Assembly: GCF_032854445.1 (NCBI RefSeq)
Contig: NC_088302.1
Location: 53,600,046-53,664,045 of the forward strand
Reading direction: 5' to 3'
Length of the DNA stretch: 64,000 bases
Source of the DNA: Liolophura sinensis
Lineage: Eukaryota > Mollusca > Polyplacophora > Chitonida > Chitonidae
Shown: positions 1 to 64,000 of the stretch, one piece after another
Layout of the letters: every line of letters starts with the position of its first letter
How positions within the stretch are numbered: the stretch's first letter is position 1
The notes under the pieces: model-generated
What the model was told of the DNA's origin: nothing
Databases searched by the model: none
The model's input: only the letters and a program-made list of their open reading frames with translations
Made by a program: the position numbers and the translations under genes

Positions 1-9
1 TGCACTCAC

Positions 10-3000
10 CACACCTATGCCTTCAAAGGCGTACACTGCTGTCCCAAAGAAGAGCGGTAAGGTTGCCGTGGAGTTAAAGACGGGTCTGGAGCCTGTGTCA
101 GGGAGATCCTGGAGGATGTACTGGAAGACTATGATGAGTCCGACAAACATGAGAATGTTGGCAAAGCCTGAGAAAATTGACAGGGAGGATAACTCCTTGA
201 TAAAGACGTAGGGAATGAGGACAAGAGCGATAATGACCATGTACAACCTGTGATCTGGGTCGTCACTGTGGAAGGCGTGGATTACCTGTAAAACAAAAGC
301 ACAGCTGTCTTCATTTATTTCATATTCCAAACATCTTTAGTGTATTATACTGTAGGCCATTTGCTTGTAGCATTGGTAGGCCTTTCGTTTGCACAAAATA
401 TAGCAATTGTAGTCTGTTTGTTTAGTTCGGACATGGTATTGCGCTCATCACTCCATGAGTAATAAGACCAGAATTTCTCCTTGTAGCCAGCGGGTTGTGC
501 TTGCCTTTCACCTGCTAGCACACACAAGACGCGAGTTCAAATCTGGCCCACTCTCACTGTTCATGGCGCCTTGGTCACAACAAGCTGTCATCCATGCTGA
601 TGTGGCTGCTTAATCTATTAAAATTAAGTGATGTCTTCCAACACTATGGTGTGTTTACCTGTTTATCACAGGTGGGAAAGTTTATCAGTAACTCTGTCAA
701 AATCAGTGGTTTAACCTGGCACTCCAGTTTCGTCCACCCTTGATACATTTACACTGGCTGCCTGAAGAGATTCAATACCGACATACTCATGATAAAACTT
801 CCTCACTGAAATGCCATGCTGAAGACAACAGGCCAGCTCCAGCAACACTGACCACTATAACACAACCTTCCACAGCATGAATTGAAAATTATGGACATGA
901 AGCAACATAAAACATAGATATCAGTTTCTATCATACAAGAAATGCAAGAAGTTTATGGCTATGTATAAGAATGCCTGCGCAGCTGTACTGCTTAGCTGGC
1001 AATTACATAATTAGCTAGAATTGATACCCTACAGGATCAAGACATTTTAACTGTAATGATGGTGATCATGTGTATAAAGAGTGGAGGAAACCAAACAACC
1101 CCCAGGAAAACCAAAATAAGAGAGCCACCAAGGAAACTCAACCCAACAGAGCCCCCAAGGAAGCCTAACCAAATAGAGGTCCAAGGGAAGCCAAACTAAA
1201 CAGAGACCCAAGGAAACCAAACCAAACACAGACTACAAGGAAACCAAACTAAACCTTAGCCCCAAAGGAAACCAAATTTAACAGCGCCCCCAAGAATACC
1301 AAATTACACACAGGCCCAAAGGAAACCAAACCAAACAGTGCCCTCAAGAAAACCAAACCAAACAGAGTCCCCAATGAAACCAAGCCAAACACAACCCCAA
1401 AGGAAACCAAACCAGAGCCCACAAGGAAACTAAACAGAGCCCCCAGGGAAACCAAACTAAACAGCGCCCCTGTGCAAACCAAGCAGAGCTCACGGGGAAA
1501 CCAAGCTAAACAGGGCCCTCAAGGAAACTAAACCAAACAGAGCCCTGAAGGAAACCAAACAAAACACAGGCTCCAAGGAAACGAAACCAAACAGCGCCCC
1601 CAAGGAAACCAAACCAAACAGAGGCACAGCATCTCATAAGACACATGTACCTTACAAACCTCCTACAGTACAGTTGCAACTTAGGGAAGTCTTGTTTTTA
1701 GTATAAAATCTCCTTATCTCTACCAAAAGACACGTCATCTCTGAGCTACATGTATGCCCCAATAAATGCAAAGCGATATTTAAAATACATGAGATTTCAT
1801 ATCAGTTAATTTTACTTTTTCAGACGTTGCTGACAATTACAAATCTGTTTTCTCCTTTACCACCTGAAGAGTAGTGTAACATCTGTGAATATACTTACCT
1901 GTTTAATGTTATCAGACACAAAGACTATGTACACCATACAAAATCCAAACTGTGTTATAGCTAAAAATATGTTTATCATTATCCTGAAATAAAAGAAAAA
2001 AAACAATATACAGATTTAACAAGAGATCACATTATTGTCATGGAACTATTTGGTTATGCTGGTGCAATCCAGACAAAGCTTTGTACATTGTACAATACAA
2101 GTATGCATGTTTTTTATTTATTTATTTATTTTATTTGATTGATGTTTTACGCTGTACTCATGAATATTTCACTATATGGCAGGATATTTTTCTGCCAATA
2201 ACATGTCTCATGTACATGTAATTTGGATTTACATGTTTTAGGGCTATCGACATCACAGTGATGTAAATTTTTCATGTAAGACAACACGTAACAACTGACC
2301 TAGAAGGAACGGCTAGCTTTCTGAGCCTCTCTGGTCCTCTATCAAAGGCAGCTTCTGAAACGTTTCCATAATCTAATGACTGAATGCCCTTTCTGAAAAA
2401 CAGATGGCATTTACAAAATTAACTTGAATACAATGGTAACTAACAAGAAAGTGACATTTCCAAAGCTTTTAACGAAAGGTAAGAACAATGATTCAGTATC
2501 AGATAAACCATAGAAAAGTACATCTAAACTAAAACTCAAAACCTCAATTCGTTTTATTCTTTCAAACAAAATTAAACGCACTGAAACTATTCGAAATCTA
2601 TGGTAAGTTAATATAAGGACTACATGCATATGAATACTGTTGGGCATTATGGACCTTTTTGAGCTGCACAATAATGTATTACTGAAATCTTTGACCTTTG
2701 ATACAACAAGAACAATAGCTGTGACACTCCACAGAAAATCCCTGTCTGTTTGTGCTTACAAGGCCCCTCCTTATTTTGAATGGCCCATGTTAAAAGACTG
2801 GATAACAAACATGTCCCCATTCAGGACTTACCTACGACACAGATTGTGGCTGCAGTCCACTAACATGTGCATACAGTGTACAGCTATAATTCCGATGATG
2901 AGCACTCCAGCAAAACCAGTCTGTAGATAAATAAACAAACTTTTGTACAAAGCCTATACCATTTCTAGATCTATTAGTTCAACGTCATATGCACAAATAC

Positions 3001-4773
3001 TACAACTAACAGAAATACTCTCTCAAAACCAATGCAAGATACTTAAGATTACAGTATGTGCTCAGAAGCAATGACAAAGTATTTACATGTTACTCTCAGT
3101 GCTTTTATTCATTTACTATGGGTATCAAGTTTCTACAAGTATGTATGTTAAGATTAGTATAACAATTTAAAGAGAAAATCATCACAAATGTAGGACATAC
3201 ATGTACAGAGCTGGTCAGCTGACTCAATGCCCTTGAGTTCAAGTTTGTTACTGCATCGTTATGTGCATCTTACCCATAATCCGGAGCTGAGGAAAGCCAC
3301 AGGCATAGCCAGGATACCTGTGCCTATGTTACCCTTGAGCAGATGCATCAAACTCTGCATGTTCCTGAAATATTAAATGATAAATCAACCAATTGACAGG
3401 AAAGACATTCTGAACTTTACACCATCAACCCAAAATTGATGTGTCTGAATTTTCAGGTCAAGTAAATCATATCTTCTTGCTTTACACATGCTTCCAGTTC
3501 CTGTAGCACGATATTTTGTCCAAATTAAATACATGTAAAAGTCAGAAAGATATAGCCTGACTTTTGTCTGCTACACGATGCAGCAAAACAATTCCATCAT
3601 TTATTCCTTTATCTGAATGGTGCTTCACACTGTATTCAAGAATATTTCACTTATACAATGGCGTCCAGCATCATGGTGGGAGGAAACGGAGTAAAGCACA
3701 AGGGAAACCCACGAGCATCCGCAAGTTGCTGGCAGATCTTCTGACGTATGGCCGGAGAGGAAGCCATCATGAGCTGGACTTGAACTCACAGCTACCGCAT
3801 TGGTGGGAGGTTCCTGGGTCATTGCGCCACGCTGAAGTCCTCCAATGAACTCCCTCCTCCATGGAGGTCCCCCAATTGCATAATGCAACACCTAAAGTGC
3901 AAATACATTGTACACCACTGATGACCATATGGACATGTATTTGTACTATTAAAACCCAAAAGTCTCTGTGTAAAATGTCAACTCACTCTTAAGACTGACT
4001 GAAAACAGCCTTATTCTTTGCACAATGAGACTGCACCAGGTGGCCACTGACCAATAACGTAGCATACTCGAACCACGCTTTCCCTGGTTTGGCTGTGGCT
4101 TTAAGTCAGGAAATTTGTCAGGTATGTTGTGAAGAGAGGTGGTTTTTCAAGTATATGTACATGACTGTTCACATGAATAACTGTGAACCTGATATGGGAC
4201 CACACCACTTCAAAGTTTTTGGCCAAAATAAAAAGATCATTTTCATTTTATTTTTGGTGTTGGTTTGCCACGAAAACATGAAGTAAAATTAGTGTTGCCA
4301 ATCCCCATTTATATAAACCAATGATTCAGTTTGCAACATAAGACAGGTCATATCATATAGTCCCATACAGTGATATCCATCCTGATACAGGGCTGATCAG
4401 CCACAGGGGTGATGAACAAAGTCTCTGCCGTCATTGGATCCAGGCAGGATATATATCTGGGTCTCTTGTGTACATACAGATAGCAAGCGTAATGAAGCGT
4501 GAATTGACCACTAAACTCAAATAGTAACATAGCCTACGTAGTTGAGTGAGGCATCACTTGTCTGTTGTCCATAGCAATCTGTATATTGGCATCATCTTCC
4601 TCTGCTTTGGGGGGACCCGCAGCCATATTTTCTATGGCAGCCTCTGCTCCCTGTATGCCTGAGGGAGCTGCGGCCCGGAGAGGGGTAACTCTAGCGACAA
4701 CAGGCTCTGGCACAAAGTCATCCTCTTCAACGGCCAGGTTTTTCAACAATGCAGCTTTGTCAGACTTGGCCAT
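10..4773 (-). CDS. SLC36A: SLC36/PAT-family proton-coupled amino acid transporter, 5' part (six coding exons, partial)
   Basis: This is a membrane symporter of the SLC36 (PAT) group, which moves small neutral amino acids with protons across plasma or lysosomal membranes. On the minus strand the coding exons are 4538-4773, 3274-3364, 2832-2920, 2300-2392, 1899-1983 and 10-285. All have GT-AG borders and matching phases (2,0,2,2,0,0), giving 290 codons. The start is MAKSDKAALLKNL in a good context (A at -3, G at +4), followed by an acidic/Ala-rich cytosolic tail of about 78 residues. TM1 carries the family signature MHLLKGNIGTGILAMP. Further hydrophobic segments follow in exons 3, 5 and 6. Exon 6 ends in the conserved LPLFFGTAVYAFEGIGV, after an NST glycosylation sequon in the preceding loop. 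The exon 1 donor at actac/gtaggc was chosen over caa/gtgatg because only it keeps the phase with exon 2. The last third of the protein lies beyond base 1. The family is certain; the paralogue is not. Confidence 0.93.
1085..1625. repeat. Degenerate minisatellite (about 27 bp) in SLC36 intron 5
   Basis: About 20 imperfect copies of a purine-rich unit resembling ccaaggaaaccaaaccaaac lie between exons 285 and 1899. Spacing varies because of small indels. The strand asymmetry (A/C/G rich, T poor) opens spurious reading frames on the minus strand. No relation to the adjoining exons is visible. Confidence 0.85.
2112..2190 (-). mobile_element. 3' fragment of a tRNA-derived SINE (family A) in SLC36 intron 4
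   Basis: A (TTTA)n run followed by gattgatgttttacgctgta and ctcatgaatatttcactata matches the 3' end of the full-length element at 32708-32964 in reverse orientation. The rest of the element is missing or unrecognisable. Confidence 0.75.
3605..3848 (-). mobile_element. tRNA-derived SINE (family A), near full length, reverse orientation, SLC36 intron 1
   Basis: It shares blocks with the copy at 32708-32964: tattcaagaatatttcactt, atcatggtgggaggaaac, gttgctggcagatcttc, ggccggagaggaagcc and tgagctggacttgaactcac. The tRNA-like head (at the right end here) is eroded. The A-rich tail is lost at the left. Confidence 0.85.
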
Positions 4774-6715
4774 TTTGAAATCTGTGTAAAACTAATAAGA
4801 GAAAGAAAAAAACAAAAGAGATAAAGATTCATCACTTAAAACCAAATGTTAAACTTTTCCACAATACTTTTTTAGAAAGAAAAAAAATAGCATCCTAAAC
4901 CTTTCAGAGCTCACTTTTCATCAAATTTTGGATTCCCATACCTTTGTCTAACAGGTATCCAATTTTAAATTCCTGTATATTTAGATTCCTGTATATTCAA
5001 ATTGTTCTTTAATCCCTTTTCTCATGGTAAATAAGTATTAAATAATATGTAAGCATTATCAAAGATAAATACTTCTTCTGAGAGATACATATCTTACAAT
5101 ACATTTTTACACTCACTTAAATAATGATACTTGTCCTTACAGGGAATTCAGATAGATTCCTTAACTTTGACCAGCGTGAATATATTGGAAACTGCTGCTT
5201 GCAGTTTTGCTTTCTTTTACATAATACTAGTAATTGTTAATTTGCTTGTTTGTTTGCTTGAGGACTAAGAACACTACAAACAATATTATGTCACATCATC
5301 TGATAATGACAGCGTCTCCTTTAGGTTAGTTTATATTATATATTTATAGTGTTGCCTCATTGCAATACCACACTAAAGACACTGGACATGGCACCCAAGT
5401 GAGTCAGAGTACACTGACAACGGGCAAACCAATACTTAGCTTATACAATCACACTGAGCAGCGAGCTTGACACATTTCTCTTAAAAAACACTTCATTCAT
5501 TTTCTTGTGTAAAATCTTTGTTATCTATGCACTGAAACAGACTGTTGTATACCAGCCATCAACCAAGATGGATGTTCCAGGTATATAATCAACATTTAAC
5601 ACAAACTACCAAAGAACTAAGAAAGTATATAAAGTACAAAAATAGGACGGAATCATGCACAGAGAAGCAGGTTGCCTTTGGAGCCTTTTTTGTGCTTGTT
5701 TTTATATGTACGTATTGGAATCTATATTTTTCAAGAAAATCATTAAATGAAAAAATAATAAAATTCTGAACAAAGTATTGCATAGTAGCTATAGTTAGTT
5801 AGCTTAGTTATACTAAATTTGACCAGGATAACTTGATAAATTGACAAGGTATCTCACAACAGTTCAGCATACATATCATCATCATGCATTCACACTGTAT
5901 CATTGAAGTTGTCTCTGACTGCACTTTGAACTACATATGTTCAAACAAGTTTGCAGAAACAAAAGAAAAATAATCAAGATGACACATTTTTTCCAAGCAC
6001 CTAGATGCATTTGTTATCAAACAGATAATCTGATAAAGAAAAAGTAAAATACATGTAAAAGTGAGAAAGAAATAAAAACTGTCAAAGACACTATAACGGG
6101 ATATTTCCCCCTGAATTGTTTTAACCGAGTTACATATCTACCAGTACTTACAATATTAGATTCTATGGTGGCCTGTATATGCACACAGGATCCAGTGCCA
6201 CCATCAGTGTTCTTTGTTTTAAATAGTATAAGGTACATGTAGCACAGGTCATCACCACTGTCAATCTATGGCCTTGCATGCACGTGTATTCTGGGAATTC
6301 CAGAATCAGAGTGTGTAAAAAGGTAATCAGGTCACGTGACCAACAGATTCCAATGTTTTAAGTGCTTTCAACTTTAAAACTCCCCAACAAACAAAACTAC
6401 ACATTATTTTCCTGAACAGTTTTTAATCCTCGTTCTACTGGGGCAGAATGCATGAAAGTGGAATAAGGGATGTAGCAGGTGTAACGTCTTGGTTACACAA
6501 CAGTAACCTTGCATAAAGCAAAGCAAGGAGAGTAACGTGTAAGCCAAACTGTGGTAGGCCAAACATTTTACCTGGAATTAGGTAGTGGTACATGTAAGCG
6601 TAATGATGGCATATCTTATCCTGTGGTGTAAATACGCCGGATATGAAAGTCTAGGTTATAACTTTACTCAGAGGTGGCACAAAGTCAATGACAATACTGC
6701 AGTCAACTGCATCAT

Positions 6716-6822
6716 CAAGGTACATGTAAGCATTATCAAGGTACAAGTAAGCATTATCAAGGTACATGTAAGCATCATAAAGGTACATGTAAGCATTATC
6801 AAGGTACATGTAAGCATCATCA
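6716..6822. repeat. Short tandem repeat, 21 bp unit, about 5 copies
   Basis: Copies of aaggtacatgtaagcattat with small changes (acaagtaag, catcataaagg) occur back to back. The unit length is a multiple of three, so both strands show short repetitive open frames. These are not genes. Confidence 0.85.
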
Positions 6823-7132
6823 AATGTGCGTCCTGTTGAGGGGATGCTGCATGGCTCAAAATGATGCCCAAATAATTCTCATAAAATTCTCTTGAAAATA
6901 CTTTTGTAGGTTGCGCAGACAAATGTTGACTGTGACAATTATACATTTATTAACTATCGTTTCACACTTTCACACCATCATGGAAGTAATTTACTTCCAC
7001 GATGGCAGTCAGTTTGGATGGATAAACCATCATCTTTGGTAAGTAACTGATGAACATTCTCCAGCATAATGTACACCATACTGATGGCTAAGAAGAAATG
7101 TCACTGGCAATGAATGTCAGATTGTGTCAACA

Positions 7133-7322
7133 GCTTTACAAATGTTATGGGCACCATTTACAAATGTGGTTGGTAAATTTGCATATGTTGTTGGCACCTT
7201 TACAAATGCTTTGCAAACAGCTTTACAAATGTTATGAGCACCATTTACAAAATTGGTTGGTAAATTTGCAAATGTTGTTGGCACCTTTACAAATGTCATT
7301 TGAAGCTTTACAAATGTTGTTG
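7133..7322. repeat. Tandem/interleaved repeat built on ttacaaatg
   Basis: Phrases such as ctttacaaatgttatg, ggcaccatttacaaa and ttggtaaatttgca alternate and recur, giving about two copies of a roughly 100 bp unit made of related 15-20 bp subunits. No gene is associated with it. Confidence 0.75.
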
Positions 7323-7384
7323 GCGGGTTACTGTCAATGAAGTCCCACAAACATGGTGTGAGAGAAAAGAAATTACAAATTCCC

Positions 7385-7470
7385 TTTACTGAAGTCGGGG
7401 ATTGAACCCGCATCTTGCGAGTCCTAACAATTGAAAGACAAGCTTCTTAACAACTCTGCCATGACTGGCT
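7385..7470 (-). mobile_element. tRNA-like SINE head or tRNA relic
   Basis: Read on the minus strand, the segment contains a B-box-like GGGTTCAATCCCCGAC preceded by a degenerate A-box-like region. No clean cloverleaf with paired acceptor stem can be drawn by eye, so a decayed SINE head is more likely than a functional tRNA gene. Confidence 0.35.
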
Positions 7471-8057
7471 CCACACTCGACTGAGATTAATATCACAGGG
7501 GTGCGTCAATGACATCCAACAATAGATTTCTTATAATTCTCTGCACAACTAATATCAATAGTTACACTTCGTTATATGCTTACACAGGAAATGGGAATAT
7601 AAACAATTCTCACAATAGCCTAATCCTCAGATAAAAAGTACATGTATTCCTCTTTTTAAGTATGCAATCCACTTGATGCGTACTTCATTTTCCCGTTTAT
7701 TTAGGTCAACTGTCTGTGTTTCCTGTCTTGAATTCAACAAGTGACATACCTTTACCAGTGATCCTCCACACAGTTCTCAGCCTGATCTGCCCTCAGTTCA
7801 CACAGACATACAGTATATACAGGTATCTGCAGATAACAGGATATCACCATCCAGAGGACTTTTGTGCAGCAGTGATTTATCACCTTATCTCATTTAAACT
7901 ACATCTACAGCACACAAATCTAACAGCATGGTCAAAATTCAATTACATGCAAAAATCTTTATCTTTCGTGTTTTTCAGTTTTCAGTTACATTTTCAGTTT
8001 TTCCTTAAAGTACCGGTACCTTTGGATATATGCAAGCAACTTCTAAACTGAACTCTG

Positions 8058-8112
8058 CCGTGATATGGCTGAAATACTGCCAATATGGCTTTAAGCCATA
8101 ATCATTCATTCT
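8058..8112 (+). mobile_element. 3' tail of a second SINE-like family (family C)
   Basis: The phrase gatatggctgaaatactgcc...ttaagccataatcattcatt recurs at 51245-51305 in closely matching form. It ends in an ATTC-type tail. Only the 3' ends of this family are present in the window. Confidence 0.6.
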
Positions 8113-10025
8113 GAGCTGAACAGTTAAAACACTGATAATAGCTTGATCAGTAGGTTTTGAAATTACCCACTGGGATTTCCAGTTTATCCTAGGCTAATAA
8201 CTGAGAATATTTAGAGAGGTTTCAGTTAATCCAAAATTTGTACAAGCACCAACCCAAATCCTCAATTTTGCTTGCCACAAATATAACCTATATGAAAAAC
8301 AATGTGTCAAACAGCTAGATATTTGCCTATACTGAGGGCTTATGCAGGTCCCTTCCATGAACAAGGAACTCACATGAACCCTATACCTTCCCATCTTTCC
8401 ACTAGCTGCAATGGCACATCTTAAAAAGCACATCTCAAAAAATTACAGGTACTTTAAAATGTATCTTTGTCTCCGGTGTGCAATTTAGTGCTGTATTAAT
8501 TTACAAAACTAGGCTATACATAATGGGGATTTGAACCACTGATGTTTAGGTTTTGACTACAACTTTTACCACTAGACTCAAGAGTAATATCCTCTAGTCC
8601 TGAGGGAGATTGTGCATTTATACCACCCTGTAATATCTCAGGAAATGCTCACATTATTATCCTTACTTGCACACTTCAATTAAAAAAGCTGGGAGATTAA
8701 CTGTTGCTAGTCTAGTTTGCCATACTGATGTATTGCCTGAATGGTTTATTCTAATCAGAGTGATATGCACTTGAAAATGATAAGAAGTAGGTTTCATTTG
8801 TTCATTTCTTTAAGCCAGCTTGCAGACATACTGAGCCTTAATCCAACAAAAGAACACCAGTCTGTATCAATCTCAATGCTATTTTTGTTTGGTTAATCCT
8901 TTCAGAGTCGTTTCTGTAAAGCTGCTCCTATAAACCGACTGCCCCCTCTTAATACCCATTCTAAATGCAAGGCACACTGACTGTAACAGCCAAGCCGTTA
9001 GGCAGTACATTAATTTATGGTAGGGCAGTTCTAGGCAGAGTACTCAGGCTGAACCAATGTTAATGTTTCTGGTCAACTACATGTATACATGCAAGTTATA
9101 GTTCAGCTTGTGTGGATAATTACACAAACTAACACTTTGTTCACCCATGCAAGGAAGCAAATGTATGAATTTAGGTATAGAAAAGCTGACTAAGCCTGCA
9201 CTACTCCATCGGCCAATCATTGTAACAGCCAGCAGTAGTGTTACGATGAATTTTAAATAGCAATTTTAAAATAGCACGCCCAGTCACTATGATTAGCCTA
9301 TTTACTAGTTAGAAACTTTGTTAACGCCAGACACAGTGCCCATTCAACACTTTCTTATTATATGTGACTGACACCAGCACAACTTTAAAGTGTTGGTGGG
9401 GCACGGTGTCCACATGTATAGTATACCGATATATGTACTAATGTCAACTTTACGCGTAAGACTTAGCAGCTTGAACATTCAATCAGATAACCGCATCGGA
9501 AGTTGGAGATCTTCCATGCTATAACACATTCTTGAACTAAATTACCCGTTGTGTAGATTACATACACTAGTCGAGAATGAAGTCAGTCACTGAAAAAACC
9601 ATGGATTCACCGGTTTCGCTCCTCTGGTCCCACTTTCCAGGTAGAAATAATTCATGTCTTGTGAGCCATTTACAGCTGTCACATGCTCAAAACCACCCCA
9701 GTTCTGCTCCACCAGCCGTCTTCTGACTGACCCGTTTAGCTACCAGGAGCAACCGCAGTGGGTGTATTAAAATGTTTACGTGAGCTAAGGTGTGTATGGA
9801 ATACGGACTCGAAGGAAAGGCGTCAAATCAAGCATTGATATTGAAATCGATTCAAAGATCTATCATAAAAACACCAAATGGCAATATCAATAGCATTTTT
9901 AAAATGCATTCTCGTCTCATTTTATATACGTAAGAGTTCTTTCCGGTTATATTTTACATTTAGCTTTTTAATGCCGTGTCCCTAGACTGATGATTCTGTG
10001 TTCTTCCTGATATGACACATTCAAC

Positions 10026-13000
10026 ATGGCAGAAGACGACTTGCCAGAGAAGTTTGATGTGATTGTAATAGGGACAGGTATGGTGGGCATTTTGAAGGGA
10101 TAAGTGTGAACTGTTCCCAGGACTCTTTTATATAAGTGAAGTTTGTCCCTTTTGTCTGCTATTTGCCAGAGCTGCAGGGCTCTCAGACATCCTACGTGTT
10201 GCTTTCACTTTCTGCCAAGATAGCAACAACAACAGCCATTTCGCATAGATTTCGGATCCACATAGGAGCTCTAATCAACAGAACTCGAACATCAAGTTAG
10301 AGTACGAGTAGATGAGAGATCCTGTGGATTTCCAGGGTCATAAGGCCAGATCTACAAGTTGGATGAAAGTTAATTCAATTAAATTAAACGTTGAGGTCTG
10401 TTTTCACCTACCTCGATGTATAAATCATTGAGTTCAAAGATCCATTCTGTCGTTTCCTCAAAGCATTTTGCAGAAGGAAGTTGGGCTTTACATCCACTCT
10501 AAAACAGCAACACGCGCCAGTTTCTGTTATGGATTGAAGAGAATATGACATTTATTACCACTCCTACAAGTAAAATCCATTCCCGAGTCCACACGTTTTG
10601 GAAATCCACAGAAATAATTCCTTCTTGCTTGTCAAAATAACTTTAGGCAGTCTTGGTGAGTCGGGTGTATTAAAATATGTGAACTTCGCTAAAAGATATG
10701 GAAATTAACATCACTTAAATGATAAGTTTAGCGATGGTTTCATCACACATTGTGGAGGCAGAATAGAAAGAACAACTGCCCTGTCAGTCGAGCAAGAAAA
10801 GTCAACTCTGTAGGTTTCAGTCATATCTTGCTGCTATTGTCTGCACAGCTTTTTTGTTATCCTCATTTTCTGCAAGTCTGTACACCTGATGCATTGTGAG
10901 TGTACACATCAAGTTTGAAGAGCGAAAAGTTAACGCTTGTTCAGATTATCTGCATACGACTATTCCCAAATTGACTTAAACGTGTATTAGTGATTGAAAA
11001 CATCCTTTTTTCCTCAAACCACAAAGAAGTCAGGTAGATGTCAGAAATTGTTGAAAATAGACCGCAGTGTTGAATATAACTGAACTGGAAAAAAGAATGT
11101 TGAAGACGTCTCAGTGGTTTGTTGGTTTGGAGTTATGTGAATGATTGATCCTGTTCTCCTCAATCCACATGGGAAATCAACGTGTGCCGGCGTTTGTACA
11201 TAGATTTAATGGCCCACCTTGTTTGCCAAATGGAGTAACTATTTTTCACTTCAATAATTTAACGTTGACACAGGTAAATGTAAATATCAGAAATTGTTGA
11301 AAATAGAACTCGAAGTTTAATTTAACTGAATGTCATCAATGAACACACTAGAAAAGCAGGACAAGCTTAGCGCCACCAATTAAGGCTCTCTCCCCAATAC
11401 AGTGGTTTTGATAGCCTTCACCACAGATGTCATCACACCAGGCTACTTTATATTTGGTCTGACTGCTAGGGCCTTAGGAAACTGTAGTTTAAAGCCAGTG
11501 TTATGCCCCAAGAAGAAAGCTGAGAAAGTTTGTATTTTATCCAGTCAAATCTCATTTACTAATTAAGTGTCATTAATTATATCATTAGACAAAATTGGCT
11601 TGGCTTTGCCTTTGTGGCATAATTACCCAGTTGACTTCTGAAGGCACAGCTAAATTTAAGTCTCCATATAGCCGGCCAGGCCTGTGTATTGAAGGCTGTG
11701 ACTGGCACTGACTGACTGATACAAAATCTGTCAGTTTCAAGCCTTTCTAACATGGCACATTCAGATCTCGCACCTCTTGCTGTTCTCTGTTTAAAGGATG
11801 CATGAAAAGGTTTTAAGGAAAATGAAGAAAGATATGACAAGATATGAGACTTTTTTAAAAAATATTTCAGGCATATTTTATGTTTTTTCCTCTTTTTTTT
11901 TTTGCTTATTTTCCGTCAGTGGTCTGAAACATTCGGAAATGACGCCATTGATGAACGTACTGAGAATGTGGGACCAGCTTGGCTCCCAAATTTGGGCTCT
12001 GTCCTCAACATAATTGTTTTGACATCTATCACCCGTTGACATCACGATAGCAGGCAACTTAATTTCCGAACTAACTGTAGTTTAAAACCATTTGTACGCC
12101 CCAAGATTAAAGCTGAGAAGCTTTTTGTACGTATATATGTTAGACCTCATACCGGTGCTGTATGAAGGAAAGGAAAGAAACCCCAAGCATTTCATGTATC
12201 CTTTAAAACAAGAAGAGAGTAGTTTCCCAAAAACTGGAAATTTACCTATAAAGCGGTCAAACTAATTTGGGCCTATTTCAGAAGTACATATTGGGTTTGT
12301 AAAGCAACTGTTGTCTGTTTCAGGGCTCCTAGAAAGTATTCTTGCAGCAGCTTTTGCCAGGGTTGGGCACTCTGTTCTTCATATAGATAGGTATGATGGC
12401 CACCTACATCGGCTGTAGCGTGAACAGACAAAAGTTAATTGCTCTATATTTATATGTTATTACGCAGTTAATATCTGTGATAATGCAATTACATGCATGT
12501 AAGCCATCACCTAAATTTTAGTTGAATGTTTTAATTTTCCTTTGTATACGTGTGATTCATAGTTATACAAGGAAAGCAGACAATGCCTGGAGAAGTGAAA
12601 GTTACATTCAGCTTTTGACGCCATGTGAATTAATTTTGGAACAGATCAAAACATTTTTTGTTACTTAGCCTTCAATTCTACAAAGTGCACTGTTGTAGTA
12701 CATGTATAGTTGTATACACAAATTTAGATAATATGCAGGCAAAGTAGCATTTCGAAACACTTAAGCTACTGTGCTGAAGCAGTTTAAGTATTGTACTATC
12801 TTGGGACAACCGTCAGGCCTTTGGCCAATGAAACTGTGTTTTTGGTTCTGGATTTAAGTTGGAGTGTTTGTCAGTTACCTTATAAAGGTGCTCTCATTTC
12901 CTCCATCCATGAAGCTGGCAGGCTAATCAAAGCCAGACCACCATCATATACACATGTACATGTGAGTGAAAAAGTCTTGTGTATGGTATTGTGTAACACA

Positions 13001-16000
13001 AACCATTCAATTACATAAATACATGTAGATATATGATCATGATCTCTTGTTAACAAATTTGATTGGATTTTTACACATTGCTGGCTGTAACTGCTCGACA
13101 CTTTTTAGTTTACTTACATGTAGTTCATTTGGCACTTGCTGTTTTAGGAATGACTACTACTGTGGAGACTGGGCATCTTTCAGCCTCCATGGTCTGGAAG
13201 GATGGATTAAAGAACAACAGGTACAAAGTGAAACATAATGCTGCATTTGCACTTAGTTCCTGGATTGTCTATAGTTCTCACCTTTTTTTTTTAAAACAAA
13301 TACCAAGTTTTCATTAGTGGGGCAGTGAAAATATGTAGAACCACCTGGAGGTGATTTGAATCTTAAATGTTTTCATTGTCTCTTCAATGTTGGTAACACT
13401 TCTGGGGGCAGTTCCACGAAGCCAGTTTTGACTGTCCAAAGACAGAATTTTAAATCTGAGTTGAATGCTTATTTTGGACCATTGGTGTTAATATTCTGAA
13501 CACTTGACAAGTACAGTGTTCAGACATATGTACCAAAATAAGGAATTCTTGGGCCTTAAACTGTGCTAAAGATAGAAGTTTTTGCATTTCAAACTTCAAA
13601 ACATGGTTTGTGGAATTGGCATCTGACAATGAATAATTTAATTTTTTTTTTCTCTAGTGTCTGTCTGGACGACTGAAGACATACATGAACTTGTAACTGT
13701 ATGTTATTGTTAAGTGTATTTTTGTTCTGTTATCTCAGACAGGCTTTATCCTTGCTGTGTTAAGACAGGTCACCCTGACCCAGTAGAGCACCCAGAGCCC
13801 AAAGAGGTTACGCTTGAGGAAGGAGATATACTGGTGGAGTGTCCCCTTTATGGCAACACCAATACCCACATAGAAACAGGCTTCCTTGTCTGGTGAGTAC
13901 TAAGATGACTAATGCATTTATACAGAGATGGGTCATATGCCCATGGAAGATAACAAAGTTAGCTTGGTGATTTATGCAGGGCACACAGGTTGCCTCTTCC
14001 CATAAACCTGACTGCTGGCATGTAAGTGGGAAGCGGCATGTACATGTACATGTAAGTGGGAAGCGGCATGTACATGTACATGTAAGTGGGAAGCGGCATG
14101 TACATGTAGCGGGAAAATTCATCAGCACAGTGTTTGAACACCAATCAGCATTTATCTTGAGTAAAGCTTTGAACTGCAAACGTTCTATATATTTATTCAT
14201 TTTTTAATTAGTGTTATATATTCAATCAAGAATGTTAATATATGAAAGGGCCATGTTGTTTATTTGGATGAAACTGTAAGTACAACAAAACCATTTGAAG
14301 AATTTAAAACCTTTGATCCAAATTTAATGTTAAGGCTGTGTATGCTTACCCCAGTGGTTTAGTACCTAAAACCTACATGAATGTCTTAATGTGGTTTTGG
14401 CCTTTTTGGACCTAATTAAAATTCTCCTTAATGGCAGCAGTAGAGAGCCAATGAAAGTAGGTTGTCAAAGAAATGTTAGTTTTTATAAACATTGTGACAA
14501 AGTATCAACATGATCAAAGGTGAAAGAAAAAGAGATGATTAAATCTGTGAAGATCATGGATACATACACTGTGAAGACTAACACAAGTGACTTTCCCACT
14601 TACTATTCAGTGAGGATGAACCTGACCCTCAACCACCAGCAGAGCAGCCTTCTGATACCTTGGGGGAAGTACCTGGGGATTCCTCTCCTTCTGGTAGCAA
14701 TGACACACAGCTTGTTCCGGATATATCTCAGCTGAGTGTGACAGAAGCTAGTAAAATCACGGAAACAGTAACTGAAAAATCATGTGAGAGTACAGAGGGT
14801 TTGGATAAGCAGTCAAGAATCACAGTAGGTGAGAAACAACATGCAGATAAAGAATCCTGTACCTCAGAAGCAGAAGAGGAGACTGCTGAGCTAACAAATT
14901 CCCCGACCACTTCGCACACTAAACATGAAGAAACTAACACAGAGACAGTGACTGAAGTAGACTTGTCTAGAACCAGCCATTGTACAAATGTCCCTGATGG
15001 TGAGGGTGGCCAGTTAGACCCTGCAGCATGTGATTATGTGTCTGAACCAAGGACCCAGTTTGTCTCCTCATGGGAGCCTGGTACAGATGCCACCCCTCAG
15101 GTCTGGACCAAGCCAAGCATTGAGAAGGAATGGAGGAAGTTCAACATTGACCTGTCTCCCAGGGTTAGTGCTGACAAATTGTACGATAAGGGGTGTTATT
15201 GTAATATTCAGGTTTCATTTTTTTAAAACTTGTTCCATGCTTGTTGTGAAAGTGTGAAATGGTGCTTGTAGTGAAACATAATTTAGTAGAACACCCGAGC
15301 CCATGAATGAAGTGTTGACCTGGCTTATAATGTGTGTGCGAAGAAGATATGCATGTACATCCACCTGTCAGAATGTAGAAAAGAAAGAGTGAGTGAGTGA
15401 GTGCTTGGGGTTTAACGTCGTACAACAATTTTTCAGTCATATGACGACGAAGGAATCATTAGGGTGCATGTACGTGTAATGTGCCTCCTTGTTGCAGGAC
15501 GGATTTCCACCGCTCTTTTATTTAGTGCTGCTTCACTGAGACGACTTACCGAAGGCAAGTAAGTCGCCCCGCCCGAGCCATTATACTGATACGGGTCAAC
15601 CAGTCGTTGCACTATCCCCTTCATGCTGAACGCCAAGCGAGGAAGTTACAACTTCCTCTTTTAAAGTCTTAGGTGTGACTCGATCAAGGATTGATCCTGG
15701 ATCTACCGGTCCCAAAGCGGACGCTCTACCAACTGTGCTATCCGGGCCGGTCTAGAAAAGAAAGAAGGTGGAGGAAAGGTGGGATCCACGAAAATTCCAT
15801 CTTAATTTACTGTCACAGTTACCTTCAACTGATTTGCTGATACCTCAGCCTTCTGAGCTGAATTTCATGGGTCTTTTGGAGGATAAATTGTTACATGTAT
15901 GATTTGCAGGAAGTATGACTTTTCTATAAATCTTGTAACTAATTTCATGACAGATATGTTGTGTTGATGTTTGTAGTTGCTGTACTGCAGAGGTGCTATG

Positions 16001-19000
16001 GTAGAACTGCTCATCAACTCTGATGTCTCCAAGTACTGTGAATTCAAAACTATTACCAGAGTGCTGACCTACCTTAATGGAGAACTGCAGAAGGTACTTG
16101 ATGTTTGATTAATGATATTATTGTAATGTGATCCATCTATAAAATGGCGTGTCTTTCCCTAAGAATCATTTCCCGTTAACTTGTGTTTCTGATTCTAATC
16201 AGTTGTTAGTCATGCTGAATCAGACCATGCGGATAGCCCACAAATGCAAATCCAGCTCTTAAAGGCAGCAGAATTTTTCAGGTTCTAGGTACACCTTTAC
16301 CTGGATGATGTTTATATTATCTGGGTTATAACATAAATCTGCATTAAAAGAAACCAGTAAATTGTAAAGTAACACTTAAGGGAAGTGAAAATTTGTGCAT
16401 GCGTGAGCTGTCCATTGAAGTCATATGAATGGCAGGATTCTTGCCAGTATTATTAAGACATCACAGTCATGTCTATGGAAAACAAGTCTATCATTAATAC
16501 ATGCATGTATTCAGGACAAATCGCTCAGCCCCTCAGTCGGTTTTCAGGTGCCTTGTTCAAGGGCAGATGTCTTCTCCAGCAAGTCTGTGTCTATGATAGA
16601 GAAGAGGATGATGATGAAGTTCATCACGTTCTGTATGGAGTATGAGAAACACCCCGAGCAGTATCAAGGTAGGTAGCAACGCAAGGCCAGCTCTGGCATG
16701 CAGGTCACATATCAAGCTTGTCCCAGGCAATACAGAAGGCACTAGTCTTACATTTTAGGTTATTTTAATGTTTTTGAGGGGAAGATTACATGTACTTACT
16801 GTAACTTAGATGTGGAGAAATTATGGAAATGCCTTGTCAGATGCCTGGACGTCCTGTTCACCACTCATTAGGTTAGGAGAGACAAAACACAAACAAGGAG
16901 TTAACATCTAATTGCATTAGATTGAGTGAGGTAAAGGTCTTGCAAAGTTAATGTATGTTTTGTAGCACAATTTAAAACAAAGGAAGACAGGTCTTCATTT
17001 GGAAGAATTGAATAAAAAAATGGTTAATAAGAACAGGTATATGTGAACTAGCTTCTGTGCACCTATGTTTGTTGAACTTTTTTTTTATTACAGATTTCTT
17101 GGACAAGCCGTTTAGCACATTCCTTGATTCACGGAAATTAAAGCCAAACATAAAGCATTTTATCCTGCATTCTATTGCCATGGCCACAGATACCACCCTA
17201 ACATTACAGGTAATTGATGGGTTTCCTCCAACTCAGCTATTCAGGTACACCTGTTGTACCATCATAGGAACATGTAAGATATACATCAAGTTCAATTTGT
17301 TAGTTGGGTATATTTTGTTAACCAAACTCCATTTTTATCTTGAAAATTCCTCAGTTTTTTGCAGGGATTTTATTTTTCAGATCTCATTATTACTATATTT
17401 CACATTTTTCAAATCACACATTTGGCTTCATTCTAAACCTCGAGTGAAGTTTTGTTTAATTCTTTGATCAGAAAAAACTTAGGAGTTGGGATGAAATGTG
17501 CTTGTAAGACAGTGATGTGCTTCAGAAAGTGCATTTTTACATGCTAAACTTCAGGTGAAATACAGTTCCTTTAAAATACCAAATGTTTTGACTTTACATC
17601 TGAAATGCGCTCCGGTTTGAAGGGATTGGAAAATACGCAGAAGTTCATCTTGTCATTGGGTCGGTATGGCAATACAGCTTTCTTGTGGCCCCTGTATGGA
17701 AGTGGAGAGCTGCCGCAAGCCTTTGCCAGGTAACAGTAAAATATGTGAGTCATTTTAAGAAAAATGTACTCACATCGAGGTTCTTGGAAAAGTGACACTC
17801 TCTACGACTCATACAGTGAATCTTTGTAGATTATTCATAAATTTGTAAAACGGAAATGGCTGTATTTTTTATATTACCTGCAACTTGAATAGAGCTAGTT
17901 ACATTCATTTTGTTAATAATGTTTTGTCTGAGTGCAGTGAGCATTGACAATATACAAAAATACTACAAAACAGTCATAAATATGATACTTTAGTAATTTA
18001 ATGCTTAAAGAGGTTTTTAAGCCGGTCTTGAAAGTGTAAGCGCAATGAAAATTGTTTTAGGATGTGTGCTGTTTTTGGTGGGATTTACTGCTTGAGGATG
18101 ACAGCCAGCTCAGTGATTGTGGATAAAGAGAACAAGTAAGTCATTTCAGTGATTGTGGATAAAGAGGACAAGTAAGTCGTCTCAGTGATTGTGGATGATG
18201 AGAACATGTAAGTTGTCGGTGATTGTGGATGATGAGAACAAGTAAGTCATCTCAGTGATTGTGAATAAAGAGAACAAGTTAGTCATCTCACTGATTATGG
18301 ATAACGAAAACAAGTAAATCATCTCAGTGGTTGTGGATAAAGAGAACAGGTATGCCACCTAAGTGATTGTGGATAAAGAGAACAAGTAAGTCATCTAAGT
18401 GATTGTTGATGATGAGAACAAGTAATTCATCTTTGTTAATGTGGACAAAGAGAACACGTAAGTCATCTCAGTGATTGTGGATAAAGAGAACAAGTGAGCC
18501 GTCTCAATGATTGTGGATAAAGGGAACAAGTGAGTCATCTCAGTGATTGTGATGATTAGAACAAGTAAATCATCTCAATGATTATGGATGATTAGAACAA
18601 GTAAATCATCTCAGTGGTTGTGGATTACAAGAACAGGTTAGTCACCTGTGACAGCCGTTATATATATATAGATGTCAAGCAGAAAAAGAACATGTATTAA
18701 GTAAGATCACTGATTGTACATTGTAAATGGGGATAATAGGTAAATGTCTTAAAGCCTTGAGAGACAAACTACATTCCATGTGTGCAAACAATTCTAAACA
18801 TAAGAAAGGATTTATTTATTTGAATTGATTAGTGTTTTTTATGCCGTACTGGGCTGGGGCCATCCACAGGTTGCTGGCAGACCTCAGGTATGGACGGACA
18901 GACTTGAACTCACACCGACCCCTTTCGTGACAGGCTCCTGGCTGGGTCATTGTTCCGCATTGGCGCGCTAACCACCTTGACAAAAATGGCACATGGCACA

Positions 19001-22000
19001 GCTTAATGGAATCATGGTCGGGTACTAAGACTAGTTTTTTGGGCAACTTATATTGAAGTCGTGCCTTTATCATGTTCTCTTCCTGTTTATTTAGGTACAG
19101 AGGTATAGTGACCACTGAGGGTCATCGGATAGAGAGCAAGTAAGTGTCGTACAGTTTTCATTTTGTTTTACCCTTCAGCTGAGCAGGTGTGTAGATCAGG
19201 AGACTTGATCATACTTCATACGGCCTTTCCTATTATGTAATTGTTTATACAAAAATGTAATGAAAAAAATCATCTTTATTGAAATATTATATAATCACTG
19301 TTTTCTTGTTATTTAGAAAGTGTGGATCAGGGCAGCTGTTGTTAACAACATGTCAATGTAATCTGTAATCTCACGGGTAGAGATAGATGAAATTATGACA
19401 TTTCCTGAAAATATAAAGTTACCTTTACGATGTAATTTTCCCTCATCAGGTGGTTGGTGGCAGAGACAAGTTATCTCCCTAAACAGTATCTGCCATCAGG
19501 TTATGGCTCCAGGTAAGGCAATATTGACAGGAGTTATCTACCTAACCAATATCTGCCCTCGGCTTATGGCTCTAGGTACGGCTGTATTGATAGGAGTTAT
19601 CTACCTAAACAATATCTGCCCTCAGCGTATGGGTCCAGGTACGGCAATATTGTTAGGAGTTATCTACATAAACAATGTCTGCCCTCGGGTTATGGGTCCA
19701 GGTAAGGCAATATTGACAGGAGTTATCTACCTAAACAATATCTGGCCTCAGGTTATGGGTCCAGGTTCGGCAATATTGATAGGAGTTATCTACGTAAACA
19801 GTGTCTGCCTTTGGACTATGGGTCCAGGCAAGGCAATATTGACAGGAGTTATCTACCTAAACAATATCTGCCCTCAGGTTATGGGTCCAGTTAAGGCAAT
19901 ATTGACAGGAGTTATCTACCTAAACAATATCTGGCCTCAGATTATGGGTCCAGGTACGGCAATATTGATAGGAGTTATCTACCCAAACAATATCTGCCCT
20001 CGGGCTATGGGTCCAGGTAAGGCAATATTGACAGGAGTTATCAACCTAAACAATATCTGCTCTCGGGTTATGGGTCCAGGTACGACAATGTTGACAGGAG
20101 TTATCTACCTAAACAATATCTGGCCTTGGTTTATGGGTCCAGGTACGGCAATATTGATAGGAGTTATCTACAACAAACAATATCTGCCCTCGGGCTATGG
20201 GTCCAGGTAAGGCAATATTGACAGGAGTTGTCTACCTAAACAATATCTGGCCTCGGGTTATGGGTCCAGGTGAGGCAATGTTGACAGGAGTTATCTACCT
20301 AAACAATGTCTGCCCTTAGGTTATGGGTCCAGGTAAGGCAATATTGATAGGAGTTATCTACCTAAACAATATCTGCCCTCGGGTTATGGGTCCAGGTACG
20401 GGAATATTGACAGGAGTTATCTGCCTAAACAATATCTGGCCTCAGGTTATGGGTCCAGGTAAGGCAATGTTAACAGGAGTTATCTACCTAAACAATATCT
20501 GGCCTTGGGTTATGGCTCCAGGTACGGCAATATTGATAGGAGTTATCTACCTAAACAATATCTGCCCTCGGGTTATGGGTCCAGGTAAGGCAATATTGAT
20601 AGGAGTTATCTACCTAAACAATATCTGGCCTCAGGTTATGGGTCCAGATAAGGCAATATTGACAGGAGTTATCTACCTAAACAATATCTGCCCTCGGGTT
20701 ATGGGTCCAGGTGAGGCAATGTTGACAAGAGTTATCTACCTATACAATATCTGGCCTTGGGTTATGGGTCCAGGTTAGGCCATGTTGACAGGAGTTATCT
20801 ACCTAAACAATATCTGCCCTTAGGTTATGGGTCCAGGTATGACAAAGTTGACACGACTTATCTGCCTAAACAATATCTGGCCTCAGGTTATGGGTCCAGG
20901 TAAGGCAATGTTGACAGGAGTTATCTACCTATACAATATGTGGCCTTGGGTTATGGGTCCAGGTTAGGCCATGTTGACAGGAGTTATCTACCTAAACAAT
21001 ATCTGCCCTTAGGTTATGGGTCCAGGTATGACAAAGTTGACAGGAGTTATCTGCCTAAACAATATCTGCCCTCGGGTTATGGGTCCAGGTACGACAATGT
21101 TAACAGGAGTTATCTACCTAAACAATATCTGGCCTCAGCTTATGGGTCCAGGTTCGGCAATATTGATAGGAGTTATCTACCCAAACAATATCTGGCCTTG
21201 GGTTATGGGTCCAGGTAAGGCAGTGTTGACAGGAGTTATCTACCTAAACAATGTCTGCCCTTAGGTTATGGGTCCAGGTGAGACAAAGTTGACAGGAGTT
21301 ATCTACCTATATAATATCTGCCCTTAGGATATAGCTCCAGGTAATATATTGACAGAAGTTATCTCCCTGGACAATATCTGCTTTCAGGTTATGGCTCAGG
21401 GTAAGGCAGTATTAATAGGAATCGTCTATCTGAACGATATCTGCCCTTAGGTTAATGCATTATTGACAGGAGCTATCTCCTTGAGCAATATCTGTCATCA
21501 GGGTAAGAAAATATTGACAGTAGTTATCTCCCTGAACATTATCTGCCCGCAGGTTAAAACTCCGGGTAAGGGGACATTGACAGGAACCATCTCCGTGAAC
21601 TATATCTACCCTCAGGTTAAAAACTCCGGGTAAGATGACATTGACATGAGTCGTCTCCCTGAACAATATCTACCCTCAGATTATAACTCCGGGTAAGGGG
21701 ACATTGACAGGGCCATCTCCCTGAACAATATCTACCCTCAGGTTATGGCTCCATGGGCAGATATCCACAAAACCATTTAATTTGAGACAGGGTTATAGAG
21801 CTTAATTTTGGGCCCAATAGATGTAAAAGTTTTACCACCACTCATTACTATAATTATGGCTCAGGGTAAGGCACCAATGACAGGAGCCATCTCCCTGAAC
21901 AATATCTACCCTCAGGTTATGGCTCCATGGGCAGATTCCACAAAACCATTTAATTTGAGACAGGGTTATAGAGCTTAATTTTGGGCCCAATAGATGTAAA

Positions 22001-25000
22001 AGTTTTACCACCTGATTACTACTTATGGCTCAGGGTAAGGCACCAATGACAGGAGTCATCTCCCTGAACAATATCTACCCTCAGGTTATGGCTCCATGGG
22101 CAGATTCCACAAAACCATTTAATTTGAGACAGGGTTATAGAGTTTAATTTTGGGCCCAATAGATGTAAAAGTTTTTACCACCTGATTACTAAGTATGGCT
22201 CAGGGTAAGGCACCAATGACAGGAGTCATCTCCCTGAACAATATCTACCCTCAGGTTATGGCTCCATGGGCAGATTCCACAAAACCATTTAATTTGAGAC
22301 AGGGTTATAGAGCTTAATTTTGGGCCCCAATAGATGTAAAAGTTTTACCACCTGATTACTACTTATGGCTCAGGGTAAGGCACCAATGACAGGAGTCATC
22401 TCCCTGAACAATATCTATCCTCAGGTTATGGCTCCATGGGCAGATTCCACAAAACCATTTAATTTGAGACAGGGTTATAGAGCTTAATTTTGGGGCCCAA
22501 TAGATGTAAAAGTTTTACCACCTCATAACTAATTATTGCGGCGGGTAAGGCACCATTGACATGAGTCATTTCCCTGAACAATATCTACCCTCAGGTTAAA
22601 AACTCTGGGTAAGATGACATTGACATGAGTCATTTCCCTGAACAATATCTACCCCTCAGGTTAAAAACTCTGGGTAAGATGACATTGACAGGAGTTATCT
22701 CCCTGAACAATATCTACCCTTAGGTAATGGCTCCATGGGCAGATTCCACAAAACCATTTAATTTGAGACAGGGTTATAGAGCTTAATTTTGGGCCCAATA
22801 GATGTAAAAGTTTTACCACCTCATTACTAATTATGGCTCAGGGTAAGGCACCATTGACAGGAGTTATCTCCCTGAACAATATTTACTACAGTCTGTCATT
22901 TTAAAGGTGCGCAATTGCACTCGCAATGCCCCCTCAAAGGATCTTTTCAGGAGGCTAGTCTTTTACTACAAGTAAACAACTCACAGCATGATTACATTTT
23001 TTTTATTTCACTTCTTCAATCATCATGATAATCTTGCAGGGGATCGGCCAGCACCGTCTGATTGCATGCGCTGAAGCGACTAGTTCCCCCTGTCGTCTGG
23101 GAAGACAACCAAACCAGCAAACATAATGACTCATGATGTAGGCATTGGTCATTTAATTTTGTCAAATTGCCTGTTCGTTGATCAATACGTGCATCTCAAC
23201 TTAGGTCAGAAGCGGCTGAATTCAGGTCGGCAGCTAGTGAGTAATGACACCTCACTCTGAGCAAAGCTCGGATGTGTCAGCATGATTCCAGTCATCCTCA
23301 GAATGGAAAACCTTGTGCTATATTCTGTGTGATGATAACTACTGCCGCTGTCAGTGGTCGTGACCCCTGCAGAGCACATGGTCGAAAATATCATTATGAA
23401 GTGAACCTTACAGGTTTTTTCTTTCTCCATAATTTGGGTATATTTGTTTCCAAAGCAGATGTACGTTTTTGAGCGTTGTGAGCTTGACATGAATAGCTGT
23501 TTAACTCATGAAATGTGTGCATTTGAATTCTGAATAAAGTTTCAGACATGTCATGCAACTATCAACAACAACGGTAGAGACTATAGTATTTAGTTATTAG
23601 TGACCTAATGCGGCATTTCGAGGAAGTTTTCTTCTTATTTAATGTGACTCTTACCCCCTGGAATCATACTGTACAAGTGGATATGGTAAATGTACTTGCT
23701 CAGCATTTATTATTATTATTTTAAATTACAGCTGCTGCCTATTTTACAGTCTTTTACTTATGCACAGTCCTGGGTTGTACTGTGTGTAGATGGAGCCCCA
23801 AACATGGATATGGGATGGGTGTTGTACAATGCCAATATGTGCACAAATGTTATGGCTCTGATATATTTTGAAACAAACTACGTTTTGTTGTTTGATTTAT
23901 TTATTTATTTATTTATTTATTTATTTGATTGGTGTTTTACTCAAAAATATTTCACTATTACGACAGCCAGCATTATGGTGGGAGGAAACCGGGCACACCC
24001 CGGGGGAAACCCACAACCATCTGCAGGTTGTTGACAGACTTTCCCACGTATGGCCGGAGAGGAAGGCAGCATCAGCTGGACTTGAACACACAGCAACTGC
24101 ATTTGTAGGTGTAAATTGCACTTCTTGGCAAATTGAGGGGTGTGTTTTGGTGCACTCCTTCAGTTTTGAAAAATGATGGACTGTTACCCCAGAGGTTATG
24201 GCACTAGGTAAGGCAATGCTGACGGGAGTTATCTGCCTGAACAATATCTGCCCTCAGGTTATGCCTTGGGGTAAGGCAGTATTGACAGGGGTGAGTGAGT
24301 GCTTGTGGTTTAACGTCGTACTCAACAGTTTTTCAGTCATATGACGACGAAGGAATCCCTAGGGTGTATGTACTGTGCCTCCTTGTCGCAGGACGGATTT
24401 CAACCGCTCTTACATAGTGCTGCTTCACTGAGACCACCTACCGAAGGCTAGTAAGCCACCCTGCCCGAGCCGTTATACTGAACGGGTCAACCAGTCAGTT
24501 CATTATCCCCTTCATGCTGAACGCCAAGTGAGGAAAAAAACTTCCTCTTTTAAAGCCTTAGGTGTGACTCGACCCAGGATTGATCCTGGATCTGTCGCTT
24601 CCAAAGCAGACGCTCTACCAACTGTGCTATCCGAGCTGGTCAATATTGACAGGTCTTCGTGAACAAGATCTGCCCTCAAATTGTGGCTCAGGGTGAGGTA
24701 ATATTTCCCTAGACAGTATCTGCCCTCAGATTGTTGCCCAGGGTAAGGCAATATTGCATAAAGGCTGGGCTGTTTCTCCAAGTCTCCATTGAGAAAGTTT
24801 TTAAGTTACACATTGACCAATCATTGTCATGGTAACTTGACCAGTACTGTGAGAAATATCTCTATTTTAATATGTTGGAATGTGAAACAAAATACCTGTT
24901 GGAAGTTGTTGGAAGGTTAAGGGGAGTGGCTTACTGGAAGATTTGAAATATGCTGTGGCATTGTGTCCATGCTGTGGCATTGTGTCCATGCTGTGTCAGT

Positions 25001-28000
25001 GTGTCCATGCTGTGTCAGTGTGTCCATGCTGTGGCATTGTGTCCATGCTGTGGCATTGTGTCCATGTTGTGGCATTGTGTCCATGCTGTGTTAGTGTGTC
25101 CATGTTGTGGCATTGTGTCCATGCTGTGTCAGTGTGTCCATGTTGTGGTGTTGTGTTCATGCTGTGGCATTGTGTCCATGTTGTGGCATTGTGTCCATGC
25201 TGTGTCAGTGTGTCCATGTTGTGGCATTGTGTCCATGCTGTGGCATTGTGTCCATGTTGTGGCATTGTGTCTATGTTGTGGCATTGTTTCCATGTTGTGG
25301 CAGGATGTTCATGTTGTGTCAGTGTGTCCATGCTGTGTCAGTGTGTCCATGCTGTGGCATTGTGTCCATGCTGTGGCAGTGTGTCAATGCTGTGGCATTG
25401 TGTCTGTGTTGTGGCAGGATGTCCATGTTGTGTCAGTGTGTGCAGGCGGTGTCAGTGTGTCCATGCTGTGGCATTGTGTCCATGTTGGGGCAGTGTGTCC
25501 ATGTTGTGGCAGTGTGTCCATGTTGTGGCAGAATGTCCATATTGTGTCAGTGTGTCCATGTTGTGGCAGTGTGTCCATGCTTTGGCATTGTGCCCATGTT
25601 ATGACACTATGTCCATGTTGTGGCATTGTGTCCATGTTGTGGCAGGATGTCCATGTTGTGGCAGTGTGACCATGTTGTGGCATTGTGTCCATGCTGTGGC
25701 ATTGTGTCCATGTTATGGCAGTATGTCCATGATGTGGCGGTGTGTCCATGTTGTGGCAGGATGTCCGTGTTGTGGCATTGTGTCCATGTTATGGCATTGT
25801 GTCCATGTTGTGGCAGTATGTCCATGCTGGGGCAGTGTGTCACAGTTCTGGCTGTCACCAATGATATCAAGAAATACCAATAAATATAAAATAAATAGAT
25901 TGTTTGCTGTGTTTTAGATCAACTTGCAGAGCTATTTTGATGACAGACAAATCCATCCATCCGGCAGACTCGGAGCAGGTAACAGTAATACTTCAGAAAT
26001 ACAGCAGATTAATTAAGTTGCTATGTGTAGTTACATGTAGTTTAATTATATATTACAGTCTATTTAGCTGGCCTCCTTGAGGAGAGGGTTAGCATGGCAG
26101 GGGGTTGGGGGGTTGAGGGGGGGGGCGCAGTGACCAATCTATTTACACTCCACACACCAATATAAAATATGTATCACATATTTTATTTGTATATTACTTT
26201 CTTTGTAATATGGTGAGATAGACAACGTCAAACCACTGGTGAGGTATGGGATCAATTTTGACCTTGGATGGGAAATTCCTCTTCATTCTTCCCTTTATTT
26301 ATGATGTTGCACTTACCTGACACTTCATGTCTGCTATGCTTTTTGATAATAGATGGAAATGTATTTTCAGTAAAGTACATTATCTCTTGCTGGCAATAAA
26401 AAATAGAATACAGAAACACACACGCATGAAGATGATTGATCCAGCTCATGCTGGCTTGCTCTCCAGTCATTCGTGGAAAGGTCAGCCATCAACCTGCAGA
26501 TGATCATTGGTTCCCTCTGGGATCTGCCCAGTTTTCTCTCAGCATAATGCTGGCAGTCTTTGTATGTGTGAAATATTCTTTAGTACAGTGTAAAAAGGTG
26601 ATTGTTATGTTTTCAAATACGTACAAACAAGCGAGTACATGAATGTGACAAGGCATTTAACCATGTCATGTAGGTATCTGCAGTAGCCTGAGTCGCACAG
26701 GGCTGATGCCAGCAGAACCAACACACACACAAACAAAAGTTTTTCTTTGGGTATAGATGTTGGTTAAAAAGTTTCTTTGGTCAGTGCAGGGTCATCATTA
26801 TGGAGCTTAACAGCAAATCATAACTTGGTCATGGTGGTTGTTGTTTTTTGTGGTTGGACCTCCGTCACATAAACTGTTGTAGTCTGAATGCAACTTACAG
26901 GCCATGTTTAGCTGCTTAATGATTATCAAAGACTGTTGTATAGAGTTGCCCATGGCTTGTCAAGGCATCCTAGATCAGAAGAGTTAAAGGATACACCACC
27001 ATTTCCCATTGGCTGGTGTGAGAAACAGGAAGTTCCAGTCTATGCCCAGCCTGTGCTGAATTTAAGTATGGCTCATTTCTTGAACCATGACCAAACATGA
27101 GGGGTTTAATCCAGACAACCCTGTTTACACTAGTCATCAAATCAGCATAGATTCAGTATCCTGTGAAGGCAAAGGCTTGTTGCTGCCTTGGCGTCTGTTA
27201 TCACGTTTATTCCCTTGTTGTCCACAGCTCACATTGTTACACTTGCCCTGCCCTGATGACCCTAACCGTCCTGTGTCTGTCCTGGAGCTTGGACCCTCCA
27301 GCATGGCTTGTCCTCAGGGAATGTGTGAGTATTATAGGTCCCCAGTACACCAGGTTCGAGTCACATCATTATGACAATAGAATGATGACTTTTGTTGCCC
27401 GGTTAGCATCAAGACGGCACATCAGCCATATTTTGATATTCAGACAGGGTAACAGTTGTATTTCACCTAAAGTGTGGCATGCAAATATGCACTTTCAGAA
27501 GCGCATGAAGGCCTCAGAATGATACTTTTGATGCCAACACTTCTGTTTTTCATATAAGAAATTAATCTAACTTGATATAAAACTAAGTTGCCTCATAACG
27601 TGGATGAATGAAACAAAATGTGTCACTTGAACTTTAAGTGAAATGGAGTATATTAAAATTTATATCTGAAATTAATGTCATCATTCTTTAGAATGTATGA
27701 AGTGTAAAGTGTTTCCATGTTATTAAGTGTAAAAACTAAGAAATTTGACGTTGGCATCTTGGCATCTTGCCTGTGAAGACATGGACTTTACCTGTGATTG
27801 ATTACAGATCTTGTACACCTTTGCCGAGAAGGAGCAGACAACTCCTGTAGTCCACGAGAAGACCTGCAGCCTGCACTGGATCTCTTGTTTCCTGACAGCG
27901 CCTCCCCTTCAGGTATCGTGATCAGGTTTTTGGACTGTGTGTGGTGGGATGGCAATCCCATAATTTATGTATGTGTACAGTCTACATAGTGTACATGTAG

Positions 28001-30558
28001 ACACTGATGTGATCTGACATCTGAACATAGGCCTACACACTGCTCTTATCACATAGGTTATGTGGTCAGGTTTATGAAGTGGTGTGACCTGACTAATAGA
28101 ACCGAAATACAAATGTAAGTACCTATGCGATCAGGTTTATGAGGTGATATGAGGTGACTAACAGAACTGACATACCTATGTGGTCAGGTTTATGGGGAGA
28201 TGTGATGTGACTAATGGAACTGAAATACCTATGCGATCAGATTTATGAGGCGATGTGACGTGACTAATAGAACTGATGTAACTGTAGTCAGGTTTGTTTG
28301 CAGCCCATTAGTAAGGCTTCTTATAAAAGAAAACTGGTTCATTTCATGACATTATTTCAGGCTTTAACCTAAAATTGTAATCCAAATTAGATTCTTAAGT
28401 GTGCATCAGGTTGATAAAAAAATTGATTGTTGATGTTTTTTATGTTGTAGTACAAGTTTGAGAATCAAGCTTCAAATATTTTGTTTTGTAAAATTTAAAG
28501 TTTTGGACTTTAGCCCAAAAAGGACTTTGTGAAGCAGGCTTTGGGGGTGACACTCCACTGTGTGGATGCGGTTCAGAGTAATTGATGATGTTGGGAAAAG
28601 CAGTGTTCAGTAATGCTTCCAGAAAACATTTAGTACTAATGCTAATCAAGTTTTGAGCAGGGATCAAATGCCAAAGAAATAAATGAAGCAAAGCCTTCTA
28701 GTAAATTTATTCATTTACTTGATTAGTCTTTGCCATTCTTAAGAACATTTCACTCATGTGATGGTGGCAAATGTTATGATGAGAGGAAGCCGGGCTCTTC
28801 CTGGTGTGAACCCACGATCATCTGTAGGTTGCTGGCATACCTTCGCAAGTATGGCCGTAGAGAAGCTAGCATGATCTGGGCATAGACTAACAGTGATCAC
28901 ATTGGTGAGAGGTTTCTGATTGTGCTTCACATTGGTGATTGTGCTTCACTAGCACACTAACCATCTGGACAAGGATGCCCTTAATACTAGTATGCGCTTT
29001 GTGTTCAGAAATAAGCGTTTAGTTGTGTCATACCTGAGATTTTGACTGGAGTCAAGAATGGCTGTGGGGAATTACTCCACTGTCTATGGTTGTTGTAGTT
29101 CAGGGGATATAATGTAACTTGCATTGATACTGTAAGTGATACAAACAGGGGAATGGGCTGTGGTCTCGTGATTTGATATATGTGATACACAGATACTTAT
29201 CTTTTTGTTTGCTCTTCAAAACTGGATGTGCAAAAGGTATGAAAAACATCAGTTTGATGAGGTCAATTTACCCTGCAAATTGATTGAGAGGCTGGATGAA
29301 TTTACTTCCAATATCAAAATAGCACTACATTTTCAGGGATAGATACAATAGTTTGTGCATAAATTGAAACTGATACAACATTTATGTCCTGTTGTGCTTG
29401 TGTTGCAGATTCAGGGCCGAGTATCTTGTGGTATATGTACTTCAGACAGAGCAACACCCAGGGAGTGGAGACACAAACCCCAGACCATGTAGTGACCATA
29501 CCTGGTCCAGGGTCAGAACTGGACATGGACCATGTGGTCAAACAGGTAAACTGTTATACAGAGCAACACCCAGGGAGTGGAGACACAAACCCCAGACCAT
29601 GTAGTGACCATACCTAGTCCAGGGTCAGAACTGGACATGGACCATGTGGTCAAACAGGTAAACTGTTATACAGAGTAGCACCCAGGGAGTGGAGACACAA
29701 ACCCCAGATCATGTAGTGACCATACCTGGTCCAGGGTCAGAACTGGACATGGACCATGTGGTCAGACAGGTAAACTATTATACAGAGTAGCACCCAGGGA
29801 GTGGAGACACAAACCCCAGACCATGTAGTGACCATACCTGGTCCAGGGTCAGAACTGGACATGGATCAATTAGTCAAACAGGTAAACTGATATACAGAGT
29901 AGCACCCACCTAGACACAAACCCCCCACCCCCAGTGGTCAGGGTATATGCAAGTACTGTGTGTGTCTGTACGTCGGCCTGATTTTGGGAACAAGTTAAAC
30001 CATTCAAGGTTACAATTACACAGCACCATGAGGTCAGAAGGAGAACCGTATTGCCATGGTTAATGTCAGCCATCTAGGATTTCTTGGCAGTCACATCTTT
30101 CTTTTAATGAAAAATACATCATAAGAGTGATAATTTGTTTCATGATAACATGCATGGAACCTCAGCTACTGAGCTTGTTTATCTAACTGTAACTAATATG
30201 CATGTATAACTGATATTTCCATATTTTATTGTTCTAGGCCAAGGACATTTTTGCCAGGTTGTGCCCAGATGAGGAATTTCTTCCCAAGGCTCCGAACCCT
30301 GAGGATATTATATTTGATGATGGCAAGTCGGCAGAACCAGGTGAAGGGTTCCAAGATAAACCAAGTGGTGCAGATGGGGATTCCAAAGGGATTTCCCAAC
30401 CAGAGACAACAGAGGTGACACCAGGGGACACAGGGATTTTCCAAACAAAAGTGACACCAGAGGCCACAGGGATTTGCCAAACAGAAGAGTCTGAGGGGAA
30501 TTCCCAACCAGACTCTTTGGAGAAATCACAAGTAGGGAAGACCAAAGAATCAGAGTAA
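10026..30558 (+). CDS. CHM: Rab escort protein (REP/CHM family, GDI superfamily), complete 17-exon gene
   Basis: Rab escort protein presents newly made Rab GTPases to geranylgeranyl transferase II and delivers them to membranes. Coding exons: 10026-10077, 12324-12390, 13148-13220, 13765-13892, 14611-15163, 15977-16093, 16548-16668, 17094-17209, 17623-17729, 18061-18135, 19095-19139, 19450-19512, 25918-25978, 27228-27324, 27808-27912, 29409-29545, 30238-30558. Phases agree throughout, giving 746 codons including stop (human CHM is about 653 residues). Signatures: N-terminal [19 protein letters not shown], then [66 protein letters not shown] and C-terminal [12 protein letters not shown]. Exon 5 encodes an acidic low-complexity linker, and the tail after residue 660 is Thr/Glu/Pro/Gly rich. 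The start is ATG in context aacATGG. Weak points are the acceptors of exon 4 (taag/acagg) and exon 9 (tttgaag/ggatt), chosen for phase and homology. Three exons have tandemly amplified 3' ends. Confidence 0.95.
10078..12323 (+). other. REP intron 1
   Basis: The intron runs from gtatgg to a gtttcag acceptor. It has no recognisable exon, SINE or tandem array. It may hold regulatory sequence near the 5' end, but nothing specific can be supported. Confidence 0.6.
14026..14110. repeat. 30 bp tandem repeat, 3 copies, REP intron 4
   Basis: Three near-perfect copies of catgtaagtgggaagcggca plus the tgtacatgta palindrome occur. Each unit contains gtaagt, but it does not resemble the upstream exon end (cttgtctg/gtgagt), so it is not one of the exon-derived arrays. 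Confidence 0.9.
15388..15752 (-). mobile_element. tRNA-derived SINE (family B) with (CACT)n tail, reverse orientation, flanked by a target-site duplication
   Basis: Read on the minus strand it starts with a tRNA-like head (ggatagcacagttggtagag, then a B box around ggatcaatcc). It continues through a body found also at 24293-24650 and ends in cgacgttaaaccccaagcac followed by (CACT)n. Perfect 12 bp direct repeats, tagaaaagaaag, flank it at 15376-15387 and 15753-15764, as expected for LINE-type target-primed insertion. It lies in REP intron 5. Confidence 0.9.
18111..18645 (+). repeat. 36 bp tandem array derived from the 3' end and splice donor of REP exon 10
   Basis: About 15 copies of a unit reading gtgattgtggataaagagaa then caagtaagtcatctca. 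The first copy is the real end of exon 10 (encoding SVIVDKEN, donor aacaa/gtaagt at 18135); the rest extend into intron 10. Most copies keep the gtaag donor, and substitutions accumulate (gatgatgagaac, ggttgtgg). In the exon frame each unit reads into TAA at the donor, so only the first donor is productive. Confidence 0.93.
18813..18985 (-). mobile_element. tRNA-derived SINE (family A), internally deleted, REP intron 10
   Basis: The segment starts with ttatttatttgaattgatta and gccgtactgggc, jumps to catccacaggttgctggcag, then continues through gacttgaactcacaccgacc and ggcgcgctaacca. This is the family A consensus in reverse with about 60 bp missing from the middle. Confidence 0.8.
19450..21360 (+). 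repeat. 63 bp tandem array derived from REP exon 12 plus its splice donor
   Basis: Exon 12 (19450-19512) encodes [20 protein letters not shown] and ends ggctccag/gtaagg. From 19513 on, about 30 copies follow of a 63 bp unit containing the exon's last 40 or so bases (agttatctacctaaacaata, tctgccctcgggttatgg) and the first part of the intron (aggtaaggcaatattgacag). The donor base varies: many copies read gtaagg, others gtacgg or gttcgg. Spurious long open frames come from the 21-codon period. The conserved exon frame usually hits TAA at the donor. Confidence 0.95.
21361..22885 (+). repeat. Diverged and composite continuation of the exon-12-derived array (about 170 bp higher-order units)
   Basis: The 63 bp theme continues (ccctgaacaatatctaccct, caggttatggctcc, ggctcagggtaaggc) with about six composite units of about 170 bp. 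Each adds about 105 bp of new sequence (cagattccacaaaaccattt, gagacagggttatagagctt, gggcccaatagatgtaaaag). Spacings of the phrase ggctccatgggcag are 169-170 bp over 21920-22430. Confidence 0.9.
22886..23875. other. REP intron 12, unique-looking stretch
   Basis: Nothing recognisable is seen apart from short AT-rich runs. The open frames here are short and lack family signatures. Confidence 0.5.
23876..24115 (-). mobile_element. tRNA-derived SINE (family A), reverse orientation, REP intron 12
   Basis: A (TTTA)n run is followed by gattggtgttttactcaaaa, atttcactattacgacagcc, attatggtgggaggaaaccg, ggccggagaggaaggcagca and gctggacttgaacacacagc. The tRNA-like head at the right end fades into unrelated sequence. 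Confidence 0.85.
24184..24755 (+). repeat. Outlying relics of the exon-12-derived array, split by a SINE
   Basis: Segments 24184-24292 and 24650-24755 contain array phrases (gttatggcactaggtaaggc, gttatctgcctgaacaatat, cagggtaaggcaatatt). A family B SINE sits between them. They mark the old limit of the array, or a piece separated by later insertions. Confidence 0.75.
24293..24650 (-). mobile_element. tRNA-derived SINE (family B) inserted in the exon-12-derived repeat
   Basis: It is closely similar to 15388-15752: gtgagtgagtgcttgtggtt, aacgtcgtactcaacag, tcagtcatatgacgacgaag, and tRNA-like accaactgtgctatccgag at the right end. It is flanked by tattgacagg on both sides, a likely target-site duplication, although the array itself also supplies that phrase. 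Confidence 0.88.
24945..25852. repeat. 18 bp minisatellite, about 50 copies, REP intron 12
   Basis: The unit is close to tgtccatgctgtggcatt with common variants (gttgtggcag, ctgtgtcagtg). The period is a multiple of three and stop-free in several frames, so both strands show long repetitive open frames (Cys/Val-rich on plus, Thr/Gln/His-rich on minus). The next real REP exon starts only 65 bp downstream at 25918. Confidence 0.95.
26468..26605 (+). mobile_element. Fragment of tRNA-derived SINE (family A), forward orientation, REP intron 13
   Basis: The order of blocks matches family A: cgtggaaaggtcagccatca, acctgcagatgatcattgg, atctgcccagttttctctca, gcataatgctggcagtc and gtgaaatattctttagtac. 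The head and the AAAT tail are missing. Confidence 0.75.
28040..28290 (+). repeat. About 55 bp tandem repeat, 4-5 copies, REP intron 15
   Basis: Copies carry gatcaggtttatgaggtgat, gtgactaatagaactga and ataccta. The phrase gatcaggttt also occurs just inside the intron after the donor at 27912 (gtatcgtgatcaggtttttg), so a seed near the splice donor is possible, but no coding sequence is included. Confidence 0.75.
28703..28985 (-). mobile_element. Diverged tRNA-derived SINE (family A), reverse orientation, REP intron 15
   Basis: Diverged but collinear blocks are seen: tttattcatttacttgatta, gaacatttcactcatgtgat, gaggaagccgggctcttcc, gttgctggcataccttcgc, atggccgtagagaagctagc, cattggtgagaggtttctg and agcacactaaccatctgg. 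Confidence 0.8.
29447..29915 (+). repeat. 112 bp tandem array derived from the 3' end and splice donor of REP exon 16
   Basis: Exon 16 (29409-29545) ends with sequence encoding MDHVVKQ and donor aaacag/gtaaac. Its last 99 bases plus the first 13 of the intron recur at spacings of exactly 112 bp (cagag start points at 29447, 29559, 29671, 29783, 29895). The last copy is incomplete. All four complete copies keep acaggtaaact. Because 112 is not a multiple of three, readthrough changes frame. Confidence 0.95.
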
Positions 30559-30816
30559 AATTCCCAAAGAGGACAGACAAGTGAATCAGAGGGAAATCTG
30601 ACTCAAGAACAATGACCTCATCTTAAAAGAATTCATTTAGTAAAGTGCAACTATTCTGTCTTCACAGTATTCAAGGTACATGTAGATCCTCCAAATTTTA
30701 TACGCTGTCCTGTGACCACTGAAGCTAAATGATCTTGGAGAACACCTGGAGAAAGGCTTCAAGCTTTCGAATAACTGTTTCAGGGAATCATTCTGTGGAG
30801 ACCGGGAAAAGACAGG

Positions 30817-30822
30817 AATAAA
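30817..30822 (+). promoter_or_regulatory. Candidate polyadenylation signal of the REP gene
   Basis: AATAAA lies 259 bases downstream of the TAA stop at 30556-30558, in ggaataaaagtc. It is the first canonical hexamer after the stop that I see. The cleavage site is not verifiable here. Confidence 0.5.
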
Positions 30823-30829
30823 AGTCATT

Positions 30830-32270
30830 TAGAAAACAAGTTGCTTCCCAGTTAACCAATTATTACCTCAAATGCAGGTCCATGTAGTTTTTTGTGATAT
30901 CAGTTTTAAATAATTTATCTAAAATATCTTGGGTGATATTACGGCTTCCCATCTGTGACCAGTATATCGGACAAGCATACATGTATGTACATCCATGTTC
31001 ATGTAGGATGTACTTCAAAATGGTTGTGTACTTTGCTGGAGTCATTTAAAGATGTGTTTTTGTCATACACACATCCTTTTTATCTTTCATTTAATAATCT
31101 TTGTATTAAGGAATTAAGTTTGTGACAGGCAGAAGTTATAGATATAATGTAATGCTTGCAGTACATTATCTAGATCCATCATTTTTTAATGCCATGCTGG
31201 AGAATTTTTCCTCTCACATGATGGCTGATCGTTTTATGGGTAGAGGAAGCGAGAGTCTTCATGAACCGCAAGACTGTTGGTGGCTCTTTGAGAGATGGAA
31301 GGGATGTTTTCCTTTTACGAGTGTCCTATATACCGGTCAATATTTGGTACTGTCGTTCATTCGTGTTCCTCAGTTTTGATGTTCTAGGATCTAGACTATT
31401 TTGTTTAACTTGATTAACAAGCTAATACATTTATAAGACTGAATACATACTTACATGATGGAATATCACTGTAATAAAATAATTTTTAAATAACTATGTA
31501 TAAATAAATTAATGTTTTCAAAATTTAAAGGCATTTTGAAGACTATAATTAATGCAACATCTAACCTTTTTCACATGGACATGTCGGCAAGCTTTAGAAA
31601 ATTAAACGTAAGGTTGATTGTTGCACGTTTCTGGAGTGACGGTGGTGAAGTGGATCATTTTAGAGCGTGTCATCATTTTGCAAAAGAGGATATCGCTTTG
31701 CTTTTAATTAGACTTTCGAAGCCAGATTTGATGTTCAAGATTTCATGGGGATCTAAAGATAAAATTGCAAAGATCTTTAAAACATAGAGCAAACATGTTT
31801 GGATTTCAGACTGCAATATGTGTATCCATTTCGTGACGGAGATGACATTTTATGCTAATTAGTAGCGCTAAAGGTGGAAAAATTAATTAAAATTATGTAA
31901 GTAATTTTTGTACACTATTAAAATCATGTAGTTCAATTCTATATGTTGATCATATAATGTCTGTCAGCAACCTGCGGATGGTCGTGGGTTTCCATAAGTA
32001 AAATATTCTTGAGTACGGCGTAAAACACCAATCAAATAAATAAATAAATAAATTGATCATATAACCAAAAATACTTATCAAATATGAAGTTAAAAAACAT
32101 TTGCCCCATAGAAAACTCGACTATCAAATATTGACCCATACTGTTTTGTATGTATGCAACCTTTGTGTTTGAAAGTATTGAGGTGTAATTGCAAATGTAC
32201 TGTTGGAGTGTGTTCATTTAGTGTTGATGTAGTACTACTTACTGACAGAAAAGTGTTACTGGTGTTTTGA
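30830..32270. other. Intergenic stretch after the REP gene
   Basis: No coding exon is supported. A degenerate SINE-like stretch may exist at 31186-31300 (ttttaatgccatgctggaga, gatggctgatcgttttatgg), and a truncated family A SINE sits at 31960-32056. The rest is AT-rich unique sequence. Confidence 0.5.
31960..32056 (+). mobile_element. 3' part of tRNA-derived SINE (family A), internally deleted
   Basis: The segment reads gtctgtcagcaacctgcgga, tggtcgtgggtttcc, then jumps to aagtaaaatattcttgagta, cggcgtaaaacaccaatc and (AAAT)n. The roughly 50 bp between these blocks in the full-length copy is absent. Confidence 0.85.
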
Positions 32271-33325
32271 TTAGAAACCATTTTGTATATACACAAATCC
32301 CATAGCCTAGGACCACACAAGTGCATGTACACAAATTCCATAGCCTAAGACCACACTATTGTACATACACAAATCCCATAGCCCAAGACTACAGAAGTGC
32401 ACGCACACAAATCCTATAGCCTAAGACCACAGAAGTGCACATACACAAATCCTATAGCCTAAGGCCTTACCAGTGCACGTACATAAATCCCATAGCCTAA
32501 GACCACACAAGTGCATGTACATGTACATAAATCCCATAGCTTAAGACCACACTATTGTACATACACAAATCCCATAGCCCAAGACTACAGAAGTGCATGC
32601 ACACAAATCCTATAGCCTAAGACCACAGAAGTGCATGTACACAAATCCTATAGCCTAAGACCTTACCAGTGCACGTACATAAATCCCATAGCTTAAGACC
32701 ACACATAGGGGCCTCCGTGGCTCAGTTGGTTAGCGCAGCGTGATGACCCAGCAGTTTCTCACCAATGTGGTCGCTGTAAATTCAAGTCCAGCTCATGCCA
32801 GCTTCCTCTCCGGCCGTATGTGGGAAGGTCTGACAGCAACTTGCAGATGGTCATGGGTTTCCCCCGGGTTGTGCCCGGTTTCCACCCACTATAATGCTGA
32901 ACACTGTCGTATAAGTGAAATATTCTTGAGTACGGCGAAAAACACCAATCAAATAAATAAATAAGACCACACAAGTGCACGTACACAAATCTTATAGCCT
33001 AAGACCTCACAAGCGTATGTACATAAATCTCATAGCCTAACACCACACAAGTGCGCGCACATAAATCCCATAGCATAAGACCACGCAACTGTTCGCACAC
33101 AAATCCCATAGCCTAAGACCACGCAACTGTATGCAAACAAATCCCATAGCCTAAGACCACACTATTTTCCGCACACTAATCCCATAGCCTAAGACCACAC
33201 AGTTGTATGCACACAAATCCCAAAGCCTAAGACCACACTATTCTATATACACAAATCCCTTAGCCTAAGACCACACAACTGTATGTACACAAATCCCATA
33301 GCCTAAGACCACATTAATGTATGTA
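32270..33325. repeat. 38-40 bp satellite-like array, about 20 copies, split by a SINE
   Basis: The unit contains acaaatcccatagcctaaga then ccacacaagtgcatgtac. Copies run from 32270 to 32706 and resume at 32965-33325 after a SINE insertion. Divergence between copies is moderate. Confidence 0.92.
32708..32964 (+). mobile_element. Full-length tRNA-derived SINE (family A) inserted in the satellite
   Basis: The 5' head ggggcctccgtggctcagtt then ggttagcgcag resembles a tRNA A-box region. A B-box-like gtaaattcaagtcc follows. The body runs through cttcctctccggccgtatgt and ttgcagatggtcatgggttt to cgaaaaacaccaatcaa and (ATAA)n. It is the best-preserved copy in the window and serves as the reference for the other family A fragments. 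Confidence 0.93.
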
Positions 33326-34290
33326 CAATGTCAATCTCTTCACAAATGCAGCAGCTACACTGCATGTGCAGTGACCTTAATCTAAGTCAGCTGAATCGGT
33401 CTGGATGTTGAGCTGCCTTGCGCTTAGCACAAGCACAAAAAACCTAGTGATAAATCATTCAAGATCTGATTGTCCTCCAGGTTATATACCACTGATTATG
33501 GATTTGACAATTTAATATTTGTAGCTGTCATGTGTTTTTATGTTAGGCATAATTTATTACCCGATTCATGTTGCATCTGCTGATGGATTAACAATCAACA
33601 CATATTCTGTTGGATATTGCAGTGATTTTATTGTCATATATAATTGTGAACAGTTTGAGCTTACAATACGTAAAATGTCTCCACCAAGCAAGCATGGGAT
33701 GTCCTATTCCAATACATACATGTAAATAAACTGAAAAATATTAATATATAATGATAAAGCTTTAGTCCTTTGTTGACTTCACACTGGAATAATGCATTGT
33801 TTTAGTTGAAATTAATTAACTATTTGGTTGATATACAAGATTGTTACACTTGAGATATGAGCCTAAAGCTGCAGCAGCCTGAGGTTGCCTGCCTTGTTAT
33901 TTAATTATTACTACAGTAAGAGACATGTATACTGGCATCTTTAGGGTTGAAGTATTTATGCTACTCTTTTCCACCCACATGCTGTTCAAATTTTAACTGG
34001 AATCACTCCTGTCCGAATTTTTGTTGATGGAAAATATCTTTCTCAGAAATCAAGAACAACTGAGAATTAACAGGCGAGTTTGATACATATTTAACAGGCC
34101 ATTGCACACATTTCTGATACTGATAGGGTAAATTTCAGTCTTGTAGTTACATAAGGACTGAAAAGCTGTGAAATTCATGTGGAGTTACTTATGCCTTACA
34201 GGTGTACACTACATAGTATATTTTCACTTAATTATGCATACCAATACTGATATATTCATACATGTACACATACTCCTCCAGGGGTGGTTG
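33326..34290. other. Intergenic stretch before the LINE
   Basis: No repeat or exon can be supported in this AT-rich stretch. The 5' boundary of the LINE is not precisely visible. Confidence 0.5.
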
Positions 34291-34399
34291 GAGAGACTGG
34301 AGAGAAATCGGACGTGTTGTTTGGTCGCTCAGTCTGACTCAGTTAAATTTCAGCCGAAATTTCAGCTGATAAATTCAGTGAGTAAATAGACCCTTAAGC

Positions 34400-35841
34400 C
34401 TTAAGCTTGTAATACAGGGAGGTATACAGTCGGCTAAAGGAGTTAGTTGGGAGTGGGCCTAATGTCTTAAAGGGACTAATCAATGTCTCTAGAGATGTCT
34501 GGAATGTTACAGTGGCTACACAAACTGTGAAGGAATAGCTGTTGGCTAACGGCTTCACATTCAAAGTGGGTAGATTGTCCAATATATGATGTGGAGGAGC
34601 AAAGGCTCCTGGTTAGACCTCGATGTCCGATCGAGGTGCCCGATGACACTATTCGAGGTTTGATGTCCCGGTATGGCACGGTCCATCACGTCAGCCGGGA
34701 ACATTACCTTTTTGATAGGTCACTTGAGAATGGTATGCGCCGTATTTACATGAGTGGTGTGACCGAGATCATTCCACAATCAATTTCGGTTGGGAATTTT
34801 AGAATTCCTTTGTGGTACAGAGGTCAGGTTCGTGCCTGTCACATCTGTGATAGCACAGAACATTTCAAGGCCCACTGTCCTTGGAAGGATAACTGCCTCA
34901 AGTGTGAACAGGCTGGCCACTTTCAAAAGGACTGTCCGTTGAGCGATGAAAATGACAATGGCGATAACGATTGCAATGATAGTGATGATGATGATAAAGA
35001 TAGTAATGTTTATGAAGTTGAAGGTGACAATAAAGATGAGAATGAAGGTCGAGGAGATGATGATGGTAATTATAGTGAGGGAAATGGGGATGATGTGGAA
35101 ATTGGGGTTTCTGGCGAGTCTGTTCCTTCCAGTCAACAAAATAAGGGGACTTTGGATAACTCTGCTGCTGACAACGAGGAAGCTGGAGAGTGGCAACTTG
35201 TCACTAACTCCATGTCCTCCAGCAAAAAGATTCGAAATAAGCGCATTGATGCTCCAAATAAGGTCAGAAGGTTAAGCGAATCGCCAGTAGTAGGTGCGCC
35301 CCAGAGCCTTTGCGAGGCAAAGGCTGGGTTGTCTATGAGTCAAATCTCGAAAATCTCCTCACCCTCTAGATCATCAGAAATTTCGAATACTACGCCATTC
35401 TGCATTAAGGAGACGCAATCCAGTGGCGTGACGCCCTCCAAAGGTGCACTTGGTAAGAGCCCGTCCTTATGGGGTAGCACGTTCAGCCCTGACCCGTCTA
35501 CAATGTCACAGTTAGACACTAGAGATATAGCAGATTGTCTTGATCCTCAAGGAAGCTCTCAGCAATCTGATATGTCTAGGGCTGGTGGAGAATCCAATAT
35601 GGAGGAATCTTTTTCGGAAATGGATGCACCCGAAGACTTGCCTGCCTATATCAGTGGCAAGGGTGAGGTCTTGGTACCTGTCTCAACATCCCCGGGGTCG
35701 TATTTTCGCACATTGCGACGTGATTCTAAAGCTGACACGGTTAAAAAGCAGAGGAAGTTGATAACGTTGTCACAGGAGGATTTTGCTGAGCGTAGGGCAG
35801 CGATGTATAAAAAGTCCAGAAAAAAGAAAAAGAACAAATAA
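34400..35841 (+). pseudogene. LINE ORF1 (Gag-like nucleic-acid-binding protein), 5' part broken
   Basis: An open stretch from 34591 to 35841 (about 416 codons) contains two C-x2-C-x4-H-x4-C zinc knuckles, near residues 83-96 and 102-115. A very acidic Asp/Asn run follows (about 120-165), then a Ser-rich region and a basic C terminus (KKSRKKKKNK). Upstream, 34400-34585 encodes ORF1-like sequence (GLINVSRDVWNVTV, then LLANGFTFKVGRLS) in another frame with one in-frame TAG, so the true N terminus is separated by a frameshift and a stop. No ATG starts the open part; it begins at a GTG codon by convention only. Confidence 0.85.
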
Positions 35842-35859
35842 ATATTAATAACGGCTACT

Positions 35860-38800
35860 ACAAAGATCTTACCGTGGAACTGTAGAGGATTGAGGTGTAA
35901 CCTCGCAGAGTTCCAGATGTTAGCTCAAGACCTCTATCCTATAGCTTTTAGCTTGCAGGAAACTCTGATGACTGATCCTAGTTATCAATGTCGAGGTTAT
36001 GTATCTCATCACGCTGTTGCCACGTCTACGAATGGAAAGGCATCGGGGTTCTTCTCTTTTGATTTGGCAGGGTGTAATACACAGACTGGCGCTGAACACC
36101 GATTTGCAGGTGGTGGCGGTGCGTATCACACTGGGTATAGTAGTAACAATCTGTTCTATTTATATAGCACATTCTTCTACTCTTCGCCAACAAGAGCTGC
36201 AAAATTTATATGATCAATTACCTAAACCGTGTCTTCTTTTGGGTGACTTTAATGCCCACAGTGTTCTCTGGGGTGACTCTAAACGTAACCAGAAGGGCTC
36301 TGTATTGGAGGATTTTATATCTAATAACTCTCTATGCGTCTTAAATGATGGCACACATACTTACCTTCATCCTTCAAAGTGCACTTATTCGGTCCTAGAT
36401 TTAGCTCTGGCTGATGCAAGGGCTAAGATCGGAATTCAGATGGAGCGTCCATGATGATTTGTGCGGAAGCGACCACTTCCCCACCATACTTACCCTTGAG
36501 GAGCCGGTGTCTTCTTCCCTTCCACGCTTTAATTATGATAAAGCAGATTGGCCCCGCTTTGCTGTTCTGTGTGGTGAAACACTTACTAGCGACCCTTTTC
36601 TTGATGCAGTTGATCATATCCAGTTATACTCGGATCAGCTAATCGATGTAGCCTCCAAATGTATCCCGAAATCATGTGCGGTTCCCCGTATTAAGAAACC
36701 CTGGTTCACGGAGGACTGTACACGAGCTAGGCGCTTCAGGAAACGTGCTGAGCGCGTGTACCGATGTAGACCATCTCCCGGTAATTTAGACGATATTGGG
36801 CGAACTCGAGCTAAAGCCCGTAGGACTATCAAACAGTCCAAACGTGACTCATGGAAACGATGTTTCTAAGATTAATCATCGTACCCCTATGTCAAAAGTC
36901 TGGAATATGATCCAACGTATCAAAGGCAAGGGATCCAGTGTCACTGGCAATCATCTTAAAGATGGGAATAATTCTTTGACAGAAAAACTTGACATAGCCA
37001 ATAGGTTGGGCGCTTCTTTTGCGCACCATTCGTCTTCAGATAATTACTTGCCTCAGTTCCAGCGTAACAAGGAACGGACCGAGGCAAGTCCTTGATTTTA
37101 CATCCTCAAATGAAGAATCCTACAATGCCACATTTTCTCTACATGAACTATCCGCATCCCTGAGCAAGGCCCATGACTCAACTCCAGATGATGGCTAGAT
37201 GATATCCACTATCAGCTTTTACGACACCTTCCAGAATCATCCTTGAGGGTGCTTCTTGGAATTTTTAATACCATTTGGATTTCCGGGAATTTTCCTGCCT
37301 CATGGCAAAACGCTATTATTCTCCCCATCCCAAAGCCCGGAAAGGATTCTGCCGACCCAAATAACTATTGTCCTATTTCCTTAACCAGTTGTGTATGCAA
37401 GACTATGGAGAGGATGATTAACGATCGCTTGTTCTGGTTTTTGGAGACTAATGAGTTGATAAGCGACATTCAAGGTGGATTTCGAAAGAATCGCAGCACT
37501 GTTGATCACCTTGTTCGTCTAGAATCCTTTATTAAGAACGGTATCGTTAATCGTGACCATGTCGTATCTGTCTTTTTGATCTGGAAAAGGCATATGACAC
37601 TACTTGGAAATATGGCATTATGAAAGATATGCATGGATTTGGACTTAGAGGTCGGCTTCCTGACTTTATTCGTAAATTCTTAGAACATCGTCACTTCCAA
37701 GTTCGGGTTGGGGCTACCCTATCTGACTATTTTGAACAAGATCAGGGGGTTCCTCAAGGCAGCATTTTATCAGTTACTCTCTTTAGCATTAAGATTAATA
37801 ACCTTGACAGAGTTTTATCTCCTAGTATGAATGCGTCCCTTTTTGTGGACGATCTTGGTATCTCTTGTCGAGGCAAAGGTATGCACACTGTTGAGAGACA
37901 GCTGCAGATTTGCCTTAACAAAATCCATGCCTGCGCACTGGAGAACGGATTTAAGTTCTCCAAGTCGAAGACTAACTGTGTACACTTTTGTCGGAAGTAC
38001 TTCCCCCATGAAGACCCCAAGGTATTTTTAGATGGGTCCCCCATCAAGGTTGTGCCAGAGGCAAAATTCCTACCTTACATGATCTTCGATAAGAACCTTA
38101 CATTTAAATCTCACATTAATTATCTTAGAGCCACATGCCTAAAGGCGCTTGATATTTTAAAGGTTGTCTCTAGTGCTAGATGGGGAGGGGGTCATGAAAC
38201 CCTACTTCAGCTCTATCGAGCACTGATTCGTTCTAAGCTAGACTATGCCTGCAGTGTTTATGGAGGTGCGTCACGCTCCCGGTTGAAGAAACTCAATACT
38301 GTACATCAACAGGCCCTACGGTTGTGCTTAGGTGCTTTCCGTACCTCTCCTGTGGAGAGTCTGTATGTTGAGGCAAACGAGCCTCCCCTGGAGCTTCGAA
38401 GAACTAAACTATCCTTACAGTATATCACCAAGCTTAGAGTCAATCCATCCAACCCAGCCTTTGATTGTGTCTTCCATCCAGAATTTGAAGACTTATATGC
38501 TCAGAAGCCATCCATTGTTCCTCCACTGGGTGTCCCCATCCAGGAACATGTGCAAGCAGCTTGACTTGCGCTGGATACTATCACCCCCATACGCATCCAG
38601 GAAGATCCACCGTGGTTATGTCCTGAGCCTCAGGTTGATACCTCGCTCTCCTCCCTGAAGAAATCTTCCGCCAACCCTTTAGTATACCAACAGGAGTTTA
38701 GTAATATGTGTTCAAAGTATCCATTTTATCACCGTATATTCACTGACGGTTCCAGGAATGATGATGCCGTGGCTTCTGCCGGTCCTTGGGCCCAGAACCA

Positions 38801-39516
38801 TTTCAGCTCGGTTTCCAAATTCCTGTTCTGTATTTACTGCGGAAGCCAAGGCAATTTTGTGCGCACTTCGGTCCATTCCAGAGCTAGGAGGTAGCAGATT
38901 TCTCATCTGCTCTGACTCCCTTTCCTGCCTCCAGGCAATTCGGGCTAGTTCGCCTGTACATCCAGACATTCTATCAGGGTGATGTTTAAACGACTTAATG
39001 AAGATTTTATCATTGTCTTTTGTTGGGTGCCCGGGCATATGGGTATCCCTGGGAATACTGCTGCAGATGAAGCCGCGAAGGCGGCTCTGCATTCCGTTAC
39101 TACCCAAACTGACGTTCCATATTCGGACTTGCGTTCACTTATTTGCTCCTATATCAAGCGCTTGTTTCAGGCTAAATGGGATGACCAGACAACCAACAAA
39201 CTGCATGATATTCGTCAGTTTGTTGGTCCAGCACCTTCCCTTTCACGGCATCGTCTCCGCTCTTGCATTTTGAGGAGGTGTCGTATCGGTCACACACGTG
39301 CTACGCATGGGTATTTGTTGAAAGGAGAAGATGTTCCTCATTGCTTTGCTTGTGATCAACGGTTCACAGTCAAGCACATATTGCTTGACTGTGGCGACTT
39401 TGCTCCTGTACGAGATTCCTTTTATCACGTGAGCTCTTTCAGAACTTTTCAATTCTGTAGAAAGTGATACTATTTTTGATTTTCTCTCTACCATTGGTAT
39501 GGCAGGAAAGCTGTGA
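35860..39516 (+). pseudogene. LINE ORF2 (endonuclease - reverse transcriptase - RNase H), multiply frameshifted
   Basis: Endonuclease signatures (PWNCRGLR; LLLGDFNAHS; GSDHFP) occur at 35872-36500. Reverse transcriptase blocks span 37240-38110 (PIPKPGKDS, DQGVPQGSI and the catalytic FVDD near 37840). RNase H blocks occur at 38740-39090 (FTDGSRND, TAEAKAIL, CSDSLSCLQAI, CWVPGHMG). A C-x2-C-x7-H-x4-C motif (CFACDQRFTVKHILLDC) lies at 39340-39390. The frame changes near 36110, 36440, 36870, 37580, 38560, 38850, 38980 and 39440, and stops occur near 37100-37240. The last frame ends at TGA 39514-39516. This is a dead copy. Confidence 0.9.
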
Positions 39517-39639
39517 ATTTAAACTACCGCCTGTGTTTGTTTTGTGACTTCTGGTGTCCTTTTTTGACTGAATAGTAAATGAATTATCCGTAGTAGATCG
39601 ACGTTAAAACTTTCACTCACTCACTCACTCCAGACATAC

Positions 39640-40075
39640 ATGTATTTTACTATATATGTAAGTGTAAGAGGAGGCATGTAGTTTACTGTAGGTGTAAGTG
39701 GAGACATATTTTACTGTACATGTTAGTGTAAGAGGTGACGTATTTTACTGTACATGTACGTGTAAGAGAAAATGTACTTTCCTATACATGTCAGTGTAGA
39801 AGGAGGCGTATTTTACTGCACATGTAAGTGTAAGAGGAGACCTGTATTTTACTGTACATGTAAGAGAAGACATACTTTACTGTACATGTAAGTGTAAAAT
39901 GAGAGGTATTTTACTCTTCATGTAAGTGTAAGAGGAGACATGTATTTTACTGTACATGTAAGAGAAGACATACTTTACTGTACATGTAAGTGTAAAAGGA
40001 GACATGTATTTTACTGTAAATGTAAGAGGACACAGGTATTTTATTGCACATGTAAGTGTACGGGGAGGCATCTAA
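39640..40075. repeat. About 36 bp minisatellite after the LINE
   Basis: Copies of ttttactgtacatgtaagtg followed by taagaggagacatgta, about 11-12 with indels. It starts right after the LINE tail and has no connection with an exon. Confidence 0.88.
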
Positions 40076-40079
40076 TTCA

Positions 40080-42985
40080 CCGTCCTGTCTACAAATGACC
40101 AGATTTATCACAAAGCCTTTTATTGCACTTAAAAGTGTGATAAATATAACCCATATATTTACTAAATTACTAACAACTGCACTTACATGAATGAACAAGT
40201 GACAGACAGCATGTGGTTAGAACAATACATCATCATTTGACAGGTAACAAAGCCTATATTTGAAATGATTAATTAAAATACAGGTGATGATAAAAGGTTA
40301 AAGAAATAATTTGAGTCTAATTAAATTATGTATCCTTCATATGCGAGGAGATAAAACCTTACAGAAACGATATAATTCTAATAAAATTTGTATTGTAATA
40401 CACAGCTGGTATGTACATACCCCTACATGAACGATGGGCTTACATACCTACATCAGCTATATGTAGGCTTACCTATCTTTTCATACTCATGGTGGGAGTT
40501 TAGGATGAAATTTAAATAAACCTTAAAATACTGCGGTATTATCTATTATACATGTAAGGTAGAGCTGGAAGCTATATGGATTAATGTGGGAAGAGTGACA
40601 AATGTACATGTACCTGATAACATAGCCTTGATTCATACCATACAAAAACTGCCAGCTATGGCATTAACCTAAATATGTATGTACAAAAAATTATACCAGG
40701 AGCACCAACTAAAGGTTAATTAGACTCCGGCATCTTATAAATCTCTTGACTGCTGACAGAAAGCTTCTTTTTATGATAAACCATGTAGTGACACTCATAA
40801 ATCGACCAGAAAAGGAAACAACTGAGGACCAAGTGCTTCAATTACAGTAAGTTTACTAGCCATGTAAGACTATGTTTTGATGGGAAAATGATTTTAGTAA
40901 ACAAAAAAACCCTTAAAAGCGTATATACATGCTATAAATATTCACAAGTCTGACATTTGATAATCATTGGATTTTGGCAATGTATGATTATTTCTTGCTA
41001 AATCGTGATAATAGCACTCAAAACAAATTTTGGGTGGTATTATTTAGGGGCTTGGAATAAGCCGGTTACATAAATCTGATTTTACAACACAACTCAGCAG
41101 AAACCTGCGAGACTAGGGATATATAAAATGCACACTGAATAAATATACAACATGCACAAAGTTCCTGCATGAAGATGAAATGTCCTCGGCCATAGCTGAC
41201 GGTGAAAAAAGACATTACACTACAAACTAGGATCTGAAAATATCCTATTTCTATAAACTTCTCATAAATCTCTTGCCATATTGCAGATAATCGTCAATTT
41301 GTTAACATTAACATTGAGGATCAGGGCTTGTTTTCTTGAAGCACTTATAACATTACGTTCACCTAACTACCACGGCAACCAGTACTGTAGGCATTACATT
41401 GTCATGGTTGTTGCGAGCTTGTGACGTTAGGAGAGCTTCATGAAATTAGGCCCTGGGCCTAGTTTGATCAAGCGGCGTACAACAGTTTTGTATCATACAT
41501 TTGTCGTGCGATATTTTGTACGTCACTACTAAGGTGCTATTGTCCTATATGCGTGATTACCGTACATGAATGACATCTTCGTGAAACTGGTCGCACAACT
41601 CCACAAACCAGAATCTCTCCCACAGTCACTTTGATTCATCATACTTGCACATCTGGGGATGATTTTCAAGACACATGAATTGGAGTTATCGAAATACGGG
41701 AGTGCTGGACTTCACCACAAAAGTCCCTTGGCATAGGCTTAGATGGTGAAAAGGTAAAAGGCTTTATACAAACAATCTATTTTGTGATGGATGAACAATT
41801 TGTGTTCACCAAAAAGACACGTGTTAGGTATAGTATTTTCTGTTTTGTTTATTTTCAACAGAGGCTGTCAGACAGGAGTTCACTCATGATCCTTGATAAA
41901 GTGAACAATCTTACATGTTCACATGTAGTATATAAATTAGTATGTCTATAATATATATTCTTGTATTTTTTACATGTTTTTGCACAAGTATGTATATGCT
42001 TAACACCCCTGTCCCACATCTTTGTCACCTGTAAGGTTATAAGAGTCACAAATGACATGTATGTGTACATGAAGATGCACAAATTTTGTTGTGTTCCAAA
42101 ATGTCAGCTTTTCATAATTACTTAAAACTTTCACTCCATCTTTTGAAGGATTTAAAAGTTGACTTTTTCTGACAGTTCCAGCTTACCAGTACTCCAAAAT
42201 TTACCCCCAAAAATTCCTCAATTCTAAAGAAAAGAAAAATTTATCAACAAAATGCAGGAATACCAGTGCCATTATTTATCAAACATCTCAAGTCAAAAAT
42301 TCAAAGACATCTACAATTGAAAGTTTTGCTCAGGGAAGTTTTAAACTGTACACTGATTCTTCAATATAGAACAAAGTACCAACCACAATTTGGGTTCTTT
42401 GCTGTTCTAAGCATGGCTTTTTCAGCACTTGTCATTTGTGACTAAGTCGCTTCATAAACAGAGCCCTGCTTACCTGTAATTACAATGGTGATGCATGTCT
42501 TGTACGTGTGTACAGGAATATCTCAAATAGATATTATTTCAGCAGGATTTTGGTCCACAAAATAGATTGCAGCTGTAATGTTTGATATAACAACTGATTA
42601 AAGTATTACTTACAACATACGTCAAATCCACAAATAAAATTATTTCCAACAATACCTAAAACAACGGTAATCATAAAAATACATATTGAATAAAGATATG
42701 CATACATGTATATGCAGAACAGTTGGGAATCCACTAACAAAGACCATGTACACAATGTACATTTATGTGTATTGACAACAGTTGCTCACACACATGACAG
42801 TGAAATACCAACGTCGACATAGTCGAGATGGGTTATAGCTAAGCCTGCAAATCTTATTGTCTTGAATCTATACCTACACTGCTAAATGTAACAGTGGAGG
42901 GAAAGATCTGACCTTCACACGGGGCATAGGAGGCCATCTCTGTTAGCATACTTCCTTCTGACGGCCATAGGTACAGTTCACACAT
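40080..42985. other. Intergenic stretch without recognisable features
   Basis: About 2.9 kb of AT-rich sequence. No exon, SINE or array is supported. A minus-strand frame at 42854-43039 has no family signature. Confidence 0.5.
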
Positions 42986-42989
42986 ACAA

Positions 42990-43345
42990 ATACATGTAGC
43001 TGAATCTAGCAGAGGTGGCAAAGATGTAAACCTCCACACTGTCTATGACCACCTTTCTGTGTCCACAGCCACACAACAGTACATGTAGCTGAAACTAGCA
43101 GAGGTGGCACAGATGTAAACCTCCACACCGTCTATGACCACCTTTCTGTGTCCACAGCCACACAACAGTACATGTAGCTGAAACTAGCAGAGGTGGCACA
43201 GATGTAAACCTCCACACCGTCTATGACCACCTTTCTGTGTCCACAGCCACACAACAGTACATGTAGCTGAAACTAGCAGAGGTGGCAAAGATGTAAACCT
43301 CCAGACTGTCTATGCCCACCTTTCTGTGTTCACAGCCACAGAACA
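42990..43345. repeat. 89 bp tandem repeat, 4 copies
   Basis: Start points of tacatgtagctgaa at 42991, 43080, 43169 and 43258 give a period of exactly 89 bp, with copies nearly identical. One minus-strand frame reads CGCGHRKVVIDGVEVYIC within a unit, which looks protein-like, but the period is not a multiple of three and I recognise no family. Confidence 0.92.
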
Positions 43346-43884
43346 CTACATGTACATGTATGAACACTTATATTTCTCGACTAAATGCTGTCTGAGACTA
43401 ATTTCGTCTTCTACATTTCCCAATGAACCACATCGAAAGTACATCGTTACAGTACATGTAATTGGGAATGTAATTGGGCATGAACATAAAGTGAGCACAG
43501 GTGACTGTGACAAAGTTTTCTGCTCATCACAAGTACACTGATCTAGCTCACACAGCAGCCAGAACTCAGGTGCTGCATGACTGTATTGATGTCTTCACCA
43601 GCTGGATGAAAAGTTACATGTATGTATAAGTCTGCAAGTTGCAGTCTTTGATATGCAGTAGGTGGGAAAACATGCCTGGCTATGGGCTGAAAACTTTATT
43701 GCATATTCTTAACATTTATGCTTAGCAGGAAAGTTTTGTCAATTTTTCTTATGGTCTGATCAATTTATTTTATGGTTTAAGTCTTTACTTATTTTATGAT
43801 TTATTTCACCACACCTGAGTACACTACTTACTGCATCTGTGTACTGCTGAATACACCATATTATATTTCTCCTGAACACTGCTG

Positions 43885-44285
43885 CCTCAATCCCACATTT
43901 CTCCTGTACACTGCAGGCTCAATCCCCCATTTCTCCTGTACATGTACAGTGATGGTTCAATCCCCCATTTCTCCTGTACATGTACAGTGATGGTTCAATC
44001 CCCCATTTCTCCTGTACATGTACAGTGATGGTTCAATCCCCCATTTCTCCTGTACATGTACAGTGATGGCTCAATCCCCCATTTCTCCTGTACATGTACA
44101 GTGATGGTTCAATCCCCCATTTCTCCTGTACATGTACAGTGATGGTTCAATCCCCCATTTCTCCTGTACATGTACAGTGATGGTTCAATCCCCCATTTCT
44201 CCTGTACATGTACAGTGATGGCTCAATCCCCCATTTCTCCTGTACATGTACAGTGATGGTTCAATCCCCCATTTCTCCTGTACAC
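43885..44285. repeat. 37 bp minisatellite with a central palindrome, about 10 copies
   Basis: The unit is ttcaatcccccatttctcct followed by gtacatgtacagtgatgg. The core tgtacatgtaca is a perfect palindrome. Copies are almost identical, which suggests recent expansion. Confidence 0.95.
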
Positions 44286-44324
44286 TGCTGAAAACACCCT
44301 CTTGCTTGTGTAGTGGTATCACAT

Positions 44325-44790
44325 GTTATGTCTGTATATTGCTAAATTTTTCATGAGGTGCCCTATACAGTGCTTCCACATGTTATGTCTATGCATTGCC
44401 AAATGTTCCAAGAGATGGTCTGTACAGTTTGGGAACAGACAAAAGTGGCGGACTGTTGAAGGTGTACTTTGTCACATAGTGCTTCCACATGTTATGTCTG
44501 TGCATTGCCCAATGTTTCATGAGTCTGTACACTTTAAGCACAGACAAATACTGCAAGCTGTTGAATGCATCCATTGTTGCATTGTGCTACCTCATGTTAT
44601 GTCTGTACATTGCCAAATGTTACATGAGGTGGTCTGTACAGTTTAGGTACAGACAAAAGCTGCAGACTGCTGAAGGTGTACTTTGTCATGTCTGTACATT
44701 GCCAAATGTTCCATGAGGTGGCCTGTACAGTTTGGGTACAGACAAAAGCTGCAGACTGTTGAAGGCATACTTTCTCACACCTGTGTTCTT
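44325..44790 (-). repeat. Tandem partial copies of the terminal coding exon of INPP4
   Basis: Downstream of the real terminal exon, four further copies of its 3' coding part lie at spacings of about 89-120 bp (44596-44685, 44500-44590, 44390-44480, 44325-44380). They keep codons for [20 protein letters not shown] in pieces. The first extra copy still reads to an in-frame stop after GNVQT. They sit in what should be the 3' UTR and are interpreted as exon-end duplications, not alternative exons. Confidence 0.88.
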
Positions 44791-47700
44791 GAAGGTGTTG
44801 TCTCTTCTCACACCCTCACTAAAAATAAAATCAAAATCATCAAGTTAAGACATAGAATAAATTACACAGCCTTGCTATCTACATGTACATGTAGTCATGC
44901 TGAAGCCGTATGAATGCCTACATGTACTTTTATACCTACCCACCATCCTACCCACCATCCTACCCACCATCTTCATGTCAAGACTTACTGAAGAATCTAC
45001 AATTATTTTGTCCAAACAGACACATTTCATGTTTCTATCAATTCCTGAGGTTAGGAAAAGCACAGAATTCCATTAAGTCAAAAATTTAAATATTGCATTT
45101 TATCTAGTGCCTCTATGATTTACAACTGACGCGAGCTAATACACAGCACTTTGTGAAAGTCCACACTATACGCTAGACGTACCTTCTGAAGCAGTCGAGA
45201 GCCTGAGTGAAGACATGTGAGGCGAGGTTGTGCTCCTGCTGTAGAATCTGTGTCTGCTCTAGAGTCACCCCCATAGATGTCCGGTCCTTACCACTCTTAC
45301 AACACGTAAACCTCAGGCCATTCAGCTTACGGCTCATCTGTGGGTACACAAAACACAACTTCAGTGACATGCTGCTCGTCTTAATACTTATAACAAATGC
45401 ACATGGTTATTTCATGAGAGATGTTTCTCTTAAAACTTCAAAGAATTAAGTCCCTCCAAACCAAATCATTTTCTCCCCTCAGTTGTAAATATTTGCCCCC
45501 ACTCTCTGCAATTGCAAATATTTGTCCCCACCCTCTCTACAGTTCATGTGATTTGTTCTACATAGCCATTATTAAAAGTGCTTTTGGTAAAGTCAGGTAT
45601 GCAAGTGGTGCCAGTTTTTATTGTACTCCGATATACAAGTGGGGCCAGCTTTTGGTGTACTCAGGTAAACAAGTGGGGCCAGCTTTTGGTGTACTCAGGT
45701 ATACAAGTAGGGTCAGCTTTTGGTGTACTCAGGTATGCAAGTGGGACCAGCTTTTGGCGTACTGAGGTATACAAGTGGGGGCAGCTTTTGGTGTTCTCAG
45801 GTATACAAGTGGGGCCAGCTTTTGGTGTACTCAGGTATACAAGTGGGGCCAGCTTTTGGTGTACTGAGGTATACAAGTGGGGCCAGCTTTTGGTGTACTC
45901 GGGTATACAAGTGGGGCCAGCTTTTGGTGTACTCGGGTATACAAGTGGGGCCAGCTTTTGGTGTACTGACGTATACAAGTAGGGCCAGCTTTTGGTGTAC
46001 TGAGGTATACAAGTGGGGGCAGCTTTTGGTGTTCTCAGGTATACAAGTTGGGCCAGCTTTTGGTGTACTGAGATATACAAGTGGGGCCAGCTTTTGGCGT
46101 ACTCACGTATACAAGTGGGGCCAGCTTTTGATGTACTGACGTATACAAGTGGGGCCAGCTTTTGGTGTATTCACATATACAAGTGGGGCCAGCTTTTGGT
46201 GTACTGACGTATACAAGTAGGGCCAGCTTGTGGTGTACTCAGGTATACAAGTGGGGCTAGCTTTTGGTGTTCTCAGGTATACAAGTGGGATCAGCTTTTG
46301 GCGTACTCACGTATACAAGTGGGGCCAGCTTTTGGTATTCTCAGGTATATAAGTGGGGCCAGCTTTTGGTGTACTCAGGTCAACAAATGGGGCCAGCTTT
46401 TGGTGTACTCAGGTAAACAAGTGGGGCCAGCTTTTGGTGTACTCAGGTCAACAAGTGGGGCCAGCTTTTGGTGTTCTGAGATATACAAGTGGGGCCAGCT
46501 TTTGGTGTACTCACATATTCAAATGGGGCCAGCTTTTGGTATTCTCAGGTATATAAGTGGGGCCAGCTTTTGGTGTACTCAGGTCAACAAGTGGGGCCAG
46601 TTTTTGGTGTTCTCAGGTATACAAGTGGGGCCAGCTTTTGGCGTACTCACGTATACAAGTGGGGCCAGCTTTTGGCGTACTCACATATTCAAATGGGGCC
46701 AGCTTTTGGTATTCTCAGGTATATAAGTGGGGCCAGCTTTTGGTGTACTCAGGTCAACAAGTGGGGCCAGTTTTTGGTGTTCTCAGGTATACAAGTGGGG
46801 GCAGCTTTTGGTGTTCTCAGGTATACAAGTGGGGCCAGCTTTTGGTGTACTGAGGTATACAAGTGGGGCCAGCTTTTGGTGTACTGAGGTATACAAGTGG
46901 GGCCAGCTTTTGGTGTACTCGGGTATACAAGTGGGGCCAGCTTTTGGTGTACTCGGGTATACAAGTGGGGCCAGCTTTTGGTGTACTGACGTATACAAGT
47001 AGGGCCAGCTTTTGGTGTACTGAGGTATACAAGTGGGGGCAGCTTTTGGTGTTCTCAGGTATACAAGTTGGGCCAGCTTTTGGTGTACTGAGATATACAA
47101 GTGGGGCCAGCTTTTGGCGTACTCACGTATACAAGTGGGGCCAGCTTTTGATGTACTGACGTATACAAGTGGGGCCAGCTTTTGGTGTATTCACATATAC
47201 AAGTGGGGCCAGCTTTTGGTGTACTGAGGTATACAAGTGGGGCCAGCTTTTGGTGTACTCGGGTATACAAGTGGGGCCAGCTTTTGGTGTACTCGGGTAT
47301 ACAAGTGGGGCCAGCTTTTGGTGTACTGACGTATACAAGTAGGGCCAGCTTTTGGTGTACTGAGGTATACAAGTGGGGGCAGCTTTTGGTGTTCTCAGGT
47401 ATACAAGTTGGGCCAGCTTTTGGTGTACTGAGATATACAAGTGGGGCCAGCTTTTGGCGTACTCACGTATACAAGTGGGGCCAGCTTTTGATGTACTGAC
47501 GTATACAAGTGGGGCCAGCTTTTGGTGTATTCACATATACAAGTGGGGCCAGCTTTTGGTGTACTGACGTATACAAGTAGGGCCAGCTTGTGGTGTACTC
47601 AGGTATACAAGTGGGGCTAGCTTTTGGTGTTCTCAGGTATACAAGTGGGATCAGCTTTTGGCGTACTCACGTATACAAGTGGGGCCAGCTTTTGGTATTC

Positions 47701-50700
47701 TCAGGTAAACAAGTGGGGCCAGCTTCTGGTGTACTCAGGTATACATGTGGAGCCATTTTAATGGAAAACTGATTGTCAGTTCAATACTAATTTACCTCAG
47801 CAGCTATCCATAGAATCTCCACATTTTTGCTTTTCTTGGTCATCACATCGTAATAGAGTCTTCTGCTCAGGTTCTCCAGGCTGTCAGCCTGGGTCTTGTC
47901 TGTATCTGTACACCCAGAAATCATTCTACATTTAACAACGTCATATCCCCCATCAATGGGCATCTACCACACACAGATAAATGCAGAGGACATGTTTGTC
48001 ACATGTATAAAGATTAAACAGAAAATTTAAGCTTTCTTCCTGACTAGACTGACCAACTGCTGGAACTGTTACTCTCAACATGGATTAAAATCCTCATCGA
48101 ATGTTGTAAGTAGTGTACCAAGTACTCTCCTTCTCTTTCCTGTCCCTGGCTGTTTTCTCAGCTCAATGATTAAAACAATCCCACAGCTTTGTTAAATAAC
48201 ATGTGAGTCACAAAGACCAAATTTTCATCTCTAATTTGCCTCAGTTTGGTCAAATTCTTTCTGCACACATCAACCTTTAGAAGTGAGACTGCAACAGAAT
48301 GCAGACAGTTGCACAGTATTCCTTTACATACACACCACACAATAGCCAGCTGAGACTCTGATAAAGCACCCAAGTACTCATCCTCCATGCACATTGACAT
48401 GATCTCACATGATCGTATATGATCCCACATGATCCTACATGGTCCCAAATGATCGTACATGATACCACATGATCCTACATGGTCCCAAATGATTGTACAT
48501 CATCCCACATGATCCTACATGGTCCTACATGATTCTACATGGTCCCAAATGATCGTACATGATCCCACATGGTCCCAAATGATCCCACTTGATTCTACAT
48601 GGTCCCAAATGATCGTACATGATCTCACATGATCCTACATGGTCACAAATGACCGTACTGATAAAGTCCCAAATGATCCCGCGTGATCTTACACTTGCTA
48701 TGATAATGATGTGAACAATCCTAGCTCCTCTGGACACCAATCAGGCACACCTAATCATTCAATCATTATGGGGTTAAAGGCAAAAAAAACAAAAGCATGA
48801 AATGCCCGTCAAATGGAAGGCCATTAAATCTTGTCTGGGAAAATAGTTTGATTTATTTTTTTAGAATATTTTTTGACCCAGTAAAATGCATTTAAAACTT
48901 TGGATTCTACTGTCGCCTTTTCTGAACATACTGGGACGAGTAATGTCACTTCAGCTTTTTGCCACATAGACTGCTATATTTTATCATCTTCATTTAGAGC
49001 TATGAATGCAATCAACAAATGGCCCATGTTGATAAATCTGATAAACATTTTATTCTAGTGTTTTCTTTGCCATTAAAATTAGAAGATAATCCGACCAGGA
49101 TCACATCAACATTCTCCTACATGTCACGTGAATGTGGGCTGCACATTTTGGGTCTAGCTAAACTGTACCCTTCTGTCAAGATTTACATGGATACATATAC
49201 AGGGAAAATGAAAGTCTGACCTGGGTCACCCACCAACTCCACGTAGGTCTGGTAGTACAGCTGTAACATGGATGTCGCTTCCACATTCACCTCCTCCTGC
49301 AGGGAGGTGTCCCCAAATCTGAGGTGCAACAACAACCACATGAACAACCATCAAAGTCTGTGTCTTTTTTTACAAGATATCTTATGTTCATATTTTAGAT
49401 TCTCACTCAGTCAGAGAGAAGGACTACATAGTACTGGCTCCAGGATCATGAAACTGAGCTAAAATTGTCAATCACCTTAAGGATTTTTATTTCAATACTC
49501 TTACAGGAGTTGTCTTCATGACAAAAACGAATGACTGAATGAATGAACGCTTATGGTTTTACGTCATAATTAACAAGTTTTCAGTCATATGACAACGAAC
49601 GAAAATTAGCATTATAAATAATAATACCACAAATTAAGACTGAGTCTGACTTCAGTCCAAGACAGCTTTGCGATCCTGGTGCTGAACCTAATCTTACATT
49701 TCTACAGTAAAGACAGTCAGACTTTGCTAAAGTAAAACCAGTCAGACATTGCTACAGTAAAGACAGTCAGACTTCGCTACAGTAAAGACAATCAGACTTT
49801 GCTACAGCAGAGACAGTCAGACATTACTACAGTAAAGACAGTCAGACTTTGCTACAGTAAAGACAGTCAGACTTTGCTGTAGTAAAACCAGTCAGACTTT
49901 GCTGCAGTAAAACCAGTCAGACATTGCTACAGTAAAGACAGTCAGACTTCGCTACAGTAAAGACAGTCAGACTTTGCTACAGCAGAGACAGTCAGACATT
50001 ACTACAGTAAAGACAGTCAGACTTTGCTACAGTAAAACCAGTCAGAAATTGCTACAGTAAAGACAGTCAGACTTTGCTGTAGTAAAACCAGTCAGACTTT
50101 GCTGCAGTAAAACCAGTCAGACTTTGCTGCAGTAAAACCAGTCAGACTTTGCTGCAGTAAAACCAGTCAGACTTTGCTACAGTTAAACCAGTCACTTTGC
50201 TACAGTAAAACCAGTCAGACTTTGCTACAGTTAAACCAGTCAGACTTTGCTACAGTAAAACCAGTCAGACTTTGCTACAGTAAAACCAGTCAGACTTTGC
50301 TACAGTAAATACAGTAAAATCAGTCAGACTTTGCTACAGTAAAACCAGTAAGACCTTGCTACAGTAAAGACAGACTTTGCTGCAGTAAAGCCAGTCAGAC
50401 TTTGCTACAGTAAAAACCAGTCAGACTTTGCTACAGTAAAACCAGTCGGACTTTGCTACAGTAAAACCAGTCAGACTTTGCTACAGTAAAGACAGTCAGA
50501 CTTTGCTACAGGAAAAACAGTCAGACTTTGCTACAGTAAGAACTCCATTCAGTCAAGAAGCAGAGGCATCAAAAACGGGTTTAAAAACAAACGAAAAGAC
50601 TGAGAATTAAAAATATTTTTAACCTTCACACTGATGTTTTACATCATATTCAACCATATTTTACTTATGGCAGTGAGCAGCAGTGATATGAAAGTATGAC

Positions 50701-53700
50701 ACCCCCAAAGAATAATGCCTACCTCTCTGCCAGTGTTGCCTGTTCATTGATACCCACATTAAAGAAGACAGGAATGACCTTGATCAGGTGACCTCTCTGT
50801 AGTTCTGGAGGAAGGAGCTGTGCCATGCCAGCAGACAATGGCACTTTGATGATCAGCCCAGACCTACGGAACAAAAACATAGCCTTTGCCACACAACAGA
50901 AACAATGACATTTTTGATAATCAACCTGGGCTAACAAATTAAGTTTACAATAAACTGTTTCACAACAGAAGCAGGAAAGACTAGCTTGAATACAAGAACA
51001 ATGGAATATGATGTCTTTTATTCAAGTAATGTCAGCTGTAACGTCAGGTGGGCAGAGGAAAATACACCATACTGAGACTTTCATACTTACATACATGGAT
51101 ATGTATTATTAATATATTTCATCTGCATAGAAACATCTTTACTGATGGAGACAAAAACTAAGAATGCAGTCTTTTAAATGTTGCTCTAACAAATACATGT
51201 CCACATAGTTGTAGCAAATGGGTTTGTGGTTGGTCAAGCAAGGCATCGAAACGACATGGCTGAGATATTGCTGATGTGGCGTTAAGCCATAATCATTCAT
51301 TTAAGCAAGGCAATCAAATATTTAATGCATTTACAAAGAAAGACATGCAAAGCTGAATAGACCGTAACAAAAACAACTTAAGTTAGAATTAAGCGAGGAA
51401 TGTTAAACATGCATATGCAAATTTGAAAATGAGAAAGTAAAATCATAAATAAACTACAAAGCGAGTTAGAAATTATAATATGAAACAAAAATCTATATTA
51501 CAACCATGAACCTACATTATTATTCCAAATATATGTATACAACATGTATGCATTATTGGAGATCTATCCATTATCCATGCAATATGGTACTTTTACCAGC
51601 ATCAACACTTCCTTCAAATAAACATACAAGAGGAGGATGTAGGGCAGAAGACAAAGTGGTTACAAAAGAAAAAGACAAGGAGATGGGGTTGGTCCAACCT
51701 GCTGACATCTGGGTAGTATCCCTGTCTTGTGGAGCTGGTGGGGCAGAGAGACAGACATGTTATCTACTCTACACTCATACTTTATAGCATTTTCATGTAC
51801 AGGTTAGGTTTATATTACTTTATTGATCAACTTACAGGCATTTATTTATTTATTTATTTATTTAGTAGGTGTTTTACATTGTACTGAAGAATATCTCAAT
51901 TATACAACAGCAACTAGCATTATGGTACGAGGAAACCCACGAACATCTTCCAGGGAGGTAGGCAGAACGAGTTAAACTTCAACTCACACTGACCGTATTG
52001 GTGAGAGGTTCTCGAGTCTACCTACTCTGCCACAGAGGCCCCCTCGATCTACATGTACATCCATCATACATGTATATACTGGCCAAGATAGGCTTTACAT
52101 TGTATGTCAAATCAAATGACTGGCTGCTGAATATAAAAACACAAGTACAGCAATATTAGGCATACTTTAAAACACAGTTCAACAGACGTTTACAGCAAAC
52201 AAAGTCAATACAACCTAAAAGTGCATTTCTAGGGGTAAATAAATGTCACAAAATATTATTTTAGGTACAGGAACTTTTAAGCCTTTCTAAAATCCTTAAA
52301 ACTCTCAGAATCAGGAAATCTGAGAAAGTTAGCTATGTACGAAATTTTACGTCATTTACATTTATTTGATTTGTGTTTTCTCACTAGGGTTATTTTTGGC
52401 AGCACAGCGTAGTATAAACCCGGATCAATTTGTCAAAAGCAGAATAGACGTCCCATATATATCAAATACATGTTTCAGTGTTCCTCAATGTTTGGCCAAG
52501 TCAAAAGGTTTTTATTTAGTTGAATTGATTGGTCATACCACAGTTGTCAGGGTTATGGATAAAGGAATTTATGGGCGTGTCCAGAGAAACTAAACCACCA
52601 CCTTTAGCCATGTACATGCACCTGATAATCTTCCTGACAAAGCTTTAGCTTAACAAACCAACAGCTAACTCGAGCCTACTTACTGGCCTGGGGTGTAGTG
52701 GCTGCCGCTTAACAAACCAACAGCTGACTCCAGCCTACACCTACTGGCCTGGGGTGTAGTGGCTGCAGCTTAACAAACCAACAGCTGACTCCAGCCTACA
52801 CCTACTGGCATGGGGTGTAATGGCTGCCGCTTAACAAACCAACAGCTGACTCCAACCTACACTTACTGACCTGGGGTGTAGTGGCTGCCGCTTAACAAAC
52901 CGCCAACTAACTCTATCCTACACTTACTGGCCTGGGGTGTAGTGGCTGCTGCTTAACAAACCAACAGCTGACTCCAGCCTACACTTACTGGCCTGGGGTG
53001 TAGTGGCTGCCGCTTAACAAACCGCCAACTAACTCCAGCCTACACTTACTGGCCTGGGGTGTAGTGGCTGCCGCTCAACAAACCGCCAACTGACTCCAGC
53101 CTACACTTACTGGCCTGGGGTGTAGTGGCTGCCGCCTAACAAACCGCCAACTGACTCCAGCCTACACTTACTGGCCTGGGGTGTAGTGGCTGCCGCCTAA
53201 CAAACCGCCAACTGACTCCAGCCTACACTTACTGGCCTGGGGTGTGGCTGCTTCCTGCTTAACAAACCATCAGCTGACTCCAGCCTACACTTACTGGCCT
53301 GGGGTGTAGTGGCTGCCGCCTAACAAACCGCCAACTGACTCCAGCCTACACTTACTGGCCTGGGGTGTGGCTGCATCCTGCTTAACAAACCATCAGCTGA
53401 CTCCAGCCTACACTTACTGGCCTGGGGTGTAGTGGCTGCCGCCTAACAAACCGCCAACTGACTCCAGCCTACACTTACTGGCCTGGGGTGTGGCTGCTTC
53501 CTGCTTAACAAACCATCAGCCGACTCCAACCTACACTTACTGGCCTGGGGTGTAGTGGCTGCCGCTGTATCTTCTTCAGCAGAGGAAAGTACACACTATT
53601 TACTATTATAACTTCTGTGGAATGTAAGAAGACCAGTGTTCAAAGACTTTTTTTGTATAATGCTTGTGTTGCACATCTTTTGGCACTAACAGCAGCTATA

Positions 53701-56700
53701 AGCAACAGCAATACATTAAGTGCACAGAACTAACCACTACATGTGGCTAGAGTGTGTGTGCTGTGATCATGTCCAGTCTGCAGTGATTGTTAAAATAGTC
53801 CTACCAAGCACTGCAAGCAGCACCACCAGCAAAGTGGTAGTTAGATATGGAACGTGTTGATAAGTATTTAGCAGAGCACATATGATTCACACCAAATGTC
53901 CATCAGTTAGACATTGCAAGCAGCTACACTATGTTCACCAAAGTCAGTAAACCTACCCACATGTACAGCATCAAAATTAGAAAAGTGTCATTCCCATATT
54001 TTAATTTCTAAGGTTATGTGCCTACAACAATATTTTATAGAGGTACTTTTTGTACAGAATCATGTTCCATGACCAGACATAGGTGTGCCTGACTGAAAGC
54101 ATAAAAAAATGTATTTCTGAAGCTGTATGTCCAAATAAGAGATACATGTACAAATGTACTTCTGTCTGGCTACATATACGTTTTTGAACAACTGTGGATT
54201 GTTTCTCCAATGGACTCTTGTTAGCTGTGTATTTAGGCATTTATTTGTTTTCTAACTCAGCTGACAGCCATGTTTGTGAGTACTTAAACAGAGTTGCTGG
54301 AAATATCTCACATTTTAAGTAACATGACTATTCTAGTCACTAGACAATTCTTCTGGTCTATGGCTTCAGACGTGTACTAAAAGGTACTACTATAAGTAGG
54401 CCTGGGTGTCTAATGTCTCACAAAACAGGACTATTCTAGTCACTAGACAATTCTTCTGGTCTATGGCTTCAGACATGTACTAAAAGGTACTACTATACTA
54501 TAAGTAGGCCTGGGTGTCTAATGTCTCACAAAACAGGACTATTCTAGTCACTAGACAATTCTTCTGGTCTATGGCTTCAGACATGTACTAAAAGGTACTA
54601 CTATACTATAAGTAGGCCTGGGTGTCTAATGTCTCACAAAACAGGACTATTCTAGTCACTAGACAATTCTTCTGGTCTATGGCTTCAGACATGTACTAAA
54701 AGGTACTACTATACTATAAGTAGGCCTGGGTGTCTAATGTCTCACAAAACAGGACTATTCTAGTCACTAGACAATTCTTCTGGTCTATGGCTTCAGACAT
54801 GTACTAAAAGGTACTACTATACTATAAGTAGGCCTGGGTGTCTAATGTCTCACAAAACAGGACTATTCTAGTCACTAGACAATTCTTCTGGTCTATGGCT
54901 TCAGACATGTACTAAAAGGTACTACTATACTATAAGTAGGCCTGGGTGTCTAATGTCTCACAAAACAGGACTATTCTAGTCACTAGACAATTCTTCTGGT
55001 CTATGGCTTCAGACGTGTACTAAAAGGTACTACTATACTATAAGTAGGCCTGGGTGTCTAATGTCTCACAAAACAGGACTATTCTAGTCACTAGACAATT
55101 CTTCTGGTCTATGGCTTCAGACATGTACTAAAAGGTACTACTATACTATAAGTAGGCCTGGGTGTCTAATGTCTCACAAAACAGGACTATTCTAGTCACT
55201 AGACAATTCTTCTGGTCTATGGCTTCAGACGTGTACTAAAAGGTACTACTATACTATAAGTAGGCCTGGGTGTCTTATGTGTCACAAAACAAGACTATTC
55301 TAGTCACTAGACAATTCTTCTGGTCTATGGCTTCAGACATGTACTAAAAGGTACTACTATACTATAAGTAGGCCTGGGTGTCTAATGTCTCACAAAACAG
55401 GACTATTCTAGTCACTAGACAATTCTTCTGGTCTATGGCTTCAGACATGTACTAAAAGGTACTACTATACTATAAGTAGGCCTGGGTGTCTTATGTGTCA
55501 CAAAACAGGACTATTCTAGTCACTAGACAATTCTTCTTGTCTATGGCTTCAGACATGTACTAAAAGGTACTACTATACTATAAGTAGGCCTGGGTGCCTA
55601 ATGTCTCACAAAACAGGACTATTCTAGTCACTAGACAATCTTTCTGGTCTATGGCTTCAGACATGTACTAAAAGGTACTACTATAAGTAGGCCTGGGTGT
55701 CTAATGTCTCACAAAACAGGACTATTCTAGTCACTAGACAATTCTTCTGGTCTATGGCTTCAGATATGTACTAAAAGGTACTACTATACTATAAGTAGGC
55801 CTGGGTGTCTAATGTCTCACAAAACAGGACTATTCTAGTCACTAGACAATTCTTCTGGTCTATTATGGCTTCAGACATGTACTAAAAGGTACTACTATAC
55901 TATAAGTAGGCCTGGGTGTCCAATGTCTCACAAAACAGGACTATTCCAGTCACTAGACAATTCTTCTGGTCTATGGCTTCAGACATGTACTAAAAGGTAC
56001 TACTATACTATAAGTAGGCCTGGGTGTCTAATGTCTCACAAAACAGGACTATTCTAGTCACTAGACAATTCTTCTGGTCTATGGCTTCAGACATGTACTA
56101 AAAGATACTACTATACTATAAGTAGGCCTGGGTGTCTAATGTCTCACAAAACAGGACTATTCTAGTCACTAGACAATTCTTCTGGTCTATGGCTTCAGAC
56201 ATGTACTAAAAGGTACTACTATACTATAAGTAGGCCTGGGTGTCTTATGTCTCACAAAACAGGACTATTCTAGTCACCAGACAATTCTTCTGGTCTATGG
56301 CTTCAGACATGTACTAAAAGGTACTACTATACTATAAGTAGGCCTGGGTGTCTTATGTGTCACAAAACAGGACTATTCTAGTCACTAGACAATTCTTCTG
56401 GTCTATGGCTTCAGACATGTACTAAAAGGTACTACTATACTATAAGTAGGCCTGGGTGTCTTATGTCTCACAAAACAGGACTATTATTATAAGAATTTAT
56501 ATTCAGTTCAAAAGATGAGTGAGACTATGATTGTAAGATAATGTAGTTTGTATAATGGACAGGGGCCACTTTCAAAAAACTTTGTAAGTCATATTTCTTG
56601 TAACTTTTTTTGTAACATTCGTTGTCCAGCTTATAGTGTCATAAGACGTCATTTACAAGAAAAGTTTTTTGAAAGAGACAGCAGATATAAGCATAAGGGT

Positions 56701-59700
56701 TATGTATGGAAGTCTGAATCAGTGTGTTCCTGTCTAGAGAACCATGTAATATGGACGTGTGTGGTCAACCCCTCACCTGCTGGGAATAATCCTGGGCAGG
56801 TCCGACTCTACACTGGAAGTCTCCTCCAGCCTGAAGCTGATGCTAGACAAGTCCTGTACAGCCACCATCATGTCCTCTATCATCCCGATCTCATCCCCGT
56901 GACACGACAACAGGCCTTCAAACTCTGCCAGCACCCCAACCTTCCAGAGCTGACGCAGGAACTGTTCGTCTGTGATGCTGTGTCGCAGCTTCGTGAGAAA
57001 ACCTGCAACTAGTGTTGCCACCTGCATACAGAAAAGGCAGCTATATGACCCAGAGAATACTGAAGCCTGAAAACAGGGCCCTGTTTAACAAAGTGACAGT
57101 ATGCTATAAAAAAGATATTCAAGTCACCATGGTAGTCATGGCAGATCAATCAATTTAGCCTATTATTGCTTGGTAGACAATGAAAGTGTTGCTTTTAAAA
57201 TACTGTGTTTTTGCCAACTGGTTTAAGCCGTCTGTATACATGTACATCAGATGTGCCTACCAAAAGTGAATGTAATGTCTACAAACACTTATGTTTATGT
57301 GTGTAAATCAAATTTTATATGTACAAAATCGTGAAAACAATGCAGCAGATATATTTTTAACCCTTCTTAAAAATCCCTTCAAATAAAAACACCAATGAAA
57401 ATTTTAATTATGGTAACCTTTCCCTTATGTCACTACAACAGAGATGTCTAGAATTTCAGAAAAAAGGGGGCTAAGAGAGCGAGAGGGAAACAGAAGACAT
57501 GTCTGGTGTGTTACTTTGGGTCAATCATTAACAGGACAATTCTGCATGTTCTACTTCAAGATAATGAAGTTATTAAGGATCTAGCAGGTTTAGCTGGTGA
57601 ATAATCTCTGATGTGCTCTGTATATTTTCTGTGATCAGGCTTTTTTAGACGGTTTGCTTACTGCGCTGTAAAAAAAAAAGTGCAGATCTGAACAAATGTC
57701 ACATACATGGATATCTTATTGTGACCGGAGCAATCTTGATTTCACTGAGTTTGACAGCCATTCTAGACCAGGGACCTCTACTGATCCTGTAATGATGTGG
57801 ATTTTCAAGTTGTGATGCTGTCATTCTGAGAATTAAGGGATGCTTGATCAAGAATTTCTCACTGTAAGTGACGTCATGCTTTACATCAACTTTCTTCGTG
57901 CACATCACCGCCAGGAATTTAACTGCCAGCCATTTTGCCGGGAAAAGCATGTTTAAAGACAAGGGTGACAAGAAAAGACAGAATAAACGGGTCACCATTC
58001 AGAAACCCTTTGCGCGCTACATTTCAGCCATATTAATTTGAAAGTTGGGGTTTCCTACTAAATCCTCACTGTTATGTGAATGCTAAAATAGTGGATCTGA
58101 TACTAAAAATGGACTTGTATAAAAATAAAAATGAAATCGGACTTTGGATTTTGTTTCCTTTGGTGTATGGCTTCTAAGCGTATTCTACACTTTCTACCTG
58201 TTTGGCATACAAAATACACCAAAATCGTACAAGTTGGCAGTTTTGATGTACATGTACATGTGTATGTTAAAGTCCATAACAAAACCCGTCATAATTTTTC
58301 TGTAAATGGACAAAACAGCCAGTCTGTGATTTGTCTTGGTGACGCCTTGTAACAAGCTTGAATACAGTGCGAAGAACACTTTTGAGAAAAAGATCTGGAA
58401 AATTGGAAAAAAATTGCTATTGTTTTTTTTAAAAAAGTATGAAAAATAGCCAAAATCTAAAAACTGATCTGTAACTCGATGAACTCATATGATGAACAGT
58501 TCTGAAAAAAAAAATAGTAGGAAAGCAGATGCATGAGAGATCGACCCATGAGAGGTAAACCTTGAGTTCCTCACAGTACTGGCAGGGCACAAATTACTGA
58601 CTAGATAGTAATCCTTTAAATGTGCAGCAAAATCTGATAAGAAAACCAGTTAGGCTTGCTAAGTGTACACATAAACATTAATGTATGTACTTACCGCATG
58701 AGAAAAAATCACATCTCTCCTGTACTTGACTGTATGCAGGAGAGGTATGTTGTCACGATTTTCCTGTGTGGGTAAGACAGGGAATGTTGTGATATACAAG
58801 ACAAAAAACAAATCCTCATTTACATCAACTCACGCAGTGTAGTAATGCTGCCATACACTTACCTTAGTACATTCGTTGTGCTCAAGCCACTTTATTTTGG
58901 ACTGATATTTAAAAAAACATAATAGCAATATAATAAATTAAACTGTCGACTAAATACAAGGGTTAGAATGTGGCGTACAAGTGTACATGTCCAGTGACTC
59001 ATACCTTATGCCTGTCTTTTTTCTTTGATAAACGGCAAGAGACTGGGTACCAGAGTTAAGAGACAATTGGTAACGTGATTTTATATCGCACAGTTGGCGT
59101 CTGACTTGCAAGTGTAGACTAACCACAAGGGTAAGGAAGGTGATGGCTGTGAGTGCCCGCCCTGTCAGCACCTCCAGGAAGCTCTTCAGCTTGAACACAG
59201 CAGGGTTTAGGTCATCTAACCACATGGTTTGGTCAGCTGGCGAGTTCTTCCTCACAGTAAGGTCCTCCACTTTGGTCTGGATACACACCAGGGCAGCATC
59301 CGTGTTCAGGCGTGTTAGCTCCTATAATGTAACATCATCTATCAGCTTCCACTTCTCTTCCTTAGGTACTTGTACATACAATATATACCAGCACACAGAC
59401 ATACACATATATAACCTTAGGCTGTAGGCAAGAATTAAAGTTCCCACCAGGCCAACAACCTTTGACATGTACCTGATAAATTGATTTACTTTAAACCACA
59501 CCCACAAGAACAAGAGCTCTTTGAACATGTGATCTCATTGATTAATGGCCTGGTGGTCCCTAAACCTTCATGAAAACATCGCAGACAGATTGGATAAGAA
59601 TCCGGTATAACAGGAGATTAATTTAGTGGTATGACTCATTTGGCATTATGCCCCACGTACTACTACATACATGTATAAGTTGCCGACTCACTAAAGCAAC

Positions 59701-62700
59701 ATGCCAAGGACGATGGCAGTCCATACTAGCTACTCCTACATGTACATGTAAGGCTTTCTCTTTATGCATTTAATACACGCAAAGCATCAGGCAAAGATGC
59801 AAGAAGTGACCAGGGTGGATCTCATCAGACTTGAGAGGACAGATTCATGGAAATCTTCCTGGAAGAGGAGTCCTGCACATCCATGTTATTCCAGCTATAA
59901 ATACACATGTCCATGTACTGACACTTACCCATGGCTCAATGGTTGGACTTTTCACAAACTCATTCCCTGACCACCTCCACGTTTTCTCTGGGGACAGCTC
60001 AGGCTGACCGATACTCATGTTAGCAGGGACAGACTGACGGCCAGATGTAGTGTTGACTGGAGGTGTGTCAGGTTTGGCCTCCTGGTACAGCTTATCCGTC
60101 TCATCCAGGAGGGGATCGTTACACACCTCTATCAACTGTCTCACCTGGTTAAAGCAAGAGAAACTGACTGAATGACTAATTCACAAGCAAGACTACACAT
60201 CCACATGTTCAGCAAGAGGTGTCAGAGGACATTAAATTAAAGATCTGATAGCTGTTATTAGTCAACTGAAAACTAACCATCTCCTTACAAACCTGTACCT
60301 TACCTTGTCAGTGAGAACAGCCATGGGCCTCTTCAGTTCATATCCTGACCCTTGCATGGCTGTGTGACACAACACATCACAGCTCCTCATAAACCTGTCC
60401 CTTACCTTATCAGTGAAAACAACCATGGACCTCTTCAGTTCAGCACCTGACTCCTGCATGGCTGTGTGACACAACACATCACAGCTCCTCACAAACCTGT
60501 CCCTTACCTTGTCAATAAAAACAGCCATGGACCTCTTCAGTTCAGCTCCTGACCCCTGCATGGCTGTGTGACACAACATATCACAGCTCCTCACAAACCT
60601 GTACCTTACCTTGTCAATAAAAACAGCCATGGACCTCTTCAGTTCAGCTCCTGACCCCTGCATGGCTGTGTGACACAACACATTACAGCTCCTCACAAAC
60701 CTGTCCCTTACCTTGTCAATAAAAACAGCTATGGACCTCTTCAGTTCAGCTTCTGACCCCTGCATGGCAGTGTGACACAACACATCACAGCTCCTCACAA
60801 ACCTGTCCCTTACCTTGTCAGTGAGAACAGCCATGGACCTCTTCAGTTCAGCTCCTGACCCCTGCATGGCTGTGTGACACAACACATTACAGCTCCTCAC
60901 AAATCTGTTCCTTACCTTGTCAGTGAGAACAGCCATGGACCTCTTCAGTTCAGCTCCTGACCCCTGCATGGCTGTGTGACACAACACATTACAGCTCCTC
61001 ACAAATCTGTTCCTTACCTTGTCAGTGAGAACAGCCATGGACCTCTTCAGTTCAGCTCCTGACCCCTGCATGGCTGTGTGACACAATACATCACAGCGCT
61101 TTACACACTCTTCCTTTAGGCTTCGAATATCAGACACAATCTCAGCCCCACGGCTCAACTTGTTACTTTGGCCTGAAGATCTGTCCACAGAGTAGCTCTC
61201 TCGTTGCTGTTGCAGTAACCGTTTCATCCCACCATTTCGGTACTTATGGGCATAAGCTGTGAAAGCTCCGGATGTAATAGTATCAAAACACCCACCTACA
61301 ATTACACATCTTACATTAGCTACACACGGACAAGTGCCAGCATAAGTGTCATTACCATATATTTTTGTTTTCAAAATAATCCTGATTAGAATTCTGTGCA
61401 TATACTATCATTCATTTCTGGATTATCCTTATGTTGTGGGAGAGCACTGCGGCAGAGAATCAACTGGACTAAATAACATCAGATTCATTCATTAGGATTG
61501 TGACAGACAAACTGTTCCGGATTTTATGTTGATATCAAAGCTCAAATCCCAAACTCTATCATTTGACCCTTGCTTAAGGTCATACTCAAGAATTATTTAT
61601 TATGTTGGCTGCCAGTTTTACAGGAGTCCCAGAGCAAACCATCGACTCTGGCAGGTCACTGATGAACTCTTCCATCTGTCATGTTGGTGGAAATCAAACT
61701 CCAGTGAACTTCATGTAAGACCACCACAGGCAGCATCATTGACCACTTGTTGTCAGAAAAATAATAAGGCCCAGACAATAAGGGAAGAAGAGGGATCTAA
61801 AACATTAGTGTATTATAACAAGGCTCACCTGTAGCTCGCCTAATTGAGCAGTGTGTAAAACTAGAGACATGTAATGTTCCGGTTATGTGATACATTCAAA
61901 TACTGACCTCAAACCCAAAAAACAAGTAGAATGACTGACACTGTCATACACAAACATTATACTGCAATTACGCAGTGCTAAGAGCTTTGGCATCAAATCA
62001 ACAAGGATAAACCAAAATTATTATACTGTCACAATTACAGCGTATCACTGTTTATTGTATGCGTTGCATACGGGTCGCAGAGCAATGACTTCATGTTATA
62101 GCACAGTAAATCATTGAGGTCGGTGGTAAAAGACACTGTAGGAAGTTAGAGCACAACTTAACCACAGAGATTTTTAATATGCTAATCGTGAACTACATGT
62201 GGCAATCGATGTACTATGGGGGGCAACTGCAGCCCTGTGAATAGCTGAGCAAAATGTTGAGCTATGAGGTAAAAGACCTTTGATATGCAAATCACAACTG
62301 ATGACTGGCTATCTGTGTACTGTGGGTAGCCACTGCAACCCTATGATTGGCCAAAAACTTTAACCAAACTGGACACCAAAACCAACAGCATCTGACCCCC
62401 TCTCACTATACCTCTCCTTACTTTGCAAGGCGAGCTAAACTTAACATAGATCTACAGGTACATGCATATACAGTACATACTCTTCCCTGTAGCCTCATTC
62501 TGAACCCATAGGCGGTGTAAGTGGAGATTGGTTGGTACAAACTCAAGATCCTTGTCAGCCTTTTTGGCACTGGGCTTAAAACTTGGGCCTAGATAGAAAA
62601 AATAGTACATTATATAACAAACATATCTGATACACTATAGTATTTGGTTCAAAAAATCTAATATACACCATCTTATATTCATTCTTTGAGATATTTTTTT

Positions 62701-63758
62701 CAGTTTTACTATCACTTAGAAGAGCATGAGTGAAGTATCATAATCGACCACATATAAGGCTGTGTTTTTTCTCAATTTAAAATACAAAAACAGTACGTTC
62801 AAGATGAAAACGATGCTTTTCTTATACTGTATAACACAGCAAAATAGTACATGGATTACCCAGATGTGAAAGAGGTTAATAAATACTTATGAATATGTTG
62901 ATTTAAAAAAAATACATTCATTATGCATATTAGAAACAGGCACATAAACAAAACCAAAGTGACCCAGTCAATCACACCACAACCAGTAATCAAACTCAAT
63001 CTGTGCTGTTGTACATAATATTACATGTTGTTTATACTATATCACTGACGTCAAGATTGTACATTACCGTTAATTGTGCATGTACTTACACTAACATTTA
63101 GGAATGCACGAATAACCTTTATTTACTTCTACAACTTCTTTAGTTAATAACTTTTCGGTGAATCAAGTTGCTCTGACACGAATGAATATTAGTGAAGATT
63201 GCAGAATCATACTTGACTTCAAGTGAAGCTGCAACACAACAAGGACATTTTTGCATATATGTTACCTTAGCAGAATCCAAAAAATGAATAATATTGTGAT
63301 GTGATGCAGTATGATTTATGGATGGAAGTCACAAATCTCTTTGTCAATCAAGACTTACAGAGACTTTCCACACTCATTATTCACTTTCTGATCAGAAATA
63401 CCACCTCCATGTACCAAACTACGGATGGTATTACAATAATGAAACTTTAGCTGTTCAAAAATGACCGAGATTTGGCTCCTTTTTTTTTAAGCACTACTGC
63501 ACAGATGGCAATTTAAACACAAAAAACAAAACAGAATAAAGTGTCAAATTTAGTTTCAGCTTTTTTTTTCCAGACACAGGCTTCAAAAATACTTATTTGC
63601 ATACCATGACACATGACTACACGGCCACAGACAGACATGCAGTTAATGGGTTCACCTTCATAGGATGTAACGAATCTCATGCACCTAGCATAAGTGCTTA
63701 TCAAACTTGTGTGGAGGCTCAGCATTTCCTTGCGTCTGTTATCCCAATGCTCTGCTAG
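44686..63758 (-). CDS. INPP4: Inositol polyphosphate 4-phosphatase (INPP4 family), 3' part (13 exons) with natural C terminus
   Basis: INPP4 enzymes remove the 4-phosphate from PtdIns(3,4)P2, limiting PI3K/Akt signalling on plasma and endosomal membranes. Minus-strand exons: 63656-63758, 62481-62588, 61018-61256, 59929-60144, 59124-59321, 58695-58763, 56777-57021, 53541-53573, 50723-50863, 49221-49318, 47796-47905, 45183-45337, 44686-44818. All phases agree, giving 616 codons including the TGA at 44686-44688. The catalytic CX5R loop CKSGKDRTS is at visible residues 533-541 (family usual: CKSAKDRTS). Other family blocks are [14 protein letters not shown] and the C-terminal [19 protein letters not shown]. 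The N-terminal C2 domain is outside the window. The 33-base exon at 53541-53573 is supported by phase and splice sites only. Three exons have amplified 3' ends. Vertebrate A versus B orthology cannot be decided from this part. Confidence 0.95.
45577..47757. repeat. 34 bp minisatellite with higher-order structure, about 64 copies, INPP4 penultimate intron region
   Basis: The unit is ggtatacaagtggggccagc followed by ttttggtgtactca. Identical multi-copy blocks begin at 46013, 47033 and 47373, displaced by 1020 bp (30 units) and 340 bp (10 units). This shows segmental duplication on top of unit slippage. It lies between INPP4 exons 47796-47905 and 45183-45337 and shows no similarity to either. 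Long open frames on both strands are artefacts of the repeat. Confidence 0.95.
48395..48690. repeat. Tandem repeat of 17 bp half-units, INPP4 intron
   Basis: Copies alternate between gatcctacatggtcccaaat and gatcgtacatgatcccaca. The half-unit of about 17 bp starts with gatc. It lies between exons 49221-49318 and 47796-47905. Confidence 0.9.
49535..49605 (-). mobile_element. 3' fragment of SINE family B, INPP4 intron
   Basis: Gaatgaatgaacgcttatgg, ttttacgtcataattaacaa and tttcagtcatatgacaacga follow the family B 3' end seen at 15388 and 24293. Only about 70 bp remain. Confidence 0.7.
49700..50540. repeat. 25 bp minisatellite, about 33 copies, INPP4 intron
   Basis: The unit is gtcagactttgctacagtaa plus aacca or agaca. 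Two variant types (aaacca and aagaca) are interspersed in blocks, showing local spread of each variant. It lies between exons 50723-50863 and 49221-49318 and is not exon-derived. Confidence 0.95.
51245..51305 (+). mobile_element. 3' tail of SINE-like family C
   Basis: The segment gaaacgacatggctgagata then ttgctgatgtggcgttaagc and cataatcattcattt matches 8058-8112. The 5' part is not recognisable. Confidence 0.65.
51838..52046 (-). mobile_element. tRNA-derived SINE (family A), reverse orientation, INPP4 intron
   Basis: (TTTA)n is followed by gtaggtgttttacattgtac, tgaagaatatctcaattata, agcattatggtacgaggaaa, aactcacactgaccgtattg, gtgagaggttctcgag and ctctgccacagaggcccc, the latter being the reverse of the tRNA-like head. 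The middle is partly deleted. Confidence 0.85.
52625..53573 (-). repeat. About 61 bp tandem array derived from an INPP4 microexon and its splice donor
   Basis: On the minus strand the 33-base exon ends ccactacaccccaggcca/gtaagt at 53541. Some 15 further units follow downstream. Each repeats the last 20-25 exon bases, the donor (gtaagt, or gtaggt in a few) and about 35 bases of intron. Just before the exon-like part the units carry ttgttag or ttgttaag, an acceptor-like sequence, so many units look like free-standing pseudo-microexons. Some copies show a cagcttcctgc-type variant. Confidence 0.92.
54330..56485. repeat. 108 bp satellite-like array, about 20 nearly identical copies, INPP4 intron
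   Basis: The unit includes gactattctagtcactagac, aattcttctggtctatggct, acatgtactaaaaggtacta and agtaggcctgggtgtctaat. The period is 108 bp (measured at 54428, 54536 and 54644). Copies differ at only a few positions (acgtgtac/acatgtac, ctaatgtctc/cttatgtgtc). A shortened copy lacks actata. No exon similarity is seen. The near identity indicates recent amplification or homogenisation. Confidence 0.96.
57022..58694 (-). other. INPP4 intron with no recognised element
   Basis: The interval between exons 58695-58763 and 56777-57021 carries no SINE, array or further exon that I can support. Confidence 0.5.
60262..61120 (-). repeat. 102 bp (34-codon) array derived from an INPP4 exon end and donor; fully open in the exon frame
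   Basis: The real exon 61018-61256 ends [11 protein letters not shown]/gtaagg. Seven more copies follow at exact 102 bp steps: donors at 61017, 60915, 60813, 60711, 60609, 60507, 60405 and 60303, all GTAAGG and all phase 0. In the exon frame the array reads without a stop as repeats of [20 protein letters not shown]/[14 protein letters not shown], ending in a stop near 60262. The next exon starts with VRQLIEV at 60144. Any of the eight donors would join it in frame. Confidence 0.95.
61257..62480 (-). other. INPP4 intron with no recognised element
   Basis: No array or clear SINE is seen. Weak SINE-like wording may exist at 61575-61740 but could not be aligned by eye. Confidence 0.45.
62589..63655 (-). 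other. INPP4 intron with no recognised element
   Basis: AT-rich intron between exons 63656-63758 and 62481-62588, without any array or SINE that I can identify. Confidence 0.5.
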
Positions 63759-64000
63759 CTGAGGAGACAGAAAAACATGGGGAGACATGCTTCATGCTAC
63801 AGCTTCTAACAATCAGGTCATTTCAGGCAAGCTTGTCTGTACCATACATCACACATATCCTAATACCACTGCAACAATTCAGTTTATACGTATGTATGGA
63901 CGCAACAAGGATCAGCTCCTTGAAGTCTTTGCAGGTTTAATCACAAGACACCATGCCAGGTCAGTAATTATTTCCGTAAGTACATTTTTGAGACTTTGAC

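Follow-up and report, generated by a model that had tools for sequence, protein, structure and literature searches.

The tandem arrays that repeat the ends of exons in two chiton genes, REP and INPP4, are very probably mirages, i.e. local minisatellites that arose when a tandem duplication caught the edge of an exon, with copies that are close to neutral and with the exon-proximal splice site presumably still in use. This reading is based on the observations that the repeat unit holds the exon end together with its splice site, that the copies run away from the exon, and that elsewhere donors and acceptors are both affected. Exon-edge arrays were found at 18 of 289 sampled exons.

Arrays at exon ends in REP and INPP4

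All six tandem arrays claimed in the first-pass annotation of the window, the whole 64,000-nt stretch of DNA analyzed here, were detected by TRF, with unit sizes of 36, 63, 112, 102 and 61 bp and of 105/89 bp for the sixth array (Table 1); minisatellites make up 25% of the window. As had been described, the arrays run downstream of the exon and reach into the intron or the UTR. Frame-consistent exon models place four of the proposed five donor-side arrays at authentic donors, three in REP (after 18135, 19512 and 29545) and one in INPP4 (after 61018), and GT is intact in 14/14, 31/34, 3/3 and 7/7 of their aligned extra copies, respectively. Further downstream in the REP intron with the 63-bp array, the 170-bp compound array itself occupies 21680-22598, and the last match to the 63-bp unit ends at C8:53624801. 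The sixth array is indeed built from the INPP4 terminal coding exon, since TRF and the exon model agree that the exon end and the stop codon are repeated; the acceptor of this exon lies outside the repeat.

Table 1. Exons and associated tandem arrays in the window (positions in the window).
Feature	Position	Strand	Basis or remark
REP exon, 25 aa, donor after 18135	18061..18135	+	REP-1 match in PDB search; frame-consistent splicing to 19095
36-bp array, 15 copies, contains donor	18109..18644	+	Start 27 bp inside REP exon (TRF)
REP exon, 21 aa, donor after 19512	19450..19512	+	PDB search match; frame-consistent exon model
63-bp array, 36.7 copies	19469..21753	+	Start 44 bp inside REP exon (TRF)
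170-bp compound array and scattered degenerate copies of 63-bp unit, same REP intron	21680..24756	+	TRF; genome search of unit
REP exon, donor after 29545	29409..29545	+	PDB search match; frame-consistent exon model
112-bp array, 4.1 copies	29446..29908	+	Start 100 bp inside REP exon (TRF)
INPP4 exon, donor after 61018	61018..61295	-	In frame to exon at 60144
102-bp array, 8 copies	60281..61097	-	Start 80 bp inside INPP4 exon (TRF)
61-bp intronic array, donor-like site CCA/GTAAGT (slash, exon-intron border of the site)	52648..53566	-	TRF
INPP4 terminal coding exon, 44 aa then stop	44686..44818	-	Exon model
~105-bp (89-bp) repeats of terminal coding exon end, stop codon included, into 3' UTR	44369..44777	-	

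The authentic INPP4 exon that had been assumed to end at 53541, beside the fifth donor-side array, is unsupported. It was rejected on frame, as the exon ending at 56777 splices in frame directly to the exon starting at 50863, on the assumption that no further exon lies between these two positions. When AG acceptors at a distance of 20 to 400 nt upstream of 53541 were considered, only 24-, 30- and 33-nt exons inside the array were frame-compatible, while a 55-nt exon breaks the frame and the rest run into a stop. A PDB search returned no template for INPP4 except a weak PREX2 match.

When the acceptors of the approximately 25 modelled exons of REP and INPP4 were compared with the TRF array list, none was inside an array. 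The earlier statement that no array occurs at an acceptor thus holds in the window, where it covers the modelled exons only, since some exons of both genes were not found (e.g. REP 15163 to 16548 and INPP4 50723 to 45337).

Donor and acceptor arrays in a repeat-blind exon sample

The genome-wide frequency was estimated from 289 exons of four gene families (CCT, myosin, dynein and kinesin) that were picked regardless of repeats. The CCT, myosin and dynein part comprises 34 gene regions (274,934 bp) with 241 exons and 98 non-redundant arrays, and TRF rows with a period of at least 10 cover 15.3% of the bases in these regions. For CCT, 67 of 76 matches were taken as exons, three being array copies and six, at other loci, being left out; for myosin, 50 of 84 were taken and the rest left out, from regions picked for compactness, so that long arrays may be under-represented there; and for dynein, 86 of 93 were taken and seven left out. 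Six of 44 pieces found through paralogues were discarded as array copies before counting. The kinesin part consists of 48 exons with 125-bp flanks, in which long units on either side may be missed, and was obtained from the best 59 of 132 matches by E-value, 11 of which were skipped for at least two stops or an internal intron. A kinesin locus (L070) was rejected as a donor array, the true exon ending before the array, and exon 1 of CCT_C8_534, for which both automatic splice-site calls were wrong, was retained only as a borderline acceptor case.

Arrays were found at 12 of 279 called donors, or 13 if the kinesin locus L060, which falls outside the counting rule, is included, and at 5 of 288 called acceptors, one of them borderline; the claim that arrays never occur at acceptors therefore fails genome-wide. 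Inspection by eye assigned 11 donor arrays to CCT, myosin and dynein genes and two to kinesins (L060 and L075), and four acceptor arrays (one borderline) to the former and one to the latter. The exon part amounts to only 6 bp in one of the 13 donor arrays and to less than 10 bp in two of the five acceptor arrays. One myosin acceptor occurs in about 43 tandem copies, and one dynein gene carries both an acceptor-side and a donor-side array. The donor bias proposed in the first-pass annotation is reflected in the larger number of donor arrays, but the ratio of 12:5 gives p=0.14 (strict, 11:3, p=0.06) and, with L060, that of 13:5 gives p=0.096 (strict, 12:3, p=0.035); an excess of donors over acceptors is thus suggested by the sample, but weakly.

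Origin and divergence of the copies

By chance, a tandem duplication may extend over an exon-intron boundary or over the end of the terminal coding exon, and the duplicated exon-edge unit would then be amplified into a minisatellite. If the exon-proximal, authentic site is normally used, the gene would work and the copies would be close to neutral. Duplicated donors would be located 3' of the authentic donor, so that the spliceosome would meet them after it, whereas duplicated acceptors would be located 5' of the authentic one and would be the first to be reached by scanning from the branch point, and this order is perhaps the reason why donor arrays look commoner.

The extra donors have diverged at about the same rate as the remaining unit. 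In 13 arrays, GT is present in 117 of 128 aligned extra copies (103 of 114 without the unsupported 53541 array), and the pooled mismatch is 0.065 in the donor window versus 0.058 elsewhere in the unit (0.070 versus 0.059 without the 53541 array); on average over these 13 arrays, the donor window lies at percentile 0.38, after an empty entry (CCT_C8_534 at 53407400, with no aligned extra copy) was dropped. On the acceptor side, AG is present in 45 of 49 aligned extra copies from three arrays, and the acceptor window shows a mismatch of 0.010 versus 0.032 for the remaining unit, nearly all of the data coming from a single myosin array (0.007 versus 0.038 in the surroundings); this lower divergence is a poor fit to strict neutrality at these acceptors. 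MYO_C8_105, MYO_C3_107, both kinesin donor arrays and two of the five acceptor arrays were left out of the divergence test.

Functional internal sites, with rows of donors or acceptors giving regulated alternative splicing or repeat-bearing proteins, would fit the intact GT or AG of most copies, the low divergence of the myosin acceptor window and the 102-bp INPP4 unit, which is a multiple of 3 and leaves the frame open through all copies, so that copies there could be coding. We nevertheless consider this very improbable, as donor windows diverge about like the remaining unit, in-frame read-through meets a stop immediately past 18135 and 19512, and past 29545 before a single additional unit has been read, and the variants among the INPP4 copies (6 synonymous versus 14 nonsynonymous, with 22% synonymous expected; n=20) reveal no coding constraint. 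That a dispersed mobile or satellite element inserts at splice donors, as the recurrence at many exons might indicate, is extremely improbable, since the loci have units of different length and sequence and the two of the six units that were searched in the genome match their own locus only (21 matches for the 63-bp unit and two for the 112-bp unit), although the search skips very common words and is no proof of rarity. The differing unit sizes and these searches bear out the earlier view that the arrays represent separate events.

It appears rather unlikely that chance alone accounts for the pattern, in the sense that a genome so rich in minisatellites as the sampled regions and the window indicate will have some exon edges hit and that the preponderance of donors is sampling noise. 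The 12:5 ratio is compatible with chance, and if whole arrays were placed at random, 22 donors and as many acceptors would be covered, compared to an automatic count of 10 and 4 (one donor miscalled), which indicates that exon edges are avoided overall. A founder-unit model, which takes array density to be uniform and was built with the counts already known, predicts for the 241 exons 3.33 (strict) to 4.22 (lenient) spanned sites per side, whereas the observed numbers were 10 (strict) to 11 on the donor side and 2 to 4 on the acceptor side, placing donors 2.6- to 3-fold above expectation (P=0.002, strict, to 0.004, lenient). In this sample, donors are in excess of the founder-unit expectation, while acceptors are affected as well and match it. 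For the 25 window exons, 0.49 spanned donors were expected versus 4 observed (P=0.0016), in a window selected for its donor arrays and, again, with a model built after the counts. If tolerance were the sole cause, the donor count would not exceed the number expected from random founders. Mutational seeding, in which the 5' splice site sequence or features of chromatin or transcription (e.g. R-loops, or microhomology of the exon end with the first part of the intron) make tandem duplication more frequent, is quite possible, if short of probable. Array edges are denser just inside the donor end, with 9 in the first 60 intron bases versus 4 in the last 60, and further in (60-240 bp) they number 12 at the donor end versus 17 at the acceptor end; together with the donor excess, the denser edges near the donor end lean towards seeding. 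However, the numbers are small, and the distance from array start to donor in the sample ranges from 6 to 115 bp, with no shared breakpoint. Microhomology of splice motifs as the breakpoint was rejected, as no common motif was seen by eye in the array sequences. The counts do not separate seeding at donors from a better tolerance of duplicated donors, and mirages that catch an exon edge remain our preferred reading.

Mirages and related systems

Should the sampled frequency hold, a chiton genome would provide very many natural experiments, each with a donor or acceptor copied 2 to 40 times next to the authentic site. These would allow an RNA-read test of how the spliceosome chooses among near-identical sites and of whether duplication is tolerated as well at acceptors as at donors. 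A further-reaching proposition, which we advance only tentatively, is that chiton genes throughout the genome are continually subject to tandem duplication at exon edges, which has given about one exon in 16 copies of its own splice junction, favors donors two- to threefold through a real bias (mutational seeding or spliceosome order), became highly frequent independently of amphioxus, and makes introns longer while providing spare splice sites.

The first-pass annotation knew of no named element of this kind. In amphioxus genes, however, tandem repeats across exon-intron boundaries have been named mirages and are described in two reports at both donors and acceptors (PMC3087553, PMC3902484), with Adh3, troponin C, the globins BflGb6 and BflGb9, and PGBD5 as examples (PMC3902484); both reports cite an original 2002 Adh paper. 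What is added here to the mirages already known from lancelets is their occurrence in a chiton, on both sides of exons and apparently more commonly downstream, which suggests that mirages are not confined to lancelets. An amphioxus origin of the DNA itself was considered and rejected, as the genome contains a row of eight molluscan haemocyanin domains; the GFP family gave no match either, which by itself carries little weight because the control genomes had none. No mollusc mirages were found in a literature search in which most matches were judged on less than the full text. As in amphioxus, the chiton repeat unit spans the exon-intron boundary (four window donors, and 13 donor and five acceptor arrays in the sample), and most copies keep GT or AG. 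According to these reports, amphioxus mirages do not disturb regular splicing (PMC3087553, PMC3902484) and are unstable in array length between haplotypes or cells, whereas for the chiton the frame consistency of the authentic exons was established from sequence alone and the arrays are known from one haploid assembly. Unlike the amphioxus cases, the chiton arrays have a molluscan host and a sampled frequency, and one of them includes a stop codon and continues into the 3' UTR.

Extra splice sites likewise arise when AGGT-bearing segments of exons undergo tandem genomic duplication and introns are gained (PMC3443670), but the chiton duplications occur at an existing exon edge and lengthen the intron, with no new intron shown. 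Unit length and copy number fall in the range covered by the remaining arrays of this genome, and what sets the chiton arrays apart from ordinary intronic minisatellites is a founder unit that includes exon sequence and a splice site.

Exon-end arrays in the window

Tandem repeats make up 25% of the bases in the 64-kb window (47 TRF rows, or 26 arrays once overlaps are removed). The plus-strand gene encodes a Rab escort protein (REP), as the joined exon translations matched Rab Escort Protein 1 (1ltx_R; E 4e-66), and the minus-strand gene is presumably an INPP4-type phosphatase, judging by a CKSGKDRT motif and the C-terminus; a PDB search with this second gene gave only a weak PREX2 match. The genome, a chiton's, also encodes molluscan haemocyanin. 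The first-pass annotation had described five arrays containing a donor (5' splice site), of which the three in REP and one in INPP4 are upheld by frame-consistent exon models; in each case the array covers the last 27 to 100 bp of the exon and continues into the intron. The fifth, at a proposed INPP4 exon ending at 53541, was rejected, since exon 57021-56777 splices in frame to 50863-50723 without it; acceptors (3' splice sites) up to 400 nt away yield frame-compatible pieces of just 24-33 nt, all of them inside the array. The sixth array, described as a repeat of the INPP4 terminal coding exon, was recovered as such, with the stop codon included and the exon's acceptor outside the array.

The window also contains a SINE-like dispersed repeat, whose remaining copies share 77 to 83% identity with the one at 23931, and, between the two genes, a non-LTR retrotransposon-like stretch. 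The latter, picked out by visual inspection of the open frames, has CCHC-type, reverse transcriptase and RNase H-like frames split into several pieces.

Features in the window and exon-edge arrays in the sampled families (C, contig; L, sampled exon locus)
Feature	Location	Unit (bp) x copies	Remark
REP donors with arrays	after 18135, 19512, 29545		plus
INPP4 donor with array	after 61018		minus
INPP4 array	60281-61097	102	minus
INPP4 last coding exon	44818-44686		minus; repeated into 3' UTR
Repeat in last REP coding exon	30408-30487	36	
INPP4 intron array	45580-47755	34 x 64	touches no modelled exon
INPP4 intron array	54321-56485	108 x 20	touches no modelled exon
SINE-like repeat	23931-24110, 32761-32932, 3633-3807, 26440-26585, 28774-28879	~175	both strands; shorter pieces at 31956 and 51879
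Non-LTR-like stretch	34531-39467		plus
Donor, CCT	C1	109 x 5	
Donors, CCT	C8	107 x 2; 66 x 7	
Donor, myosin	C1	31 x 6	
Donor, myosin	C8	140 x 2	
Donors, myosin	C3	121 x 9; 124 x 4.5	
Donor, myosin	C3, 10.78 Mb	104 x 2	
Donor, dynein	C12	83 x 5.8	
Donor, dynein	C6	31 x 20	
Donor, dynein	C9	44 x 6	only 6 bp of exon
Donor, kinesin	L075	34 x 3.6	
Donor, kinesin	L060	68 x 2.5	exon outside rule for using donor ends
Acceptor, myosin	C2:5377145-5378505 (L018)	32 x 43	motif TTGTCTGCTGTGTTTGTAG|GTTTGAGCG repeated; 9 bp of exon
Acceptor, myosin	C1, 67.51 Mb	95 x 3	
Acceptor, dynein	C12	92 x 4.6	
Acceptor, kinesin	L050	64 x 2.4	
Acceptor, CCT	C8, exon 1	41 x 13	ends at or just past acceptor; borderline

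Donors and acceptors in a sample of exons

Since the window had itself been picked for its arrays, the donor/acceptor claim was tested beyond it in exons chosen regardless of repeats from four Pfam families, namely CCT chaperonins (9 gene regions), myosin heads (10), dynein AAA_6 (15) and 48 kinesin exons. Splice sites were called with a small consensus script applied around the family matches, 38 extra exons were added via paralogue comparison (total 241 + 48 exons), and every exon flagged as array-spanned was inspected by eye. The counting rule placed 12 of 279 called donors in arrays (13 with L060) and 5 of 288 called acceptors, one of them borderline, so the earlier remark that none was seen at an acceptor does not extend genome-wide. 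Arrays holding at least 10 bp of exon were found at 11 donors (12 with L060) and 3 acceptors. In two-sided binomial tests these ratios gave p=0.14 (12:5) and p=0.06 (11:3), or p=0.096 (13:5) and p=0.035 (12:3) when L060 was included.

The 34 gene regions hold 98 non-redundant arrays, with TRF rows covering 15.3% of 274,934 bp. When whole arrays were dropped at random, 22 donors and 22 acceptors were expected to be covered, while the automatic count was 10 donors (one miscalled donor included) and 4 acceptors. Overall, then, exon edges are avoided by arrays, which is what would be expected from selection on coding sequence. When only the founding unit was placed randomly, in a model devised once the counts were known and assuming even array density, 3.33 (strict) to 4.22 (lenient) junctions were expected per side. 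Donors exceeded this expectation (10 strict, P=0.002; 11 lenient, P=0.004), whereas acceptors matched it (2 and 4). Array edges numbered 9 in the first 60 intron bases versus 4 in the last 60, and 12 versus 17 on the donor and acceptor sides, respectively, deeper in the intron (60-240 bp). The sample counts lean towards a real donor excess, but the numbers are too small to tell seeding of arrays at donors from tolerance of them.

Array copies and their consequences for splicing

Two array units searched across the genome matched only their own loci, in agreement with the earlier proposal of separate local events. Degenerate copies of the 63-bp unit extend across ~5 kb of its own REP intron, and arrays of this sort therefore lengthen introns. 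GT is present in 117 of 128 aligned extra donor copies, and the donor window differs from the consensus at 0.065 of positions compared to 0.058 in the rest of the unit (103/114, and 0.070 versus 0.059, if the unsupported array at 53541 is left out). The donor copies therefore appear to be neither conserved nor eliminated. AG is retained in 45 of 49 extra acceptor copies, and divergence in their window is lower than in the remainder of the unit (0.010 versus 0.032), nearly all of this coming from one myosin array. At L018, ~43 tandem copies of the complete myosin 3' splice site lie immediately before the authentic acceptor; AG is intact in 40 of 43 aligned extra copies and the splice window is less diverged than the rest of the unit.

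If the reading frame is followed beyond the authentic donor, a stop appears immediately for 18135 and 19512, and for 29545 before one further unit has been read; splicing at the inner donors of these arrays would therefore yield a truncated protein. The 102-bp INPP4 unit is a multiple of three, and no stop interrupts its frame over seven full extra-frame copies; here, splicing at inner donors would add 34-residue repeats to the protein. Coding constraint is not apparent, however, from the variants among these copies (6 synonymous, 14 nonsynonymous; 22% synonymous expected). We infer that the exon-proximal splice site would be the one used. Duplicated donors trail the authentic donor, whereas duplicated acceptors precede the authentic acceptor and can be the first that a scan starting at the branch point reaches. 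Because of this order, donor arrays would be easier to tolerate than acceptor arrays.

Relation to amphioxus mirages

Contrary to the earlier remark that no named element of this kind was known, amphioxus has tandem repeats across exon-intron boundaries that go by the name of mirages (PMC3087553, PMC3902484). The globin paper describes an acceptor-side mirage in BflGb6, with 6 and 3 units in the two haplotypes, and a donor-side mirage in BflGb9, notes that duplication can affect either exon boundary, and puts forward intron gain (PMC3087553). The second paper reports 60- and 108-bp mirages at the 5' and 3' splice sites of PGBD5 and cites Adh and troponin C as further cases (PMC3902484). No mollusc or chiton mirage was found in the literature searched; to that extent, the chiton arrays represent an already known kind of repeat in a new phylum, and the sampled counts provide a rough first mirage frequency. 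Amphioxus mirages share with the chiton arrays the occurrence of both donor-side and acceptor-side cases.
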